A DNA stretch of 64,000 bases from Bacilli bacterium (GTDB taxonomy: Bacteria; Bacillota_I; Bacilli_A; RFN20; CAG-826). Position numbers and translations under genes: made by a program. The stretch's first letter is position 1, and the number at the start of each line of letters is the position of its first letter. Shown piece by piece: positions 1-64,000 of this stretch. Where the stretch lies: positions 1 through 64,000 of the forward strand of contig JALCDB010000008.1 of the NCBI GenBank assembly GCA_022641095.1, read 5' to 3'. The notes beneath the pieces are model-generated. The model searched no databases, was not told where the DNA came from, and saw nothing but the letters and a program-made list of their open reading frames with translations.

Positions 1-24
1 TCAACTGGGCCAATTTCAAGAAAC

Positions 25-939
25 TCAAGTGAGCTTGGACAAAACGTTTTCGAAATAGTCCGGCAAGGGGGCTGTGAAGGAAACCTCTTTCTTGGTCCTA
101 GGGTGAACGAAGGTCAGCCGATAGGCGTGGAGCAACTGACCGTTATCGTAGAGTTTTCGGTTCCCAGCCCCATATAGTGGATCGCCGATGACCGGGTGCC
201 CGATGAAAGTCATATGAACGCGAATCTGATGCGTCCGCCCCGTCAACAAACGGCATGAAACGAGGGTGCATCCGTCATTTGGGAAACGTTTCAGGACCTT
301 GAAAAAAGTGACTGACTCCTTTCCCCCGCGACCGACCACGGCGAACTTCAACGGATTCTTCGGGTCGCGTCCGATGGGCGCGTCGATCTTGGCTTCGTCT
401 TCGCCGATGAGACCCTTCACGAGAGCGTAGTATTCGCGGTGCATGGAATGCCCGACCAATTGCGCCGACAGCCCTTCGTAGGCGAAATCGTTCTTGGCGA
501 CGACAAGGAGCCCGGATGTGTCTTTGTCGATGCGATGGACCAACCCGGGCCTGGCGGCGCCCGCCGCGGGAGCCAGGGCGCTCTCGTGGAAGAGGAGGCC
601 GTTAAGAAGAGTGCCGTCCTCGTGCCCGTTGCCTGGATGGACAGTGAGGCCGGCCTGCTTGTTGACGACAATGATGTCATCATCTTCGTAAACGATGTCG
701 AGCGGGATGTCCTGCTTCTTTAGTTCAAGTGGTTTTTCAGTATATTCTTCGTAGTTTACAATATCTCCATAACGCAATTGATAATGGGGTTTCTCAACTT
801 TATCGTTAACGGTAACCGCGCAATCTTTTATCATTGATTGCACTTTGCTTCTCGACGGGGCGGCGCCCAAAGAGAACAACGCTTCGTCAAGGCGTTGGCC
901 GGCCAATGCCTCACTTGCCTTCAGAGTTTTTTTCGCCAT
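25..939 (-). CDS. rluD: RluD-family 23S rRNA pseudouridine synthase
   Basis: This 304-residue protein isomerises uridine to pseudouridine in large-subunit rRNA. An S4 RNA-binding domain covers about residues 12-75. The catalytic block HRIDKDTSGL lies at about 135-144, with Asp138 as the expected nucleophile, and GRTHQIRVH follows near the C-terminus. The ATG at 939 has a GGAG-type ribosome site. The gene overlaps the end of lspA by 29 bases, the usual lspA-rluD coupling, so it is the third gene of the ileS transcript. Length and motifs are complete. The exact target uridines, and RluD as opposed to another RluA-family member, cannot be settled from sequence alone. Confidence 0.95.
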   Translation of the reverse strand: MAKKTLKASEALAGQRLDEALFSLGAAPSRSKVQSMIKDCAVTVNDKVEKPHYQLRYGDIVNYEEYTEKPLELKKQDIPLDIVYEDDDIIVVNKQAGLTVHPGNGHEDGTLLNGLLFHESALAPAAGAARPGLVHRIDKDTSGLLVVAKNDFAYEGLSAQLVGHSMHREYYALVKGLIGEDEAKIDAPIGRDPKNPLKFAVVGRGGKESVTFFKVLKRFPNDGCTLVSCRLLTGRTHQIRVHMTFIGHPVIGDPLYGAGNRKLYDNGQLLHAYRLTFVHPRTKKEVSFTAPLPDYFENVLSKLT

Positions 940-1585
940 CGCCCAGTTGCTCCTTCCGCTGCTCCGCGGCCGTCTCTTTGTTGCCCTTTTTAATGTCCCG
1001 AACCAAAATCAGGACGATAAGCATGACGATGCCGATGGTAAGGCAACTGTCCGCGACGTTGAAAATGGCGAAGGGCGCCTTGTCGGTCCCCAATAGGTAA
1101 AAGCACATGAAATCGACCACGCCGTCGAAACCAACCGTGGATTTCCAATAGAAAGTCCGATCGATGAGGTTTCCGATGGCGCCGGCGAATAGAAGCGCCA
1201 TGATGGCGTTCATGAGCCGGTCCTTCTTCTTCAGGCGCGTCCCCCAATACCAAAGGATCACCGCGCTCATGAGCCACGAAACGAGGATCAAAGCGATTCT
1301 GACGCCGATCACGAGGGCCTCGTTCGAAGCGTCAATGTTAAACCAATTCCCAAAGGCGGCGAAGGTGTTGTGGGAGAGGACGATGTACCAAAAGCCATCG
1401 ATCATCTTGATTCCGTCGGTGTAAATAAGCGTATCGGTTTTTAAGGTCGTCTGAACCACCCATTTCGTCGCGATGTCGATGGCGAAAAGGAGAAGAGCCA
1501 TCCAGGCATAAGAACCAAAGCCCAAAAATCCCTTCCACTCTATTTTGGCCCGTTTTTTGGCGGTCCCGTTAGTCTTTCCTTCCAT
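911..1585 (-). CDS. lspA: Lipoprotein signal peptidase (signal peptidase II)
   Basis: This inner-membrane aspartic protease removes signal peptides from prolipoproteins, a fitting neighbour in a window rich in lipoproteins. From the ATG at 1585 it is 224 residues with four hydrophobic spans. The two catalytic aspartates lie in the conserved contexts GNLIDR (Asp142) and FNVADS (Asp179). A longer reading from 1624 is possible, but the ATG at 1585 has GAAAGGA upstream and overlaps the ileS stop by one base (TGATG), so I prefer it. The N-terminal 25 residues and the charged C-terminal tail (about 198-224) make it longer than the usual 150-170 residues. Confidence 0.95.
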   Translation of the reverse strand: MEGKTNGTAKKRAKIEWKGFLGFGSYAWMALLLFAIDIATKWVVQTTLKTDTLIYTDGIKMIDGFWYIVLSHNTFAAFGNWFNIDASNEALVIGVRIALILVSWLMSAVILWYWGTRLKKKDRLMNAIMALLFAGAIGNLIDRTFYWKSTVGFDGVVDFMCFYLLGTDKAPFAIFNVADSCLTIGIVMLIVLILVRDIKKGNKETAAEQRKEQLGDGEKNSEGK

Positions 1586-4317
1586 CACATCTTTCCTTTC
1601 AAGACGGCTTGGCAACGGGAGCACAGCTTCGCGCCGTCGGCCATCTCAGCCACATCGTCGCGATAAGCGCGGCAACGGGAGCACATCCTATTGGCGGTCT
1701 TTCTGACTTCGATTCTCCCGCTTGACCCTTCGCTGAGCGACAAATCGGCGACGATCAGCGTTCGGCGAAGTTCGTCCTTGCCTATTTTAGCAAGAACGGC
1801 CTTGGTCGCGCCATCGCCGATGACGATATGGAGGCTCGCCTCGCTTGAGGAACCGATCCTCCCCTCGGCGCGCGCCTCTTCGAGGGCTTTGAGCGCAAGA
1901 TCCCGGAACCTGCGGAAACTCGCGTAATCCTCGCGGGCTCCCGTTCCGTCGTATTCGTGCGTTTCCCTCGGCATGTCCTCGAGTTGCGGGCTCGCCTTCC
2001 CCATGCCTGGGATTGCGTGATAGACCTCATCCATCGTGAAAGAAAGGATCGGATTGTAGAGCAGGCACATCTCATAGGCGATTTTGAAGATGACGTATTG
2101 GAACGCCTTGCGGCGCGGGGAATCCGCCGCATCGCAATAGAGGCTGTCCTTGCCCACGTCGAGATAAAAGCCCGAGAGATCGACGAGATATCCCGCCAAA
2201 GCCATGTTGACCCCGGCGAAATCGCAGTTCTCGTAATCCTTGAGGACCCCGTTCTTGACGCTTTCCCATTCGGCGAGAGTCCACTCGTCGATCGCCTCAA
2301 GGCGCGGTTTCTCCTTCGGCTGAACGTAAGCCTTCTCGCCATCCTGCAGGTTTCCGAGCATGAAACGGAACGTGTTCCGGATCTTCCGGTACTGCTCGCT
2401 CACGTTCCTGACGATCGACTCGCTGATGCGGACGTCGGTCTGATAGTTGATGGAGGCGGCCCATAGGCGCAGGACGTCGGCGCCGAACTGATTGGCCACT
2501 TTCGAGGGATCGATGCCGTTCCCGGCGGATTTGCTCATTTTCTGCCAGGCGTCGTCCATGACCCAACCATGGGTCAGGCATTCCTTGAACGGCGCGAAAC
2601 CGCTATAGGCGACGGAAAGGATGAGACTGGCGTTGAACCAGCCCCGATATTGGTCGTTGCCCTCGAAATAGAGGTCGGCCGGATAGGAGAGGCCCCGCTC
2701 GCGGAGAACCCCGTTCCAACTGGATCCGGAATCGAACCAAACGTCCATGATGTCGGTCTCTTTGCGGAAACCCCCGTTCGGGGAGGCGGGGTTAGCGTAT
2801 CCCGCGGGCAGAAGATCCTTAGGTTGGCTCTCGAACCAAACGTTCGATCCTTTTTCACGCACCAAAGCGCTGATCCGTTCAAACACCCTCTTTTCGAGAA
2901 TCGGGGTGCCGTCTTCGTTGTAGATTATGGGGATGGGAACGCCCCAGGCCCGCTGCCGGGAGATGCACCAGTCGGCGCGGTCTTTGATCATGTTGACCAT
3001 CTTCGTCTCGCCCCATGCGGGCCGCCACTTGATTTTGCGGACTTCCTCGAGGAGCCGCCCGCGGATCGGCGCGATGCTGCAGAACCACTGCGGGGTGGCG
3101 CGGAAAATAACGGGCTTATGGGTCCGCCAGTCATGCGGATAGCTGTGGACGATGTCGACTTCCTTCAGCAAATGGCCGTTCCGCGCCAACTCATCGACGA
3201 CGATGTCGTTGGCCTCGGCGTAGAACTTGCCATCGCAGGGATCGCCCTTTTCAAGGTGGAGATACCCTTTCTCGTCGACGGGGCAAAACGGTTTGATCCC
3301 GTATTTGAGGCAGGCGTTGAAATCGTCGACGCCATGATCGGGGGCCGTGTGGACGCAGCCAGTGCCATCCTCATCGGTTACGAAATTGGCGCAAATGACG
3401 GTCGAAAGGCGATCGTAGAGGGGGTGGCGGACGGTCGCCATTTCAAGGTCTTTGCCTTTGAATTCCTTGATGAGATCGCATTTCTTGAGACCCAAAGTCG
3501 CCACCAGTTTGCCTTTCAGCGAGGAAAGGAAGACGAGTTGGCCTTTGTCGGTGTCGAAAAGGCCGTACTTGAAAAGCGGGTTCAAGGTGACCGCGAGGTC
3601 GGCCGGAACGGTCCACGGTGTCGTGGTCCAGATAAGGATTTTCGCGTCGCTAGGGACGATTCCCTTGCCGTCGGCGAAATCGAAAGCCACGTAAAGGGTG
3701 CGAGCCGGAACGTCTTTGTATTCGACCTCGGCCTCGGCTAAAGCGCTTTCGCTGGAAGGGGACCAATAGACGGGTTTCACGCCTTTGTAAATGAGACCTT
3801 TCAGGGCCATCGCGGCGAAAACGTCGATCTCATGGGCCTCATAGGCGGGGTCGAGGGTGAGGTAAGGGCGCTCATAGTCGCCTAAGCAACCAAGGCGCTT
3901 GACCTGGCTCTTTTGATTGGCGACCTGCTTAAGGGCGTATTCCTTGCATAGGTCGCGGAAAGCGGCCACAGACATCGCCTTGCGGTCGACGCCGCCCTTG
4001 GTGAGCTGAACCTCGATCGGGAGGCCGTGCGTGTCCCATCCGAAAACGAAGGGCGTCTTGTAGCCCGCCATGTTCTTGTAGCGGATGAGGAAATCCTTGA
4101 GCAAACGGTTCATCATGTGCCCGCAGTGGATGTTCCCGTTGGCGTAAGGGGGCCCGTCGTGAAGCAAAAACTCCTCGCAACCCTCGCGATTCTCGTTCAT
4201 CCTCTCGTAAAGTCCTAACTCATCCCACCTTTTGAGGCAAAGCGGTTCCTTTTGGGTGAGGTTGCCCCTCATCTCAAAAGACGTTTTCGGCATGAGCAAC
4301 GTGTCTTTCAGTTCCAT
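1585..4317 (-). CDS. ileS: Isoleucyl-tRNA synthetase
   Basis: This enzyme charges tRNA-Ile. The 910-residue class Ia protein has the HIGH-type signature PPYANGNIHCGH at 56-67, KMSKS (KMSKSAGNG) near residue 590, a CP1 editing domain between them, and a C-terminal zinc ribbon with two CxxC pairs (CSRC and CSRC). The ATG at 4317 gives the family-typical start MELKDTLLMPK and has GGAGG eight bases upstream; an extra in-frame ATG at 4335 would add six atypical residues. It follows a T-box leader and a terminator, and is translationally linked to lspA. The zinc ribbon marks the bacterial type common in Firmicutes. Confidence 0.97.
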   Translation of the reverse strand: MELKDTLLMPKTSFEMRGNLTQKEPLCLKRWDELGLYERMNENREGCEEFLLHDGPPYANGNIHCGHMMNRLLKDFLIRYKNMAGYKTPFVFGWDTHGLPIEVQLTKGGVDRKAMSVAAFRDLCKEYALKQVANQKSQVKRLGCLGDYERPYLTLDPAYEAHEIDVFAAMALKGLIYKGVKPVYWSPSSESALAEAEVEYKDVPARTLYVAFDFADGKGIVPSDAKILIWTTTPWTVPADLAVTLNPLFKYGLFDTDKGQLVFLSSLKGKLVATLGLKKCDLIKEFKGKDLEMATVRHPLYDRLSTVICANFVTDEDGTGCVHTAPDHGVDDFNACLKYGIKPFCPVDEKGYLHLEKGDPCDGKFYAEANDIVVDELARNGHLLKEVDIVHSYPHDWRTHKPVIFRATPQWFCSIAPIRGRLLEEVRKIKWRPAWGETKMVNMIKDRADWCISRQRAWGVPIPIIYNEDGTPILEKRVFERISALVREKGSNVWFESQPKDLLPAGYANPASPNGGFRKETDIMDVWFDSGSSWNGVLRERGLSYPADLYFEGNDQYRGWFNASLILSVAYSGFAPFKECLTHGWVMDDAWQKMSKSAGNGIDPSKVANQFGADVLRLWAASINYQTDVRISESIVRNVSEQYRKIRNTFRFMLGNLQDGEKAYVQPKEKPRLEAIDEWTLAEWESVKNGVLKDYENCDFAGVNMALAGYLVDLSGFYLDVGKDSLYCDAADSPRRKAFQYVIFKIAYEMCLLYNPILSFTMDEVYHAIPGMGKASPQLEDMPRETHEYDGTGAREDYASFRRFRDLALKALEEARAEGRIGSSSEASLHIVIGDGATKAVLAKIGKDELRRTLIVADLSLSEGSSGRIEVRKTANRMCSRCRAYRDDVAEMADGAKLCSRCQAVLKGKM

Positions 4318-4339
4318 GGTGATGGACCTCCGCAAAAAT

Positions 4340-4555
4340 AAGAAAACGCCCCGTCTAAGGGCGCTGGCCAGCGTGGTTCCACCTTAATTCGGGAGACGAA
4401 TCCCCCGCACTCGAATTCCGTTAACGCCGGATGACGGCGGCCCTACCTATCGAGCCACGCGCTCAGGAAGCGATACCCTTTCGCGGCGCCCCGTTTTCAT
4501 CCAGGGGGCTCTCTGCCGTTTGCTACTCGGACGTGCCTTCCGTCTCTGCACGAAC
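4340..4555 (-). ncRNA. T-box riboswitch leader of ileS
   Basis: Read on the minus strand, the leader carries the conserved T-box sequence AAGGTGGAACCACG (rc of 4373-4386). A G+C hairpin (rc of 4347-4363) and a T-rich run follow, just before the ileS ribosome site. This is the antiterminator/terminator arrangement of tRNA-sensing T-boxes: uncharged tRNA-Ile would stabilise the antiterminator. A likely ATC specifier codon lies at the rc of 4472-4474, followed by a purine. The specifier is my reading of the fold and is less certain than the T-box itself. Confidence 0.92.
4347..4363 (-). terminator. Intrinsic terminator of the ileS T-box
   Basis: On the minus strand the stem CGCCCT/GGGGCG is followed directly by TTTTCTTATTTTT. 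It lies immediately 3' of the T-box motif and is the regulated terminator of the leader. Confidence 0.88.
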
Positions 4556-4584
4556 AATATAGAGGCTTATGGCCCCAAAATCAA
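4556..4584 (-). promoter_or_regulatory. Promoter of the ileS operon
   Basis: On the minus strand TTGATT (rc of 4579-4584) and TATATT (rc of 4556-4561) are separated by exactly 17 bases. This is a strong sigma-A-type promoter just upstream of the T-box. The -35 element overlaps the TGA stop of ftsZ (4581-4583), so ileS is packed directly behind ftsZ but transcribed on its own. Confidence 0.8.
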
Positions 4585-5735
4585 GATTTGTCGTCGTCCC
4601 CCTTAAGAAAGTCCGGCAAGATGGAGGAGGCCACGTTTTCGGGCTCTTCTCCCTTCTTTTCGGCTTCGCCCTCGGCTTTCCTGACCTCTTCCTCGCGAAC
4701 CGCGTCCACCCCGCTGCCAAGGGCTTTGGGGTCGGCGGGCATCTCGAATTTCGGGACCGAGGTGAAATCGTATTCGTCCGTGAAATCGCTCGCGATGACG
4801 GATACCAGCATCGAATCCTCAAGTTGCTCGTTGATCGAGACGCCGAATTTGATGTCAATGCTGCCACCGGCTTGCTCGTTTATGCGCTGAACGCAGCGCT
4901 GAGCCTCGTAAAGGGTGACGCCTTGCCCACACGTAACGGAGCAAATGGCGCGCCTCGCTCCGGCGATCGAGGCTTCTAGAAGCGGTGAGTTAATGGCGTT
5001 TTCGGCCGCGTCGTCGGCTTTGTTCGGGCCCTGCCCTTTGCCGAAGCCAATGAGCGCGATGCCGGCGCCCTTGAGGGTGCTGCGAACGTCGGCGAAATCG
5101 AGGTTGATCTGCGCGGGGACGAGAATGAGGTCGGCGACGGTCTTGACCGATTGGGCCAGAATATGGTCGCTTTCCTGAAAGGCTTGCGAGATAGGGACGT
5201 TTCCCGAGGACATCAGAAGCTTGTCGTTGCTGACGATGATGATGGAATCGACCGCGTCCTTGAGTTCGCTGAGCCCTTCGACGGAATTGGCGATCCTCTG
5301 CTTGCCCTCGAAGGTGAAGGGGCGGGTAACGATGGCGACGGTCAAGGCGCCCTCCTCCTTGGCGATCGAGGCGATGATCGGGGCGGCGCCGGTGCCGGTG
5401 CCTTTGCCCATGCCCGCCGCGATGAAGACCATATCGGCCCCGTGGACGATCTTGCGGATGTCCTCGGTCGATTGGACGGCGGCCTCTTTGCCGACGGCGG
5501 GGTCGCCCCCCGCGCCGAGACCCTTGGTGACGGATTCGCCAAGCACCAAACGATTGGGCGCTTTCGAGGTCGAAAGGGCCTGCTTATCGGTATTGGCGAC
5601 GTAAAACTCCACGTTTTGGATATCGTCATCGATCATGCGGTTGACGGCGTTGTTGCCGGCTCCGCCGACGCCGATGACGACGATGCGGGCCACGGGTTCG
5701 AAGTTATCGAGATCTGCGATGTCTGAATCGACCAT
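4581..5735 (-). CDS. ftsZ: Cell division GTPase FtsZ
   Basis: This tubulin homologue forms the division ring. The 384-residue protein has the N-terminal nucleotide loop GVGGAGNNAVNRM, the tubulin signature GKGTGTGAAP at 110-119, the T7-loop region NLDFADV, and a C-terminal peptide ILPDFLKG matching the tail that binds FtsA and other partners. The ATG at 5735 has GGAGG eight bases upstream; the longer reading starts with a GTG at 5765 that overlaps ftsA and has no ribosome site. It lies 16 bases after ftsA. An acidic linker of about 50 residues precedes the tail. Confidence 0.97.
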   Translation of the reverse strand: MVDSDIADLDNFEPVARIVVIGVGGAGNNAVNRMIDDDIQNVEFYVANTDKQALSTSKAPNRLVLGESVTKGLGAGGDPAVGKEAAVQSTEDIRKIVHGADMVFIAAGMGKGTGTGAAPIIASIAKEEGALTVAIVTRPFTFEGKQRIANSVEGLSELKDAVDSIIIVSNDKLLMSSGNVPISQAFQESDHILAQSVKTVADLILVPAQINLDFADVRSTLKGAGIALIGFGKGQGPNKADDAAENAINSPLLEASIAGARRAICSVTCGQGVTLYEAQRCVQRINEQAGGSIDIKFGVSINEQLEDSMLVSVIASDFTDEYDFTSVPKFEMPADPKALGSGVDAVREEEVRKAEGEAEKKGEEPENVASSILPDFLKGDDDKS

Positions 5736-5751
5736 ATGGATGCCCTCCTTG

Positions 5752-6963
5752 TTATTGGCGCTCACGGCTGAGCGAGCTCACGCCATGGTAATTCTCCTCA
5801 AGCGTCCCGCGGTAATGGCTCTCGGCCAAGATAAGGCCAAGGACATTGGCAAAGCGAGGGTCGCGGGCCCCCAAAGCCGTTGGGACATAGGCGATGAAAC
5901 GGCGCGCGCCAAGCGTTGGGGCGACGAGTTTGGCGAGCCCTTTGAGTTCGCTCCCGCCTCCGATTGCGACGACTGGCATCGAAGCGATGACCTGACTCGT
6001 CGGCTGCCGGGCCGACAATTTGGCGATGGCGTTCGCGAAATGGGCATTCCAATCCTCGAAGAAATCCTCGATGACCGTGTTGAGCGAAGACTGGAAGTAT
6101 TTGGTCTTTCGCCCTTGGGAGTCGGCCGAAACGGCGACCGGGGCTTCGTAAGAAGTGGTTCGTTCGTCGAATCCATAGTCACGCTTTATTTTCTCGGCCT
6201 CCGCGAAAGATAGCCCCATGCCCGTGGCGATGGCATCGGTGAGGTCGTCCCCGCCGCGGGGGAAGAAAAGGCTGGAATAGGGAGAAGAGGCCCCAACGAT
6301 GGAGATGGTCGTCAATCTGGCCCCCATATCGAGCAGGAAGTAGTTCTCGGGCATGCTTTTGTCGCTCCCGATGAGCTGCGAGGCGCAGTAAGGAGCGACG
6401 CTTGCGTCCTTGATCCGGAATCCGGCCGCTTCGACGGTCGCGCGGAAAGCGTGGACGAGGGGCTCGGGCAAGGTGTGGATCTTGGCCCGAATGGCGATGC
6501 TGTGGCTCTTCTCCCCGAGAGGCGGGTTGGAATAATTCTTCCCATCGTCGAGGGTGAAAAAATCGGGAATGATATCGACGATGAGGTTGTCGCCCGGTAT
6601 TTTGTCGTTCATGAGCATCGAATTCAGGTTCGTGATATCGATATAGTCGATAAGGCCCGAGGATGAGGTCAAGGTCGTGGATTTGGCATTCTGGTAGATT
6701 TGGAAGCCAAGAGGCGGGATGATGATCGAAAGATTGTGGGCGTTGATCTTCAGCGAGGCCGCTTCGTCCTCGATGTGGGCGAATTCCTTGATGATGTCGA
6801 CGACCGCTTTTTGGTCGCTGATATATCCGTCTTTCACGAGGCCTTTAAGGGAACGCTCCGTCTTATAGATGACGACCGGTTGCCCGCCGACGGCGTAACC
6901 GATGGCGAACTTGGCCGAATCGTCCGTTATCTCAAGGACGGCTGTCTTTTTGCTGGTTTCCAT
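5752..6963 (-). CDS. ftsA: FtsA-like actin-fold division protein
   Basis: Residues 1-403 form a divergent FtsA. The actin/HSP70 nucleotide-binding blocks are visible: LLDMGARLTTISIVG in the middle and AIGGGSELKGLA near the C-terminus. Position directly before ftsZ supports the call. FtsA normally tethers FtsZ to the membrane through a C-terminal amphipathic helix, but this protein ends in a polar segment (YHGVSSLSRERQ) with no such helix. The start ATG at 6963 has no ribosome site. A -10-like TAGAAT ends six bases before it, so the message may be leaderless. Sequence divergence is high, so the function rests partly on context. Confidence 0.85.
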   Translation of the reverse strand: METSKKTAVLEITDDSAKFAIGYAVGGQPVVIYKTERSLKGLVKDGYISDQKAVVDIIKEFAHIEDEAASLKINAHNLSIIIPPLGFQIYQNAKSTTLTSSSGLIDYIDITNLNSMLMNDKIPGDNLIVDIIPDFFTLDDGKNYSNPPLGEKSHSIAIRAKIHTLPEPLVHAFRATVEAAGFRIKDASVAPYCASQLIGSDKSMPENYFLLDMGARLTTISIVGASSPYSSLFFPRGGDDLTDAIATGMGLSFAEAEKIKRDYGFDERTTSYEAPVAVSADSQGRKTKYFQSSLNTVIEDFFEDWNAHFANAIAKLSARQPTSQVIASMPVVAIGGGSELKGLAKLVAPTLGARRFIAYVPTALGARDPRFANVLGLILAESHYRGTLEENYHGVSSLSRERQ

Positions 6964-6969
6964 AATCGT

Positions 6970-6984
6970 ATTCTATATTAGAAT
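6970..6984. promoter_or_regulatory. Inverted repeat at the ftsA start
   Basis: ATTCTA-TAT-TAGAAT is a 15-base perfect interrupted palindrome six bases upstream of the ftsA ATG. On the minus strand its proximal half gives a TAGAAT -10-like box whose start point would fall on or next to the ATG. It may be an operator, a promoter element or both. Confidence 0.4.
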
Positions 6985-7046
6985 ACCCAAACCTTTCTTA
7001 AAAGCCTTTTCGATAGCGAATTAGTAGTTTTTTGGAAAAAACAAAA

Positions 7047-7068
7047 GGCGCCGGTTTGACCCAGCGCC
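7047..7068 (-). terminator. Terminator of the mraZ-rsmH operon
   Basis: On the minus strand GGCGC...GCGCC forms a hairpin followed by TTTTGTTTTTT. It lies downstream of the small membrane protein and upstream of ftsA, so ftsA-ftsZ is a separate transcription unit. Confidence 0.75.
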
Positions 7069-7086
7069 CAGTTTCCACGAGGATAA

Positions 7087-7332
7087 TCAAAGGCCCGAAT
7101 CGAGCGGTTCGACGCTTGAAGAAGAGCCTTCCTCGCCAACGGACGAAGAGATTTTCTCCGAACTTGAAACGGAGGGGTCCGCCGTGGCTTCGGCGAGCGA
7201 AAGGCGATATGTGATCGCGATGGGGATCGCCGCGAAAAGCGTGACCACGATGGCGAGAGCGAGCCCCACCAAAGCGGTTTGGATCCGGTAATAGAGCTTC
7301 CGGTGTCCGGTCTTGACGAGTTTGTCTTTCAT
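7087..7332 (-). CDS. Short bitopic membrane protein in the ftsL position
   Basis: This 81-residue protein has a basic N-terminus (MKDKLVKTGHRKLYYR), one hydrophobic span at about 19-42, and a Ser/Glu-rich outer tail of about 35 residues. Its start overlaps the rsmH stop by four bases (ATGA), so it is translationally coupled. FtsL normally occupies this slot after rsmH and has the same one-span topology. However, I see no leucine-zipper-like heptads and the outer part is very short, so FtsL function is only a positional guess. Confidence 0.75.
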   Translation of the reverse strand: MKDKLVKTGHRKLYYRIQTALVGLALAIVVTLFAAIPIAITYRLSLAEATADPSVSSSEKISSSVGEEGSSSSVEPLDSGL

Positions 7333-8276
7333 GGGTTTCCCTCCTTTCTTCTGCGGACGGCCCGCAATTTCGCGCTGGCGGCGCGATGGTTCTCCGTGAG
7401 TTCCATGGCATCGGCCACGATGGGCTTTTTGGTGAGGTTCGTAAACGGAGCCTCTTCCGCCATGGCCGGAAGAACATCAGGCCCGTGGCGGCTGCCTTCC
7501 ACCACAGTGAGGGAACGGAACTTGCTTTTGACGAGCCGATCCTCCAACGAATGGAAACTGATGATGGCGATGACGCCGTTAGGCGCCACGAAGCGGGGAA
7601 TGGCGTCGAGAGCCCGTCGAAGATTGCCCAGTTCGTCGTTCACCTCGATGCGGATGGCTTGGAAAACCTGCTTGGCGGGGAAGCCTTTTTTGCTCCGCGC
7701 CCGCCGGCTTTTGGCCCCCAAGACGATCTCCGAGAGCTCGGTGGTCGTCTCGATCGGCTTCTCGGACCGCTTCCGCACGATGGCTTTGGCGATCTGGTGG
7801 CTTTCGCTTTCCTCGCCATACTCGCGGAAGATTGTCGTGAGTTGACGGAGGTCGTATTCGTTGACCACCTTATAGGCGGTGAGGGCGCTCCTTCGGTCCA
7901 TTCGCATGTCAAGCGGGGCCTCTTCCTTGTAGGAGAAACCGCGTTCGGCTTCGTCGAACTGGGGCGAAGACACGCCTAGGTCCATCAGGATCCCGTCGAC
8001 GGCGGGGATTCCTTCGCGGAGGAGAACCTCGCCGACATCGGCGAAATTCTCGCGGTAGATAACGTAATTGCTTCCAATGGCGTCCAGCCTTTTTTCGCTT
8101 TCAGCCACCGCTTCGCCATCGACGTCGAAGGCGATCAGCCGGCCATGCGGGATCCGTTTGAGGATCTCGCTGCTGTGCCCGCCGCGCCCCAACGTCAAAT
8201 CGAGGTAAGTCCCCCCGTCGCGGACATCCAGCAAATCGATGCTCTCGCGAAGGAGGACGCTTATGTGCTCACCCAT
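7329..8276 (-). CDS. rsmH: 16S rRNA (cytosine-1402 N4) methyltransferase
   Basis: RsmH methylates C1402 of 16S rRNA using S-adenosylmethionine. The 315-residue protein starts MGEHISVLLRES and carries the SAM-binding block YLDLTLGRGGHSSEIL, GILMDLGVSSPQFD, and the C-terminal ISFHSLEDRLVK. The ATG at 8276 has AAAGGAG upstream and overlaps the mraZ stop by eight bases; a longer frame to 8330 would run into mraZ. It is part of the reduced division cluster. Confidence 0.96.
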   Translation of the reverse strand: MGEHISVLLRESIDLLDVRDGGTYLDLTLGRGGHSSEILKRIPHGRLIAFDVDGEAVAESEKRLDAIGSNYVIYRENFADVGEVLLREGIPAVDGILMDLGVSSPQFDEAERGFSYKEEAPLDMRMDRRSALTAYKVVNEYDLRQLTTIFREYGEESESHQIAKAIVRKRSEKPIETTTELSEIVLGAKSRRARSKKGFPAKQVFQAIRIEVNDELGNLRRALDAIPRFVAPNGVIAIISFHSLEDRLVKSKFRSLTVVEGSRHGPDVLPAMAEEAPFTNLTKKPIVADAMELTENHRAASAKLRAVRRRKEGNP

Positions 8277-8706
8277 TTTCGCGGGAACTCCTTTCGGCGA
8301 GGGATTCGTAATCCGGGCTATGGGCCACAAGGTACTTGGCGTAGGCCACCGCGTCCCAAATCTCGAAGTGATCGAGCACGCCGATGATGGTGACGTTTTT
8401 GCCGATGCGATAATCGTCGACGAGTTGTTTGGTTAGGGCGATGCGCCCATGGGAATCGACGGGCATTTCCGAAGCCGATGAGGCGGCTAGGCGGATATAG
8501 GCGCGATTCGCCTCGCTGAAGAAAGAAAGGTTTTTAAGGCTCGCCAGGAGATCTTTGAACGCTTCCTCCGGATAGACAGAGAGGCAACCTTCGAAACCTC
8601 GCAGGACATAAAACCTCGATGGGATCGAGTCAACCAGCTTCGTTGGAATCTGGAGTCGGCTCTTGTCATCAAGGGTTCGCGAATAGGTTCCGAAGAAATT
8701 TCCCAC
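8269..8706 (-). CDS. mraZ: Transcriptional regulator MraZ
   Basis: MraZ is the DNA-binding repressor encoded at the head of division clusters. From the GTG at 8706 it is 145 residues, the usual length, with two SpoVT/AbrB-like halves: FFGTYSRTLDDKSRLQIPTK at the start and MPVDSHGRIALTKQLVDDY in the middle. The GTG start is supported by AGGTGG nine bases upstream and by the family-typical N-terminus; the open frame continues to 8784 without similarity. Two TGGGN repeats in 10-bp phase cover the ribosome site and start codon (8701-8716), which suggests self-repression. Confidence 0.93.
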   Translation of the reverse strand: MGNFFGTYSRTLDDKSRLQIPTKLVDSIPSRFYVLRGFEGCLSVYPEEAFKDLLASLKNLSFFSEANRAYIRLAASSASEMPVDSHGRIALTKQLVDDYRIGKNVTIIGVLDHFEIWDAVAYAKYLVAHSPDYESLAERSSRENG

Positions 8707-8716
8707 TATTGCCCAC
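8701..8716 (-). promoter_or_regulatory. Possible MraZ operator over the mraZ start
   Basis: On the minus strand GTGGGC-AATA-GTGGGA gives two TGGGN units separated by five bases, the spacing known for E. coli MraZ sites (which have three units). They overlap the Shine-Dalgarno sequence and the GTG start and lie just downstream of the predicted promoter. Part of the match is simply the ribosome site, so chance is possible. Confidence 0.4.
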
Positions 8717-8726
8717 CTGCAAATTA

Positions 8727-8755
8727 AGACTAACATTGCCTCGCGTGGGTGTAAA
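8727..8755 (-). promoter_or_regulatory. Promoter of mraZ-rsmH
   Basis: On the minus strand TTTACA (rc of 8750-8755) and TAGTCT (rc of 8727-8732) are 17 bases apart. The start point would fall about 13-18 bases before the mraZ GTG. The surrounding 8707-9025 gap is AT-rich. It also holds a 7-bp stem (8838-8844 with 8864-8870) that may end the pheST transcript, though it lacks a clear T-run. Confidence 0.6.
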
Positions 8756-9025
8756 TGAAAACCACGAAGAAAAAATGAAAGCACTTTTCACCTAATAAAA
8801 ACAGGTAATTTATTGGTATATTTTAAGTTTTCAATCAAAACGGCTTCAATGCTGATGTTTCATGCCGTTTAAAAAGAAAAAAACGACTGATAAGCCAACC
8901 AAAAACCCATTAAGTAGTTCGGTTTCCGTTTTTTGCCCATCTTTAAAATCGGCTTCCATAAACATTCAAACAAAAGGGCGTTTCCCCGTTTCGCGTTAGC
9001 CAAGACGGAAGCCAAGCGGGGACTT

Positions 9026-9520
9026 TTATTTTCCGACGTCGAAGTCCTTGATTTTGTCGAACGCGGGGTTGCGCGATTCCTTTTTCTCCGCCGCTTTCTC
9101 CTCTTCGCTAAGAACCCGATAGCCGTCCCCGCCTCTAGGGAGGGCGCTCCCGGGGCGGGTCGCTTTGATCGGAAGGGACGAGACGATGATCCGCAAGGCC
9201 AAATCATCCAAGTCGATGAGGCTCCCGCTCACGAGGCAGCCCTCGCCACTCCCATTCATCTCCTTCATGAGGTCGCAGTCTTCGCGAAGGTCGACCTTTT
9301 TCTCGAAGAGAGCCCCGTCAACCGCGTCGATGAGCGTCAAATCGGCCTTGATGGAAAAACGCGCATGGTCATAACCGCCAACCTTGGAGACCTTGGCGAG
9401 GTAAGAGCAACTCCTCACCGCGTGGATCGGATAAGGCAAATCGTAGCCTTCGAAAGCGGTCCTGTTCGCATAACTCAGAACGCGGCCTTTGACGATGGCG
9501 CCGCGAGGGACGCCGTTCAT
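9026..9520 (-). CDS. YceD/DUF177-family protein
   Basis: The 164-residue protein resembles the DUF177 (YceD) family, linked to 23S rRNA accumulation in other bacteria and in plastids. It has the alternating beta pattern of the family (FSIKADLTLIDAVDG followed by a Cys-containing segment) and an acidic/basic C-terminal stretch with NPAFDKIKDF, comparable to the usual DPR/NP end. In most Bacilli this gene precedes rpmF (ribosomal protein L32), but I find no L32 downstream. Its start overlaps pheT by four bases (ATGA), so it is the last gene of the pheS operon. Confidence 0.75.
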   Translation of the reverse strand: MNGVPRGAIVKGRVLSYANRTAFEGYDLPYPIHAVRSCSYLAKVSKVGGYDHARFSIKADLTLIDAVDGALFEKKVDLREDCDLMKEMNGSGEGCLVSGSLIDLDDLALRIIVSSLPIKATRPGSALPRGGDGYRVLSEEEKAAEKKESRNPAFDKIKDFDVGK

Positions 9521-11907
9521 GAACGGATTTCCGCCCCAAAACGCGTTTTTATCGTCGCCACCGCCTTCTCCATAACCGCGGACACTTCGGAATCGGTCAA
9601 CGTTTTCTCGGGATTGAGGATCGTGACCGACAACGCCACCGATTTCTTGCCGGAGGCGATATTGGCACCTTGGTAAACGTCAAAGACGTCGACCTTGGCG
9701 ATCAGTTTGTCGGAACGCAAAATCTCCCGCCGGATATCTTCGTAGGGCACCTTCTCGTCGACGAGGAAAGCCAGGTCGCGGCCGACGGACGGGAATTTGG
9801 CCGGGACCGAGGCTTTTTCGGGCGATGTCTTAAGAGCCAAAACGGCGCTCAGATCGAGCTCAAGGGCGGCGGCGCCTCTGCTGAGGCCGTATTCCGCAAG
9901 GGCGGCGGGATGGAGGGCGCCCATGACGGCGATAAGCGTTTTGCCCAAATAGACGGCGGCGCTCCGGCCGGGATGGAATTCGTTTTTGTCGCTTCTAAGG
10001 CGCTCGATCCGGTAACGGTTGTCGGCAAGCCCCAGAAGACCCATGAGGCCAACGAAAAGGCCTTTGATCGAATAGAAGTCGTAAGGGCGGAGATCAAGGC
10101 CGCCTTGGAGACGCTCCTCGCCCGCGAGAACAATGCCCAAACGACGGCTTTTTTCGTTTGGGGCGTCGACGTCGCTGACCTCGAAGATCGCAAGGTCCTT
10201 GATCTGATGGGCGGCATTGTATCCGGCCGTCGAAAGAAGCGAGGGCAAAACATTCCTACGAACGTATTCATGGTCGGCGGTCATCGGGTTGGAAAGCTTG
10301 TAGCCTTTCCCACCCGCAAGGTAGTCGAAACGGTCTTTCTCCGAAGCGCTGACGAGGGTGTAGGTAAGAACTTCGTCGAGCCCTTGCCCGCGGAGATAGC
10401 GGCGGATGGCGACGACGAGCCTTTGCTCGTTGCTAAGTCCTCGGCAATGAGCCTCCCCCGAAGGCAAACGGCTTGCGATGCGATCGTAACCAAGAAGGCG
10501 GATGACCTCCTCGCTGATATCGCACCCTTCGGCCATGTCGATACGATAAGCGGGCACGGAAACGTTGATTCCGTCGCCGTTTTCGCTGACGCCAAGATGG
10601 TCTTTGCGAAGGACGGAGGCGATCTCTTCGTTCTTGAAGGATGTGCCCAAACGGCGATTGATGTAATCGTAGGAGGTCCTAATCAATCTCGGCTCATGGA
10701 TCAAGGCATCGTAAGCGAGGCTTTCGCTCACGGAGACGGCCCCACAAAGCCGCTCGAGAAGCGCGGAGGCGATTTCGAGAACCCGTTCGGCTTGGCTCGG
10801 GTTGAGCCCTTTCACGAAACGGGACGAGGATTCGCTGACTAAGCCTAAGCGGTTCGAGGTGTGACGGATGGCGGCGCCTTGGAACACGGCGGCTTCGATC
10901 GCGACGTTGGCGGTTTCCCCATCGACCTCGCATTCCTTGGAAGTCATGATGCCGGCAAGGCACATCCCCCGGCCCGCGCTCGTCACCACGAGATCGCCCT
11001 TGACGAGACGATAGGTTTTCCCGTCCATGGCCACGAAATCGCCTTCGCAGTCGTCACGGACGACGAGTTCTTTCCGCGGCAATTTGTCGAGGTCGTACAT
11101 ATTGAGCGGCTGCCCCGTGAGCAGCATCACGAAATTGCCGACGTCCACGACGTTATCGATGCTGCGAATGCCTTCGCTGAAAAGAATCCGCCGCATCCAT
11201 TCGGGGGAAGGGCCGACTTTCAAGCCATGGACCTCCCGAATCCAAAACGAAGGGCAGCTCTTGGTCTCGCTTCCGACCTTAAAAGCCGTTTTGACGTGTT
11301 TTTTGACGGCGAATTCGGGTAGTTTGACCGGGCGGTCGAGAAGAGTCCCCACCTCCTCCGCCACGTTCATCATGGCGTTGAGATCCGGGCGGTTGGCCAA
11401 AAGCTTGAGGTTAAGGACCGCATCGTCTAAGCCGAGGTAGCCCAAAACGTCCTCCTCCCCCACCGGAGCCTCCGCCGCCAGCTCTTCGATGCCGGCGCAC
11501 TGCTTCTCGCTGAGGAACTTCCTGTCGACGCCAAGCTCATAGAGCGCGCAGCACATCCCGTCGCTTTCCACGCCGCGAATCACGCTCTTTTCGATGGTGA
11601 GAGAGGGCAAAACGGCGCCTTCGCGGGCGACGATGACTTTAAGGCCTTTGCGGGCGTTAGGGGCGCCGCAGACGATTTGATGGATGCCGTATTTGGCCCC
11701 CTCATCCACCTGAAGAACGCGCAAATGGTCGCTGTCGGGGTGGCTCTCGCAGGAAAGGATCTCGCCAATGACGAGGCCATCGGCTTTTGCCAAGCGGTCG
11801 ATCGACTCGACTTCGACCCCGGCGAAAGTCATTTTCGAAGCCAGCTCTTCAGGGGAGACGCCGCCAAGATCGACGAACTGCCCCAGCCAATTCCATGATA
11901 CTTTCAT
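9517..11907 (-). CDS. pheT: Phenylalanyl-tRNA synthetase beta subunit
   Basis: This is the large subunit of the heterotetrameric PheRS. The 796-residue protein has all expected domains in order: N-terminal MKVSWNWLGQF, an EMAP-type tRNA-binding domain (about 40-150), B3/B4 editing domain, B5 domain, the catalytic-like core, and a C-terminal ferredoxin-like anticodon-binding domain (about 705-796, containing FPSVGRDLAFLVDE). AAGGAG precedes the ATG. It lies 14 bases after pheS. Confidence 0.97.
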   Translation of the reverse strand: MKVSWNWLGQFVDLGGVSPEELASKMTFAGVEVESIDRLAKADGLVIGEILSCESHPDSDHLRVLQVDEGAKYGIHQIVCGAPNARKGLKVIVAREGAVLPSLTIEKSVIRGVESDGMCCALYELGVDRKFLSEKQCAGIEELAAEAPVGEEDVLGYLGLDDAVLNLKLLANRPDLNAMMNVAEEVGTLLDRPVKLPEFAVKKHVKTAFKVGSETKSCPSFWIREVHGLKVGPSPEWMRRILFSEGIRSIDNVVDVGNFVMLLTGQPLNMYDLDKLPRKELVVRDDCEGDFVAMDGKTYRLVKGDLVVTSAGRGMCLAGIMTSKECEVDGETANVAIEAAVFQGAAIRHTSNRLGLVSESSSRFVKGLNPSQAERVLEIASALLERLCGAVSVSESLAYDALIHEPRLIRTSYDYINRRLGTSFKNEEIASVLRKDHLGVSENGDGINVSVPAYRIDMAEGCDISEEVIRLLGYDRIASRLPSGEAHCRGLSNEQRLVVAIRRYLRGQGLDEVLTYTLVSASEKDRFDYLAGGKGYKLSNPMTADHEYVRRNVLPSLLSTAGYNAAHQIKDLAIFEVSDVDAPNEKSRRLGIVLAGEERLQGGLDLRPYDFYSIKGLFVGLMGLLGLADNRYRIERLRSDKNEFHPGRSAAVYLGKTLIAVMGALHPAALAEYGLSRGAAALELDLSAVLALKTSPEKASVPAKFPSVGRDLAFLVDEKVPYEDIRREILRSDKLIAKVDVFDVYQGANIASGKKSVALSVTILNPEKTLTDSEVSAVMEKAVATIKTRFGAEIRS

Positions 11908-11921
11908 TGCCCTTCTCCTTA

Positions 11922-12962
11922 TTATTTCTCGAGGTAATCCTTAAGAAAACGCTCGTCGTTTTGGTAGAATCGGCGAATGTCGTCGATGCCGTATCGCAAG
12001 ATGGCGATCCGTTCGACTCCGACGCCAAAGGCGAAACCGCTATAGACCTCAGGGTCGTATCCGCACATCCGAAGAACGTTGGGATGGACTTCTCCGGCTC
12101 CCAGAATCTCGATCCAACCGGTGCCTTTGCACATATCGCAGCCCTTGCCGCCGCAATGGGCGCAGCTTACGTCCACCTCGACCGAAGGCTCCGTAAAAGG
12201 GAAATAGGAACTGCGAAGGCGGATTTGCCGTTTCTCGCCGAACATTTTCTTGACGAAGAGCTCGAGCGTTCCTTTGAGATCGGCCAGAGAAACGCCTTTA
12301 TCCACGACCAAACCTTCTATTTGACCGAACTGATGGCTGTGGGTGACGTCGTCGTCGTCCCGGCGATAGCATTTGCCAGGGCAGATCATCTTGATGGGGC
12401 CCTTGTCCGCTTTTTCGACCATCGCATGGGCTTGGGCGGCGCTGGTCTGAGTGCGAAGCAAAAGGCTGTCGGTGATGTAAAAGGTATCCTGCATGTCGCG
12501 GGCCGGATGGTCCTTAGGAACGTTCAGGAGCTCGAAATTGTAGTGGTCGGTCTCGACGTCGCGACCCTCTTTGACCTCAAAGCCCATGCCGACGAAGATG
12601 TCGGTCATTTCGTCGATGATCTGATAATAAGGATTCACATGGCCGATTTTCCGCTCCCGCGGAGGCAAACTGATGTCGATGGTTTCAGCTTCGAGTTTCC
12701 TCGCCAAAACCGCGGCTTTGATGGCCTTCTCTTTTTCCGAATACGCCGCCTCGATAGCCTTTCGGCAGTCGTTGATCGCCTTGCCAAAGGAGGCCCGCTC
12801 CGTGGGCGGGACGCTTTTCATGGCCCCCATGAGGGCGCTGAGTTCGCTTTTTTTGGCAAGATACGCGTTGTGGACGCGGATGAGGGCGGCCTCGTCCGCG
12901 CACCCGGCGATCTCGCCAAGCGCCTTGCCTTTGATTTCCTCGACTTTCGCCGCTTGCTCCAT
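11922..12962 (-). CDS. pheS: Phenylalanyl-tRNA synthetase alpha subunit
   Basis: This is the catalytic subunit that charges tRNA-Phe. It is 346 residues, the usual length, with an N-terminal coiled coil (about 1-90) and class II motifs: PARDMQDTFYI, the motif 2 block ICPGKCYRRD, and the C-terminal GFAFGVGVERIAIL (motif 3). AAAGGAGG lies upstream of the ATG. The gene is preceded by a T-box leader and followed closely by pheT. Confidence 0.97.
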   Translation of the reverse strand: MEQAAKVEEIKGKALGEIAGCADEAALIRVHNAYLAKKSELSALMGAMKSVPPTERASFGKAINDCRKAIEAAYSEKEKAIKAAVLARKLEAETIDISLPPRERKIGHVNPYYQIIDEMTDIFVGMGFEVKEGRDVETDHYNFELLNVPKDHPARDMQDTFYITDSLLLRTQTSAAQAHAMVEKADKGPIKMICPGKCYRRDDDDVTHSHQFGQIEGLVVDKGVSLADLKGTLELFVKKMFGEKRQIRLRSSYFPFTEPSVEVDVSCAHCGGKGCDMCKGTGWIEILGAGEVHPNVLRMCGYDPEVYSGFAFGVGVERIAILRYGIDDIRRFYQNDERFLKDYLEK

Positions 12963-12984
12963 AACGAAGCCTCCTTTAACGAAA

Positions 12985-13200
12985 AAAGACGGCCGGGAGC
13001 GAGCTTATTGCCCGCGGTGCCATCCCACTTCCATCTGGTTTCACCAGACGCTTACGGGCCCTAACCCTGCCGATGGGGAAGGCCTTATGAGCCCTCGTTC
13101 TCCGAGCTGAATTCCCTAACGCTATCCTGAGGCGGTTTCACTATTCGCCCCTCCCTAAGAAGACACTCACGAAAGGTACTGCTTCTCTTCGTCGAACATG
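12985..13200 (-). ncRNA. T-box riboswitch leader of pheS
   Basis: On the minus strand the T-box core GGGATGGCACCGCGGGC (rc of about 13011-13027) is followed by a G+C-rich segment and a TTTTTT run ahead of the pheS ribosome site. A TTC (Phe) specifier candidate followed by a purine lies at the rc of 13109-13111. A -10 box TACAAT (rc of 13204-13209) marks a likely promoter just upstream, with no good -35. The leader should make pheST-yceD respond to uncharged tRNA-Phe. Confidence 0.9.
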
Positions 13201-13334
13201 CTTATTGTACGAGTTTCCCCGGCAAAAGAAAGTAAAGAAAGAGCCCCAAGCGCCGATTTTGGGAAATAATGATTGAAATTGCGGAAAACGCTGGGCATCA
13301 TCAACCCATCACCTTAAAAAGGAGAAGGAAATAC

Positions 13335-14792
13335 ATGAGAAAACAAGTTCTGCTCGTGCTTGCTTCCGGGGCTCTCACGCTTGCCGGTTGCGCACAAGGG
13401 AGCAGCGGCGCCCCCGTCGTTGACTCCTCCGATTCCGATTCGGCTTCGGCTTCATCCAGTGGCCTCGCCAAACCGGTTCTGTCCGATTTTCTGAAGAAAT
13501 TCATCGACGCCAACGCGACCATCGCCGTCAAAGTCGACGGCAGCGATTTCATCACCGCCTCGTTCTATGGCGAGCGCGGATTCTATGTCGACGCGGGGGA
13601 TACTTCCTCCGGGGTTATCGCCAACCGCGAGGAAGGCTGCTTCGACTTCACTTACGAAGACGGAGCGCTCACCCTCGGTCAGGCCGAAAGCGACCTCAAG
13701 CGCGTCACGACCGCCTATTATACGCCTCTGGATTTGGCTGACGCCGCCGCGGATTTCTCCGTCGAAGACGACGGCCTTACCTATGATCTTAAGGGACTCG
13801 CCGGCGATTACAGCAGCGTCGAGTCGGCCTATGCCATCCTCGGGATGTGCAACATCAATTGGCAATTCGCCAAACTGGGTTACTTGGCCAACGTCAAACT
13901 CATCCTCGACGCGGATGGGGAAGGGGCCGCGTTTTCGTACGAAATCACCAACATAGCCTCCATCACCGCCCGGATCAGCGACATCGGCACGACCGAGAAC
14001 GCGGCCTTCAGCGCCTATATCGCCGCGCCGAAATCGGCGCCGGTCCGCACCGCTTACACCCCGGAGAGCCTTTCGGCCTTCGGGGAAATGTTCGGCAAAG
14101 AGGCCCTCATCCCTTTCCCGAGCGCGGCCTCGGCCCTGTGGCGGGACGATGTGGTTTATGATGACGGCGTCGCCTCCGAAATCGACTTCTACGAATTCGG
14201 ATCCGACATCAGCGCGTCTTTCGCGGACGAGCTCACCGCAGCGGGTTTTCAAACGATCACCAGCACCGACATTTTCGGCGGTGATCTAGTCACTTACGAA
14301 AAGGCATATAGCGCCGCGACCGAGACCGTCGGCGATTCCGTGATCGCGGTCACGGTGGACTACGACGCCGACGCCGAGCGCACGACCGGCACCATCTCGA
14401 GTTACACCTACCCAAAACGGAAAGTCGACAAAACCGTCGCCACGGCCAACGAATACTTGACCGCCTATAACGACGGCGCCGCGACGATCCCCCTTCTCTC
14501 CGACTCCACGGACATCGTCTCCGTCACGACCCTCGACGCCTCGGAGTTAGTGGGGGAAGCCCTCTATCTGCAAGCCAGCATCACGATTGACGACGAAACG
14601 GCTTGCGACGCCTACCGCCAGGCTTACCAAGCGGTCCTCGTCGACGCCGGTTACGATGAGACGGACGAGTGGGACAAACTCGGCTCCAAGAGTTACGAAA
14701 AGGGCAATGTTACCATCGAAATCGATGGCTGGTTCGACGACAGCGACAACTTCGACGGCGGCTTCTCGGTCATCTTCGAAGACATCGGCTGA
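13335..14792 (+). CDS. Lipoprotein of unknown function with repeated C-terminal module
   Basis: The 485-residue protein starts MRKQVLLVLASGALTLAGC, a lipoprotein signal with lipobox LAGC, followed by a Ser/Asp-rich linker. I do not recognise the mature part. Two C-terminal segments look alike: each has a helix ending AGF or AGY, then a Tyr-Lys/Glu strand (SFADELTAAGFQTI...VTYEK and AYQAVLVDAGYDET...KSYEK) and acidic strands, which suggests a tandem alpha/beta module. The ATG at 13335 has AGGAG upstream; the frame is open to 13269. It converges on another lipoprotein gene through a shared terminator. Confidence 0.85.
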   Translation: MRKQVLLVLASGALTLAGCAQGSSGAPVVDSSDSDSASASSSGLAKPVLSDFLKKFIDANATIAVKVDGSDFITASFYGERGFYVDAGDTSSGVIANREEGCFDFTYEDGALTLGQAESDLKRVTTAYYTPLDLADAAADFSVEDDGLTYDLKGLAGDYSSVESAYAILGMCNINWQFAKLGYLANVKLILDADGEGAAFSYEITNIASITARISDIGTTENAAFSAYIAAPKSAPVRTAYTPESLSAFGEMFGKEALIPFPSAASALWRDDVVYDDGVASEIDFYEFGSDISASFADELTAAGFQTITSTDIFGGDLVTYEKAYSAATETVGDSVIAVTVDYDADAERTTGTISSYTYPKRKVDKTVATANEYLTAYNDGAATIPLLSDSTDIVSVTTLDASELVGEALYLQASITIDDETACDAYRQAYQAVLVDAGYDETDEWDKLGSKSYEKGNVTIEIDGWFDDSDNFDGGFSVIFEDIG

Positions 14793-14813
14793 TCGATTCG
14801 CCGACCCAAAAAG

Positions 14814-14833
14814 CGCTCTCCATAAGGAGGGCG
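14814..14833. terminator. Bidirectional terminator between two lipoprotein genes
   Basis: CGCTCTCC-ATAA-GGAGGGCG forms an 8-bp stem followed by TTTTTTATTTTT on the plus strand and preceded by AAAAA (T-run on the minus strand). It serves the converging genes ending at 14792 and 14918. Confidence 0.85.
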
Positions 14834-14917
14834 TTTTTTATTTTTATGAGCAGGGAACCTCGACGCGAAACGAAAAAAGCCTTTGGGCAAGCCAAAGGCG
14901 GTTTTGCCAAAACGGGC

Positions 14918-16132
14918 TCACTCGATCGCGGAAGGCAGCTCAACCTCACTATAGTCAGTCAGATCCGGCAGCGTGATCGCGGCGGCCTCGCCTTGGAGGG
15001 GCCTCATCGCGCCGATGAGATGGAAAGCCGATAGGCGCAGGTCGGGCAAGGAATAGGCACCCGGACTCAGAAGGCCGTTCCAATAATCGATCGTCTCGCT
15101 CTTTTCAAGTTTGCTCTGATCGGTTTCGCAGTTGAGGTCCACCGTCGAGGAGACGAAATCGTCAGCCGTGAAAAAGAAGACGAAGTCGGAATCCCACGTC
15201 GAAACGGCCTCAAAGAAGGAGCTGATGTCATTGGCGAGCGGGATTTGGGCCAACCTCGGAAGCGAGGAAGCGTAGACGCGCCCCTGAAGGAAACGGGCGA
15301 CCGTCTTGATGCCGGGAACGTACGTCAAACGATAGGAGCCAAGACCGTTTTCGGCGATTGTGAGCGTGCTGTCGCTGGTCCCGCCAAGGGTTTTCATCAT
15401 CTCATCCACGAGCGCGTCGACTGAATCGCAAAGGCGCTCGGTGAGGCTCTTCTCGCCCGTGAAAAGGGAGTCGACGAGCGTCCGCTCCTCTTTGGCGAGG
15501 GCGCGATAGCCTTTCCGAGGCATCGTCCAGTCTTCCGTCCCATAGACGTCATTGACGGCCGTTTCAAAGGCCTTCTTGGTCATGAGGGCTTTCGAAAGGT
15601 CGAAATACTCGCGATAGTCGTCGATCTTGTTAACGGTATAAACGTTCGGCGATTGGTCGGTGACCTCCACCTCGCTGAGCTCACTCGATCCGGCGGAAGG
15701 CTTGAGGCTCATGTTCGCGATTTCCGTGGCGCTCACGAATTCTTTGGCCGAAAGCCCATCGACCCCATTCGCGCGGAAGGAGACGGATTCGATGGTGCCA
15801 TCGACCCCATAAAGCTCAGGACCGCTTTCCTCGGCCGAGGAAGAAGAGGTCTTCTCATCGTCGTCGGGGTATAGATAGGCGGCCACGCCGAAATCGGTGT
15901 CGTCGCGGCCCACGTTGGCGGCTGGGGTGAAAACGAAGCCTTGGTCGTCGCTTCCGGCGACCGTCTTCATGTCTTTGCGGAAAAGGCTGATCGCGGCGCC
16001 GTATTCCGAAGAATCGAGATCGGCGTACAGCGAAAGGTCAACGGCGGAGGAACCGCTTGCGCCCGAGCACGAGCAAGCGCCGGTGCCTAGAGAGAAGGCC
16101 AAAACGAGAAAGGGGATGATTTTCTTTTTCAT
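14918..16132 (-). CDS. Lipoprotein of unknown function
   Basis: The 404-residue protein begins MKKKIIPFLVLAFSLGTGAC, a signal peptide with a probable lipidated Cys about 20 residues in, followed by CSGASGSS. The mature region is acidic and not recognised. It ends with a hydrophobic LSAFHLIGAM segment and an acidic tail. I chose the ATG at 16132, which gives the signal peptide; the frame is open to 16171. A perfect TATAAT (rc of 16142-16147) ends nine bases before this ATG, leaving almost no leader. Confidence 0.83.
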   Translation of the reverse strand: MKKKIIPFLVLAFSLGTGACSCSGASGSSAVDLSLYADLDSSEYGAAISLFRKDMKTVAGSDDQGFVFTPAANVGRDDTDFGVAAYLYPDDDEKTSSSSAEESGPELYGVDGTIESVSFRANGVDGLSAKEFVSATEIANMSLKPSAGSSELSEVEVTDQSPNVYTVNKIDDYREYFDLSKALMTKKAFETAVNDVYGTEDWTMPRKGYRALAKEERTLVDSLFTGEKSLTERLCDSVDALVDEMMKTLGGTSDSTLTIAENGLGSYRLTYVPGIKTVARFLQGRVYASSLPRLAQIPLANDISSFFEAVSTWDSDFVFFFTADDFVSSTVDLNCETDQSKLEKSETIDYWNGLLSPGAYSLPDLRLSAFHLIGAMRPLQGEAAAITLPDLTDYSEVELPSAIE

Positions 16133-16141
16133 ATCGACCAC

Positions 16142-16147
16142 ATTATA
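16142..16147 (-). promoter_or_regulatory. -10 box of the 14918-16132 lipoprotein gene
   Basis: TATAAT on the minus strand, nine bases before the start codon, without a recognisable -35 hexamer. Transcription would begin within about three bases of the ATG. Confidence 0.5.
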
Positions 16148-16209
16148 TAAGGAAAAGGAAGGCCACACCATCTATTAATCAAAGGGGTTCCCTCACGAGA
16201 AAAGGGGCG

Positions 16210-16929
16210 TCATTTTTTCAATTCGTACATAAGGATGCCACCCGCCACCGCCACGTTGAGCGAATCGATGCCGCTCATCTCAAGGCGGACCCGCGCGTCG
16301 GCCAGAGCCTGAATCGGCGAGCTGACGCCTTGGCCTTCGTTGCCCAAAACGAGGGCGATTTTCCCTTTTTGGGGAAGCGAAGAAAGGGAAAAAGAAGCCT
16401 TGAGATCCGTCGAAACGATCGCGTACCCTTCGGATTTCAGGGTCCCGATCCGGGCAATGAGGTCGTCGCGGGGGACGATGTGAAGCCTGAAAATGGCCCC
16501 TTGACTCGCGAGGACGGCCTTCCGATTCATCGGATCGGCCGATCCGCTCGACAGGTAAACGTCCTTGAATCCGAAGGAAAGGGCGGTTCTTAGCAAAGTC
16601 CCGACGTTTCCAGGGTCTTGCACGCCGTCAAGAATAAGGGCGCGGCCCGTGTCGAAGGGTTCGTTTCGGGGACGATGGCAAAGAGCCACGATACCCTCGG
16701 GGCTCTTCGTCGCGGCGAGTTTGCCGATGATCTCGCGGCTGACCAAAGTGACGGGCACGGCGGCTTCGTAGGGCTCAAGGGAAAAGATCTCTTCGGCGCA
16801 ACCCTCTTCCATGGCCATCTCGACGAGATGGAAACCCTCGACGAGAAACAAGCCGCCTTTGCTAGGGAGCTTGGCGAGATCTTTGATGCGTTGGTTCCTC
16901 AGACTCGTGATTCTATCCGTTGGCGTAAT
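16210..16929 (-). CDS. SpoU/TrmH-family RNA 2'-O-methyltransferase
   Basis: This is a SPOUT-fold methyltransferase acting on rRNA or tRNA ribose. Its three SAM-knot motifs are present: LDGVQDPGNVGTLLRTA, ALVLGNEGQGVS and SLNVAVAGGILMYEL. The first ATG (16851) would cut off the conserved N-terminal substrate-binding segment, because upstream codons in frame read RITSLRNQRIKDLAKLPSKG, typical of the family. No ATG, GTG or TTG precedes that segment before an in-frame TAA. The best start is ATT at 16929, six bases after AAGGA (239 residues), with ATC at 16911 as an alternative. It overlaps the end of the upstream peptidase gene. Confidence 0.88.
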   Translation of the reverse strand: MTPTDRITSLRNQRIKDLAKLPSKGGLFLVEGFHLVEMAMEEGCAEEIFSLEPYEAAVPVTLVSREIIGKLAATKSPEGIVALCHRPRNEPFDTGRALILDGVQDPGNVGTLLRTALSFGFKDVYLSSGSADPMNRKAVLASQGAIFRLHIVPRDDLIARIGTLKSEGYAIVSTDLKASFSLSSLPQKGKIALVLGNEGQGVSSPIQALADARVRLEMSGIDSLNVAVAGGILMYELKK

Positions 16930-17536
16930 CGTGCTTCCTTAGATTAGTGTACAGCCTCTTGTAGTCGGGGCAAAAGCGGAACACGATCTCGTAGAAGGCC
17001 TTTTGGTGGTTTCGCTCGAAATCGTGAGCCAGTTCATGGACGATGACGGAGTCGATGATCTTCGGGGCGTAATGGACGAGCTCGAGGGCGAAGGTGAGCC
17101 GATGGGTCGAGCGGCTGTTGACCCCATAACGGGACCGCATCGAACGAACTTTCAGTTCATAGGGGCTTTCGATCCCCATCGCCTTTTCGTAGAAGGGCTC
17201 TCTTTCTTTTATATAGGCCAGAAGTTTGCCCTTTAGGAATCCGATTTTCTTTTCCTCGTCGAGAAGGCCATATCCACCAATGGTGTTTTTAACACCGAAA
17301 AGATAGACCGCATCGCCGTTTTCGGAAGGTTCATATTCCAGTTTTCTTTTCAATTTCGGAAAATACTCGGCAATTTTCTTCTCAAGATAAGGCCTTCCCG
17401 TGAGGCAAGGGCACGACACTTTCATGCTCCTGCCATCGCGCGAAAGGCGGAAGCTGATGTTCCGAACACGTTTGAAAGTGACTTCGACGGGATAAGGGAG
17501 GCCTTCGTAAACGACGGTTATAACTTCGGTTCGCAT
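16913..17536 (-). CDS. YgjP-like (DUF45/M48-type) metallopeptidase
   Basis: The 207-residue protein has the zinc-binding motif HELAHDFERNH (HExxH plus a third His), as in the YgjP/DUF45 family of putative metallopeptidases, and the family's N-terminal beta-rich segment (FRLSRDGRSMKVSCP). The open frame continues upstream to 18523, but that part is only the antisense of the DUF523 gene. The ATG at 17536 is preceded by TATAAT with a six-base gap and by no ribosome site, so the message may be leaderless. It is divergent from the DUF523 gene across a 16-bp palindrome. Confidence 0.88.
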   Translation of the reverse strand: MRTEVITVVYEGLPYPVEVTFKRVRNISFRLSRDGRSMKVSCPCLTGRPYLEKKIAEYFPKLKRKLEYEPSENGDAVYLFGVKNTIGGYGLLDEEKKIGFLKGKLLAYIKEREPFYEKAMGIESPYELKVRSMRSRYGVNSRSTHRLTFALELVHYAPKIIDSVIVHELAHDFERNHQKAFYEIVFRFCPDYKRLYTNLRKHDYANG

Positions 17537-17542
17537 AGTGGC

Positions 17543-17548
17543 ATTATA
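17543..17548 (-). promoter_or_regulatory. -10 box of the metallopeptidase gene
   Basis: TATAAT on the minus strand, six bases before the ATG. The nearest -35-like TTGTCC is part of the neighbouring palindrome at a non-ideal 20-base spacing. Confidence 0.5.
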
Positions 17549-17558
17549 GCCTTTCTCA

Positions 17559-17574
17559 TTGTCCTTAAGGACAA
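17559..17574. promoter_or_regulatory. 16-bp palindrome between divergent genes
   Basis: TTGTCCTTAAGGACAA is a perfect 16-base palindrome centred between the metallopeptidase and DUF523 genes. On the plus strand its left half is a TTGTCC -35 box, exactly 17 bases before TAGACT (17582-17587), the likely -10 of the DUF523 gene. A repressor dimer bound here would cover at least one promoter. Confidence 0.6.
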
Positions 17575-17596
17575 AAAAGAATAGACTTGTCTCGCT

Positions 17597-18583
17597 ATGG
17601 AAAAGATCCTCGTGAGCGCCTGCCTTCTGGGCGATAAAGTCCGCTATGACGGCGGAAGCAATCCCGTCGGCTTTTTGGCCGAACTGGCCAAGCATTTTCA
17701 AATCGTTCCCTTTTGCCCCGAAGTTGAAGGCGGCCTGTCTATCCCCCGCGATCCCGCAGAAATCAAAGGCAGCCGCGTCGTGACCAAAAACGGCGCTGAC
17801 GTGACCGCCAATTACCAGGACGGAGCCCAAAAGGCTTTGACCCTTTGCAAATTCTTCGGCATCCGTTACGCGATTCTCAAAGATGGCAGCCCCGCCTGCG
17901 GGCCTCGCCAAATTCACGATGGCAAATTCGACGGGCTGAAGATCGACGGCCTCGGCGTCACCGCCCGGCTTTTGGTCGCTAGCGGCGTCAAAGTCTTCGC
18001 CGAAACCGACAACGTCTCTTTCTTGTGGAACAAGCCGACCGAGTCCAAAACGGACAAGCCGCTCCGCAAAAAGAGGAATGGCTTCCCACGCAAGCCTCGC
18101 ACCCTTGCGGAAGCCGCCGAAGAAGCGGCGAAAAAAGCGACGCCAACTGAGCGAAACGACGAAGGCAAGGCGCGGGCCGCCTCTTTCGGCTACCGCAAGA
18201 AACCTTATGGCGAACACCGGTCCTACGAGCGCAAGGCCCACGGGTTTGACGCGAGAGGCGAAGCGGACAAACGCTACGACGGAGGGAAAGCCTCCTACGG
18301 AAAAAGAGACTCTTTCGCGGAAGGCAAACCGCTTGGGGAGCGTAAGGGCTACGGAAAGCGGAAGCCATATGGGCGCAAACCTTACGGGACGCCTAAGCCT
18401 TATGGGGAGAACGCAGGCCGCAAAGACGGCGGGCGGAAACCCGAGGGTGGAAGCGGGCATTACTACGACCATAAGCCGAACGGATCCCATTCTAGCCCCG
18501 GATTCAAGAAAACCTACGACCACAAAAACTACCGCAAATCCCCCTCGAATCGGGCGAAAGCCTCATTCAATGAGAAAAAGTGA
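17597..18583 (+). CDS. DUF523 protein with basic low-complexity tail
   Basis: Residues 1 to about 145 are a DUF523 domain: ILVSACLLGDKVRYDG at the start, CPEVEGGLSIPRDPAEI, and KDGSPACGPRQIHDG. Biochemical function of the family is not established. Residues 150-328 form an unusual Lys/Arg/Gly/Tyr-rich tail with many KPYG, KGYG or RKPYG units, likely disordered and positively charged, like the RNA-binding tails of some RNA helicases. The domain normally stands alone at about 150 residues. The ATG at 17597 has no ribosome site and lies nine bases after TAGACT. The stop overlaps the next gene by 14 bases. Confidence 0.85.
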   Translation: MEKILVSACLLGDKVRYDGGSNPVGFLAELAKHFQIVPFCPEVEGGLSIPRDPAEIKGSRVVTKNGADVTANYQDGAQKALTLCKFFGIRYAILKDGSPACGPRQIHDGKFDGLKIDGLGVTARLLVASGVKVFAETDNVSFLWNKPTESKTDKPLRKKRNGFPRKPRTLAEAAEEAAKKATPTERNDEGKARAASFGYRKKPYGEHRSYERKAHGFDARGEADKRYDGGKASYGKRDSFAEGKPLGERKGYGKRKPYGRKPYGTPKPYGENAGRKDGGRKPEGGSGHYYDHKPNGSHSSPGFKKTYDHKNYRKSPSNRAKASFNEKK

Positions 18584-19109
18584 GCACGAAATAATTCTGC
18601 GCCTAACCGGCGTCGCCGTGTTTTCGGCCCTCGCTTTCGTCCTTACCGCCTATTGCCAAATCCCCTATGCCGGGGAAGCCGGATATTTCAATTTCGGTGA
18701 CGTCGTGACCCTTTTCGTCGCGATGGTCTACGGCCCGCTCGAAGGAGCCCTCGTCGGCATCGTCGCCGGAAGCATGGGGGATTTCGTCGCGGGATACGCC
18801 GCCTACATCCCTTTCACCGTCCTGGCCAAAGGCATCATGGGGCTTGCCACCGGTGTGCTATTCGTCTTCCTGAGAAAGCGAAGGATAATGCGTTTTGCCT
18901 CGCCTTTCGTCGGAGCCACATTGATGATTCTCGTCTATATGGCCGCTTATGCCGTTCTGATCGGGCAAGGCGTCTATCTCGGCACCGCCTTCGACTGCGT
19001 CCAAGGGTATGGTATGGCGATCCTTTCGATCCCGCTCACCATCGGCTTCTTCAAGACCGGCTTTCAGAAAAGGCTTGATCGGGACGAAACGAAGGGAACC
19101 GAAGAATAA
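18570..19109 (+). CDS. ECF transporter S component (substrate-binding membrane subunit)
   Basis: The 179-residue protein has five or six hydrophobic spans and the family signature GYFNFGDVVTLFVAMVYGP, followed by a second Gly-rich helix (GIVAGSMGDFVAGYAAY). This fits the ECF S-component family that captures vitamins or other micronutrients and works with EcfT and two EcfA ATPases encoded elsewhere. The ligand cannot be told from sequence. The ATG at 18570 lies inside the end of the DUF523 gene (14-base overlap), so the two are translationally coupled. The frame is open upstream, but that part is the wrong reading of DUF523. Confidence 0.87.
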   Translation: MRKSEHEIILRLTGVAVFSALAFVLTAYCQIPYAGEAGYFNFGDVVTLFVAMVYGPLEGALVGIVAGSMGDFVAGYAAYIPFTVLAKGIMGLATGVLFVFLRKRRIMRFASPFVGATLMILVYMAAYAVLIGQGVYLGTAFDCVQGYGMAILSIPLTIGFFKTGFQKRLDRDETKGTEE

Positions 19110-19111
19110 GA

Positions 19112-19140
19112 AAATCCCCCATCGCGAAGACGGGGGATTT
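19112..19140. terminator. Terminator after the ECF S component gene
   Basis: AAATCCCCC and GGGGGATTT form a 9-bp stem around an 11-base loop, with T-runs on both strands. It probably serves this gene and the opposing small membrane protein gene. Confidence 0.85.
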
Positions 19141-19151
19141 TTCCATGTGGC

Positions 19152-19373
19152 TCAGTGGGCTTTGGGAGGATTTTCCTCTGGCTTGTAGTTGCAACGATCC
19201 GCCTTCAGGGCGCAGACGAAGGCAAGAATGACGCAAACGACAGCGACGACGATGCAGCCGAGGCCGACGTAAAGCGGAACCACGCCGTAATTGATGGCCA
19301 AGCAACAGGAAACGATGCCGCCGACGAGGGTGGCGATGGCGACATAGAAGAAGACCTTCATTTTCGTAATCAT
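19152..19373 (-). CDS. Small two-span membrane protein
   Basis: 73 residues with two hydrophobic spans (about 7-28 and 34-56) and a polar C-terminal tail (KPEENPPKAH). A Gly-rich ribosome site, AGGGGGG, lies upstream of the ATG at 19373; a second ATG four codons in is less well placed. No family recognised. It lies alone between a shared terminator and the PucR-type gene. Confidence 0.65.
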   Translation of the reverse strand: MITKMKVFFYVAIATLVGGIVSCCLAINYGVVPLYVGLGCIVVAVVCVILAFVCALKADRCNYKPEENPPKAH

Positions 19374-19464
19374 AAGTGGGGAATCCCCCCTTTCTTTACT
19401 CTCAATTTAGCATGGCGGGCGACTTTAGCAAGGGAAAACGGAGCCAAACGCCCGCAAAGGAGAC

Positions 19465-20031
19465 TCATCGATGGCTGCCGAGCTGGAAATAAACCTCAAG
19501 AAGGAGGGCGTTATGGTAATCGCGGATATCGAGTCCCGTCCTCTCGATGAAACGAGACAACCGATAGTTGAAGGTATTGCGATGGATGATGAGGTTTTCG
19601 GAAGCCAGGGTGGCGTTAAGCCCGCAGCGGAGGAACGTCCCGGCGGTCAGCATAAGTTCATGGGGCACCCCTTTGAATTCGGCCGAAAGAAGCGGCAGCG
19701 AACTATAGTCCCCGAAACTGAATTCCTTCATGAGGACGTCGGTTAGATAAAGGGCCTGGTTCGGGAAATAGGCCACCGCCTGCCGAAGGGCCTTTTGCTC
19801 AAGGGGACCCCTTGCATGGGCGCACAAAAATGTGATGATAACCCGCAAGTCATCGTGAAGCGGCATCACAAGATTGCCGAGCCCCATCAGGAAATTCTCG
19901 TCGGCGACGAGATATCCTTCCGTTGAGGAAAGAACCGTCCAATCATAGGGTGATCCAAGGCTGTCAAGGGCGTTTCCAAAAGCCTTTTCGTCAAAGGGGG
20001 CGTTCGTTTGATAGAGATAGAATTTGGTCAT
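19465..20031 (-). CDS. PucR-type helix-turn-helix regulator
   Basis: This 188-residue protein has a C-terminal PucR/CdaR-type HTH. The block AGTFLRCGLNATLASENL, then HRNTFNYRLSRFIERTGLDI, matches the family pattern with tA..L..HRNT..YRL......GLD (about residues 130-170). The N-terminal half is unrecognised and lacks a GAF or PAS signature. The ATG overlaps the stop of the upstream alpha-glucosidase gene by four bases (ATGA), so regulator and enzyme are co-translated. Control of alpha-glucoside use is the obvious guess. Confidence 0.8.
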   Translation of the reverse strand: MTKFYLYQTNAPFDEKAFGNALDSLGSPYDWTVLSSTEGYLVADENFLMGLGNLVMPLHDDLRVIITFLCAHARGPLEQKALRQAVAYFPNQALYLTDVLMKEFSFGDYSSLPLLSAEFKGVPHELMLTAGTFLRCGLNATLASENLIIHRNTFNYRLSRFIERTGLDIRDYHNALLLEVYFQLGSHR

Positions 20032-21737
20032 CTTAGCCTCAGCAGATAAGTCTCAAAGGGCCGCAAAGCGAAAACGTGGTCGCTCAAAAGCACCTGATCG
20101 TAGTTATGGAGAAGGACGTCGCCCAAGGCGTAATAGAAAGAGAAATAAACCTGATAGGGCCGGAAATTGGAAATCACCATGAGCTTGTCCTTGCCATCAT
20201 GGAGATAGGCGAAGACATCGGGGTGGCCATGATCGACGATTTCAAGGCGGCCTTCGAGGACCTGCTCGTTGATCACGGGGTCCTTTCGCAAACCGATCGC
20301 ATACTGATAGAAATTGAGGATGCTCCACGGATCCGCCATCTCATCGGCGACGTTGACCCCGGAAAGATAGTTGTCGTTGACCCGGTTGACCCCACGATGG
20401 GCGCTGAAACCGGCGTAACGGGTGCGATCCCATTGCATCGGAGTCCGCGCGTTGACGCGAGAAGTCCGGTTAAGGTACCCCAAGATCTTGCCGTCGTCAT
20501 ACCCACGCGACCGTAAAGAGGCGACGTCGTTCCTCGTCCCGACGTCGCTAAAGAAATCCTCGCATCGGGCATAATTGACGTTCGACATCCCGATTTCCTC
20601 GCCATTGTAGATGAAGGGCGTGCCATAAAGGAAAAGAATGGTGTTGAAGAGCATTTTGGCCGATTCGGCGCGGAAAGCGATGGAGCCGTATTGGCTCACG
20701 ACGCGAGGGTGATCGTGGTTGCACCAATATAGGGGCATGTCCGCCCTTTCGTGGCAGACTTCGTACCACCGCATGAAGTTGTCCTTAAGGGAAATGACGT
20801 CGGTCCGGATGTCTTGGTCGCCCTTGTCAATCGAACCATAGTTGCCGTTGTCCCAAACGGTGTCGAAATTGAAAACCAGGTTGATGGATCCGTTTTGGCG
20901 ATCCGCCATCTTAAGGGCGTCTTGGGGGCTGATGTTGCCGCCGGCCTCGCCGACGGTCAAGCAGTCGTAATGGCTGAAAACGTTCTTTTTCAGCATTTGG
21001 AGATAATCGAAAAGCTCAGGCCGATTCGAGAATTTGCTTGTGTCATAGACGAAGCCGTCCTCGTCGGGTTGACCCGCGGAATCGGCGAAAGAGAGGTCTT
21101 TGGCGAGGTGCGCCACGGCGTCGAGCCGGAAACCATCCACCCCCTTGTCGAGATAAAAACGGGCGATTTCGAAGTAGCGTTCCCTTAGTTCCGGATTGGC
21201 CCAATTGACGTCCGGCATCTTCTTGGAAAAAATGTGCAGGTAATAGAGATCCGAGCCCGGCAGCCTTTCCCAGGCCGAGGTGCTGAAGAAACCCTTCCAA
21301 TTGTTCGGGGGCAGCTCTTTCCCGTTCGCCTTCCTGCCTTCGCGGAAGAAATAGTAACCCCGCTCCTTGCTGCCGGGGTCCCTGATCGCGGTTTGAAACC
21401 ACGGATGCTCGTCGCTGGTATGGTTGAGGACGAAATCAATGAGAATCCTGATGCCCCGTTTATGGGCCTCCGAAAGAAGGTCGTCGAAATCCTCCATGGT
21501 GCCGAATCGGGGATTGATTTGGCGGTAATCGCTCACATCGTAGCCACCATCGTCCATCGGCGACTTAAAGAGGGGGCAAATCCACAAGAGATTCACTCCC
21601 AACTCTTTTAAATAATCGAGTTTCGAAACGATCCCGCGTATGTCTCCGACGCCATCGTCGTTCGAATCCTTGAAGGATTCCGGATAGATGATGTAGCCAA
21701 TCGAATTGCGCCACCAAGCAAGGCCTTTGGTATCCAT
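20028..21737 (-). CDS. GH13 alpha-glucosidase (oligo-1,6-glucosidase type)
   Basis: The 569-residue (beta/alpha)8 hydrolase acts on alpha-glucosidic bonds of isomalto- or malto-oligosaccharides. The four GH13 regions are intact: DFVLNHTS, GFRLDAVAHL (nucleophile Asp), TVGEAGG (acid/base Glu) and NHDHPR (transition-state Asp). It starts MDTKGLAWWRNSIGYIIYPESF, as in the GH13_31 group; trehalose-6-phosphate hydrolase is a less likely alternative. No signal peptide, so cytoplasmic. I chose the ATG at 21737 over an open frame to 21785. It has no ribosome site but lies seven bases after a perfect TATAAT. Confidence 0.93.
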   Translation of the reverse strand: MDTKGLAWWRNSIGYIIYPESFKDSNDDGVGDIRGIVSKLDYLKELGVNLLWICPLFKSPMDDGGYDVSDYRQINPRFGTMEDFDDLLSEAHKRGIRILIDFVLNHTSDEHPWFQTAIRDPGSKERGYYFFREGRKANGKELPPNNWKGFFSTSAWERLPGSDLYYLHIFSKKMPDVNWANPELRERYFEIARFYLDKGVDGFRLDAVAHLAKDLSFADSAGQPDEDGFVYDTSKFSNRPELFDYLQMLKKNVFSHYDCLTVGEAGGNISPQDALKMADRQNGSINLVFNFDTVWDNGNYGSIDKGDQDIRTDVISLKDNFMRWYEVCHERADMPLYWCNHDHPRVVSQYGSIAFRAESAKMLFNTILFLYGTPFIYNGEEIGMSNVNYARCEDFFSDVGTRNDVASLRSRGYDDGKILGYLNRTSRVNARTPMQWDRTRYAGFSAHRGVNRVNDNYLSGVNVADEMADPWSILNFYQYAIGLRKDPVINEQVLEGRLEIVDHGHPDVFAYLHDGKDKLMVISNFRPYQVYFSFYYALGDVLLHNYDQVLLSDHVFALRPFETYLLRLR

Positions 21738-21744
21738 TTGTTTT

Positions 21745-21750
21745 ATTATA
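21745..21750 (-). promoter_or_regulatory. -10 box of the GH13 gene
   Basis: TATAAT on the minus strand, seven bases before the ATG, with no Shine-Dalgarno sequence between them. Transcription would start at or next to the start codon. Confidence 0.55.
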
Positions 21751-21854
21751 GCGGAACCGAACGGCCTTGGGTGTGCGTAATGCACAAAACGTCAATGAAA
21801 CCTCTTTCCTCTCATCCTGAAGCGAGGAAAGGCGAATAATATATGGAAACCACC

Positions 21855-21871
21855 GTCTATCTTTGATAGAC
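21855..21871. promoter_or_regulatory. Operator-like palindrome before the ABC exporter genes
   Basis: GTCTATC-TTT-GATAGAC has perfect 7-bp arms and a 3-base spacer. It sits 22 bases before the exporter ATG and just downstream of an AT-rich -10-like TAATAT (about 21836-21841). It suits a repressor site. A small RNA hairpin is the alternative, but there is no T-run. Confidence 0.55.
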
Positions 21872-21893
21872 TTTGTGGGCTAAAAGCCATCCT

Positions 21894-23684
21894 ATGAACA
21901 AACTCATCAGCATCTGCCATCGATTAACCGAAGGGCACCACCTCATTTACTGGATCTCAATTTTCTCGCAGATTCTCATGGTCGTGGCGCAGGTTTTCAC
22001 GACCTTCCTCATCAAAGTGACCGTCGACGCCATCCAAGGCACTCTCTACAAAGCCCAATTGGTCGAGGCGTGGGTCGTTTCCTTCATCACGGGCGGAGCG
22101 GGCAATCAATACCTTTACGACAACGAGATCTCCGTTTTGGTGACTTCCATCGCCGTGGCCGGTTTCGTCACCGGCATCCTTTCCCTCATCCGGATGGGCT
22201 TGAGGAGTTGGGTTGGGGCGCTCGTGAACAGTTCGATGCAACTTACGGCCTTCAACCATTTGGAACGTTTGCCTTATAGCTATTACAAGCGGAACAAGTC
22301 AGGCGATCTCATCCAAACCTGCACCCGCGACCTCGACGTCCTCCGCCGTTTCCTCATCGGCGACGTGGGCGAGATCAATTACACGTTCTGGATTTGCCTC
22401 TTCTGCTTCTCGATCCTCATGTCCATCAGCTGGCCGCTCACCGTCGTTTCGCTTTGCCTATTCCCCGTCATGTTCGTCTATTCGTTCTTCCTCGTGAAAT
22501 TCGTTCGGAAACGCTATCGGGCCACCGATGACAGCGAAGCCCATATGACCGACAAGATCAACGAGAACCTCGGGGCCGTCCGCATCGTCAAGGCCTTTAA
22601 CGCCGAGCGTTACGAAATCGATTCTTTCGAGGCGACCCTTCAGGACTACAAAGGAAAATTCATCAGTTGGCGCAAACTTTCGGCGTTCTTTTTCTCCTCA
22701 AGCGACGTCTTCGTCTTTGGCTCAAAGCTCCTTTCGCTTCTTTGGGGCTTCTATCTTTGCAGCCAAGGGGACATCACCGTCGGTGATCTCGTCCTTTCCT
22801 TCACGTTTGTGAACATGATGGTCTGGCCGCTCCGCAACGTCGCCACCTCCTTATCCAACATGGGCCAATACATCGCCAGCAGCGACCGGGTCTCCCTCAT
22901 CCTCGACGAGCCGCTCGAGGATGTCGCGACCGGCTCGATGCCTCCGATCAAGGGGAACATCGAGTTCAACCACGTTGAATTCAAGTACGATGATGCCTCG
23001 GTCGACACGATCCATGATGTCTCTTTCTCCGTCAAAGGCGGCGAAACGGTTGCCATCATGGGCAAAACCGGCAGTGGCAAAAGCACGCTTTCGCTCTTGC
23101 TCACCCGCCTTTACGACTACACGGGCGGATCCATCAAAGTGGATGGAGTCGAACTCAAGGACATCCGGAAATCGTATTTGCGGCGCAATATCGTCCCAGT
23201 CCTTCAGGATCCTTTCCTTTTCAGCAAATCCATCAGCGAGAACATCCTGATGGCCAACAAAAAAGCCACGAAGGACGACGTCGAGCGAGCGGCCAAGATC
23301 GCCGCCATCCATGACACCATCACCAATTTCAAAGATGGATACGACACTCCGGTCGGCGAGAAGGGCATGTCCCTTTCGGGCGGCCAAAAACAACGCGTCG
23401 CCATCGCCCGCACCATCGTGAGCAACGCCCCGGTCCTTATCTTCGACGACTCTCTTTCGGCGGTCGACACCGAGACCGATTGGACGATCCGTCAAAATTT
23501 GAAGGAACTCGAGAAAGATACCACCACGTTTATCATCACCCACCGCGTCTCGACGGCCAAAGACGCCGATCTCATCGTCGTTTTGGATGATGGTCGCGTA
23601 AGCGAAATGGGCACCCACGAAACGCTCATAAAAAAACCGGGTCTCTACAAACGGATTTACGAGATCCAAAGCAAGATGGCCTAA
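21894..23684 (+). CDS. ABC exporter subunit A (degenerate ATP site)
   Basis: This 596-residue half transporter has an N-terminal six-span ABC exporter domain (about 1-320) and a C-terminal ATPase. Walker A is GKTGSGKST and the signature is LSGGQKQRVAIART. Walker B reads VLIFDDSLSAVD, with Asp where the catalytic Glu belongs. Such a degenerate partner is typical of heterodimeric exporters (TM287/288, BmrCD, LmrCD). The next gene, 14 bases downstream, is the canonical partner. Substrates (drugs, lipids or peptides) are unknown. I chose the ATG at 21894; the open frame begins at 21873. The ribosome site is weak. Confidence 0.93.
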   Translation: MNKLISICHRLTEGHHLIYWISIFSQILMVVAQVFTTFLIKVTVDAIQGTLYKAQLVEAWVVSFITGGAGNQYLYDNEISVLVTSIAVAGFVTGILSLIRMGLRSWVGALVNSSMQLTAFNHLERLPYSYYKRNKSGDLIQTCTRDLDVLRRFLIGDVGEINYTFWICLFCFSILMSISWPLTVVSLCLFPVMFVYSFFLVKFVRKRYRATDDSEAHMTDKINENLGAVRIVKAFNAERYEIDSFEATLQDYKGKFISWRKLSAFFFSSSDVFVFGSKLLSLLWGFYLCSQGDITVGDLVLSFTFVNMMVWPLRNVATSLSNMGQYIASSDRVSLILDEPLEDVATGSMPPIKGNIEFNHVEFKYDDASVDTIHDVSFSVKGGETVAIMGKTGSGKSTLSLLLTRLYDYTGGSIKVDGVELKDIRKSYLRRNIVPVLQDPFLFSKSISENILMANKKATKDDVERAAKIAAIHDTITNFKDGYDTPVGEKGMSLSGGQKQRVAIARTIVSNAPVLIFDDSLSAVDTETDWTIRQNLKELEKDTTTFIITHRVSTAKDADLIVVLDDGRVSEMGTHETLIKKPGLYKRIYEIQSKMA

Positions 23685-23698
23685 GGAAAGGAGGACCC

Positions 23699-25630
23699 AT
23701 GCGCACGATTGAAGAAGAGAAGCTGCCCGATAAGTTCAATCTTGGGATTTGGCTAAGGATCGGCAAATACGCCCTCCGCAAATGGCCGCTTTTGCTGGTC
23801 ATCATTTTCACGATGATCGTCACGACCTATTACGATTCCTCCTTCGTCCCCTCAATGAACAAAGGGGCCATCGACGCCCTCGACGGGCTCATCGCTCCGA
23901 TCTCCAACGTCTGGATGGCCCCCATTACCGTCAATTTCCTCTTCGGCGGGAACATAACGCTGAATTACATGAGTTTCCTTATCGTCGAAGCGGTCATGAT
24001 CGTCCTCCGAAGTTTGGCCATCTTCTGGACCTTCTTCCTCACCAACTATGTTGATATGTGCATTATGACCGACCTCCGCCGCGACAGTTTCCACCGCGTC
24101 CAGGAACTCAGCTTTTCCTATTTCGACAAAACTAATTCCGGTTGGCTCATCGCCCGCATGAACAACGACACCGGCTCGATTGGCGACGTCCTCAGTTGGG
24201 ATATCATCTCGATTTTCTGGGCCCTCTTCGATCTGTTTTTCACCATCGCGACCATGTTCGTCCAAAACTGGGTTTACGCCCTCATCGTCTTAGCGTCCGT
24301 GCCTCTAGTGGCCATCATCGTTCCGATTTTCGAGCGCGCTTTGCTCAAGCGTTGGAGAACCGCTCGCAACGCCTATAGCCGCTTCGTCGGTTGGCTCGCC
24401 GAAGCCATAAACGGCAGCAAGACCATCAAAACCCTTTCAATCGAGGACGAAGTGGCCGACGAAGCCAAGGAAATCACCGACGACATTTCCGTAAAGAGAT
24501 GGAAGGCCGGTCGGATGAACGCTTTCTTCCAGCCGCTCGTGTCGCTGATCAGTTCGGCCATGATCGCGATCGTCGTCGCCGTCGGTTTGAAGGACATCTC
24601 CGCCGGTAACGCCCTCATCACCGTCGGCACCTTGGTCATTTTCGTCGGTTTCGTCCAATCGATTTACGACCCCCTCCAGCAACTCAGCGAGATTTTCAGC
24701 GACTTTATGGCCTCGCAGGCCGGGGCTGAGAAAGTCGGTCAGCTTCTCGACGCCAAGCCAGGGATCGTCGATAAGCCCGAAGTGCTTGCCAAGTACGGCG
24801 ACGTCTTCAACCCCAAAAAAGAGAATTACGAACCGATCAAAGGCGATATCGATTTCAAAAAAGTGACTTTCGGCTATGGCAACGGGGTCGAGGTCATCCA
24901 TCCGCTCACCCTCCATGTCAAGGCCGGCACCTCCTTAGCCATCGTCGGCGAAACCGGAAGCGGCAAGACGACGATGGTGAATCTTCTATGCCGATTCTAT
25001 GAGCCGACATCCGGCTTTATCGAAATCGACGGGACGGATTACCTCGAGCGCTCGTTGGGTTGGCTCCGTTCTTCGATCGGATACGTCCAGCAAACCCCGT
25101 TCGCTTTCAGCGCCACCTATCGCGAGAATATCCGTTATGGCAAGCGCGGCGCGACGGATGCGGAGATCGAAGCGGCCGCCAAACTCGTCGGCCTCCACGA
25201 TTTCGTGATGGGGCAGCCAAAGGGCTACGACACCGTTCTCGAGGACGGGGGCGCCTCCCTCTCGCAAGGCCAAAAGCAGCTTCTCAGTTTCGCCCGGGCC
25301 ATCATCCGCAATCCCGCGATCCTCATCCTCGACGAAGCCACGAGCTCCATCGACACCGAGACCGAGGCCGCGGTCCAAAAGGCCATCCAACCTCTATTGA
25401 AAGGCCGCACTTCCATCACCATCGCCCACCGCTTGAGCACCATCGTCAACAGCGATCGGATCCTCGTCATGGACCATGGCAAGATCATCGAGGACGGCGA
25501 CCACGTCTCCCTCATGAACGAAAAAGGCGCCTATTACGAACTCTACATGAACCAATTCCGCGATCTCTCGATGGAAAGCCAAATCTCCACTTACGAGACG
25601 CAGATCGAAGACAAGAACATCGATCTTTGA
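23699..25630 (+). CDS. ABC exporter subunit B (canonical ATP site)
   Basis: This 643-residue partner of the preceding half transporter has about six membrane spans in residues 20-330. The ATPase has Walker A GETGSGKTT, the signature variant LSQGQKQLLSFARA, and Walker B ILILDEATSSID with the catalytic Glu. An insertion of about 45 residues after the second span (residues 45-90, toward the outside) resembles the extended loops of BmrD/LmrD-type subunits. An AAAGGAGG ribosome site precedes the ATG. The two genes form one operon closed by a strong terminator. Confidence 0.94.
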   Translation: MRTIEEEKLPDKFNLGIWLRIGKYALRKWPLLLVIIFTMIVTTYYDSSFVPSMNKGAIDALDGLIAPISNVWMAPITVNFLFGGNITLNYMSFLIVEAVMIVLRSLAIFWTFFLTNYVDMCIMTDLRRDSFHRVQELSFSYFDKTNSGWLIARMNNDTGSIGDVLSWDIISIFWALFDLFFTIATMFVQNWVYALIVLASVPLVAIIVPIFERALLKRWRTARNAYSRFVGWLAEAINGSKTIKTLSIEDEVADEAKEITDDISVKRWKAGRMNAFFQPLVSLISSAMIAIVVAVGLKDISAGNALITVGTLVIFVGFVQSIYDPLQQLSEIFSDFMASQAGAEKVGQLLDAKPGIVDKPEVLAKYGDVFNPKKENYEPIKGDIDFKKVTFGYGNGVEVIHPLTLHVKAGTSLAIVGETGSGKTTMVNLLCRFYEPTSGFIEIDGTDYLERSLGWLRSSIGYVQQTPFAFSATYRENIRYGKRGATDAEIEAAAKLVGLHDFVMGQPKGYDTVLEDGGASLSQGQKQLLSFARAIIRNPAILILDEATSSIDTETEAAVQKAIQPLLKGRTSITIAHRLSTIVNSDRILVMDHGKIIEDGDHVSLMNEKGAYYELYMNQFRDLSMESQISTYETQIEDKNIDL

Positions 25631-25635
25631 ACGAC

Positions 25636-25670
25636 AAGAGCCGTGGACGGATCATCCGTCCACGGCTCTT
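25636..25670 (+). terminator. Strong terminator of the ABC exporter operon
   Basis: AAGAGCCGTGGACGGA pairs perfectly with TCCGTCCACGGCTCTT (16 bp, 3-base loop), followed by CGTTTT. The T-run is short but the stem is very stable. Confidence 0.85.
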
Positions 25671-25769
25671 CGTTTTGCTAGCAAATAGCCTCTCTTCTTT
25701 TTGGGGGCGCCCGGTGAGGCGGCCCATGCGCAAGGGAATGTTTATCGGGCGCGGCTTTTCGAAGAGGGA

Positions 25770-26192
25770 TCAGTCGTTCGTCTTCGGCGTGAGGAAACGT
25801 CTCTCAAGGTAATAGAAAACAAGGCAAAACGCCGTGAAGACGATCGCGACGTAGAAAGCCACGTAGGAGTTTCCGGCGCCAAGGAACGCCAGATAGCCGA
25901 TCCCCAAACCCGCCCAAATGAAGGTGAGCCAAAACGACGTCTTCCGTTCCTCCACGGAACCAAGCCGGAAGGAAACGATGGCTTTGGCGAGGCCCCATAG
26001 AAGGAACAGAGGCAAGAAGACATAAGTCGAGATGGCCTCCATCGAGGATGGTCTCGCGGCGGCGTAAGCGTAAAAAGGCACAAGCGAGGACGCTCCGCCG
26101 TCCTCAAGGCTGAACAAAGGGGCGACAAGCATCGCCAAAACGAAAACCCCAAAGAGGATCGCCTCGCCTAACCCAAAGGCCTTCCGACCCAT
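25770..26192 (-). CDS. Four-span membrane protein of unknown function
   Basis: 140 residues with hydrophobic spans at about 8-28, 56-76, 86-104 and 108-128, and a short basic tail (LERRFLTPKTND). No recognisable family. Its ATG shares one base with the stop of the dUTPase gene (TGATG), so it is the last gene of the glgB-glgP-dUTPase operon. Confidence 0.75.
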   Translation of the reverse strand: MGRKAFGLGEAILFGVFVLAMLVAPLFSLEDGGASSLVPFYAYAAARPSSMEAISTYVFLPLFLLWGLAKAIVSFRLGSVEERKTSFWLTFIWAGLGIGYLAFLGAGNSYVAFYVAIVFTAFCLVFYYLERRFLTPKTND

Positions 26193-26686
26193 CAGTAGCG
26201 CTCCTTTTGCCGCTCGTAATTGACGGCGAGTTTGCTTTTATAGGCCGCGATCGCGTCTTCGCCCGTATAGCCGAGCAACGGCAGGATATTCAGGAAGCAG
26301 CCAAACGCGACGCCATAGTGTTTGACGTCGTAGTGCTCCAGCAAAGCGACCACGCAATCGTATGTTTTTAGAATTTGCAAGGTGAGTTCCTTCTCGTCGG
26401 GCCGCCACTTGTGTCTCATTTTGGCGACGCCTAGAGGAATGCCTAGCGACAAAAAGAAATGCATGCCATCCGCGTATTCGTCAAGGATCCTTTCCTTGGG
26501 GGAAGGCCCCTTTTCGCTCCAAAACTTGAAGCACCGCGTTTCGTTGGCGAATTCCCCAAGTTCCACGAGCAAGGCGAGGATCCTTTCGCGATGGGTGCCC
26601 TCGTAACTGACCGCATGGTCTTTTTGGATTTCCCTATCGAGCGCCTCCTGAAGCGGGAAGAGCTCATCGAGGACGAAATCATTCAT
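26192..26686 (-). CDS. Dimeric all-alpha dUTPase
   Basis: The 164-residue protein fits the all-alpha dUTP diphosphatase family (dUTPase_2), which hydrolyses dUTP to dUMP and pyrophosphate with Mg2+. The metal-binding pattern is visible: LVELGEFANE (ExxxE-like) and, 30 residues later, ILDEYADGMHF (ExxD). KFWS between them is also characteristic. The start overlaps the glgP stop region by eight bases. Why a nucleotide-pool enzyme sits in a glycogen operon is unclear; transcriptional convenience is likely. Confidence 0.87.
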   Translation of the reverse strand: MNDFVLDELFPLQEALDREIQKDHAVSYEGTHRERILALLVELGEFANETRCFKFWSEKGPSPKERILDEYADGMHFFLSLGIPLGVAKMRHKWRPDEKELTLQILKTYDCVVALLEHYDVKHYGVAFGCFLNILPLLGYTGEDAIAAYKSKLAVNYERQKERY

Positions 26687-29102
26687 CGGCGTCGACCTTC
26701 AGTTTCGTGAGATGCCAAATGTCGCGGTTATACTCCTCGATCGTGCGATCGCTCGAGAAATGGCCGCTCATGGCGATGTTGACGATGCAGGCTTTGGCCC
26801 AGCGGGCCTTGTCGAGGTAGAAAGCCTCGGATTCGTCGCAGGCTTTGCAATAAGCGTCGAAATCCTTGAGGATGAAATACTGGTCGCCATGGTTCATGAC
26901 CTCGTCGAAGATCATCCGGAAACGATCGCCGTTCTTAAGGGCCCACGGCCCGGTGAAGAGGGAATCCATGACGTTTTTGACCCTGGCGTCGCCATTGTAG
27001 ATGTCCCAGGGGTTATACGTGCCCGCGTCCACGAGCTTCTGAACCTCCGGGGCGGTTAGGCCGAAGATGATCTCGTTCTCGCGTCCGGCGCGGTCGGCGA
27101 TTTCGATGTTGGCCCCGTCGAGGGTGCCTAGGGTGATGGCGCCGTTCATCATGAGCTTCATGTTGCTCGTGCCGCTGGCCTCCTTGCCCGCGGTCGAGAT
27201 CTGCTCGCTGATATCGCTCGCCGGAATGATATGCTCGGCCAACGTGACCCCATAGTTCTCGACGAAGGCGATCTTCATGAATCCGTTGGCCTCGTCGTCG
27301 CCGTTGATGACGTCGGCGACCGCCAAGATGAGCTCGATGATGCGTTTGGCGTACTCGTAGCTAGGCGCGGCCTTGGCCCCGAAGATATAGGTGCGCGGGG
27401 TCATTTTGAAAGCGCTGGGGTTTTCTTTGAGCTTTTGATAGAGATACATGATGTGGAAAAGGTTGAGCAGTTGCCTCTTGTAGGCATGAAGGCGCTTGAT
27501 TTGGGTGTCGAAAACGCCCTTGGGGTCAATGGCGATGCCATAACGGTCCGTCACGAGTCGGGCGAAATCCTTTTTGTTCGCGGCCTTGACTTCCATCACG
27601 GCCTTCTGGGTCTTTTCGTCGTCGGCGAATTTCCTAAAATCCTCAAGTTTTTCGGGCTTCGTTATCCATTCGTCGCCGATCCGGCTCGTTATGAGGCTGG
27701 CGAGACGCTCGTTGCTATAAAGGAGCCAGCGGCGATGGGTGACGCCATTGGTCTTGTTGTTGAATTTCGCGGGGAAGAGCTCATAAAGGTTCTTGAAGGT
27801 ATAGTTCTTGAGGATATCGGTGTGGATCTTGGCCACGCCGTTGACGCTGAACGCGGCGAAGATCGCCATATTCGTCATATGGATCTGGCCGTCCTTGATG
27901 ATTTGCATCTGGTAGCGTTTGTCCTGATTGACGCCTTTTTCGGCCATGTAGGCGTTGAAGCGGCGGTTTATCTCCTCGATGATCATGTAAATCCGCGGAA
28001 GAAGGGTCTGAACGTAGTTGACCGGCCATCGTTCCAAAGCCTCCGGCATGACCGTGTGGTTCGTGTAGGCGATCGACTTTTGGACGACGCCCCAAGCCTC
28101 GTCCCAACCATAGCCGTACTCGTCCATGAGCAGGCGCATCATCTCGGGGATCGCCAGGATCGGATGGGTGTCGTTGAGCTGAAAGACGTAATGGTCGGCG
28201 AAACGATCGAGGGTGCCAAAGGCCCGCATATGGCCCCGCATGCAGCTCTGGAGGCCGGCGCTGACGAGGAAATACTGCTGCCGAAGCCGCAATAGCCGCC
28301 CATGCTCCGTCGAGTCGTCGGGATAAAGCCCGAAGCAAAGCTCCTTGAGGGTCGAGAGGTATTCGTTGAAGGAGCAGTCGGTCGGAAGGTTCTCCTCGCT
28401 CGGCTCGGCGCTCCATAGGCGCAAGGTGTTAGCGACCCCGTTGCGGTAGCCGACGACGGAAACGTCGTAAGGGACCGCCCGGATCGAGCGGGCGTTGACG
28501 GTTCGAAGGGCGTATGTGCCATCGGGTCGAAGATAGGTCTCGGCGTTGCCGTAGAACTTCACCTCCACCGCGTGCTTGGGTTTCCTGACCTCGAAGACAA
28601 AGCCGTCACTGAGCCACTGATCCGGCAATTCGACTTGCTTCCCGTCCACGAATTTCTGACGGAAAAAGCCATATTCGTAACGGATCGTGTTGCCGTGGAC
28701 CGGATAGCCCAATGACGCGCTGCTGTCGAGGAAGCAGGCCGCCAAACGGCCCAAGCCCCCGTTGCCGAGCCCGGCGTCGGGCTCCATGTCCTCGAGCTCG
28801 TTGATGTCGATCCCCAATTCGCTCAGGCCCTCTTTGGCCACTTTGTAGATCCCGAGGTTCTGCATGTTGTTGACGAGCAGGCGCCCGATCAAGAACTCCA
28901 TTGAGAAATAAATGCACTGCTTTCGGCCGTTTTCGGCGATGTCCTCGCGGCAGTTCCGCCAATGGTAACCGCCATAATCCCGCACCATCTCGCCCAAAAT
29001 GTCATAACGCTCGGTGATATGGCTGTCGGGCACGCTTCGGCCGTACTTTTCGCTCAGCCTTTTCTCGAATTCCTGCTTGAAGTCCAATTTGTTCTGAAAC
29101 AT
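26679..29102 (-). CDS. glgP: Glycogen/starch phosphorylase
   Basis: This PLP enzyme cleaves alpha-1,4-glucan chains with phosphate to give glucose-1-phosphate. The 807-residue protein has the hallmark pyridoxal-phosphate motif EASGTSNMKLMMNGA near residue 650 with its Schiff-base Lys, plus NGGLGRLAACFLDS near the N-terminus and the substrate loop around QLNDTHP. AGGAG precedes the ATG, 40 bases after glgB. Glucose-1-phosphate can feed the phosphohexomutase at 35 kb. Confidence 0.97.
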   Translation of the reverse strand: MFQNKLDFKQEFEKRLSEKYGRSVPDSHITERYDILGEMVRDYGGYHWRNCREDIAENGRKQCIYFSMEFLIGRLLVNNMQNLGIYKVAKEGLSELGIDINELEDMEPDAGLGNGGLGRLAACFLDSSASLGYPVHGNTIRYEYGFFRQKFVDGKQVELPDQWLSDGFVFEVRKPKHAVEVKFYGNAETYLRPDGTYALRTVNARSIRAVPYDVSVVGYRNGVANTLRLWSAEPSEENLPTDCSFNEYLSTLKELCFGLYPDDSTEHGRLLRLRQQYFLVSAGLQSCMRGHMRAFGTLDRFADHYVFQLNDTHPILAIPEMMRLLMDEYGYGWDEAWGVVQKSIAYTNHTVMPEALERWPVNYVQTLLPRIYMIIEEINRRFNAYMAEKGVNQDKRYQMQIIKDGQIHMTNMAIFAAFSVNGVAKIHTDILKNYTFKNLYELFPAKFNNKTNGVTHRRWLLYSNERLASLITSRIGDEWITKPEKLEDFRKFADDEKTQKAVMEVKAANKKDFARLVTDRYGIAIDPKGVFDTQIKRLHAYKRQLLNLFHIMYLYQKLKENPSAFKMTPRTYIFGAKAAPSYEYAKRIIELILAVADVINGDDEANGFMKIAFVENYGVTLAEHIIPASDISEQISTAGKEASGTSNMKLMMNGAITLGTLDGANIEIADRAGRENEIIFGLTAPEVQKLVDAGTYNPWDIYNGDARVKNVMDSLFTGPWALKNGDRFRMIFDEVMNHGDQYFILKDFDAYCKACDESEAFYLDKARWAKACIVNIAMSGHFSSDRTIEEYNRDIWHLTKLKVDADE

Positions 29103-29142
29103 GGTTTTCTCTCCTTAAAGATGATCGTCCCGCCGCAAGAGG

Positions 29143-31047
29143 CTATTTTCCCTCCGGTCGCCGCTTGAAGACGCAGGCGGCATACCCGCCCAGCTTAATC
29201 GAGAGGTGGTGCGGGCGGCTCTCCGGGCCGCCCTCGTAGGCTGGGCACGGAGCCCCGTTGTATTGGTTCCCGCCCCCATAGACGTCTTTGTCGCTGTTGA
29301 GTATTTCCTCATAGACGCCTTCGTTCATGCACCCCACCTCGAAACCATCGAAATAGTTCGGGGTCATATTGTAGACGAAAAGAAGGTCGCTGTCCCCAAC
29401 CTGCCGCTCGAAAGCGAAAACGGACTGGTCGCGGTTGTCGACCATGGTCCACTGAAAATGGGCGGAATCGTATTCCCCCACTTTAAGGGCGTCTTCGTTA
29501 CGATAAATCAGATTGAGGTCGCGGCAAAGGCGGCGCACGCTGTCGTGTTTGGGGAAACTTAGGAGGTTCCAAGGCAGAGAACGGTTCTCGTTCCATTCGT
29601 CGAAAGAGGCCAGCTCATTGCCCATGAAAGTCAATTTTTTCCCCGGATGCCCCATCTGGTAGACGTAAAGGTTGCGGAGAAGGGCGAATTTGGCGTCGTA
29701 ATCCCCGTACATTTTGTTGATGAGGGTCCCTTTTCCGTGCACCACTTCGTCATGGCTGAGGGGCAAAAGGAAATTCTCGCTATAGAAATAAGCCATCGAG
29801 AAGGTGAGTTTGTTATGCTCGTACTTCTTGTAGATCGGATCCTTCCCATAGTACTTAAGGGTGTCGTTCATCCAGCCCAGATCCCACTTGTAATCAAAGC
29901 CGAGGCCTCCGAACTCAAGGGGTTTCGTGACACCTTTAAAGTCGGTCGAATCCTCAGCGATCATCATGACTTGCGGATGCTCAAGATGGATTTTTCCATT
30001 GAGGCGCTTGATGAATTCCGTGGCCCCGGTGTTCTCGCCGTTAGCCTTGTTGCCATCCCAGTAGACGATGTTGCTCACCGCGTCCACCCGGATGCCATCG
30101 ATATGAAAATACCCCAAATAAAAATTCATCGCGGACATAAGGAAACTGCGGACGGGATCCTTCCCGAGGTCGAACTGGCAACTGCCCCACGGGCTGAAGG
30201 TATGCGCGGGGTCGCTGTACTCGTATAGGCACGTCCCATCGTATTCGCGCAACGCATAATAGTCGGTCGCGAAATGGACCGGCGCGAAATCGAGGATGAC
30301 GCCCAAGCCAGCCTGATGGAGCCGATCGACGAAACTCATGAATTGCTTGGGATTGCCATATCGGGAATCGACGCTATAGAAACCCGTCGCCTGATAGCCC
30401 CAACTGCCGTCGAACGGATACTGGCTGATCGGCATGATTTCGACATGGGTGTAACCAAGATCCTTGACGTAGGGGATCAAGTAATCGGCCACTTCCTCGT
30501 AGGAAGGGTAGCGATCCCCGATTTTCCCTTTCCAACTTCCAAGATGGACCTCGTATATCGACATCGGCCCGTCGAAGTTGCGGGTCCTTCCCTCAAGCCA
30601 AGCGCCATCGTGCCAAAGGAAGCCATTGACGTCAAAGAGACGGCTGCAACTTTGCGGGCGCATTTCCGAATAGAAGGCGAACGGATCGGCTTTGTCGACG
30701 TATTGCCCATGGGCGTTCCGAAAGTGGAATTTGTAGCATTGGTAATCGCGCAAGCCCGGGATGAACGTCTCCCAGGCCCCGCATGGGTCCACTTTGGAAA
30801 GCTTGTCCTTGCGGACGTCCCAACCGTTCCAATCCCCGATCACGGAGACGTCCTCGGCCATCGGGGCGTAAAGGCGAAACCAGACTCCGCTCTCCGAAAC
30901 TTTGGCTCTCTTTTTCCGTTTCCGGCCGTTTTTCATGACGATATAGGAAACCTGTTCGGTCTCTTTCGTCCCAAAGTGCGCGCCGAAATAATCGTAAGCG
31001 TGGGTGGTTTGTCCCATCAGATAGTCATAGAGAACCCCAAATGCCAT
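29143..31047 (-). CDS. glgB: 1,4-alpha-glucan branching enzyme
   Basis: The 634-residue GH13_9 protein forms alpha-1,6 branches in glycogen. An N-terminal CBM48-like domain (about 45-140, with WFRLYAPMAEDVSVIGDWNG) precedes the barrel. Catalytic regions are DFAPVHF, GIRVDAVSNIVYWD (nucleophile Asp), IAEDST (Glu) and LSHDEVVHGK (Asp). Its ATG has GGGAG nine bases upstream. It heads the operon with glgP; glgC and glgA are not in the window, so synthesis genes are elsewhere or absent. A -10 box TATACT (rc of 31081-31086) lies about 34 bases upstream. Confidence 0.96.
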   Translation of the reverse strand: MAFGVLYDYLMGQTTHAYDYFGAHFGTKETEQVSYIVMKNGRKRKKRAKVSESGVWFRLYAPMAEDVSVIGDWNGWDVRKDKLSKVDPCGAWETFIPGLRDYQCYKFHFRNAHGQYVDKADPFAFYSEMRPQSCSRLFDVNGFLWHDGAWLEGRTRNFDGPMSIYEVHLGSWKGKIGDRYPSYEEVADYLIPYVKDLGYTHVEIMPISQYPFDGSWGYQATGFYSVDSRYGNPKQFMSFVDRLHQAGLGVILDFAPVHFATDYYALREYDGTCLYEYSDPAHTFSPWGSCQFDLGKDPVRSFLMSAMNFYLGYFHIDGIRVDAVSNIVYWDGNKANGENTGATEFIKRLNGKIHLEHPQVMMIAEDSTDFKGVTKPLEFGGLGFDYKWDLGWMNDTLKYYGKDPIYKKYEHNKLTFSMAYFYSENFLLPLSHDEVVHGKGTLINKMYGDYDAKFALLRNLYVYQMGHPGKKLTFMGNELASFDEWNENRSLPWNLLSFPKHDSVRRLCRDLNLIYRNEDALKVGEYDSAHFQWTMVDNRDQSVFAFERQVGDSDLLFVYNMTPNYFDGFEVGCMNEGVYEEILNSDKDVYGGGNQYNGAPCPAYEGGPESRPHHLSIKLGGYAACVFKRRPEGK

Positions 31048-31407
31048 GAATATTTCTCCCGTGTGTCAACCCAATAATTAAGTATAGGGGTTTTCGCCCG
31101 CGCATGAAAGGTCTTAAAAGGGGCTCATTGCACGAACCGCCGCTTCTTATCGACGAAACATAGGGTTTTCTCTTAGTTGGCCATCACCGCCGATCAAGGT
31201 CAAAAACATGCGCTTGTTTCTCTAGATTCAGATTGCCGATGAGGTGTCCCTCATGCCGAAAAAAGCGAACCGCTCCGATCCTGAGCGTCAAAAATAGCGG
31301 GCGCGCTTTGGGCGGCGGCTTTGCCTTGCCGGTTTGGCTTTTGGCCGCTTTTTGCTCGAAAAGCCGCCGCTTCGCTATTTTGGCAGTGCCATGCGGTTGG
31401 CGGAACG
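31048..31407. other. Intergenic stretch between glgB and the ATPase pseudogene
   Basis: These 360 bases carry the probable glgB promoter (31081-31086) and an imperfect inverted repeat. In the repeat, the left arm 31291-31322 and right arm 31359-31381 share AAAATAGCG and CGGCGGCTTT in opposite orientation. I see no gene in it. Confidence 0.5.
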
Positions 31408-32756
31408 CTATAGCACAGCGGCAAAGGCCAACGGCAAATACACGATTCCGTCGTCGACTTTAATATCCGAACTCCAAAGGATGCAACGCTCATCGATTTG
31501 CTTTTTGCAAACGGAGGAAACATAGCGCAGCGAGGCGGCTTTGTTGCTTCTGCCACTCTTGATTTCGTAAAGGTCGAACTTAGCGCCTTTGGGGCAGACG
31601 AAATCGACCTCGTATCTCGCTCGATTAGGAAAAGTCTTCTCGTAGAAATACATGGATCGGTGATGAACGGACGGCATTTGGCAAGCCAGGTTCTCCATCA
31701 TCATCCCCTCGTTGGATGACGATTTTCCCAAAACGATGGACTTATAAAGCGGGCTCTTAAGGAAATCGTCTTCCCCAACCGCCATCGACAGAAGCAAACC
31801 GGTGTCCGCCATATAGCATTTAACCCTGGAGTTGTCGAAATTTAAAGCCAACAAGAGCATCAAGTGACTCAAGACGGTAGACGAGTCGCGCCATCTTCGA
31901 TTCCGAAAGCCAAAACAGCGTATCCTCGAACTGGTCGGAGCGATCAACGTTTTCCCCCAAAGACGAGAAAACGGCTTTCTTGTCATGGTGGGAAAGCATT
32001 GCCGGTATGGAGTCGAAAACCACGCGAGCGCGAGCGACATAGCCCTGCGCTAATTTGGCGATATCATTACGGTAAAGACCCAGAATTTGCCGTTTTTTGC
32101 CTTCGCAAGGAAGGAAACTTTTTGTTTTAACGTACTCGCTGACTGACTGAGGCATCCCACCGACCACCATGTAGGAACGAACCTGGCGGTTGATCGTCGT
32201 CAGAAGGGACCCTAAAGGCTCCAAACTCTTCAACCGTCTACGAAGAAAAGGAACGGTCGTCCGATTGCCGAGCGCCCAACAGAACTCCTCAAAATCCATC
32301 GGATGCATCTCTAGGCTTTTCTCCTCGCTTGGGATGAGAATCCCATTAACGTTTTGACGCAAAGAAACGAGGCTTCCGGTCTCTATATAGTCGTAACGAT
32401 GATCACGAACCAACGATTTTATCTTTTCGCGGGCTTTCGGAAAAAACTGTGCCTCATCGAAAACTATAAGCGAATCCCTCTTATAAAGAGGAATCGAATA
32501 ATAAACGGAAACGGCATCGAAGAAACCGTCTAAATTGCCTTGGTTCTCCTCAAAAAGCCGAACGACACCAGGATCGGTTGAAAAATTGATGATGATATGA
32601 CTTTTATAGAAGCGCTTCCCGAACTCATCAGCAATGGTTGTTTTGCCGATTCGGCGGGCCCTTCAATCAAAAGGGCCGAAGTTCCGTCATCGGTTTTTCC
32701 AGTCAATGAGTTTTTCGGTAATTTTCCGTTCGAACATGATTTCATCGCTTGCCATG
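31408..32756 (-). pseudogene. Broken AAA/DUF4143 ATPase
   Basis: Fragments in three frames together match the whole of the intact ATPase at 60.9 kb. It begins at the ATG at 32756 (MASDEIMFERKI) with GGAAGG upstream. A stop and frame change follow after about 19 codons (near 32695), then a second shift in the Walker A region (RIGKTTIADEF is readable near 32640), then a long frame with VFDEAQ-type Walker B and FEEFCWA. A third shift near 31850 precedes the DUF4143 nuclease-like end (YEVDFVCPKGAK, YEIKSG). At least three frameshifts make it non-functional unless the sequence has errors. Lower GC than its neighbours. Confidence 0.85.
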
Positions 32757-32877
32757 TTCCCACCTTCCTTCTATCGTTTTCATGCACCTTTTGTAATACT
32801 TTTTCCGTAACTCGCAACTCTTGCCCGCTAGAAAAGAAAGACAAAAAAACGCCGTTTCATTCGCTTAGGCGAGCCTT

Positions 32878-34290
32878 TTATTCGCTGCTGAGTTTCTTTT
32901 TCAGGTCGATGAGGATTTGCTTGTTCCGCGGGCTCAGGGGCTCCAGCGTCTCGTCAAGCGAACGCCACGACAGACTTGCGACCTCTTGGCGCTCCGGGGC
33001 GAGGGTCCCCTCGTAATCGTGGGTGTAGAAAACCGAGTCGACGCCCGAGATTTCGTCGCCGTTAGGATAACGATGGTACGTGAGGGCTCCCGAATAGGTT
33101 TTCAACAAGATGAGATTTGTGGCTTTGAGGCCGGTTTCCTCATAGAGTTCGCGCGTGGCCGCCTCTTCGACGCTCTCGCCGAATTCCAAGGAACCGCCGG
33201 GGAAATCAAGGTACCCATCATCGGCCCGGGTTTCCAAAAGGACCTCGTTTCTCTTGTTAAGGACGAGGAGGACGCCGTTGGCGACGATCAACGGCTTATT
33301 CCCCACAAGGGCGCGAAGGGTCCGCACATATCCGCGGGCGTCGGGAAGAACCAAAGAAGCCGCGCCGAGAAGCCCGGCGTCGTTCCCTAGCCGCGAAAGC
33401 AGGATCCTCACCTTCGGGGCATGTTTGCCCCCAAACCCATAATCGTATTTCTCGAGATACGCGATGAGAGGCGACAGCAAAGCTTCCCCCGCCAAGGAAA
33501 CCCCGCCCCCAAGGACGATCGCTTCGGGGCGGAAGACGCTGTCGATGTTGAGGATTCCCTCGCCGAGATAGTGAACGTATTCGGCGAGAACCTTCTCCGC
33601 GTCTTCGTCAAAGCGCTCGACGAAATAGAAAAAGGAGGCAAGGTTGGGATCGCCCGTCTTATCGAGCGTCTCGGCCAAAGACGAGGAGGGGCACATCACA
33701 AGGTAATCGCTGATGAGGCGCTTGAGGCCGGTCGCCGAAGCGTAGCTCTCAAGGCATCCTAAGCGCCCGCATGTGCACGGAAGCCCGCCCTCATGGATCA
33801 CCATATGCCCCAGCTCCGCCCCCTTGCTTTCGGTGCCTTCATAAAGGCGGCCATTGAGATAGAGGCCGCTGCCAACGCCGGTGCCAAGAGTCAGGAACAC
33901 CACGTTTTCATAGTCGGCCGCGACGCCGTAGCGGACCTCGCCCAAGAGGGCCGCGTTCGCGTCGTTGAGCAAGCGGACCCGCAAGCCTGTTTTCTTTTCC
34001 AAGATGGAGGCCAACGGGAGGCTTTCCCAGCGAAGGTTGTTGCTGTAGTCGCAAATCCCGTTTTTCGAGTCGATCGAACCGGGGCAGCCGACCCCGATGC
34101 CGCTCACGTCGAACTCGGGATGGGCTTTGGTTTTTGAGGCGATCCTTTCCCCGAGCGCCTCGACGCACCTCTCTTGGGACGCCCCTTTAACGAAACTAAC
34201 GGAAAAACGGGCCAGAACCTCGCCCGAAGCGGAAACGAATCCGCATTTGGTGGAAGTTCCGCCGATATCGATGCCTAGCGCGACTTTCAT
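32878..34290 (-). CDS. ROK sugar kinase fused to a Nudix hydrolase
   Basis: Residues 1 to about 315 are a ROK kinase. The phosphate loop GIDIGGTSTKCGFV is at the start, the catalytic LLNDANAALLGE follows, and the zinc motif CTCGRLGCLE comes after GAELGHMVIHEGG. Glucokinase is the likeliest activity. Residues 330-470 are a complete Nudix domain: its box starts at PGGSLEFGES and ends with RELYEETGL, fitting Gx5Ex7REUxEExGU. One continuous frame joins both, which is unusual for either family. I place the start at ATG 34290 (MKVALGIDIGG), eight bases after TATAAT. An in-frame ATG at 34296 is only two bases from that box. Confidence 0.93.
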   Translation of the reverse strand: MKVALGIDIGGTSTKCGFVSASGEVLARFSVSFVKGASQERCVEALGERIASKTKAHPEFDVSGIGVGCPGSIDSKNGICDYSNNLRWESLPLASILEKKTGLRVRLLNDANAALLGEVRYGVAADYENVVFLTLGTGVGSGLYLNGRLYEGTESKGAELGHMVIHEGGLPCTCGRLGCLESYASATGLKRLISDYLVMCPSSSLAETLDKTGDPNLASFFYFVERFDEDAEKVLAEYVHYLGEGILNIDSVFRPEAIVLGGGVSLAGEALLSPLIAYLEKYDYGFGGKHAPKVRILLSRLGNDAGLLGAASLVLPDARGYVRTLRALVGNKPLIVANGVLLVLNKRNEVLLETRADDGYLDFPGGSLEFGESVEEAATRELYEETGLKATNLILLKTYSGALTYHRYPNGDEISGVDSVFYTHDYEGTLAPERQEVASLSWRSLDETLEPLSPRNKQILIDLKKKLSSE

Positions 34291-34298
34291 GCTCATAG

Positions 34299-34304
34299 AT
34301 TATA
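34299..34304 (-). promoter_or_regulatory. -10 box of the ROK-Nudix gene
   Basis: TATAAT on the minus strand, eight bases before the ATG at 34290, with no ribosome site between. It makes the gene a separate, probably leaderless unit downstream of manA. Confidence 0.55.
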
Positions 34305-34320
34305 CGACGGGCGGGCGTTT

Positions 34321-35241
34321 TTACCTAGGCGCGGGGCCCGGAGTCTCCACTTCGACGTAGGAGCCCTCGCCCTTAATGAGCCCACCCTTCCCCGCCGGGA
34401 CGAAGAAAGTGTCGCCCCGATGGTAAGGCACACCCGCGAAACTCCCCTTTCCCGAGAGAAAGGTGACGCCCTTGAAGGAGGCGAGCGAGGCCATGACGGC
34501 GGAATCGGGCCTTACCTCAAGGAGCCGCGAGGCGAAATAAGGGCATTCCCCGATAAGGGGCGCCACGAACCTCGGGGCCTCGTAAGGCTCGTAACTAAGG
34601 ACTTGAAGGGCTTTCTCGACGTGAAGCTCGCGAGGCTTGCCATCCTTTCCGAGCCGCCCGTAATCATAGAGGCGGTACGTAAGGGTGCTGTTTTGCTGAA
34701 TCTCGATTAGCGTGATCCCAGCCCCGATCGCGTGCACGGTTCCGGACTTGATGAAAAAGTCGTCGCCCGGTTTCGTCTCCACGAAATCGAGAAGCCCCAT
34801 GAGTGAGCCGTCCGCGGCGGCGCGCCTGACTTCGGAAGGATCCGTTTTCCGCTTCCACCCCACGTAGACGCCCGCCCCGGGCCGGCAAGAGATGATGCGC
34901 CACATCTCGGTTTTGCCATATTGGCCTTCGTTGGCCAGCGCGTAAACGTCGCTAGGATGAACCTGAACGGAAAGGTCGCTTCCGCTGTCGATCAGCTTCA
35001 CGAGGACGGGGAAAAACGGAAAAGAGGCCGCGAGAACGCCGATGTCCTCTTTCGTGGCGACGTCCTTAAGCGGCTTCCCCGACTCTGGCCCGCTCGCGAT
35101 AAGCGAGGGCCCATCGGGATTCAGCGAAAGTTCCCATGATTCGGCCACCGTCGGGCCGGCGGATTTCTTGCCCCACTTTTTGAGGGTGGTTCCGCCCCAA
35201 ACATAATCCTTGCAAAACCCCTCTAACTTGACGATATCCAT
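34321..35241 (-). CDS. manA: Mannose-6-phosphate isomerase, class I
   Basis: This zinc enzyme interconverts mannose-6-phosphate and fructose-6-phosphate. The 306-residue short-type ManA has FPVLVKLIDSGSDLSVQVHPSD with the metal-binding Gln and His, KTEMWRII with the metal Glu, and SGTVHAIGAGITLIEIQQ with the last His. GGGGAG precedes the ATG. It starts one base after the stop of the phosphohexomutase gene, so the pair forms an operon. It closes the path from GH130-derived mannose-1-phosphate to glycolysis. Confidence 0.95.
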   Translation of the reverse strand: MDIVKLEGFCKDYVWGGTTLKKWGKKSAGPTVAESWELSLNPDGPSLIASGPESGKPLKDVATKEDIGVLAASFPFFPVLVKLIDSGSDLSVQVHPSDVYALANEGQYGKTEMWRIISCRPGAGVYVGWKRKTDPSEVRRAAADGSLMGLLDFVETKPGDDFFIKSGTVHAIGAGITLIEIQQNSTLTYRLYDYGRLGKDGKPRELHVEKALQVLSYEPYEAPRFVAPLIGECPYFASRLLEVRPDSAVMASLASFKGVTFLSGKGSFAGVPYHRGDTFFVPAGKGGLIKGEGSYVEVETPGPAPR

Positions 35242-35242
35242 G

Positions 35243-36910
35243 TTAACTCCCCATGAATGAGGCGACGAACGACCGCTTGTCCCTCAGCGAAGCCTCGAGC
35301 CCTTCTTTCCGCGAACCCCTAACCGAATAGTAGACCTTCAGTTTGGGTTCGGTCCCCGAAGGGCGGATCGTGACGGTCGCCCCGTCCTTGAAACCGAATT
35401 TCATGACGTCGCTCGAGGGAAGGGCAAGCTTCCGTTCCCCATCCGTTCCCTTATGGGTCCCCGCAAGGCAATCGTCCACGAACGCGAAATCGCCAAGATG
35501 GGCCTCGCCATAGGCGCGAACCCTATCCATCAGGCCCCTCATCTTCCCGAACCCGGACTCGCCTTCGAATTCATAGCTGTCGAGGGCGTTTTCGTAGTAA
35601 CCGTATTTCCGGTAGAGTTCGTCGAGCCTCGCGAGCGGGCTCTTTCCTCCGTTCCTATAGCTTTGGAACATAAGGGCCACGTTAAGCGCGGCGTCCACCG
35701 CGTCTTTGTCGCGGACCTCGGTTCCGGTGAGATAGCCATAGCTTTCCTCAAAGCCCATGAAGAACCGTTCCGGGTGCCCTTCCCTTTCGAGACGGCCGAT
35801 CTCTTCGCCGATGAATTTGAAGCCGGTGAGGGTCTCAACGACTTTCATGCCGTTATCCTCCGCCATTTGGATAACCATATCGGTCGTGACGATGGTCTTG
35901 ACGAGGACGGATTCGGCATCGTGCCTCTTGTGCCTCAAAAGGAAATCGCAGAGCAGGATCCCAATCTCGTTGCCGCTTAGCAGGCAAGGCTCGCCATCGA
36001 TGAGGAAAGCCGTCCCGAGGCGGTCGCAATCGGGGTCGGTGACGAGAAGCAAGTCCCCCTTCTTGTCGCGGAGGTCGCGGATCCCGAGAGCCAACGCCTC
36101 CCTAAGCTCGGGGTTGGGCTTCGGGCAGGTTGGGAAACTCCCGTCGGGGAGAGCCTGCTCCCTCACGGGGAAAACGTTCGCGAATCCCGCTTTGCGGAGC
36201 GCGTCTAGGACGGGGACGCGACCCGTCCCGTTAAGAGGCGAGTAAACGATCCTCAGATCGCGCGGTTGGATCTCGGGGATATCCTTGCCCATGATGTAAC
36301 GCATGTACGATTCGTAGCATCCTTGGGGGATATAGGCGATGAGGCCCTTTTCAAGGCCCTCGGGGAAAGGCAAAGAGCGGACGCCGTCGAAAACGTCGGT
36401 TTCTTCGATGGCGCGCCCGATTTCCTTTGCCATCTCGAGAGTGATTTGGCAACCGTGCCCCTCATAGACCTTGTATCCGTTATATTCCTTGGGGTTATGG
36501 GAAGCCGTCACCATGACGCCAGCGGCGGAGCGGAGGTAGCGGACCGCGTAGGAGAGGCACGGGGTCGGCATCAGCCTGTCGTAAAGATAGGCTTTGATGC
36601 CGTTGGCGGCGAAAACGGAAGCCGCCGTTTCCGCGAAAAGGCGGCTGTTGATCCGCGAATCGTAGGAAATGGCGATCGAGGGATCCTTGAAATGGGCGTT
36701 CACGTAGGAGGCAAGACCCTGGCTGATACGCCCCACCGTATAGACGTTGAGGCGGTTGCTTCCGGCCCCCAAGAGGCCCCGGAGGCCCCCCGTCCCGAAT
36801 TCGAGGTCTTTGTAAAAGGCGTCCCCTTTCTCCGCTTCGCCCATCGAAAGGAGCTCCTTATGGAGCGTCTCGTCCTTCACGCGCCTAAGCCAACGGGGAT
36901 AGTCCTTCAT
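35243..36910 (-). CDS. pgcA: Phosphoglucomutase/phosphomannomutase
   Basis: The 555-residue alpha-D-phosphohexomutase moves phosphate between C1 and C6 of glucose or mannose. It carries the phosphoserine loop VTASHNPKEYNGYK, the Mg2+ loop DPDCDRLG, the sugar-specificity loop GFEESYGYL, and the C-terminal phosphate-binding RPSGTEPKLKVYY. I prefer the ATG at 36910 (MKDYPRW); a GTG two codons upstream (36916) is possible. Context with manA and two GH130 phosphorylases suggests it handles mannose-1-phosphate as well as glucose-1-phosphate from glgP. Confidence 0.95.
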   Translation of the reverse strand: MKDYPRWLRRVKDETLHKELLSMGEAEKGDAFYKDLEFGTGGLRGLLGAGSNRLNVYTVGRISQGLASYVNAHFKDPSIAISYDSRINSRLFAETAASVFAANGIKAYLYDRLMPTPCLSYAVRYLRSAAGVMVTASHNPKEYNGYKVYEGHGCQITLEMAKEIGRAIEETDVFDGVRSLPFPEGLEKGLIAYIPQGCYESYMRYIMGKDIPEIQPRDLRIVYSPLNGTGRVPVLDALRKAGFANVFPVREQALPDGSFPTCPKPNPELREALALGIRDLRDKKGDLLLVTDPDCDRLGTAFLIDGEPCLLSGNEIGILLCDFLLRHKRHDAESVLVKTIVTTDMVIQMAEDNGMKVVETLTGFKFIGEEIGRLEREGHPERFFMGFEESYGYLTGTEVRDKDAVDAALNVALMFQSYRNGGKSPLARLDELYRKYGYYENALDSYEFEGESGFGKMRGLMDRVRAYGEAHLGDFAFVDDCLAGTHKGTDGERKLALPSSDVMKFGFKDGATVTIRPSGTEPKLKVYYSVRGSRKEGLEASLRDKRSFVASFMGS

Positions 36911-36973
36911 AGCCACTCTTTATTATCCGCTTTTAGGATAGGTCCGAGTCCGCTATTAATGTACCCTTGTTCA

Positions 36974-36988
36974 GTAAACAAACGAAAG
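36974..36988. promoter_or_regulatory. GTAAACAAACG motif between pgcA and the esterase gene
   Basis: GTAAACAAACG (36974-36984) is identical to a motif at 55728-55738 in the lacI promoter region and lies in the divergent space between pgcA and the esterase operon. TTGTTCAGTAAACAA around it is a weak inverted repeat. It is a candidate site of the LacI-type regulator. Confidence 0.4.
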
Positions 36989-37013
36989 AGATTTGAAAAC
37001 ATCCGCGATAACC

Positions 37014-37028
37014 TTTTCCAAAGGAAAA
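37014..37028. promoter_or_regulatory. TTTTCC-AAA-GGAAAA palindrome
   Basis: A perfect 15-base interrupted palindrome in the pgcA/esterase divergent region. A related TTTCC-TCAA-GGAAA lies at 37117-37130, right before the esterase promoter. Confidence 0.35.
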
Positions 37029-37151
37029 AAACAAAGGAAAACAAAACTCGCGATGGAACCTATCCTTTTCAATGACCCCGTTTCGAAGAGAGATGTTCAG
37101 GGTCGTGAAAATCGAGTTTCCTCAAGGAAAAGCCTGACGTATGATGAAGCC

Positions 37152-38048
37152 ATGAAAACGAAATGCCTTCTGCCGTTTCTCGCGCCCCTTTGCTTGTCCC
37201 TTTCCGGATGCGGGGGCGCCAAGACCCCGGTCGACGTCATTATCATGGGCGGCCAATCGAACATGGTCGGCTGCTCCGCTTACTCCGGGCTCAAGGACGA
37301 GATCGGCTCCAGCCGTTACGAGGCCTTTGAGCGAGGCATGGGCGGAGTCAAAACGAGCTATGACTGCTGGACGAAGGATGGCGTCGGCGAATACAAAGAG
37401 CAAAACGGCTCGAACGGCAAGTTCGTGAACGTCTTTCTGGGCCAAGGCAACAGCGATCTGACCTTCGGGCCCGAAATCGGGATGGCCGAAACCTGGAACG
37501 AAAGCCGGGCCGGCAAGCTTTTCCTTATCAAATACGCCTGCGGAGCCTCGAATCTCCTTGACGATTGGGCGGCGCCCTCAAGCGGGAAAAAGACGACGAT
37601 GTACGATAATTTCGTCACTTACGTGAACGCCCAACTCCAAGTCCTCGAGAATAGCGGCTACGCCCCCACCGTGCGCCTCATGTGCTGGATGCAAGGCGAA
37701 GGCGATTCCTATCCGGGGTATTACTCCGAGTATTATCAGCAACTGACCTATTTGGTTAAGGACCTGCGCAAGGAATTCGCCGACCATGAGCCCGAGGAGG
37801 GCTTCGCTTTCGTCGACGGCGGCATCAGCGACAGCCCCGCCTGGGCCTATTACAAAGAGGTAAACGAAGCCAAAGCACAATACGCCGCGACGAGCGAACG
37901 GAACGTCTATATCGACACCATCGCCGCCGGTCTCACGAAAGACACTCTTCAAGACGACAACGCCCACTACCGGGGGCAGTACATGGTGCGGCTCGGAGGG
38001 CTTTTCGCGGACGCTTGCGAACCGTTTTTGAGCGATGTCAGCCAGTGA
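37152..38048 (+). CDS. Lipoprotein sialate-O-acetylesterase-like (SASA) esterase
   Basis: The 298-residue protein has a lipoprotein signal (MKTKCLLPFLAPLCLSLSGC) and then an SGNH-type esterase domain of the SASA (DUF303) group. The nucleophile block is IIMGGQSNMVG, WMQGEGD lies in the middle, and the catalytic pair is in DNAHYRGQ near the C-terminus. This group removes acetyl groups from glycans; here probably from mannan or xylan side chains on the cell surface. The ATG at 37152 gives the signal peptide and lies six bases after TATGAT (37140-37145), without a clear ribosome site. Confidence 0.87.
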   Translation: MKTKCLLPFLAPLCLSLSGCGGAKTPVDVIIMGGQSNMVGCSAYSGLKDEIGSSRYEAFERGMGGVKTSYDCWTKDGVGEYKEQNGSNGKFVNVFLGQGNSDLTFGPEIGMAETWNESRAGKLFLIKYACGASNLLDDWAAPSSGKKTTMYDNFVTYVNAQLQVLENSGYAPTVRLMCWMQGEGDSYPGYYSEYYQQLTYLVKDLRKEFADHEPEEGFAFVDGGISDSPAWAYYKEVNEAKAQYAATSERNVYIDTIAAGLTKDTLQDDNAHYRGQYMVRLGGLFADACEPFLSDVSQ

Positions 38049-38808
38049 TGGTTTCTCCATGAGCGTCCGCGATTTCTTCGTCGGCGGCCTCGCTCATTCT
38101 AAACGCGTCAAGATATTGCTTCCCGAGGGATCGGGCCCTTTTCCGCTTCTCATCGTCCACGATGGCAAGTGCGCTTTCAGGAAAGATGCGCCCGAAGGAT
38201 GCGAATGCCTCGCCATCGACGAGGCCCTCGCGGGACTTGGGCGAAGAATGGCCGTCGCGGCGATCGAAGAGGAGCCGTGGCAAACGCGAACCAAAGAGTA
38301 TTCGCCCTTTCCATGGGTCGATGAGGCATCGGTTTATCTGCCCGCGGGCGAGGAAAAAGGAAAAGCCTACGCCGAATGGATAATGAAGGGATTGCTTCCC
38401 GCCTTGGAAAGCGACTTCCCAATCGAACGGAACGGGAAGGGCCGCTATATGCTCGGATGCTCGCTCGGGGCCCTCATGAGCGCCTATATGTCTTTCGCCT
38501 ACCCCGGAGCCTTCGGGAAAATCGGTTGCATGTCCCTCGCCAGTTGGGGCAACGAGCCCGCCTTCCTCTCTTTTTGCGAAAGCCGAGAGAGCCGTTCCTC
38601 GTATTTCCTTCGGGTCGGAACGAACGAGGGGACGCCGCGGGGCATCGCTTCGCTGTCCGGCGCTTACCCGCGGATCGCCGAGGACTTCAGAAGGATCCTG
38701 ATCGGAAAAGGCCGGCCCGTGGATTTCGCGATCAACGATGGGCGGGCCCACAAAACGGTTGAGTGGAGCAAGGATATGCCGGCTTTCGTCGGTTTTTTGT
38801 CGCCATGA
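38035..38808 (+). CDS. Esterase-D-like alpha/beta hydrolase
   Basis: The 257-residue protein resembles the esterase D/enterochelin-esterase group. It has a beta-rich start (VKILLPEGSGPFPLLIVHDG), the nucleophile elbow GCSLGAL (GxSxG) at about 145-151, and a C-terminal His in NDGRAHKTVEW. No signal peptide, so likely cytoplasmic, perhaps deacylating imported oligosaccharides. The ATG at 38035 overlaps the preceding gene by 14 bases; the ATG at 38059 (MSVRDFF) is equally plausible. Its last 77 bases overlap the converging CE2 gene. Confidence 0.82.
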   Translation: MSASDGFSMSVRDFFVGGLAHSKRVKILLPEGSGPFPLLIVHDGKCAFRKDAPEGCECLAIDEALAGLGRRMAVAAIEEEPWQTRTKEYSPFPWVDEASVYLPAGEEKGKAYAEWIMKGLLPALESDFPIERNGKGRYMLGCSLGALMSAYMSFAYPGAFGKIGCMSLASWGNEPAFLSFCESRESRSSYFLRVGTNEGTPRGIASLSGAYPRIAEDFRRILIGKGRPVDFAINDGRAHKTVEWSKDMPAFVGFLSP

Positions 38809-39856
38809 GGGATTTGATGAGAGAAAGCAGTTCGCGCGCGGCCTCCTCATGCATCTTCGCATTGGGATGGCCGCCGTTAGCCATATAGCCGCCAGCTTTG
38901 AGGGAATCGAAACGGATGAAACTCACGGGCCGGGGGTAGGAGAGGCACGCCTCTTCGATGAGCGAATCCACCACCTCGTTGGCGATCATGCCGGTCCCCG
39001 CGATGACGAGCGGATCGCCATAGGCGGCGAAGACGCGGTCGAGGAATTTCTTAAAAGCGGCTTTAAAGCCCTTTTTTAAGGTCTCCCGTTTCGATGGGTC
39101 GCTTTCGGAACGGATGAGCTGATCGTCGTTGGTCCCCAGATTGATGACCACAATGTCGGGGAGGAAGGACGAATTGTCCCATCCGACCTTCTCGAGCGGG
39201 CCCATGCCCCAACGGAAATCCGCCATGTCGAACATCGTCGGGATGTCTTTGATTCTCTCTTGGGCGTTCCATGGGGATCGGTAAAGGGCGAAGCCCCCGA
39301 TCGCGACGATCGAGAAATCCGCGTCCAAAGCCTCCGAAACGAGACCCGCGTAGCCGATGAGGGGGTTTTCGGTCCGCGTCTCGTAGACATCGTCGCCGGG
39401 AAGGCCCTCGCTGCCGTTGCCGGCGGTGATCGAATCGCCGTAGAACTCGATTTTAAGGCGCTTTTGCGGCGATATCGACCGAAAAGACCCGTCGGTCGTC
39501 AGGCTTTGAAGGCCCGTGAAGGAACACGAGGCCTCGGTCCGTTTGTAGACTCGGACGCGATGGACGCCATAAGGAAGCCCCCCGCAAAGAAGGTATGGGG
39601 CTTTTTCCTTGTCGAGCCCGACGGCCTTGGCTCCGGCGAAGGATCCCCCGTCGACGACGATGGCGAGATAGGCCCGCCCGTCCTTTTGCCCGCAGCAATC
39701 GGCCACGAAATCGGCGGACAGGCGGCTTCCAAGGAAGCGAACCTCGAAACCGGAGGCCGAGAAAGTGAACATATAGGCTTTCTTTTCCTCGTCATCAAAG
39801 CCCCGGCCCAAGGGTCTGAGGAACGTTTTGCCAAACGGGAAGGAGAGGGTTTTCAT
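38732..39856 (-). CDS. CE2-type SGNH acetylesterase
   Basis: The 374-residue protein has an N-terminal beta-sandwich (about 1-125) and a C-terminal SGNH domain, the layout of carbohydrate esterase family 2. Catalytic blocks are EFYGDSITAGNG (Ser), NLGTNDD and GGHPNAKMHEE (His). CE2 enzymes deacetylate mannan and xylan oligosaccharides and accompany GH130 in known gut mannan loci. No signal peptide, so intracellular. The start overlaps the ABC ATPase stop by four bases. The last 25 or so residues (RRKPAYPCSTQ...) overlap an opposing gene and look like an extension. Confidence 0.9.
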   Translation of the reverse strand: MKTLSFPFGKTFLRPLGRGFDDEEKKAYMFTFSASGFEVRFLGSRLSADFVADCCGQKDGRAYLAIVVDGGSFAGAKAVGLDKEKAPYLLCGGLPYGVHRVRVYKRTEASCSFTGLQSLTTDGSFRSISPQKRLKIEFYGDSITAGNGSEGLPGDDVYETRTENPLIGYAGLVSEALDADFSIVAIGGFALYRSPWNAQERIKDIPTMFDMADFRWGMGPLEKVGWDNSSFLPDIVVINLGTNDDQLIRSESDPSKRETLKKGFKAAFKKFLDRVFAAYGDPLVIAGTGMIANEVVDSLIEEACLSYPRPVSFIRFDSLKAGGYMANGGHPNAKMHEEAARELLSLIKSLMATKNRRKPAYPCSTQPFCGPAHR

Positions 39857-41730
39857 TTTTCGACCTTGATCGAGTCCTCGCCTAGCGCGAGCGTGAAGGA
39901 GGGGGCCTTATAAACGCTGAAGTCGGCCGGAAGGAGGAAGGTGGCGTAATCGTCAAGCCCGCTCACCTGGACGAACGCGGCGTTGCGGGAACCCAAAAGA
40001 TCCTCGTCATAAGCCGAAACCTTGATGGTCCGGTTTTTCTCGTATCTGGGGTTTTTGCGGCCGATCCTTTTGGCGTCCTTTTTGCCAAGGATCGCCGCGC
40101 AACCCGTCTCTTTGAGGCGAATCGTGTGCTCCCCGTCGGGCACCTTCAGATCCGGAACCGCCACTTTGTTGCCGCCGAAGGAGACGACGCTCTTGCCGTT
40201 CCTGGTGACGATGTTGGCTTTTGCGATGTTCGGAAGGATCTTCTCCTTGCTGATCAGACGGTTCCCCTCCTCATCCTCGAAATAGATATCCTTCGGCGCG
40301 ACGTAAAGCGAGACGGCGTCGCCCTCCTTGACGTTGCTATCGAGACCAACGTTCGTGACGATGTATTTGCCGATTCCATCCGAAGTCAGGAAAATGGTGA
40401 GGCAGTCGGTCTTTTTGACGACGAAACCCACTTTGCAAGCGATTCGGAAAGCGAAGTCTTTCCTCGTAAGGCTCGCGTCCTTGGGTGAAAAGCAAAGATA
40501 CGTCTTCGCGGCTTCGAAAGCCGTTTCGAGAAGCCGTTCCTTGTAATCTGAAGGATAGACGAACACGTTTTTGCCAATGGAGGCGGAATCTCTCCCGATG
40601 CAGCAAAGCAGGCGGTTCACTCTCGGCACGTCCATGACCGAATTGCCGCTCTTCTTGTCGAAAAGATGGGCTTTCCCCATCTCGAAGGAAAGGAAAATCC
40701 TGTCTTTGGGCTTGTATTGCCCCGTCGCGACCCCTTTGACGAGGACGTTGTCGTCGCTGCCCTCGATTTTGGCGTAGACGATGGTCTCGTCGCCGAGTTG
40801 CTCGATGACGTCGATTTCGGCGGGGATGCCCGTTTCGGCGATTTGAATATGCTCGGGCCTAAGGCCGAGGAGCATCTCGTGGCCGATATAGCTTTCCTCT
40901 GACAGTTCCTTGGCCTTCAGCTCTGGGAAATCCACTTCGAGCTTCTCGAGGCCGTGGAGATAAGCGACCAACCGATCGCCTTTTTCCATGAGTTTGCAGT
41001 CGATGATGTTCATCTGGGGAGAGCCAAGGAAAGTGGCGACGAAAAGGTTGGTTGGGTTCTCGTAAAGGTTGACGGGGGTGTCGACTTGCTGGATGAATCC
41101 CTTGTTCATGACGACGATGCGGTCGCCCATGGTCATGGCTTCCGTCTGGTCATGGGTGACGTAAATGAAAGTCGTGGCCAACCGCTTATGGAGCTTCGTG
41201 ATCTCGGTGCGCATCTGGACGCGGAGCTTGGCGTCGAGGTTGGAGAGAGGCTCGTCGAGCAGAAAGACCTTTGGCTCGCGGACGATGGCGCGCCCGAGAG
41301 CCACGCGTTGGCATTGGCCGCCGGAGAGGGCTTTCGGCTTTCGGCTCAGCAAATCGGTGATCTCGAGGATCTCGGCCGCCCGATTGACGCTCTCCTCGAT
41401 CTCTTTGGGCGGCAAATGGCGGAGCTTCAGCCCGAACGCCATGTTCTGAAAGACCGTCATATGGGGGTAAAGGGCGTAGTTCTGGAAAACCATCGCGATG
41501 TCGCGGTCCTTCGAATCGACGTCGTTGACGAGGACGTCGTCGATGTAAAGGCCGCCCGAGGTGATGTTCTCAAGCCCCGCGATCATGCGGAGCGTCGTCG
41601 ATTTGCCGCATCCGGAAGGCCCGACGAAGACGACGAATTCGTCGTTTTTGACGTCGAGGGTGAAATCGTTGACGGCCCTCACGCCCCCTTCGTAGACCTT
41701 GTAAATGTGATTCAAGCGCACTTCGGACAT
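39853..41730 (-). CDS. Sugar ABC transporter ATPase with doubled regulatory region
   Basis: Residues 1-240 are an MsmK/UgpC-type ATPase: Walker A GPSGCGKSTT, Q-loop FQNYALYPHM, signature LSGGQCQRVALGRA, and Walker B VFLLDEPLSNLD with an intact catalytic Glu. A normal MalK-type OB/TOBE region follows to about residue 370, ending near KAHLFDKKSG. Unlike the usual 360-380-residue proteins, it continues for about 255 residues. That extension has two more TOBE-like beta segments (ending APKDIYFEDEEG and about 520-560) and an unknown end. It likely powers the permeases at 52-53.7 kb. AGGAGG precedes the ATG. Confidence 0.92.
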   Translation of the reverse strand: MSEVRLNHIYKVYEGGVRAVNDFTLDVKNDEFVVFVGPSGCGKSTTLRMIAGLENITSGGLYIDDVLVNDVDSKDRDIAMVFQNYALYPHMTVFQNMAFGLKLRHLPPKEIEESVNRAAEILEITDLLSRKPKALSGGQCQRVALGRAIVREPKVFLLDEPLSNLDAKLRVQMRTEITKLHKRLATTFIYVTHDQTEAMTMGDRIVVMNKGFIQQVDTPVNLYENPTNLFVATFLGSPQMNIIDCKLMEKGDRLVAYLHGLEKLEVDFPELKAKELSEESYIGHEMLLGLRPEHIQIAETGIPAEIDVIEQLGDETIVYAKIEGSDDNVLVKGVATGQYKPKDRIFLSFEMGKAHLFDKKSGNSVMDVPRVNRLLCCIGRDSASIGKNVFVYPSDYKERLLETAFEAAKTYLCFSPKDASLTRKDFAFRIACKVGFVVKKTDCLTIFLTSDGIGKYIVTNVGLDSNVKEGDAVSLYVAPKDIYFEDEEGNRLISKEKILPNIAKANIVTRNGKSVVSFGGNKVAVPDLKVPDGEHTIRLKETGCAAILGKKDAKRIGRKNPRYEKNRTIKVSAYDEDLLGSRNAAFVQVSGLDDYATFLLPADFSVYKAPSFTLALGEDSIKVEK

Positions 41731-41732
41731 AA

Positions 41733-42587
41733 CTAGTCCTCCTTTTTATGCAAGCCCTTGCCCACGAGTTCGGGGTAATGGGTCTCGTTGATCGTTTGGT
41801 CGTAGACGCCGTTGGCGTATATCTGAAAGGCCACCGCCGCGTCCGTCGCGAAGAAAAGGATCAGGGCGATGGCCACGTAAGCGGACGCCTGGCTGATGAG
41901 GAACAGGGCGATGGCGATGCCCGGGCTCATGATGACGAAAAGGACGTTGGCCGGCAATTTCATGAAAGCGAAAAGGAACGAATTTTTGAGAGTGGGGAAA
42001 AAGCCGTTCTCGTAAATGGCCTCTTGGCTCAAAAAGTAATAACTGGCCGCGGTGACGAGGACGAAGACGAAGATGAGCAGCCCCATCCCGATTCCCGTCG
42101 CGATGGGGGCGGACGCGTAGAAAAGAAGAAGATAGAAGGAACCCATGAACGCGGCGGCCCCCGCGATCCCTTCGATCGCCCCGACGGCGAGGGCCCGCTT
42201 CCAGCCGTCCCTAAGCCCGCGGAAGAAATCCGACGTCGCCAAAGTCCCTTCGAGATACGCCAAGCGCTTGGCGAGGCAAAAAGCCCCCGAGAGGCCGACG
42301 TAAAGGGCCATGACGCACGGGATGGCGATGAGGGAGGCATAGAAAAGAAGGGAGAAAACGGACGAGGAATAGCCCGAGGAAGAGGCGTCGAGGCCACCGA
42401 TGAGGGCGCTGAAGACGAAATAGTCGGCCAGCAAAGGCAAAACGAAAAGGGCAAGGAGCCAGGACGAGGCCATTAGAATCCGCCACTGCCCGCTCCAGCA
42501 ATCCCATAGAAGGGCCCATCTCGTCGCTGGAAGCTCCCGTTTCGAGAAGTCGGTCTCGCGCGGCGCCTTCTTTTTGAAAAGTTTCAT
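41733..42587 (-). CDS. YesL-like (DUF624) membrane protein
   Basis: The 284-residue protein has about six hydrophobic spans and the DUF624 look: an N-terminal amphipathic stretch, then WALLWDCWSGQWRILMASSW before the first span. DUF624 proteins are encoded beside Lpl-type sugar ABC transporters in Firmicutes and have no proven role. The start overlaps the previous gene by four bases, and two bases separate its stop from the ATPase start. It belongs to a tight block with the next two membrane proteins. Confidence 0.75.
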   Translation of the reverse strand: MKLFKKKAPRETDFSKRELPATRWALLWDCWSGQWRILMASSWLLALFVLPLLADYFVFSALIGGLDASSSGYSSSVFSLLFYASLIAIPCVMALYVGLSGAFCLAKRLAYLEGTLATSDFFRGLRDGWKRALAVGAIEGIAGAAAFMGSFYLLLFYASAPIATGIGMGLLIFVFVLVTAASYYFLSQEAIYENGFFPTLKNSFLFAFMKLPANVLFVIMSPGIAIALFLISQASAYVAIALILFFATDAAVAFQIYANGVYDQTINETHYPELVGKGLHKKED

Positions 42588-43192
42588 GCCGCGCCCCCCC
42601 GTAGATAGACGAATTCCTTAAGGGCCAAATCGTACTCTGGGTTGTCGTAAAGCCCCATGTCGCCGATATTCTTCGAAATCGAGTTCACGCATAGATAATA
42701 GTCTTCGTCGACGAAGGAAACATAGTCCGAAAGCCAGCCGGACGCGTCGATTCCGACGCCATAGGACTTACCGTCCTGCTCAAAGAAGCCGCTCGCTCCC
42801 CCGCAATAGGATCCAACGAAGCCCTCGGCATCCTCGAAGGGCAGCATGATGTCCGAACAGGCTATGGATTCGAGGGTGCTTTTCGGAAGAAGGAAAAGAT
42901 CGCTGCCATTGTAGCCGACGACCGAAAGTTTTTGGCTATAGAGGGAATCGCTCGGGTCGCAATAGGTTACGGTGGCCTCTTTCATGCCATCGTCGGAAAG
43001 CTCCGTTTCGATCTTTTTGGCGAAATCGTCCTTCTCGACGCCCCCAGCACCGACGAAAACGTCGACCGTCTCGAAATAAGCCGGACGGTGACTGACGTAA
43101 AAGAGATAGCTCACCGTAAAACCAAGCACGAGCGGAAGGATGAGGTAAAGAGGCCAACTATAGGCGAGTCTTGCCTGAAATTTCCTATTCAT
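42584..43192 (-). CDS. Membrane-anchored protein resembling part of a solute-binding protein
   Basis: The 202-residue protein has one N-terminal membrane span (about 12-32) and an outer domain. Segments such as GSDLFLLPKSTLES, DIMLPFED and SYGVGIDASGW read like parts of an extracellular solute-binding fold, but it is less than half the usual length. I do not recognise a family. Overlaps of eight and four bases with its neighbours imply tight co-translation. It could be an accessory sensor or docking piece of the sugar transporter. Confidence 0.72.
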   Translation of the reverse strand: MNRKFQARLAYSWPLYLILPLVLGFTVSYLFYVSHRPAYFETVDVFVGAGGVEKDDFAKKIETELSDDGMKEATVTYCDPSDSLYSQKLSVVGYNGSDLFLLPKSTLESIACSDIMLPFEDAEGFVGSYCGGASGFFEQDGKSYGVGIDASGWLSDYVSFVDEDYYLCVNSISKNIGDMGLYDNPEYDLALKEFVYLRGGAA

Positions 43193-43676
43193 GGGGGTTG
43201 TCCTCGATCGCCAAAACGACGTTAGAGAAGCTCTCGATGCGGACTCTGGATCCGGGAAGGAGCCTCACGCTCCCGCTCATCAGGTAAAAATCGCGCTCAA
43301 AGACCCGGTCTCCCTCCGTGAAGGAAGTTTTGAGGGGAATCATGTCGATCCCCTCTTTCTCGACGGGATCGCCTTGGCCGACGACGCTCACGAGCGAGGT
43401 TTCGCGCAGCCCCGTCTCGGCGCTGAGGAAGAAACGGTAACGCCTGCTCCGCTCGCGGAAAGGGACCGTGAGGAAGTAGAGAAGCCACCAAACGTAGGCG
43501 AGGCCGGCCCCCACGCAAACCCACATCTCGGCAAGGTATTCCTCGCCCGACAGGAAAAGGCACAGGATCAGGAGCGTCAGATATGCGGCGCTCACGAAAA
43601 CCATGAGCCAAACCCCGGCGCGACGCCTGGCCCCCCAGTATTCCGTTTCCTTTTCGATGTCGAGGAGTTTCCTCAT
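43185..43676 (-). CDS. Two-span membrane protein with C-terminal beta domain
   Basis: The 163-residue protein has spans at about 22-44 and 50-70 and a C-terminal cytoplasmic region predicted as beta strands (FFLSAETGLRETSLVSVVG and SGSVRLLPGSRVRIESFSN). No family recognised. I chose the ATG at 43676 (MRKLLDIEKETEYWG), six bases after the preceding stop; the open frame to 43727 overlaps that gene. It overlaps the next gene by eight bases. Confidence 0.7.
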   Translation of the reverse strand: MRKLLDIEKETEYWGARRRAGVWLMVFVSAAYLTLLILCLFLSGEEYLAEMWVCVGAGLAYVWWLLYFLTVPFRERSRRYRFFLSAETGLRETSLVSVVGQGDPVEKEGIDMIPLKTSFTEGDRVFERDFYLMSGSVRLLPGSRVRIESFSNVVLAIEDNPHE

Positions 43677-43681
43677 CTTTT

Positions 43682-44989
43682 CTATCCCAGCCAGTTTTGG
43701 AGGGCTTTTTTGATTCGCGCGCCCCAAAGGACATATCCGTATTCGGACATGTGCATGCTATCGGCGCGGAAGAAGGCGGCGCTCGCCTCCCCGCTTTCCT
43801 TTAGGAGCGCCTCGCCGGCGGCGACGCCCTCGATCCAGCTTTTGCCTTCGATAAAGGAGGCGATTTTGGAATTGGTTTCGCGAATGCTGTCAGCGTAACC
43901 GGCGTTATAGCCCGGCAAGACGTTGATGTAAACGAAGAAGACGTGGGCCTCGGGAAGCCGTTCGTGCGTTTTCCCCATGAGCTCTTCGACGTTGCTCGCG
44001 ACCGTCTCGACGCCTAAACCGCCGTTGACCAAATCGTTGACGCCGACGTAATAGACGACGGCCTTCGGGCGATAAGGGACGACGAGGCGCTCCAGAAGGG
44101 CATCCCTCCATTGGGCCGCGGTCGTGCCGCCGATGCCATGGTTATAGGCCACGATCGGATCGAGGGCGCGCTCGTAACCGTCCCAGAATTCCATGGACGA
44201 GGATCCGGCGAGCATGATGTGGTAATTCCCTTCGTCGCCGCCTTCCTCCTCGTAAGCCACCGCCTTGCTCTCGTAAGTGGAATTGCTTAAAACCAGCGAC
44301 GATGAGGCGTTTTCCGCCACCGAAAGGACGGTGGTCTCCTCGCTCTCGCCGTTGAGGCTGGTGACGGTTATGGTCCCCTTCGCCGCGTCATAGACGGCCG
44401 CGGAGATCGAGGTGAGGCTTTTGCGCGTGTAATTGAGGGCGAAGCGGACGTCGCCCGGCGCGCTCTCGAGGCGCGCCAAAGCCCCCTTCGTCAGATAATA
44501 AACCCCTTCCGTCGCCCCCACGTTCAGGACGCCGGTGATCTTCAGATTCCCCTCGATGCCGTCATCGATCGATTCGACGGGCGTATAAACAGGCTCCACG
44601 TATTCCCCTTCCCCCGTCTCGGTCCATTTGGCGTAAAGGAACGTCGAGGACTCGACGGAATCGCCGGCGAAATCGAAGGCCTCCTCGCAGGCGGAGTCGA
44701 GGCACCAGCCGGCGAAATCATATCCGGGCCTCGTCGGATTCTCGCTCGGGGGAGTGAGAAGGCATGGCACTTCGATGCTTTGAGTCGCGTAAACCAATTG
44801 GTTTGTGATTCCCTCGCCGTACCCCTCGGCGAACGAGGCTTTGTCGTAATTGTAATAGTAAGCGGCGATGTCCCGGCTTTCGAAAACAGGCAGGCTGCCG
44901 ACCGCGACCGGAAGGGGGCCCCCATCGCCGCCGCACCCCGCAAGGCACAAAAGCGCAGCCGCCCCCATAGCCAAAAAACCTTTTTTCAT
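43682..44989 (-). CDS. GDSL/SGNH lipoprotein with InlB-type repeat
   Basis: The 435-residue lipoprotein starts MKKGFLAMGAAALLCLAGC. After a linker comes a Listeria-Bacteroides (InlB B-type) repeat at about 80-115 (TRPGYDFAGWCLDSAC ... FLYAKW), then a beta domain, and a C-terminal SGNH hydrolase (about 250-435). The hydrolase blocks are MLAGSSSMEFW, YYVGVNDLVNGG and DSMHMSEYGY. It is probably a surface acetyl-esterase. The ATG at 44989 has AAGGAGG upstream and overlaps the GH130 stop by four bases; the longer open frame to 45121 is not credible. Confidence 0.88.
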   Translation of the reverse strand: MKKGFLAMGAAALLCLAGCGGDGGPLPVAVGSLPVFESRDIAAYYYNYDKASFAEGYGEGITNQLVYATQSIEVPCLLTPPSENPTRPGYDFAGWCLDSACEEAFDFAGDSVESSTFLYAKWTETGEGEYVEPVYTPVESIDDGIEGNLKITGVLNVGATEGVYYLTKGALARLESAPGDVRFALNYTRKSLTSISAAVYDAAKGTITVTSLNGESEETTVLSVAENASSSLVLSNSTYESKAVAYEEEGGDEGNYHIMLAGSSSMEFWDGYERALDPIVAYNHGIGGTTAAQWRDALLERLVVPYRPKAVVYYVGVNDLVNGGLGVETVASNVEELMGKTHERLPEAHVFFVYINVLPGYNAGYADSIRETNSKIASFIEGKSWIEGVAAGEALLKESGEASAAFFRADSMHMSEYGYVLWGARIKKALQNWLG

Positions 44990-46002
44990 AAGCGACCCTC
45001 CTTGAGTTCTTTCACAAGTTCGGCGAAATCGATCGTGGCGAGGCCGATGAAGCGATCGGCCGCCCCGTAATAGAGGTAAAGAAGACCGTCCTTGACGAGA
45101 TTGGCCGTCGGGAAAACGCACCCGTTATAATACCCTTCGGTCTCATAGGGGAACTCCGGCTCCATGAGCGGGTTTTTCGTTTTGGCCAATATCTTCCGCG
45201 GATCGTCGAGGTCGAGAAGAAAAGCCCCGACGCGATAGGCTTTGTCGGTTGCGGAGACCCCATGGTAAATCAAGAGCCATCCGTCTTTCGTCTCGAGAGG
45301 CGGGCAGGAGGCGCCCACTTTGAGGCTCTCCCATTCCTCCGTGCCGTCATAAAGGAGATTCAGCGGCTCGTCCCATTCGAGAAGATCGGTCGATTCGGCG
45401 ATCCAAATGGCCGGTTTCCGGTTGGGGTAGCCTTTTCCATAGCGGAGGCTCGGACGGGAGGTACGGTAGAAACGGTCGCCGATCCGACGCGGGAAAATGA
45501 CGACGTCGCGGTCATCGTCCTTGGCGTTGGTTATGCGACCCAGTTTCTTCCAATGGAGAAGGTCTTTGGATACCGCCAAATGCGTCTCGGTGTCGTTGCT
45601 GTTAAGGACATGGGGGCCGAATTCCGGATGGAAGCCGTAATCGTGGGGCTCGTTTTTCCAATATTGGCCCGGAGCGAAAACGCGCGAGGCGTAAGTGAGG
45701 TAATAATAGTCCCCGATCCTGACGAGGCGCGGATCCTCCGTCCCGCCCCCGTCGGCCCCGTCTTTGTCGGGGGCGATGAGCGGGGTCGGCGACCGCCTGA
45801 GGAAATGGACGCCATCCTTCGAGGTGGCGTAGCCCAAATAGATATAGTGGGTCGCGTCGTTCCCGGCCGCCCGATAGATCATGTGGAAAAGCCCGTCCTC
45901 CGGGCGGTAGACGACCGCCGGATTGAGGACGCAAAGACTCTCCCAAGCGACTGCGGGATTGGGTTTAAGAATGGGGTTGCCGGCGTATTTGGTGAATTTC
46001 AT
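44986..46002 (-). CDS. GH130 glycoside phosphorylase (first copy)
   Basis: The 338-residue five-bladed beta-propeller belongs to GH130, enzymes that phosphorolyse beta-mannosides to mannose-1-phosphate. The catalytic region reads GGGTEDPRLVRIGDYYYLTY with the general-acid Asp; other conserved blocks are DVVIFPRRIGDRFY, GASCPPLETKDGWLLIYHG and EGYYNGCVFPTA. No signal peptide, so cytoplasmic. The start ATG at 46002 has GAGGGGG upstream. It differs from the second copy at 53.7 kb, so the two probably act on different mannosides or chain lengths. The exact acceptor cannot be read from sequence. Confidence 0.93.
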   Translation of the reverse strand: MKFTKYAGNPILKPNPAVAWESLCVLNPAVVYRPEDGLFHMIYRAAGNDATHYIYLGYATSKDGVHFLRRSPTPLIAPDKDGADGGGTEDPRLVRIGDYYYLTYASRVFAPGQYWKNEPHDYGFHPEFGPHVLNSNDTETHLAVSKDLLHWKKLGRITNAKDDDRDVVIFPRRIGDRFYRTSRPSLRYGKGYPNRKPAIWIAESTDLLEWDEPLNLLYDGTEEWESLKVGASCPPLETKDGWLLIYHGVSATDKAYRVGAFLLDLDDPRKILAKTKNPLMEPEFPYETEGYYNGCVFPTANLVKDGLLYLYYGAADRFIGLATIDFAELVKELKEGRL

Positions 46003-46016
46003 GGTTGCTTTCCCCC

Positions 46017-48689
46017 TCAAAGGGCCTCCGAAATTTGGCTTGAGCGTTCGATAGCATTGTCGAAACGAATGTTATCGACGAGAATCTGGCGGGCCGAAGC
46101 GGAGCCGCCCTGATTGACGATGCCGATCGAAAGCTGATAGATCGAGGGCACGTTGAGGGCTTTGAGGCTCGCCCCCGTCGGGCTCGCGTAATCGGTGAAA
46201 GTGCCAAAACCCAGCTCGTAATGGGCCCAACCGGCGAGGAGCTCGCCCCTCTCGATCGTATGGCGGACGTGATAGACCGATCCGTTCACGAGGAAATAGA
46301 AGTTGAGGTACACGGTGGCGTATCCGTCGCCCTTGAGGTCGATGTCGATGCCTTTGGCCCCAAAGGAACCGCCGAGGCCGCCGTCGATCGTGAGCGGCAA
46401 AGCGTAGTTGACGGTCTCGTAGGAAAGGTAGTTCATCGATAGGGAATGCGTTCCGCCCTCGCTGGAGACGTCGTCGCTGAGAGTCAGGTCGTTGTTCGCG
46501 CTGCCGTTGCCGTATCCCCAAACGTCGAGGACCTCAGCGGTGCTCGCGTAGGACTCGGCCGTCTCGACCGTGGCTTTGGTGGGGTCCCCCTCGTCGACCG
46601 CGATCGTGCTCTCGAGCGCGGTCGCTGTGGCCTTCGTCGGGGCGTCCTCGAGGCAAACGTTGTCGCAATAGACGGCGCTGCCGTCGGTGTACTGCGGATC
46701 GGCCGCCCCGTCTTCGTCGCGATAAAGATAGCTGAGCACGATCGAAAACGACGATATGGAGGCGCAGTCAAGGGTTCCGCTTCCGCTTACGAAGGAGAAG
46801 GCGCTGAAGGGGATCTCGTATTTGGTCCAGACCTTCGGAAGGGCCTCGATCTCGTAATAGGCCGTGGCCCCGCTCCCGAGCGTGAAGGCCAGATCGACCT
46901 TCGCGTTCACCCCATCGAGATAAGAGAAGGCCGCGTCGTCGTCCTTGAGGGAGGCGTCCTTGAGCCAAAGCGACAACCCATCGTATCCAAGGCCATTCGA
47001 GGCGGCGTCGATGGGTAGGGTGTAGGAAGCCGCCTCCATGTCGGCTTTGTAGGTGAGTCTCCCGCAATAGGGGTTGTCGGCCCCGCGGGCCTGCAGCGAG
47101 TCGAGGGCGATGTATTCGTCTTTGTTATCGCGCGAGACGCCCCACTGATAGAAAGGCTCGGCGGCGTTATGGTAGCCATCGAAGTTCTCGATGAGGCCAT
47201 CGTTTCCGATGAGGCGGGCAGACGTGTCGATCTCATCGACGTCGGCTTTGCTCACGATTTCGATGTCCTTATACGTGAGGGTGCCCGTGCCATACATATC
47301 CGTGACGCCGAACTGGAGCTTTTTGATCCAGCCGAATTCCCGTTGGCCGTCCGCGGCGATCGAGGAGCTCGCGAAAGAGGCGAAGGGAAGGTAGAAGGTC
47401 GTGTAGCCTTCGCTTGAAAGGTCGGCAAGGGGGATTTGGAAATACCAAAGGTCGCCGTCTTCCTCGTAGACGCGGAAACTGGCTTTGCCGGCGCCGGAGC
47501 TCCCGGTGCTGCCGGAGTAGGTCAGCGACATCTTCACGGTGTCGCCCTCGTCGAAGAAACGCCCCACCGGGATTTTCGTGAAAGCGTAGCCTTTGCTCGA
47601 CATGCCGACGTCGTTGAGGCCGTTCGCGTTTTGGTCGTAATGGAGCGTGTAACTGGCCCCGTCGTCGCCGATGTCGGTTCCGAAGTCGTAACCGTTCTCG
47701 TGCTCCCAAGTCGCCGTCGGGTAATCGGCGAAATCGAATTTGTCGATGAACAGGTTCCGATAATCGGCTTTTTTGACGCATTTGAGGCCACTGATGAGGC
47801 AAACCCCGTCGCCCCAAGTCTCCTCGAAGACGAGCTCGACCCGCTTGATGTGGAAATAATCGAAGGTGAAATTGGCCGTCGTGACGAGTTGCGTCGTTTG
47901 GGTGAAAGAGCTGAAAGGAAGGATGACGATCTGCTTCGAGTTGTTGGAGATCGCGATCTCGCTCTTCCAGAATTCGCCGTCGTTGTCGATAAGGCGGATA
48001 TAGGCTTTCGCGTCCTGACCCGAATAGAAGAAACGAAGATAGAAGGCGTCCGTCCCGTACGTGTCAAGCTCGACCGTTTTCGTCAGGACGATCCATCCGA
48101 TGTTTTTCGTGTTTTCCTGAACGAAATTCACCGCGAGCGACTTCTGATCGTTCGAGAAAAAATCGCTCGTGTCCATCGAAAGGTCGACGGGCGCGCCTTC
48201 GTTATGGACCGACCAATCGCTCGCCGCGCCAAGAGGAAAGGGGACCTCCCCGTAATCAGGCGCCTCGAGAAAGAAAGTGAACGCGTTGGCGCACAATTTG
48301 CTCGCGTTCCCGCAATAGGCGGTCACGCGCCAGTAATAGGTGACGTCCTTCTGGCTCAGCTCCGCCGAGATGGAGTAACTGGTCGAGGAGATGTAATCGT
48401 GTTTGTAATAGACATAAGCGTCGCTGTTGCTGACGAAGTTTTCGCTCGAGGCGATCTCCAGCATGTAGCGCGTGGCGTTTTCGCTCGCGTTCCAACTGAA
48501 CGTCGGGACCTCGCTCAAGGAGGCGCCTAGAGTCGGGCTCACGAGCGAGAAGAGGCCGGGCGAGCCGCTAGGGGAGTGCTGGTCAAACGAATTGGCCGCG
48601 GACGTGTAGCCCCCACCCTCGCCGCAGGAAGCGAGGCCAAGAGCCAGCAGGAGGGAGCCGAAAAAAGCGAATAAGCGGTGTTTGCGCAT
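46017..48689 (-). CDS. Large surface lipoprotein with repeated carbohydrate-binding-like domains
   Basis: The 890-residue protein starts with a lipoprotein signal ending LGLASC. A fibronectin-III-like domain (about 45-140: PTLGASLSEVPTFSWNASEN ... YYWRVTAYCGN) follows. Then come at least four beta-sandwich modules that resemble CBM11/galactose-binding-like folds, each with a strand such as FYLRFFYSG, WYFQIPLADLS, YEIEALPKVW or YHVRHTIERG and a closing YKDIEIVSK or LVDNIRFDN element. It probably captures polysaccharide at the cell surface. No catalytic motif is evident. One base separates its start from the upstream stop. Confidence 0.82.
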   Translation of the reverse strand: MRKHRLFAFFGSLLLALGLASCGEGGGYTSAANSFDQHSPSGSPGLFSLVSPTLGASLSEVPTFSWNASENATRYMLEIASSENFVSNSDAYVYYKHDYISSTSYSISAELSQKDVTYYWRVTAYCGNASKLCANAFTFFLEAPDYGEVPFPLGAASDWSVHNEGAPVDLSMDTSDFFSNDQKSLAVNFVQENTKNIGWIVLTKTVELDTYGTDAFYLRFFYSGQDAKAYIRLIDNDGEFWKSEIAISNNSKQIVILPFSSFTQTTQLVTTANFTFDYFHIKRVELVFEETWGDGVCLISGLKCVKKADYRNLFIDKFDFADYPTATWEHENGYDFGTDIGDDGASYTLHYDQNANGLNDVGMSSKGYAFTKIPVGRFFDEGDTVKMSLTYSGSTGSSGAGKASFRVYEEDGDLWYFQIPLADLSSEGYTTFYLPFASFASSSIAADGQREFGWIKKLQFGVTDMYGTGTLTYKDIEIVSKADVDEIDTSARLIGNDGLIENFDGYHNAAEPFYQWGVSRDNKDEYIALDSLQARGADNPYCGRLTYKADMEAASYTLPIDAASNGLGYDGLSLWLKDASLKDDDAAFSYLDGVNAKVDLAFTLGSGATAYYEIEALPKVWTKYEIPFSAFSFVSGSGTLDCASISSFSIVLSYLYRDEDGAADPQYTDGSAVYCDNVCLEDAPTKATATALESTIAVDEGDPTKATVETAESYASTAEVLDVWGYGNGSANNDLTLSDDVSSEGGTHSLSMNYLSYETVNYALPLTIDGGLGGSFGAKGIDIDLKGDGYATVYLNFYFLVNGSVYHVRHTIERGELLAGWAHYELGFGTFTDYASPTGASLKALNVPSIYQLSIGIVNQGGSASARQILVDNIRFDNAIERSSQISEAL

Positions 48690-48690
48690 A

Positions 48691-50202
48691 TCAAAGTTCC
48701 TCCGATGACACCACGACGAGGGAGTTCGAAGGCACGGAGAGGGAAAGCCATTTGTTCAAGGAGCCCTCGATCTCGTAGTTCGGCTCGATGAAGCCGTCCT
48801 CGCCGAGTTTGATGAGGCCTTCGCCGAACTCGTAGACATAGAGTTTGCCCGAGCCTTCGACGGCCGGTCCGAGAAGGAAACGCCGGGTCGTGGCCTCGGT
48901 CCCCCGGTTGATCGCGCAGTAGCCCCCGCTCTTGCCGTCTTTCGAAACAGCGGCGATGCAGCGGAACGAGTCGTCGATCTCCCGCGAGTTGGCCGCGTTG
49001 CCGTAAATCTTGCTGCCTGAAGAGAACAAATGCGTCAAAAGGCAGGAACTGTGATACCAAGGACGAAGCTCCTGATTGTAGGAAGTGGCGCTTGAAAGGG
49101 AACTGAACATGCCCCACATCTTCGGGGTGCTCGCGTTGCCGCTGTACATCATGTTCTGCGCGTCGTCAAACGACCAATAGGTGAGGCTATTGAAGCCCGA
49201 TAGCATCGTTTGGATGGTGAAGTCCGCCATGCGGACCCCGTATGAGACGGTCTTGATGAGGGAGTTGCTGTCCGTCGAGGCGACCTTGCCGTCGAGGAGC
49301 CCGCATTCCCAAACGTCGAGCGGGCGCGACGTGCCGTATCCCTTGTCAAGCGTTCTTATCGCCGCGACGAGCTCGTCGGCGTATTCGCGGACGTAACCGC
49401 CGTCGATGTAATAATTCGACAAATAGAAATGGGCGCCGTAGTCGGCCACTTTGTCGCTGATTCGGTTGGCGATCCCAGTCCAATATTCCCTCGTTCCGTC
49501 GAAGCCGGTCGTATCCCCGCCGATGATGCCGACCTCGGTGAGGCCTTTCGCGTCAAGGGCCGCGCGGACGTTCTTCACGCCCGCGATCCACTTGTCGAGG
49601 GTGTTGTTGTAATTCTTGCTCGAGCCTTGGCTCCCCGTGTAATTGGGCTCGTTTCCGTTCACGAACCACCGAATGCAGGTGAAGCCGGACACGTTGATCA
49701 GATAATCGAAGATGTCGGCGCTTATTTTGGCCCAGCGGAGATCCGCCGTGCACTCGTCCATCATGCCCCAAACGTCGTGGCGGAGGTCGCCGATGACGTT
49801 CCAAGCCCCAGTAGCCACCTGAATGCCGTGGCTTTGGCAGTAGCGGAGGATCTCGAACAGGTTGTCGCCCCATTTGTTGGCGAAATCGTAGGTCCAAGTG
49901 TCGTTGGTTTTGTCATCGTCGCCTTTGTCGTCGAAATCCTTGACGAAAGAGTCGTAATTGAACATGCAGCGGATCCGCGCGGGGGCGAGTTCCTTGATGT
50001 TGGCGTAGATCCTCTTAAAGGAGTTCTCGTCCAGCATGTCGGTATCCTCGTAGACGCCCCACTCGACGCCTAAGCCCCCGAAGGAGCTTTGGACGAGGTC
50101 ATCCTCGCCGAAAGCGATGTCGGAGTAGTCCTGGCTTCCGCATGAGGATAGGGAAAGGGCCAAGAGGGCCGGAACTAGAAGCCGTAAACGTTCGCATCTC
50201 AT
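48691..50202 (-). CDS. Clan GH-A lipoprotein glycoside hydrolase
   Basis: The 503-residue protein has a lipoprotein signal (MRCERLRLLVPALLALSLSSC) and a (beta/alpha)8-type catalytic domain. WFVNGNEPNYTGS supplies the Asn-Glu pair of clan GH-A acid/base residues, and DVWECGLLDG near residue 320 a likely nucleophile Glu; YWSFDDAQN follows at strand 8. A C-terminal beta domain ends the protein. The exact family (GH39-, GH5- or GH30-like) is unclear. In this locus it may be the outer endo-mannanase or another backbone hydrolase. The ATG overlaps the solute-binding stop by four bases (ATGA). Confidence 0.8.
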   Translation of the reverse strand: MRCERLRLLVPALLALSLSSCGSQDYSDIAFGEDDLVQSSFGGLGVEWGVYEDTDMLDENSFKRIYANIKELAPARIRCMFNYDSFVKDFDDKGDDDKTNDTWTYDFANKWGDNLFEILRYCQSHGIQVATGAWNVIGDLRHDVWGMMDECTADLRWAKISADIFDYLINVSGFTCIRWFVNGNEPNYTGSQGSSKNYNNTLDKWIAGVKNVRAALDAKGLTEVGIIGGDTTGFDGTREYWTGIANRISDKVADYGAHFYLSNYYIDGGYVREYADELVAAIRTLDKGYGTSRPLDVWECGLLDGKVASTDSNSLIKTVSYGVRMADFTIQTMLSGFNSLTYWSFDDAQNMMYSGNASTPKMWGMFSSLSSATSYNQELRPWYHSSCLLTHLFSSGSKIYGNAANSREIDDSFRCIAAVSKDGKSGGYCAINRGTEATTRRFLLGPAVEGSGKLYVYEFGEGLIKLGEDGFIEPNYEIEGSLNKWLSLSVPSNSLVVVSSEEL

Positions 50203-51803
50203 TTTCCGTACCCCAATTCGCCGTTGATTTCGCTGAGGACGGAAGGCCAAGGGCTCTTTGTCACGTTGTCGAGATACGCCGCCTTGTCCTCCTTGCCGTA
50301 GCAATACTTGACGACCTCGTCGTTGGCGTCCTCGAGCATCGAACCCTCGTATCTGTCCTTAAGGTCGGTGGAAAGCCACATGACCTCGCTCTTTTCCTTG
50401 AAGACGCGAAGGAGGCTCGAGGCTTCGGCCGCGTCCATTTCGCTCTGCCAGCCGCTCAAGGCCCCATAGGCCTCGCGATCCGTCAGCGGGTCGTAGGAAT
50501 CGTAATCGTTGCCCAAAGTGACCATGTAACGAAGGCACTTGGCGCCGTTCTCTTTTTCGACGTAATCGCCGCTATCGTCCTTGGGCCAACCGTTTTCCGT
50601 GAGGGCGATGTTCCCGGCCCCGTCCTCGGTGTAGTCGTACCCCTTAATGCCATAGACGGCGAGTTTGGTGCCCTCCGCCCCCAAAAGGTAATCCATGATG
50701 TCGAGGATGAGTTTCTGCTTCTTTTCGCTGATGTCGTAATTGAAGAAAGTCATCGAATACCAGTTCTCGGCCCCTTCGAGGGCGTATTTGCCATCCGGGC
50801 CCTTGACTTTCATGATGGCCGAGGCGTCATCGACGGAAAAAGAGGAGTCGAGGGCGTTCGAGGTCGCGAGGGACTTCCGAACCGCCTCGTAGTTCGATAG
50901 CGAGAGGTTTTCGTAAAGGACTCCGCAGTCGTTGCTGCAGTAGGCTTTGCGGGCCCCGCCTTCGGTCGCGGTGTATTGGTCGTAGCCATACACGAGGTCG
51001 TCGACGTAACTCTTGGCTAGGTCCATGCCTTTCACATAGGCGTCCGTCGCGAAAGTCCCGACGTATTTCCTCGCCGTGGCGTCCCAACTGAAGCAATGCG
51101 GGCTGTCCTTGTAGAAGTTGGTCACCGAAGGGAAACTCCATTCGACGTCCGCCAAGGCGTATTTATCGCCTTTCCCGGTCGGGTTGAGGTGGCTATTGAA
51201 AACGTCAAGAAGGTTCTGGAACTGCTCCCATGAATAGACGTCGCCCTCCTGATAAACGTTCCATTTTTTGGCCCAATCGCGCCGGTAAACGTAGGTGAAC
51301 GGCGAATAATCCACGCCGTAATCCGAGATGTTCTTGGCTATAGGGATGCCATATAGCTTCCCATCGATCTTGAAGGCGTCGATGTCGCTGGTGGCGCTTA
51401 GCATGGCCTCGACGTTCGGCCACGGCGACAGGTCGTCCGGCAGGGCTTTGATCACCTGCGCGTCGGCCCAGTATCGGTAACTGTTGGCGCAGTTGAACTG
51501 CGTCAGGTTGTACTGAAAGACGTCGGTGAGGTTGTTGGCGTTGACGGCCGCCGAGACCTGGCTGCTCCAATCGTTGTAACTGTAGCTCGACGGGGTGATG
51601 TCCACCTTGAATTTGCCCTCGATCTCGTCGGTGTAGATGTCATTGCCCGTCCAACTCTCGAAATAAAGGTTGCGAAGGCTTATTTTGAGGTTGCCGGCGT
51701 CATCGTATTCGTCCTCTCCGCCGCCTCCGCACGAAACGAGGGCCAAGCTGGCCACCAGCGCCGCGAACAGCGGCAAGACAATTCTCTTCAAAGGGTTTTT
51801 CAT
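50199..51803 (-). CDS. Sugar ABC transporter solute-binding lipoprotein
   Basis: The 534-residue protein starts with a lipoprotein signal ending ALVSCGGGGEDEYDD. It fits the LplA-type (family 1) extracellular oligosaccharide-binding proteins that work with the two permeases upstream. Typical blocks are DVFQYNLTQFN, KIDGKLYGIPIAKN and YVYRRDWAKKWNV. GGAGG precedes the ATG at 51803. Its size and place beside GH130 genes match binding proteins for manno-oligosaccharides in gut Firmicutes, but the ligand is an inference. Confidence 0.92.
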   Translation of the reverse strand: MKNPLKRIVLPLFAALVASLALVSCGGGGEDEYDDAGNLKISLRNLYFESWTGNDIYTDEIEGKFKVDITPSSYSYNDWSSQVSAAVNANNLTDVFQYNLTQFNCANSYRYWADAQVIKALPDDLSPWPNVEAMLSATSDIDAFKIDGKLYGIPIAKNISDYGVDYSPFTYVYRRDWAKKWNVYQEGDVYSWEQFQNLLDVFNSHLNPTGKGDKYALADVEWSFPSVTNFYKDSPHCFSWDATARKYVGTFATDAYVKGMDLAKSYVDDLVYGYDQYTATEGGARKAYCSNDCGVLYENLSLSNYEAVRKSLATSNALDSSFSVDDASAIMKVKGPDGKYALEGAENWYSMTFFNYDISEKKQKLILDIMDYLLGAEGTKLAVYGIKGYDYTEDGAGNIALTENGWPKDDSGDYVEKENGAKCLRYMVTLGNDYDSYDPLTDREAYGALSGWQSEMDAAEASSLLRVFKEKSEVMWLSTDLKDRYEGSMLEDANDEVVKYCYGKEDKAAYLDNVTKSPWPSVLSEINGELGYGK

Positions 51804-51816
51804 AGATTGATACCTC

Positions 51817-52725
51817 CTATCCTTTGATGGCACCCACGACGATGCCTTTGACGAAGAAACGCTGCAAAAACGGATAGAAACACATCATCGGCACGATCGT
51901 GAAGAAGATCGAGGCCATGACGAGCCCTTCGCTATAGGTCCTTGAGGTCGGGCTTTCGACGCTCGTGGACATGCTGGCGATCATCTCGCGGAGGACCAAT
52001 TGGAGCGGACGGAGGGTGCTTTTCTCGGTGAAGAGCATGCCGTTATACCAACTGTTCCAGTTGCCGACGGCGAAGAAAAGGCCCACCGTGGCCAGCATCG
52101 GAAGGGACAAAGGCAAATAGACCTTGACGAAAATCTGCATGTCGTTGGCCCCGTCGATGCGGGCGCTTTCCTCGAGCTCCTTCGGGAGCGAGGCGAAGTA
52201 GTTGCGCATAAGAAGCATGTTGAAGGTGTCGATCGCCCCCGGGATGATCATGACCCAAATGGTGTTGTACATGCCTAAGTCCTTGATCAGATAGTAATAA
52301 GGGACGAGGCCGCCGCCGAAGAACATGGTGACGAGGATCATGTTCATGACGAAATTCTTGCCGACCCATCTTTCGCGCGACATCGCGTAACCGGTGATGA
52401 CGGTGAAGAACAGCTGATAGGCCGTCCCGCCGACAAGGAGGATCATCGTGATCCCGAAGCCGTTCCACATCTCGCTGTTGGTAAAGACGGACTCGTAGGC
52501 CTCGAAGGTGAGGTCGGTCGGCCACAGGAGGATATCGCTCGTCATGTAGGCCGTTTCGCTGGAAACGGATATCACGAAGCAGTAATAGAACGGGAAGATG
52601 ACCGCCAGGACATAGAACAGAAGGATAAGGAACAGGACGATGTCCATCGCGCTTCGGCGGTCGTTGGCGTTCTTCCCGTGCGGACGGAGGGGCAGCCTTT
52701 CGAGCGTGGCTTTCTTTTTTCCCAT
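51817..52725 (-). CDS. Sugar ABC permease, LplC type
   Basis: The 302-residue protein has six membrane spans and the ATPase-contacting EAA loop (EESARIDGANDMQIFVKVYL) near residue 190. It is an oligosaccharide permease of the LplC/YtcP group, which pairs with LplB-type subunits. The long cytoplasmic start MGKKKATLERLPLRPHGK is typical. It starts one base after the stop of the partner permease gene. Confidence 0.94.
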   Translation of the reverse strand: MGKKKATLERLPLRPHGKNANDRRSAMDIVLFLILLFYVLAVIFPFYYCFVISVSSETAYMTSDILLWPTDLTFEAYESVFTNSEMWNGFGITMILLVGGTAYQLFFTVITGYAMSRERWVGKNFVMNMILVTMFFGGGLVPYYYLIKDLGMYNTIWVMIIPGAIDTFNMLLMRNYFASLPKELEESARIDGANDMQIFVKVYLPLSLPMLATVGLFFAVGNWNSWYNGMLFTEKSTLRPLQLVLREMIASMSTSVESPTSRTYSEGLVMASIFFTIVPMMCFYPFLQRFFVKGIVVGAIKG

Positions 52726-52726
52726 G

Positions 52727-53680
52727 CTAGATGATCCCCCTTTCCCCGCACAGTTTGGCGATGCGGTCGACCGAGATGACGAGGATGAAGGAAACGACGG
52801 ACTTGAAGAGGCCGATGGCCGTTCCGATGCCGGGGTTCACGAGATTCGTGAAGGTCTGACGGTATATATAGGTGTCGAGAATGTCGACCTGATCGTAAAC
52901 CAAGGGGTTATAAAGGTTGAAGATCTGGTCGAATCCGGCCGAGAGGATGCCGCCCACCGAAAGGATGAGAAGGAGAATCGCCGTGCTCTTGATGCCTGGC
53001 AAGGTGATGTGCCAGATTTTTTGGCTCCGGGAGGCCCCGTCGATGTCGGCGGCTTCGTATAGTTCGGGCGGGATCCCCGCCATGGTGGCTAAGTAAATGA
53101 TGGAAGACCAGCCGGCCTCCTTCCAGATGTCGCTCACGAAAATAAGGCCGAGGAAGAAGCCCCCGTCGCCGAGGAAGGTCGTTCGGTCCCCGCCGCAGGC
53201 CACCGCGATGTCGTTGACCACGCCGGTCCTGGAAAAGAGGACGTCGATGAAGCCGGCGATGACGATCCAGGAAAGGAAATGGGGGAACGTGACGATGGTC
53301 TGCGAGAACTTCTTGAAGCGCTTGAGCCGGATTTCGTTGATGAGCAAAGCCACCAGAATCGCGGCCACGAAGGAAATGACGATTTTGCCCGCCCCGATCA
53401 GGATGGTGTTCCGTAAGACGTTCGCGAAATCGGGGTCGCTGCTGAAGATGTAGGTGAAGTTGCCCCACCCGACGAAATGCTCCTTCAGACTGCCGATGAT
53501 GCCGAGTTTGGGGTAGTACTTGGTGAAGGCCATGAGGACCCCGTACATCGGGATGTAGCAGAAAATGAAATAGAACGCCACCGCCGGAACGATCATGGCG
53601 ATCAGGTAGCGGGATTTGACGAAATTCCGCCCGAAATGGTGGAATCTCGACTGTCTTTTGCGGATGAGGACCCGTTCCAT
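52727..53680 (-). CDS. Sugar ABC permease, LplB type
   Basis: The 317-residue protein has six spans, the LplB-type start (RYLIAMIVPAVAFYFIFCYIPMYG) and the EAA loop LYEAADIDGASRSQKIWHI. It forms the membrane channel with the LplC-type subunit. The ATG at 53680 shares one base with the TAA of the GH130 gene (TAATG). A longer frame to 53734 lies inside GH130 and is rejected. Confidence 0.94.
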   Translation of the reverse strand: MERVLIRKRQSRFHHFGRNFVKSRYLIAMIVPAVAFYFIFCYIPMYGVLMAFTKYYPKLGIIGSLKEHFVGWGNFTYIFSSDPDFANVLRNTILIGAGKIVISFVAAILVALLINEIRLKRFKKFSQTIVTFPHFLSWIVIAGFIDVLFSRTGVVNDIAVACGGDRTTFLGDGGFFLGLIFVSDIWKEAGWSSIIYLATMAGIPPELYEAADIDGASRSQKIWHITLPGIKSTAILLLILSVGGILSAGFDQIFNLYNPLVYDQVDILDTYIYRQTFTNLVNPGIGTAIGLFKSVVSFILVISVDRIAKLCGERGII

Positions 53681-54660
53681 TATCTGCTTCTTTCCTTGAT
53701 GAAGCCCACGAGGCGGTCGACATAGGAGAAGCAAAGCGACGTGTACGTGTCGGCGCTTCCGTAATAGATGGCCATCCGCCCTGTCCTCGCGTCCACTAGG
53801 GCGGACGTCGGGAAGCAGACGTTGGGCACGAAGCCAGACGTTTCGTAATCCTTTTCGGGCGTCAGAAGGTAATCGCGGCAGCGGAAAAGGACCTTTCCGG
53901 GACGCTCCCGGTCGAGGAGGGCGCCCGAGAAACTATAGACGAAGCCGTTGCAGGTGTTCGTGACCCCATGGAAAAGGAGAAGCCACCCCTCATCGGTTTC
54001 GATGGGGTTGCTTCCGGCGCCGATCTTGGTGAGGTTCCACCATTCCCAGCCCCGTTCCATCACATGCTCGTTCTCGCCCCAATGGATCAAATCGGGGGAC
54101 TTGGAAAGGAAGATGTCCCCGAACGCCGTGTGGCCCGAGTCGCTGGGGCGGGACAGCATGACGTATTCGCCGCCGATCTTGCGCGGGAAAAGGACGCCGT
54201 TGCGGTTATAGGGCAAAAAAGGATGCGGGTATTTGACGAATTTCCGGAAATCGGTCGTTTTCGCGATGGCGAGAGCCGGGCCAAAAAAGTCGTCGCACCA
54301 AGTGACGTAATAGGCTCCCTCGATCTCGACGAGGCGCGGGTCGTACTGGTAGTGGCTTTCGGCCGCGTTCCCTTCCTCGTCCACGAAGACGATGGGCCTG
54401 TCCTCGAATTCGATCGAAAGCCCATCCGCGGAGCGGCCAACGTACAAATGGGGGACCCCTGTGCGATCCTCGGCGCGGAAAACGCCGATGAAAGCCCCTT
54501 TGTAGGGAACGAGGGCCGAGTTGAAGACGCGGGAGAGGGACCCGGCGGGGTTTCGCTTGATGAGCGGGTTGCCGCTGTAGCGCCACACGGGGTCCAGGCA
54601 GCCTTTCGGGCATTCCTCGAACGGGATGTTCGGTATGTCTTTTTCGTTGATGATCCTCAT
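53680..54660 (-). CDS. GH130 manno-oligosaccharide phosphorylase (second copy)
   Basis: The 326-residue GH130 protein resembles beta-1,4-manno-oligosaccharide phosphorylases. Blocks are LIKRNPAGSLSRVFNSA, YQYDPRLVEIEGAYYVTWCD with the catalytic Asp, SRPSDSGHTAFGDIFLS (phosphate-binding residues), GAGSNPIETDEGWLLLFHGV and GFVPNVCFPTSA. It would release mannose-1-phosphate from the non-reducing end of imported chains. It is the first gene after lacI and is followed directly by the permease genes. Confidence 0.93.
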   Translation of the reverse strand: MRIINEKDIPNIPFEECPKGCLDPVWRYSGNPLIKRNPAGSLSRVFNSALVPYKGAFIGVFRAEDRTGVPHLYVGRSADGLSIEFEDRPIVFVDEEGNAAESHYQYDPRLVEIEGAYYVTWCDDFFGPALAIAKTTDFRKFVKYPHPFLPYNRNGVLFPRKIGGEYVMLSRPSDSGHTAFGDIFLSKSPDLIHWGENEHVMERGWEWWNLTKIGAGSNPIETDEGWLLLFHGVTNTCNGFVYSFSGALLDRERPGKVLFRCRDYLLTPEKDYETSGFVPNVCFPTSALVDARTGRMAIYYGSADTYTSLCFSYVDRLVGFIKERSR

Positions 54661-54673
54661 AAAAGCGGGCCTC

Positions 54674-55684
54674 CTAAAGCCTCCGTGTCGAATCCCGCCT
54701 CACGAGCGGGCAATGGACGACGATCTGCGAATACTGGAGCCGCCGCTCCGAGAACATGCCGAGCAGATAGTCGGCGATCTCTTTCCCTAACTCCTCGCGG
54801 GGGACGTTGAACGTCGTGAGGGCTGGGATGGCCTCTTGGCCCTCCCGGACGTTGTCGAATCCCGTGACGCTGATGTCGTCGGGGATCCGCATGCCTATTC
54901 GGGCGATGACCTTGTAGGCGTTGAGCGCGATGATGTCGTTCGCGCAGAGCAAGGCGGTTATTCTTTTCTCCCTCAAGGCCCTTTCGAGCATCGCGTCGTC
55001 GCTGTAATTGAGCGATGAGTTGTCGAAGTCGAGCGAGACGCCCGCGATGCCCTCTCCCTTATGGGAGGCGATCGCGGCTAAGAAACCCTCGTGCCGCTCC
55101 CGGAAGGAAGTCGAATGGGCGTCGCTTCCGTAGAAAGCCAGAATCCGATGGCCCTTGCCGATGAGCATTTCCGTGGCTTCGTAAAGGGAGTCGTAATTGG
55201 AGAACTTGACCTTCGTGATGCAGTCGCTATGGAAGGTCTTGGGATCGACCTCCACCACCGGCTTGCCCAAGTCCTTGAGCCGGTCGTTGATGGGGGTGGG
55301 GTTGCTGTGGATGAGGATGTAGGCCGAGCAGGCGCTGGAAGCCAGTTTGCTCAGGCTTTCCTCGTCGAGTTTCCCCTCCTCGTAAACGAAGTAATCGAGG
55401 GTGATGGAACTGAAGTCGAGGGTCTTGGCGACGGACTTGATGATCGGCTGCCAGTAGTCTTCCTTGAAGAGAAGGCGCGAAGGGATGACGAGGACGACGC
55501 GGCTGAGCGGCTTCACGGCGCTCCGCAGGCGCCCCTTGTCGTAGCCGAGTTCGAGGGCCTTTTTGACGATGCGGTTCTTGGTCTCGTCGCTCACGTTGTA
55601 TTTCCCAGCCAAAGCGCGCGAAACCAATCCCTTGGTCACCCCGCACTCGCGGGCGATGTCCTCCAGTCGTATCCGATTGCCCAT
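54674..55684 (-). CDS. LacI-family transcriptional regulator
   Basis: The 336-residue protein has an N-terminal LacI-type helix-turn-helix (RLEDIARECGVTKGLVSRAL) and hinge (residues 1-58), then a periplasmic-binding-protein-like sensor domain with ALLCANDIIALNAYKV and DISVTGFDNVRE. It likely represses the downstream GH130-transporter-esterase genes until a sugar inducer binds. The ATG at 55684 gives the family start MGNRIRLEDIA; the frame is open to 55762. Its promoter region holds two GTAAAC motifs 20 bp apart and an 8-bp inverted repeat. Confidence 0.94.
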   Translation of the reverse strand: MGNRIRLEDIARECGVTKGLVSRALAGKYNVSDETKNRIVKKALELGYDKGRLRSAVKPLSRVVLVIPSRLLFKEDYWQPIIKSVAKTLDFSSITLDYFVYEEGKLDEESLSKLASSACSAYILIHSNPTPINDRLKDLGKPVVEVDPKTFHSDCITKVKFSNYDSLYEATEMLIGKGHRILAFYGSDAHSTSFRERHEGFLAAIASHKGEGIAGVSLDFDNSSLNYSDDAMLERALREKRITALLCANDIIALNAYKVIARIGMRIPDDISVTGFDNVREGQEAIPALTTFNVPREELGKEIADYLLGMFSERRLQYSQIVVHCPLVRRDSTRRL

Positions 55685-55707
55685 AGCCAGCTTTTCCCCT
55701 CTCTTTG

Positions 55708-55733
55708 GTAAACTCGCCTCATAAATCGTAAAC
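55708..55733. promoter_or_regulatory. GTAAAC direct pair at the lacI promoter (20-bp spacing)
   Basis: GTAAAC occurs at 55708-55713 and 55728-55733, both preceded by G or C (GGTAAACT ... CGTAAAC). The same pair with the same spacing lies at 58879-58904 upstream of the first lipoprotein gene. It is a candidate operator for the adjacent LacI-type protein. Confidence 0.55.
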
Positions 55734-55749
55734 AAACGGCTTTTGTTTA
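55729..55749. promoter_or_regulatory. TAAACAAA-CGGCT-TTTGTTTA inverted repeat
   Basis: Perfect 8-bp arms around a 5-base spacer, about 45 bases upstream of the lacI ATG. It overlaps the second GTAAAC motif. The symmetry suits a LacI-family dimer. Confidence 0.55.
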
Positions 55750-55766
55750 TCACTTCGGCCAAACGA

Positions 55767-55794
55767 ATAGGGGCGGATAAAAACCCGCCCCTAT
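55767..55794 (-). terminator. Hairpin between the 980-residue lipoprotein gene and lacI
   Basis: ATAGGGGCGG and CCGCCCCTAT form a perfect 10-bp stem around ATAAAAAC. It lies eight bases after the lipoprotein stop. No strong T-run follows on the minus strand, so it may be a partial terminator or an RNA-stability hairpin that leaves some readthrough into lacI. Confidence 0.6.
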
Positions 55795-55801
55795 CAATCT
55801 T

Positions 55802-58744
55802 TCACCACGCCAAAACGTTATCGATCAGCATCGTTCCCGTCACGACATCGGAGGATGGGGCGTAATCGGTGTAGACGAAAATCGAGAAGCCGTATACGTC
55901 TTTGACGGAGGAAAGGGAACCGCTCACGGTCATCCAGTCCGATCCGGCGGCGACCGCGGAACCGGCCGACGTGCTGAGGCGAGTCGCGCTCGAGCCGCTC
56001 ACCGTGCAAACGTAAAGCTGCGCGGTGATCTTGAGCGAACTGGTGTTCTTGACGCGGAATGAGAAGTTGGAAAATGAGCCAAGCGAAGCCTCTTGCGACC
56101 AGCGGTAACGGTATTTGCCGATTTTGGCCGCCGTGGTGTCGACCGCGAAAGCGGCCGAGGCGAAGCCCGCGTCCTGGCCAGTCGTCTCAAGGCCAACGAA
56201 ATCGGAGTTGCCGCCTGGGGCATAGGTCGTGAAGGTGCCGCTGTTATTAAGATCGCGGTCGACGTAAACAAGGTCTTGCAAAGAAGAGGCCGTCATATTG
56301 TCGTAGCTGATGAGCCTCGTTTTGTTAGGAAGCCGGGCCTGAAGGAAGAGGTTGGCGCAATAGGCGCCGTAATTGCCCGTCGCGCTGACGTAGCTGATGC
56401 AAGTGCGATCGACTGAGAGAAGGCCGGTGTAAACGAGGTCGGCGCCGCAGTCGATGACGATTTCCTTCGTCTCGGCGTCGACCGTGTAGGTGCCCGCCAG
56501 ATTGATCGCCGAAGCGCCTTTAGGGGTGGCGACGACGGAAATGGAGGAATGGTTGCCAAGCGTGCCGACGACCGAGCTCATGTAGGCGTTGGAACCGCCA
56601 TAGACGGTCCCCGATTTGATGGGCGAACCGTCGACGAAATGGCTATAGGGGTTGACGCCGGTGTAAAGCTGAACGTCATCCACGTACATCCTGGATCCGG
56701 ATTTGACGTAGCCGAAGTTGAGGCTGTAGCCATAGTAGTGTTTGCTGGCGCTCAAAGCGACGGTGTACTGAGCGTAATCGCTCGAGGCCGGGATCGTGAT
56801 GGTGGCCAAAGCGTCGCCGATGTTGCCGATATTGACGCTGGCATATTGGAAGAGACGGACGTAGCAGGTCACGTCGCTTGCGCTGGCGTTTTTCGCGAAG
56901 AACGAGAACGTGTCGCCCCTAGGAAGCGCCGTAGCCGTGCCGTCGCTCACGCCGTAGGTGGAGTAACGCATGCTGTTGCCGGTCTTGAAGTCCGCGGCTT
57001 GTTTGCCGCTGTGGACTTCGCTCGCGTCGGTCGCGAGGTTCAGGTAATTGTCGGATCCCATAAGGGACCACTTGCTGCCCGAGAGCTCATCGCTGTCGGA
57101 GGCGTCGCCGCTATAGTATTCGCTATAATAGGCGGCGCGCAGACCGGTCCGGTTTCCGGGATTCTTGTTATTCTTGTCGTAACCGACGCCGGTTTCGGCG
57201 TAATCCTCGAAGTCGTCGATGGTATAGACGTAGTTGAAACTGACGTTGGTCAGATAGGGGGCGTAGGTTCCGCTCGCCGACTTAAAGGCGATCGCGCGCC
57301 CTTTTTCGGTCACGGTGCCGACGTATGTGAGCGAAGCGCCGCCGTCGGCGGTCTTGAACGTGACGGCGTCGCCCTCGTCCGTTTCGGCGAGGGTGGCATT
57401 GAGGTTGCTCTCAAGGTTGAGGGAAGACAGCGTGATGGCCGTCCCGTCCGATTCGAGTTTGAAATCGATGCCGGAGGTTGCGTTGACGCCGGTATAGGAG
57501 CCAGCCACGGTCCAATCGTCGCTTTGCGAGAAAGAGCCATCGCCCTTCGCGACGAGCGTCATGTCGCTGAGGTAATCGTGGGTGTACTGATAACTGCTGT
57601 CGCCAACGGTCTTGTAGACGAGGTCGATCTCATTGAAGGCGTAGAGGGCATCGCTAGCCGAGCCGAAGCCTTTGGCCGTCGCGAATTGGGCGAGGGTGTA
57701 CGAAGTGCCGCCGACGATCCATCCCGCATCGGAGAAAGGAACGTAGATGAGGTTCCAGTTCGAGGAGATGACGCCGAGATTGAGGGAGACGTAGCCCTCC
57801 GATCCGGTCAGTTGGATGAGCATGGCGGTCTTGTCGTCGCCTTTGACTTTGAGCGAAAGGCCCGCATAGGAATCAAGGGTCGAAACGGATGAGGCGAACT
57901 TATAAGGGAAGGATTGCTGGATCTTGAAATCGATCACGGGATCCGCCTCTTCGACGTCGGCGGGGTTGACGGAAAGGGCCGCGTGGGCCCCCGCGTCCTC
58001 CCACGCGTTCGTGCTCGGGGAATAAAAATAGGAAATGAGGCCGTCGTCGACCTCGGTCTTGTTGCTAAGAACGACCCTGTTTTCGGTGGCCGCTTCGACG
58101 ATCCAACGGTATTCGGTCGCCGCGGTGCCGACGTAATTAAGGTTATCGTCGGAGTCGTAGCCCGGGTTGACGGAGACGCCCAACTTGCCGGAAGAGGCGG
58201 CCGCGTAGGCGCCGCCGACCGCGGCGGACCAGGTCTCGCTATCGAGATCGCCGGTCGCCGAGAAGGCGCTCGTGACGTTGCCGACGGCCGTCCAAGTGGC
58301 CGTCATTCCGGAAACGCTGATGGCGCTAAGGCTGATTTCTTTGGTTTCATAGTCCCAAGTCGCCGCTTCCGAATCAGAGTAATTCGTTCCATCGCCGACG
58401 GATTTCACGGAAACGGCGTATTTGCCGACCGCGGCGGAAAAGTCGTAAGAGGCGGCGGCGGCGTATTCGCCGTCGTTGACTTTGACCTCGTAACCGGAGG
58501 CTCCGGTCACATCGGCCCAAACGAGGCCGGTCTTTTCGGCGTTGAGGGTCAAACTCGGGGCCGCCAAAACGACGGGAACGACCGAGGATGAGCTCCCCGC
58601 TATGGATGAAGAGGTGCTTGCGACATGGCTTTCGGAGGAAGAGCCCGCCGCGGATGTGGCCCCAGAACCGCTTGATGTCCCGCCGCAGCTCGTCAAAGCG
58701 AGGAGGGCGCCAGCGGTAACGAGAAGGTAATTTCGTTTCTTCAT
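55802..58744 (-). CDS. Very large surface lipoprotein with repeated beta domains
   Basis: The 980-residue protein starts MKKRNYLLVTAGALLALTSC, a lipoprotein signal, then a Ser/Gly/Ala-rich linker of about 45 residues. A fibronectin-III-like module (ASGYEVKVNDGEY) follows. Several carbohydrate-binding-like beta-sandwiches come next, with strands such as VIDFKIQQSFPYKF, GYVSLNLGVISSNWNLIYVP, YAQYTVALSASKHYYGYSLN and FSNFSFRVKNTSSLK, each closing with a segment like DDVQLYTG or IDNVLAW. No catalytic motif is seen. It probably binds polysaccharide at the surface. AAAGGAAG precedes the ATG. It heads the locus behind a long regulatory region. Confidence 0.83.
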   Translation of the reverse strand: MKKRNYLLVTAGALLALTSCGGTSSGSGATSAAGSSSESHVASTSSSIAGSSSSVVPVVLAAPSLTLNAEKTGLVWADVTGASGYEVKVNDGEYAAAASYDFSAAVGKYAVSVKSVGDGTNYSDSEAATWDYETKEISLSAISVSGMTATWTAVGNVTSAFSATGDLDSETWSAAVGGAYAAASSGKLGVSVNPGYDSDDNLNYVGTAATEYRWIVEAATENRVVLSNKTEVDDGLISYFYSPSTNAWEDAGAHAALSVNPADVEEADPVIDFKIQQSFPYKFASSVSTLDSYAGLSLKVKGDDKTAMLIQLTGSEGYVSLNLGVISSNWNLIYVPFSDAGWIVGGTSYTLAQFATAKGFGSASDALYAFNEIDLVYKTVGDSSYQYTHDYLSDMTLVAKGDGSFSQSDDWTVAGSYTGVNATSGIDFKLESDGTAITLSSLNLESNLNATLAETDEGDAVTFKTADGGASLTYVGTVTEKGRAIAFKSASGTYAPYLTNVSFNYVYTIDDFEDYAETGVGYDKNNKNPGNRTGLRAAYYSEYYSGDASDSDELSGSKWSLMGSDNYLNLATDASEVHSGKQAADFKTGNSMRYSTYGVSDGTATALPRGDTFSFFAKNASASDVTCYVRLFQYASVNIGNIGDALATITIPASSDYAQYTVALSASKHYYGYSLNFGYVKSGSRMYVDDVQLYTGVNPYSHFVDGSPIKSGTVYGGSNAYMSSVVGTLGNHSSISVVATPKGASAINLAGTYTVDAETKEIVIDCGADLVYTGLLSVDRTCISYVSATGNYGAYCANLFLQARLPNKTRLISYDNMTASSLQDLVYVDRDLNNSGTFTTYAPGGNSDFVGLETTGQDAGFASAAFAVDTTAAKIGKYRYRWSQEASLGSFSNFSFRVKNTSSLKITAQLYVCTVSGSSATRLSTSAGSAVAAGSDWMTVSGSLSSVKDVYGFSIFVYTDYAPSSDVVTGTMLIDNVLAW

Positions 58745-58851
58745 GGCTTCCTTTCAGCGCGATTTCCGCGCGCATGACGAACAATAAATGAGGTTAAGGG
58801 CATTGAAAGGTGTCCAAACGCGTATTGCTCGCACGGCTTCATTATCGACCG

Positions 58852-58865
58852 CGTAAGCGCTTCCA
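58852..58865. promoter_or_regulatory. cre-like / LacI-type site
   Basis: CGTAAGCGCTTCCA reads TGGAAGCGCTTACG on the minus strand, close to the catabolite-responsive element consensus TGWAAGCGYTWNCW, with an AAGCGCTT palindromic core. It lies about 110 bases upstream of the 980-residue lipoprotein gene. CcpA-type control or binding of another LacI-family protein would fit. Confidence 0.55.
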
Positions 58866-58878
58866 CAACAAACTTCAG

Positions 58879-58921
58879 GTAAACTTTGCCACATTTTCGT
58901 AAACTTTTTCAAGTTGTTTAC
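58879..58921. promoter_or_regulatory. GTAAAC motif cluster upstream of the surface lipoprotein
   Basis: GTAAACTTT at 58879-58887 and again at 58899-58907 (20-bp spacing), plus the reverse GTTTAC at 58916-58921. This matches the arrangement at the lacI promoter. Confidence 0.55.
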
Positions 58922-59362
58922 TAAAACTGTCGCGGGAGAGCAGACGAAAGAAAACGAATAGGCGCCTTCAACAAAGCGTTTTCGGCGAATTGTAATTTCG
59001 CATGTTTAATAAACCGATCGGTAAACGCTAGGCGCGTCGCGGTTCGTTTTACCCAAACATTCGTGGACGAAAGGCCATTCGGTTGTAAACAAAGCGGAGA
59101 CGTCTGGGCGCTCTTTGAAAAAGGCGGAAGAACCGTTTCAAGGCCTCATCGGCTTTTTTCAAAGCCGATTAGGATGACGAACGCAACGAAAAACGTCTAC
59201 CCGCCATGAAAGGTCACAAAAAAGCTTCCTCGCTTACGATAAGAGGAGGAAACGCGCGGCAGACGGCCTCGAAGGAGAACAAAAATCCGCCATAGCGCCT
59301 TTCCATGACGCCACGCCGAATCAATCAAGATGGCCCGTTTCCTTTTATTCTTTTTTGCCTAT

Positions 59363-59377
59363 CGCTTACGCTAAGCG
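59363..59377. promoter_or_regulatory. Inverted repeat upstream of ackA
   Basis: CGCTTA-CGC-TAAGCG, 35 bases before the ackA ATG. It shares CGCTTACGC with the cre-like site at 58852. In Bacilli ackA is a known CcpA target, so a LacI/CcpA-type protein is a reasonable candidate binder. Confidence 0.5.
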
Positions 59378-59411
59378 TAAAATCGTACACGGAAAAAAGA
59401 GGTAATCGTCT

Positions 59412-60614
59412 ATGTATAAGTGCATGGCTGTCAACGCCGGTTCGAGTTCGCTCAAGTACAAGCTTTTCGAAATGCCGGAAGAACAGGTCATCTGCTCAGG
59501 CATCGTCGACCGCATCGGCCACGACGACGGGATTTTCAAAATCAAGTTCAACGGGAAGTCCCACGAAAGCGTCTTGCCCATCACGGATCACGCCCAAGGC
59601 GTCCAACTTGTTCTCGACGCCATCAAGGAATATGGCATCGTCAAGGACCTTAACGAGATCTCCTGCGTTGGCCACCGCATCGTCCAAGGCGGGAAATATT
59701 TCAGCAAATCGGCCCTTTTCGACAAGGATACCGAAGCCAAGATCACGAAGCTCATCCCGCTTGACCCTCTTCATGCCCCCGCCCACCTCGTGGGATTCCA
59801 CGCGTTCAAAAAAGCCTTGCCTAACGCTATCTCCATCGCCGTCTTCGACACCGCGTTCCACCAAACGATGAAGCCGGAGGATTACCTTTATCCGATCCCT
59901 TACGAGATGAGCGAGGAATACGATTGCCGGCGATACGGCGCCCACGGCACGAGCCACAACTACCTCGCCGCCAAAGCCATCAAGGATTACCTCGGCGGCA
60001 AGCCCAACACGAAAATCATCTCCTGCCACATCGGCAGCGGCGCGTCTTTATGCGCCGTGTACGACGGCAAATGCGTCGCCACATCCATGGGTTTGACTCC
60101 CCTTGGCGGCGTCATGATGGGCACCCGCTCGGGCGACCTTGACCCTTCCGTCGTGGACTACCTTTGCGACCGCTCGGGCAAAAACGTCGACGAGATATAC
60201 GAAATCCTCAACAAGAAGAGCGGGCTCCTCGGGGTTTCGGGCGTCAGCAACGACACCCGCGACATCGAAGCCGCCATCAAAAAGGGCGACAAGCGCGCCA
60301 TCATGGCCGGCGACCTCTTCGTCCGCCGCATCGCTGATTTCGTGGGCCAGTATTATGTGCGGCTCGGCGGGGCGGACATGATCGTCTTCTCGGCCGGCAT
60401 CGGCGAGAACAGCTCTTTCTTCCGCGCCCGGATCCTCGCGGCCATCGCCCCGGCTCTAGGCATTACCTACGATCTGGCGAAAAACGAAGAACTTAACCAC
60501 AAAGAGGGGATCATCAGCAAACCGGACAGCAAGATCCTCGTCGCCATCATCCCGACGGACGAGGAAGTGATGATCGCCCGCGATTGCTACAAAGCCCTCA
60601 AAGGAACCCTATAG
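59412..60614 (+). CDS. ackA: Acetate kinase
   Basis: This cytoplasmic enzyme makes ATP and acetate from acetyl-phosphate. It is 400 residues, the usual length, with the N-terminal phosphate motif NAGSSSLKYKLFEM, GHRIVQGG, VFDTAFHQTM and the C-terminal SAGIGENS. AGAGG lies upstream of the ATG. Phosphotransacetylase is not next to it. Acetate released by the locus esterases would not itself feed this forward reaction, but the gene shares operator-like sequences with the divergent locus. Confidence 0.97.
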   Translation: MYKCMAVNAGSSSLKYKLFEMPEEQVICSGIVDRIGHDDGIFKIKFNGKSHESVLPITDHAQGVQLVLDAIKEYGIVKDLNEISCVGHRIVQGGKYFSKSALFDKDTEAKITKLIPLDPLHAPAHLVGFHAFKKALPNAISIAVFDTAFHQTMKPEDYLYPIPYEMSEEYDCRRYGAHGTSHNYLAAKAIKDYLGGKPNTKIISCHIGSGASLCAVYDGKCVATSMGLTPLGGVMMGTRSGDLDPSVVDYLCDRSGKNVDEIYEILNKKSGLLGVSGVSNDTRDIEAAIKKGDKRAIMAGDLFVRRIADFVGQYYVRLGGADMIVFSAGIGENSSFFRARILAAIAPALGITYDLAKNEELNHKEGIISKPDSKILVAIIPTDEEVMIARDCYKALKGTL

Positions 60615-60630
60615 ACGAAGCGAACCGAAT

Positions 60631-60653
60631 AAAGGCACCGCCTTGGTGCCTTT
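60631..60653 (+). terminator. Terminator of ackA
   Basis: AAAGGCACC-GCCTT-GGTGCCTTT followed by a run of T, 16 bases after the stop. A clean intrinsic terminator. Confidence 0.92.
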
Positions 60654-60717
60654 TTTTATCGACTGCCCTTTTTTGAGGACCGCTTGACCAACGGACGATT
60701 AGCCTATTCAAACGGGG

Positions 60718-60834
60718 ATTCCCTTGAAAAAGGTGCAAACTTGCCGAATGATTCCCTTGAAAAAGGTGCAAACCTATCAATCAATTCCCTTTAAAAAGGT
60801 GCAAACTTGCCGAATGATTCCCTTGAAAAAGGTG
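60718..60834. repeat. 33-bp tandem repeat, three and a half copies
   Basis: Units begin at 60718, 60751 and 60784, each 33 bases, plus a partial unit at 60817-60834. The conserved core is CCCTTGAAAAAGGTGCAAA; the last 11 bases of each unit are CTTGCCGAATG or a variant, and unit 3 has TTTAAA for TTGAAA. Each core contains CCTT-GAAA-AAGG, a small inverted repeat. The array ends at a TATTAT -10-like box before the ATPase gene. Confidence 0.9.
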
Positions 60835-60865
60835 TATTATAACAAAAGAAAGAAGGTTTTATCGA

Positions 60866-62200
60866 ATGTTTGAAAGAAAGATAACATCGATCTTCGAAAA
60901 TTGGTATCATTCAAATCGGAAAAAAGCCCTCTTGATCAAGGGGCTCCGCCAAGTTGGTAAAACTTACATCGTCAGAGACTTTTGTCAAAAACATTACCAA
61001 AATTTCATCGAGATCAACTTCAAAAACGACCGAACATTAAAGGAAGCTTTCGACGGGGACCTGTCCGTCGATCGCTTGATTATGAGGATCTCCGCTTTGA
61101 AACCAAACGCCAGGTTCGTCCCTCATAAAACCATCATTTTCTTTGACGAAATCCAGGAATGCGCCAGAGCGAGGGCTTCCATTAAACCTTTCGTCGACGA
61201 CGGACGCTACGACATAATCGCCTCCGGATCATTGCTTGGGTTACGCAACTACAATAAAAAACTCAACCAAGACGTCCCCGTTGGTTATGAGCGAATCGTT
61301 CCGATGCACGCCCTCGACTTCGAGGAATTCCTTTGGGCGCGAGGGATTTCCAAAAACATCATTGCCTATCTGCGCAAGTGTTTCGCTGAGGAGAAACCGG
61401 TCGATGTCCCAATACACAAGGCGATGCTCTCCTACTTCAAGGAATATCTCGTCGTAGGAGGAATGCCTTCGATCGTTGACACGTTTTTGGAAAACCATGA
61501 CCTCAACGCAACCATAAACGGGCAAAGGGATCTCATTGAGGAATACAAAGATGATTTCGGAAAGCATCTCGACGAAAAGGAAAACGAAGATATCGATCGA
61601 ACTCTTTTGGCCAGAATCGAAGCGGTTTTCTCATCTCTGCCAAGCCAACTAGCCAAGGAGAACCAAAAATTCACATATTCAGGAATCGCGACCAAAGCCA
61701 AAGGACGCGATTACGACAATGCCATTCAGTGGCTGGTGGATTATGGCTTGGCGATGAAATGCTTCAACCTACGAAAACCCGAGTTGCCGCTCGAAGGCAA
61801 CAAAATCAATGAATCGTTCAAACTTTTCCTATCCGATAGCGGCCTGCTTGTTTCCCTCTTGGAGGATGGCACCGCCGCAAATATCCTGCAAGGCGATCTT
61901 TACGTCTACAAAGGAGCGATTTTCGAAAACGCGGTAGCCGATGCCATCGCCACGAAAAACGAACCTCTCTATTACTTCCGAAAAGATTCCGGGCTTGAAA
62001 TCGATTTTGTCAAGCAAATCGATGGAAAAGCCACTCTCATTGAGGTAAAATCCGTCTCCGGAAGAACCAAAGCGGCCGATGAAGTCCTATCCCATCCGGA
62101 TAAATACCACGTCGATTCCTGCATAAAACTAGGGGAATACAACATCGGACACGGCGGGACCAAACTCACGATCCCATATTACATGGCCTTCCTTTTGTGA
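60866..62200 (+). CDS. AAA ATPase with DUF4143 domain
   Basis: The 444-residue protein has an N-terminal AAA domain (AAA_14 type): Walker A IKGLRQVGKTYIV at about 24-36 and Walker B IIFFDEIQECARA. FEEFLWARG in the middle is a family hallmark. The C-terminal DUF4143 domain has SGLEIDFVK ... LIEVKS, a nuclease-like D-ExK pattern. The family is common in gut bacteria and mobile regions; its function is not established. AGAAGG precedes the ATG. Base composition is more AT-rich than the flanks. A decayed relative lies at 31.4-32.8 kb. Confidence 0.93.
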   Translation: MFERKITSIFENWYHSNRKKALLIKGLRQVGKTYIVRDFCQKHYQNFIEINFKNDRTLKEAFDGDLSVDRLIMRISALKPNARFVPHKTIIFFDEIQECARARASIKPFVDDGRYDIIASGSLLGLRNYNKKLNQDVPVGYERIVPMHALDFEEFLWARGISKNIIAYLRKCFAEEKPVDVPIHKAMLSYFKEYLVVGGMPSIVDTFLENHDLNATINGQRDLIEEYKDDFGKHLDEKENEDIDRTLLARIEAVFSSLPSQLAKENQKFTYSGIATKAKGRDYDNAIQWLVDYGLAMKCFNLRKPELPLEGNKINESFKLFLSDSGLLVSLLEDGTAANILQGDLYVYKGAIFENAVADAIATKNEPLYYFRKDSGLEIDFVKQIDGKATLIEVKSVSGRTKAADEVLSHPDKYHVDSCIKLGEYNIGHGGTKLTIPYYMAFLL

Positions 62201-62421
62201 TTGAAAAAACCGCTGCTGACGTTTTGCCGCAAGGCGAACCTTCGAACTTTACCTCGTCTTTAGCCATCGCTGAAACGCTTTATTGGAATCCAAAAACGGA
62301 ATAAACGCTCTCGGATGCGTGAAAAAGACGATTAACTGGTATGATAGAAGACGCATCGCGTTTGCGGGCGCGTCCATAAAGGGGCATAATGCCTCTCCGC
62401 CCATAATAAGGAAGAAAGAAC
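62201..62421. other. Intergenic region before the DHH phosphoesterase
   Basis: The 221 bases contain a TATGAT -10-like box (62339-62344), a GGGCATAATGCC partial inverted repeat (about 62382-62393) and the AAGGAAG ribosome site of the next gene. No gene or terminator is evident. Confidence 0.45.
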
Positions 62422-63417
62422 ATGAAATTAGACCAATCCGTCAAAGACTACGGCGAGAAGTTCAAGAAAGAGTACTCGCTCCTAAGGCGCGCCATAAGAC
62501 GCTACGACCGCATCGTCGTCTACCGCCACAGCAAACCCGATTACGACGCGATGGGGACCCAAATGGGCCTCGTCACGTTCCTGAAGGACAACTTCCCGAA
62601 CAAGGAAATCCACTTTGTGGGCGACAACCACGTCACGTTCACGCCACGCCTTTTCCCGGTCACGGAGAAATTGCCCGACTCTTTCTTCGCCGATCCCTTC
62701 ATGGCGATCGTCGTCGACGTCGGAGACACCGACCGGATCGCCGATCCCCGCTTCCAAAAAGCCAAGTACGTCGCGAAAATGGACCACCACCCGTGCAAAG
62801 AGCAGATCGCCCGGCACCCGATCGTGGACTTAGGGGCCGCCGCGGCGAGCGAGATCGTCGTGGATTTCTGCCTTAACTGGAAAGGCGCCTCCCTTTCGAA
62901 GGAGGCGGCCCGCTACTTCTACATCGGTTTAGTCGGCGACAGCGGGCGCTTCATGTACAGCTCGACCACCGCCCACACCTTCGCGATCGCCCAAGGCCTC
63001 ATCGCGACGGGCATCTCCATCAGCGACATCTACCTTGAGATGTACGAGAAGAAAATCGACGACCTGAAAGTCACGGCTTACGTCCTCAACCACTTCGCGG
63101 TCTCCCCGCACGGGGTCGCCTACTACTGCCTCCCGGCCAAGGTCCAGGAGGAACTCAAAATCACGAGCGAGCAGGGCAAGACCAACGTCAATCTCTTCTC
63201 CAACATCGCCGGCATCAACGCCTGGTGCTCAATCACGGAGGACCCCAACCCCAAGGACTGGTGCTGGCGGGTCTCCATCAGGAGCAAGAAAGCCGACATC
63301 TCGCCGATCGCCTTCAAGTGGGGCGGAGGCGGACACGCGCAGGCTTCCGGGGCCCGGATCAAGGATCTCACCGAACTCGACGCGTTCATCAAAGACCTCG
63401 ACGACATGTTCGCCTGA
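62422..63417 (+). CDS. DHH/DHHA1 phosphoesterase (NrnA-like)
   Basis: The 331-residue protein resembles bifunctional oligoribonuclease/PAP phosphatases. RHSKPDYDAMGTQ carries the first metal-binding motif, VVDVGDTDR the second, and KMDHHPC is the DHH motif. LVGDSGRFMYSS follows, and the C-terminal DHHA1 domain has KWGGGGHAQASG, which binds the substrate. It would degrade nano-RNA and 3',5'-pAp. A strong ribosome site (AAGGAAG) lies upstream. Confidence 0.94.
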   Translation: MKLDQSVKDYGEKFKKEYSLLRRAIRRYDRIVVYRHSKPDYDAMGTQMGLVTFLKDNFPNKEIHFVGDNHVTFTPRLFPVTEKLPDSFFADPFMAIVVDVGDTDRIADPRFQKAKYVAKMDHHPCKEQIARHPIVDLGAAAASEIVVDFCLNWKGASLSKEAARYFYIGLVGDSGRFMYSSTTAHTFAIAQGLIATGISISDIYLEMYEKKIDDLKVTAYVLNHFAVSPHGVAYYCLPAKVQEELKITSEQGKTNVNLFSNIAGINAWCSITEDPNPKDWCWRVSIRSKKADISPIAFKWGGGGHAQASGARIKDLTELDAFIKDLDDMFA

Positions 63418-63455
63418 TGCCGAGGCCTTCGATGGCGATCCGTCGAAGAACGGCG

Positions 63456-63490
63456 AAAAGCGAGGAGACGGAAAATGGCTCCTCGCTTTT
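63456..63490 (+). terminator. Terminator of the DHH phosphoesterase gene
   Basis: AAAAGCGAGGAG pairs with CTCCTCGCTTTT (12-bp stem, 11-base loop), ending in a T-run. It can act on both strands. Confidence 0.88.
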
Positions 63491-63514
63491 TCGTATGCTT
63501 CTAGCGGCCAACTA

Positions 63515-63790
63515 TTATGAGCCGATGTATTTTTCCAATTCGGAAACGATGTCTGGTAAGCCTTTTTCGATGAATGTCTCATAAATGGCAAAACTCGCAT
63601 TTTTCATAATCGTGGGCCGCATTGTTCCGAATCGAAACCAATGTTTCAAAATCAATTTGTCAATGCCCGGACAAAAACTCCGGACTCAGCCTTTTAAGGC
63701 TTTTCCCGAATTTGCGGCAACCGAAAATCAATGGCATCGATCGGTGTCTTCTTGTCGTCAATAGTGCCTCGCAATCCGAATAGGTGCTTC
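63515..63790 (-). pseudogene. Decayed HEPN (DUF86/HepT-like) gene
   Basis: Reading the minus strand across frames gives IDDKKTPIDAIDFRLPQI, then (frame shift) GKSLKRLSPEFLSG. An in-frame TGA (63660-63662) follows, then QIDFETLVSIRNNAAHDYEK, and after another shift SFAIYETFIEKGLPDIVSEL to a stop at 63515. The RNxxAH-Y motif and order of blocks match DUF86 HEPN toxins (HepT), usually paired with a MNT nucleotidyltransferase antitoxin. No intact partner is visible. Two shifts plus a stop indicate decay. Confidence 0.6.
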
Positions 63791-64000
63791 TTCGCTTGCT
63801 ATTTATAGAGCTTTTGGATCGGAAGACCTCGTCAACGACCAAACGAAATTATTCACGAATTCGTTTTCTTTTCCGAAGCAAATAAGCTAACCGAGAAAAA
63901 GCGATAACTATGCAAGAGTCGGAAGGCAATCGATTTTCACTGACAAACATAGCCTTAAAACAATTGTAGAAGATATAAAAACGATATAGACTTTTTACAT
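63791..64000. other. AT-rich right edge with no recognisable gene
   Basis: The last 210 bases are clearly more AT-rich than most of the window and hold no credible reading frame. They may be further remains of the toxin-antitoxin region. Confidence 0.4.

Follow-up and report, generated by a model that had tools for sequence, protein, structure and literature searches.

A conserved gene cassette for putative beta-mannan utilization in an apparently wall-less lineage of Bacilli

Genes of the locus, their conservation and the host

The window analysed here is a stretch of 64,000 nucleotides of contig JALCDB010000008.1, from an uncultured and apparently wall-less bacterium of the CAG-826 family. 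All of the cassette genes named in the original prediction were present as open frames between positions 34321 and 58744, with families assigned by Pfam and NCBIfam scans. The coordinates given there, 37152-58744, hold for the block from the esterases to Lip980 but the mutase and ManA genes lie outside them, at 34321-36916. The features are as follows.

32878..34296, minus strand: ROK sugar kinase fused to NUDIX (207 and 70 bits), candidate mannokinase
34321..35241, minus strand: ManA mannose-6-phosphate isomerase (PF20511)
35243..36916, minus strand: phosphogluco/mannomutase with four PGM_PMM domains, proposed to convert mannose-1-phosphate to mannose-6-phosphate
37152..38048, plus strand: SASA-type acetylesterase lipoprotein (PF03629, 66.7 bits)
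38035..38808, plus strand: esterase (Pfam PF00756)
38732..39856, minus strand: CE2 acetylesterase (CE2_N, 50.8 bits, and GDSL)
39853..41730, minus strand: UgpC/MalK-type ATPase (NF008653), 625 aa with ~260 extra C-terminal residues
41733..42587, minus strand: M3, polytopic membrane protein (weak NCBIfam MusI_fam match)
42584..43192, minus strand: M2, one hydrophobic segment and a soluble domain, no known family (from sequence)
43185..43679, minus strand: M1, small membrane protein (hydrophobic segments at 20-74)
43682..44992, minus strand: GDSL-type esterase lipoprotein with a Flg_new repeat (Lipase_GDSL_2, 43 bits)
44986..46002, minus strand: GH130b, predicted mannoside phosphorylase from a GH130 clade without characterised members (alignment and PDB matches)
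46017..48689, minus strand: Lip890, surface lipoprotein built from tandem CIA30/CBM11-like beta-sandwich modules (Pfam matches of members, and model)
48691..50202, minus strand: GHA, lipid-anchored clan GH-A glycosidase by predicted fold, candidate new mannanase family
50199..51803, minus strand: solute-binding lipoprotein of the importer (SBP_bac_8, 4.5e-05, below the Pfam cut-off)
51817..52725, minus strand: LplC-type ABC permease (PF00528)
52727..53680, minus strand: LplB-type ABC permease (PF00528)
53680..54660, minus strand: GH130a, predicted GH130_2-type beta-1,4-manno-oligosaccharide phosphorylase (similarity to TM1225)
54674..55687, minus strand: LacI-type regulator (Pfam LacI PF00356 and Peripla_BP_3 PF13377)
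55802..58744, minus strand: Lip980, large surface lipoprotein with no Pfam family in the Pfam scan

The block recurs in nearly the same gene order across dozens of other genomes. The same run of 11 genes was found in 30 of the 39 named loci encoding GHA, eight more agree as far as the contig end and L043 departs from it; the run is conserved beyond chance. In each of the 39 loci GHA comes after the binding protein, with GH130b two genes further on in the 33 which reach that far, and 14 of 15 genomes with GHA also have GH130, against 14 of the 178 other genomes. The LacI gene immediately precedes GH130a in 24/39 loci. Relatives of Lip980 scoring above 45 bits occur in 30/39 loci, many at 22-46% identity, a mutase relative is present in 20/39 of the fetched loci and CE2 relatives above 45 bits in only 6/39. 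A tree of the cassette loci took in 33 of the 39; among the 10 labelled Clostridia, L043 and L054 were excluded as a core gene was less than 80% covered. Alignment A3 comprised 32 of the 39 loci plus the window, and alignment A1 14 relatives. A promoter scan of 54500-59500 gave one site where 1.8 were expected, and the repeats within the locus belong to short families only. No description of the cassette was found in the available portions of the literature matches listed, one of which names CAG-826, using it there for taxonomy.

The original prediction of a possibly wall-less host is supported by the genome. The transpeptidase PF00905 gave no match in it but was found in 10 of 14 controls, and the single Mur_ligase_M match, of 39 bits, looks by eye like a FolC-type protein. 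The genome thus shows neither a penicillin-binding transpeptidase nor a Mur ligase, the pattern of a peptidoglycan-deficient organism, in agreement with the available part of PMC10868615, which predicts the CAG-826 family to be peptidoglycan-deficient.

The two GH130 proteins and their linkage

Pfam PF04041 matches both GH130 proteins (209 and 177 bits). They are the only GH130 genes in the genome, which is 89% complete, and neither is GH130_1-like. GH130a scores 443 bits with TM1225, 362 with RaMP2 and 356 with Uhgb_MP and has a Tyr beside the acid Asp, so that by its sequence it groups with the beta-1,4 enzymes of GH130_2 type. The available part of PMC8950772 lists TM1225 among the beta-1,4-manno-oligosaccharide phosphorylases. 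Uhgb_MP is an N-glycan enzyme; GH130a could act like it on the mannosyl-chitobiose core of N-glycans and the locus would then forage on glycoproteins, including those of milk. The score of 356 bits and the origin of the host in a reactor fed with milk permeate (PMC9302107) fit such a diet. However, GH130a is nearer to TM1225, alpha-mannosidase, endo-glycosidase and hexosaminidase families were unmatched among the cassette proteins scanned, the several esterases suit an acetylated polymer and the GH125 locus, L109, is a separate locus. An N-glycan target is therefore very improbable.

The evidence for GH130b is divided. Its best PDB matches are 9fj8, which we take to be Teth514_1788, and 7fip (196 and 160 bits), both beta-1,2 enzymes (1,2-beta-oligomannan and beta-1,2-mannobiose phosphorylases). 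Like the beta-1,2-mannoside phosphorylases (9fj8, 7fip, which is Teth514_1789, and Lin0857), GH130b has a Glu beside the catalytic Asp, a mark of the beta-1,2 side seen in all 34 cassette sequences (the window and 33 loci), and a Lys276 common to three beta-1,2-side references. Arg165, Lys228 and His247 are also present in 34/34, so GH130b keeps basic residues as phosphorylases do; these presumably bind phosphate, a role assigned by alignment. Lys228 does not discriminate, the alignment of Teth514_1789 also having Lys there. Position 165, however, is Lys in three aligned beta-1,2-side references, Arg in five beta-1,4-side sequences and Arg in all 15 GH130b-clade members of the tree.

Lys199 of BT3780 is said to set beta-1,2 specificity and lies between Asp142 and Glu227 (PMC4599007). 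BT3780 is outside our alignment, in which columns 165 and 276 both fit the Lys pattern; because Lys199 lies between these two residues column 165 was chosen over 276, and we infer that position 165 of GH130b corresponds to Lys199. GH130b would thus have Arg where the beta-1,2 group has Lys. It also differs from the beta-1,2-mannoside phosphorylases in the length of the stretch between positions 105 and 142, which has 37-43 residues in GH130b and 10-11 in the full reference sequences of TM1225, RaMP2 and Uhgb_MP.

The gene neighbours of GH130b relatives outside the cassette bear on the same question. Close relatives occur in nine non-cassette genomes, and a GH130a relative lies in the fetched stretch of seven of these; none was found in L108 and L164 of the nine, nor in L102 and L104. 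CE2 relatives (24-31% identity) are near the GH130b relatives in 6/9. Three of the five GH2-size frames nearby were scanned; all three belong to GH2, and in two of them mannosidase Ig domains are clear. An epimerase and GH130_1 stand alongside GH130b relatives in two loci, L101 and L168, and a 626-aa lipoprotein of L101 has a GH5 match in one of five relatives scanned. Such neighbours are not exclusive to beta-1,4 loci, since the available part of PMC4264767 describes a GH5 gene and an ABC importer in the beta-1,2 cluster of Thermoanaerobacter as well.

The original prediction named membership of other-sugar clades, such as that for beta-1,2-mannan, as the finding which would change the substrate. 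The nearest solved relatives of GH130b are indeed beta-1,2-mannan enzymes but Arg165 and the gene neighbours oppose this assignment, and a purely beta-1,2 reading of GH130b is not preferred. A polymer of mixed beta-linkage would accommodate both GH130 proteins. If it were a microbial mannan, such as a capsule or a yeast exopolysaccharide, in which beta-1,4 bonds are combined with beta-1,2 or beta-1,3 ones, GH130a would act on the former and GH130b on the others. The PDB matches, the Glu beside the acid and Lys276 point this way, as do the inclusion of a beta-1,3-mannobiose phosphorylase in GH130_NC (in the available part of PMC8950772) and the reactor feed, which was lactose-rich milk permeate and not plant wall (PMC9302107). 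Given that the specificity Lys (PMC4599007) aligns to Arg in every cassette and clade sequence, and that a GH130_2-type gene is near seven of the nine non-cassette relatives, a mixed-linkage polymer is a rather unlikely substrate. A beta-mannan-type locus, as originally predicted, agrees with the grouping of GH130a and with the GH130_2-type, CE2-like and GH2 genes often found near GH130b relatives.

Surface proteins and importer

The coding sequences of GHA and of the binding protein start at ~50202 and ~51803, in each case inside the longest open frame. The structure model of GHA (pLDDT 85.8) has GH30 proteins as its nearest folds (5cxp and 7n6h, GH30 xylanases, 11-14% identity, TM ~0.6 by query; for 5cxp E 1.3e-18 and TM 0.59/0.74). 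Glu185, in NEPN, and Glu299, in WExGL, are invariant in 15/15 aligned rows and are positioned as in clan GH-A, and presumably have the roles usual there. The earlier label GH-A is thus supported by the predicted fold but not by Pfam, which gives no match for GHA itself. No match to PDB sequences was obtained by phmmer or profile, and among 15 members no GH30 Pfam match appeared at E 1, whereas six members, the window's GHA not among them, have weak GH59 matches. GHA therefore shares with GH30 glycosidases the modelled fold and two Glu but not the sequence family, and with no mannanase-family match either it appears to fit no characterised group. We know of no activity for GHA or for any GH130b relative.

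Among 33 aligned members of the Lip890 group, CIA30 matches 32, the exception being the protein of the window, which has no Pfam match itself, and CBM_11 matches six. Structure prediction, which had been proposed for the large lipoproteins, gave for Lip890 a model matching the CBM11 modules 6r3m and 1v0a, one of them solved with a mixed-linked beta-glucan. These modules and the GH30 xylanase folds would suit a GHA that is no endo-mannanase but attacks a different backbone, for instance xylan or beta-glucan, with the GH130 pair handling part of the products. This is improbable, as GHA keeps its fixed place beside the binding protein and GH130b and the only phosphorylases of the cassette are of mannoside type. 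The GDSL lipoprotein was considered as a CE17 esterase and rejected; PAF-acetylhydrolases head its 11 PDB matches, none of which is better than 6.3e-05.

Cys25 of the binding lipoprotein is invariant (16/16 rows). The ATPase scores 472 bits against NF008653 (cut-off 432) with residues 1-364 covered. M1, M2 and M3 recur beside ABC ATPases at many sugar loci elsewhere in the order. MusI is part of the corynebacterial maltose importer; M3 matches its family at only 34 bits, far below the cut-off of 160, and M1 and M2 match no family at cut-off in the family scans. M2 was also rejected as a cut-down solute-binding protein, profile comparison with the cassette binding proteins giving a probability of 0.6% and no SBP family matching across 32 M2 members.

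A proposed route for acetylated beta-mannan

The likeness to Roseburia mannan loci seen in the original prediction is a loose one. With MULL/MULS of Roseburia intestinalis and FpMULL of Faecalibacterium prausnitzii, as described in the available parts of PMC6385246 and PMC8262883, the cassette has in common a LacI regulator, GH130_2, CE2 and a second esterase, an ABC importer with binding protein and a phosphomutase. It differs in that GH26 (PF02156), GH5 (PF00150) and mannobiose 2-epimerase (PF07221) gave no match in the genome at its 89% completeness, and in lacking a GH130_1-like protein, while adding GHA, GH130b, the large lipoproteins and the M1-M2-M3 group. No GH113 Pfam match was obtained for the proteins of the locus that were scanned. 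As to the alpha-galactosidase and GH3 beta-glucosidase of Roseburia-type loci, the genome has one Melibiase and one GH3 match, both on other contigs.

The genes, their order and conservation, the predicted folds and the residue patterns are observed, and from them we infer the activities, the linkage and the substrate. On this basis the cassette is probably a self-contained means for a wall-less host to use acetylated beta-1,4-mannan. Lip980 and Lip890, lipid-anchored at the surface, would bind the polymer, and its acetyl groups would be removed by CE2, SASA and the GDSL lipoprotein. GHA, as a lipid-anchored retaining enzyme of GH30-like fold, would cut the chain, acting as a mannanase that belongs to none of the known mannanase families. 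Oligosaccharides would be imported via LplB/LplC, the binding lipoprotein and the long UgpC-type ATPase. Inside the cell GH130a would release mannose from the chains as mannose-1-phosphate and GH130b would phosphorolyse short oligosaccharides, most likely mannobiose. If GH130b finishes the short chains then an epimerase and GH130_1 would not be needed, although GH130b may be dispensable for mannobiose because GH130a could act on it. The mutase and ManA, both present in the window as predicted, would take mannose-1-phosphate to fructose-6-phosphate and so feed glycolysis, and any mannose left free at the end would go to the ROK kinase. A bolder version would make GHA the founder of a new family of lipid-anchored endo-beta-mannanases in clan GH-A, place GH130b in a new GH130 clade as a phosphorylase dedicated to beta-1,4-mannobiose within an epimerase-free, wholly phosphorolytic route, and see in M1-M2-M3 an undescribed ABC-ATPase-linked membrane complex of sugar loci in wall-less Bacilli; it is tentative and as a whole unlikely.

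For a wall-less gut lineage that is poor in sortases and known from metagenomes, the cassette offers a concrete diet that can be tested, and it shows how such cells may use lipid anchors to keep a degradative machinery at the membrane. GHA and GH130b each have a predicted substrate but no close relative that has been characterised, and the membrane protein trio M1-M2-M3 accompanies ABC ATPases at many of the order's sugar loci.

Layout of the locus and its host

The genes of the proposed beta-mannan locus lie in the window as follows.

From 58744, minus strand: Lip980 (a large surface lipoprotein), LacI, GH130a, LplB, LplC, binding lipoprotein, GHA (a lipid-anchored GH-A glycosidase), Lip890 (a second large surface lipoprotein), GH130b
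Rest of the run down to 38732, minus strand: GDSL lipoprotein, membrane proteins M1, M2 and M3, UgpC/MalK-type ATPase, CE2
Starting at 37152, plus strand: SASA lipoprotein
Alongside the SASA lipoprotein, plus strand: PF00756 esterase (presumably EstD)
Adjoining the esterase genes, minus strand: phosphogluco/mannomutase, ManA, ROK kinase-NUDIX fusion

A lipobox cysteine was recognised by eye in six proteins (Lip980, the binding protein, GHA, Lip890, GDSL and SASA), and a signal peptidase II gene is also within the window at 911-1624. The ROK-NUDIX fusion occupies 32878-34296; in loci L028 and L031 from other genomes we saw only a frame of ∼150 aa resembling its NUDIX part. The UgpC-type ATPase (39853-41730) has ∼260 extra C-terminal residues outside every listed Pfam match. 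An acetate kinase gene directly adjoins the locus on the opposite strand (59412-60614). Elsewhere in the window are alpha-amylase family enzymes (20028-21785 and 29143-31047), a glycogen-type phosphorylase (26679-29102), an AAA_14/DUF4143 ATPase (60866-62200) and a second, short DUF4143 frame (31408-32040).

The window spans the initial 64 kb of one contig of 70,025 bases, in a genome of 1,591,364 bases on 15 contigs. We infer that this genome is UW_MP_BACIL4_1 (RFN20; CAG-826; UBA4951), the source of which is given, in a passage of the report describing it, as a reactor on ultrafiltered milk permeate (PMC9302107). Passages of another report predict that CAG-826 is peptidoglycan-deficient and that RFN20 is without sortases (PMC10868615). 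The transpeptidase family PF00905, present in 10 of 14 control genomes, had no match in the window genome, and the sole Mur_ligase_M match, at 39 bits, looks by eye like a FolC-type protein. Judged on a genome that is 89% complete, a wall-less host is well supported. FtsZ and FtsA are retained (4581-6963) in this genome, where no transpeptidase matched and the Mur_ligase_M match is only FolC-like.

Conservation of the cassette

A search of 193 relatives, counting the window's own genome, detected GHA in 15, which belong to 11 of 75 genera. A GH130 match accompanied GHA in 14 of the 15 genomes versus 14 of the 178 others; the single exception, G022, has its cassette cut off by the contig. The core order is kept in the 14 other neighbourhoods as far as the fetched stretches extend. 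Searching GTDB 220 contigs with the GHA profile gave 39 loci, in genomes partly overlapping the earlier relatives, and rumen, omasum or reticulum is mentioned in 12 of their record titles. A scripted comparison showed that 30 of the 39 have the run GH130a-LplB-LplC-SBP-GHA-Lip890-GH130b-GDSL-M2-M3-UgpC, where SBP is the solute-binding lipoprotein, with a space for M1 of 346-497 bases between GDSL and M2. Eight loci end at contig ends, and L043 departs from the pattern: its GDSL gene is followed by the mutase, and M1-M3 and the ATPase are missing. LacI immediately precedes GH130a in 24 loci and a mutase relative is present in 20. The GDSL lipoprotein is a fixed part of the cassette; seven Clostridia-labelled loci have two such genes. 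In a tree built from five genes of 33 loci, eight Clostridia-labelled cassettes group in one clade (support 1.0).

Apart from the window, the only loci in which CE2 and EstD were seen adjoining the ATPase are L019/L033 and L020/L042, the L020 stretch stopping before SASA. Since CE2 relatives above 45 bits occur in just 6/39 loci and SASA relatives in 4/39, deacetylation by CE2 and SASA is not a constant feature of the cassette.

The M2 profile listed 50 places in 28 of 145 relatives, 12 of them with cassette-level scores, and 20 of the other 38 were fetched and read. An M3 relative adjoins M2 in all 20. An ABC ATPase lies just upstream of the M1-size space in 15, beside M3 on the other strand in one, and at neither position in four. 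The ATPase is short (235-256 aa) in twelve loci, and L139 and L144 carry both the short and the UgpC type. The M1-M2-M3 trio associates with ABC ATPases generally, and may either serve the importer or act as an independent system. The trio (41733-43679 in the window) recurs beside ABC ATPases among L132-L151, other loci of the order, and one genome, G027, has nine M2 places, counting that of its cassette.

GHA and the large lipoproteins

The window GHA had no Pfam match, and neither its sequence nor its profile had a match in a PDB sequence search. A weak GH59 match was obtained for 6 of the 15 GHA members (best 1.6e-07), the window GHA not among them. In a fold search with the GHA model (pLDDT 85.8), GH30 enzymes ranked first (5cxp, E 1.3e-18; 11-14% identity), followed by chains of GH39 and, presumably, of GH51 and GH79. 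Glu185 (NEPN) and Glu299 (WExGL) are invariant in all 15 members and fit the acid/base and nucleophile of clan GH-A. Known beta-mannanase families named in a passage of PMC9032380 are GH5, GH26, GH113 and GH134. GHA is a candidate founder of a new family, and the genes accompanying it suggest that it is a mannanase.

CIA30 was matched in 32 of 33 Lip890 members, all except that of the window, and CBM_11 in six. Single modules of the Lip890 model (pLDDT 85.2) match CBM11 with target TM 0.65-0.67; the whole-chain matches ranking above CBM11 have TM <0.3. Lip980 matched no Pfam family.

The GH130 enzymes and the likely substrate

GH130a resembles GH130_2. The best PDB matches of GH130b were 9fj8, a 1,2-beta-oligomannan phosphorylase (196 bits), and 7fip, Teth514_1789 (160 bits); we take 9fj8 to be Teth514_1788. 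Parts of two earlier studies supply linkage markers: the residue beside the acid is Tyr in GH130_1/2 and Glu in GH130_NC (PMC4264767), and Lys199 of BT3780 marks beta-1,2 linkages (PMC4599007). GH130b has Glu89, the beta-1,2-side state, beside the acid, and Arg165 at the column aligned with Lys199, each in 34/34 cassette sequences. The Lys pattern fits two columns, 165 and 276; column 165 was chosen as the probable equivalent because it fits the BT3780 order Asp142-Lys199-Glu227. This column holds Lys in three beta-1,2-side references and Arg in five beta-1,4-side sequences, and position 276 of GH130b is Lys, as on the beta-1,2 side. Lys228 and His247 are retained in 34/34 cassette sequences. 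Position 228 is Arg in the three beta-1,2-side references yet Lys in Teth514_1789, so Lys228 points to a phosphorylase and not to a linkage. In a tree with partial references, GH130b and 14 relatives form one clade (support 0.73), sister to Teth514_1788, with Arg165 in 15/15 and Lys228 in 14/15. The segment from 105 to 142 has 37-43 residues in this clade versus 10-11 in TM1225, RaMP2 and Uhgb_MP. Having Glu89 and Lys276 of the beta-1,2 side and Arg165 of the beta-1,4 side, GH130b belongs to an uncharacterised clade with mixed markers.

In a sample of 392 genomes from the phylum, GH130b reached E 1e-60 or better in 11: the window's own genome, G058, which has the cassette, and nine more. In the stretches around GH130b in all nine, a GH130a relative was present in seven, a CE2 relative (24-31%) in six, and an epimerase with GH130_1 in two, L101 and L168 (461 bits to GH130_1 for L101). 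Three of five GH2-size frames were scanned and all three were GH2, with mannosidase domains clear in L163 and L167 and weak in L164. Five related lipoproteins, the 626-aa one of L101 among them, were scanned: that of L165 matched GH5, that of L168 DUF5060, those of L163 and L166 Big domains, and that of L101 nothing. Two further genomes, G014 and G033, have GH130b relatives at 46% with no GH130a nearby; the G014 relative has a GH94 gene two genes from it. On balance, the neighbours of the non-cassette relatives favour beta-1,4-mannan or glucomannan, but a GH5 gene and an ABC importer are also part of the Thermoanaerobacter beta-1,2 cluster, according to part of PMC4264767.

L101, L165, L167, L168 and L169, all with GH130a and GH130b, represent a second recurring Bacilli locus type. 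It has lipoproteins of one family, some of which match DUF5060 or GH5, a 974-1007-aa protein related to the L101 SBP fusion (979 aa), and frames of ∼700 aa, one of which was scanned and gave NHL and Yip1. L109 (G050) is a different mannose-type locus with GH125, DUF1861 and a GH130 having beta-1,2-side residues, as well as LplB/LplC, mutase and ManA relatives.

The epimerase Mep and GH130_1 handle mannobiose in Roseburia and Faecalibacterium, according to parts of PMC6385246 and PMC8262883, whereas the window genome, 89% complete, had no match for an epimerase, GH26 or GH5. It has one GH3 and one Melibiase, both on other contigs. GH130b most likely finishes mannobiose in this host, and GH130a might do so as well. 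In this wall-less lineage, the beta-mannan-type locus combines binding proteins held by lipid anchors with an unclassified GH-A enzyme and a GH130 clade whose markers are mixed.
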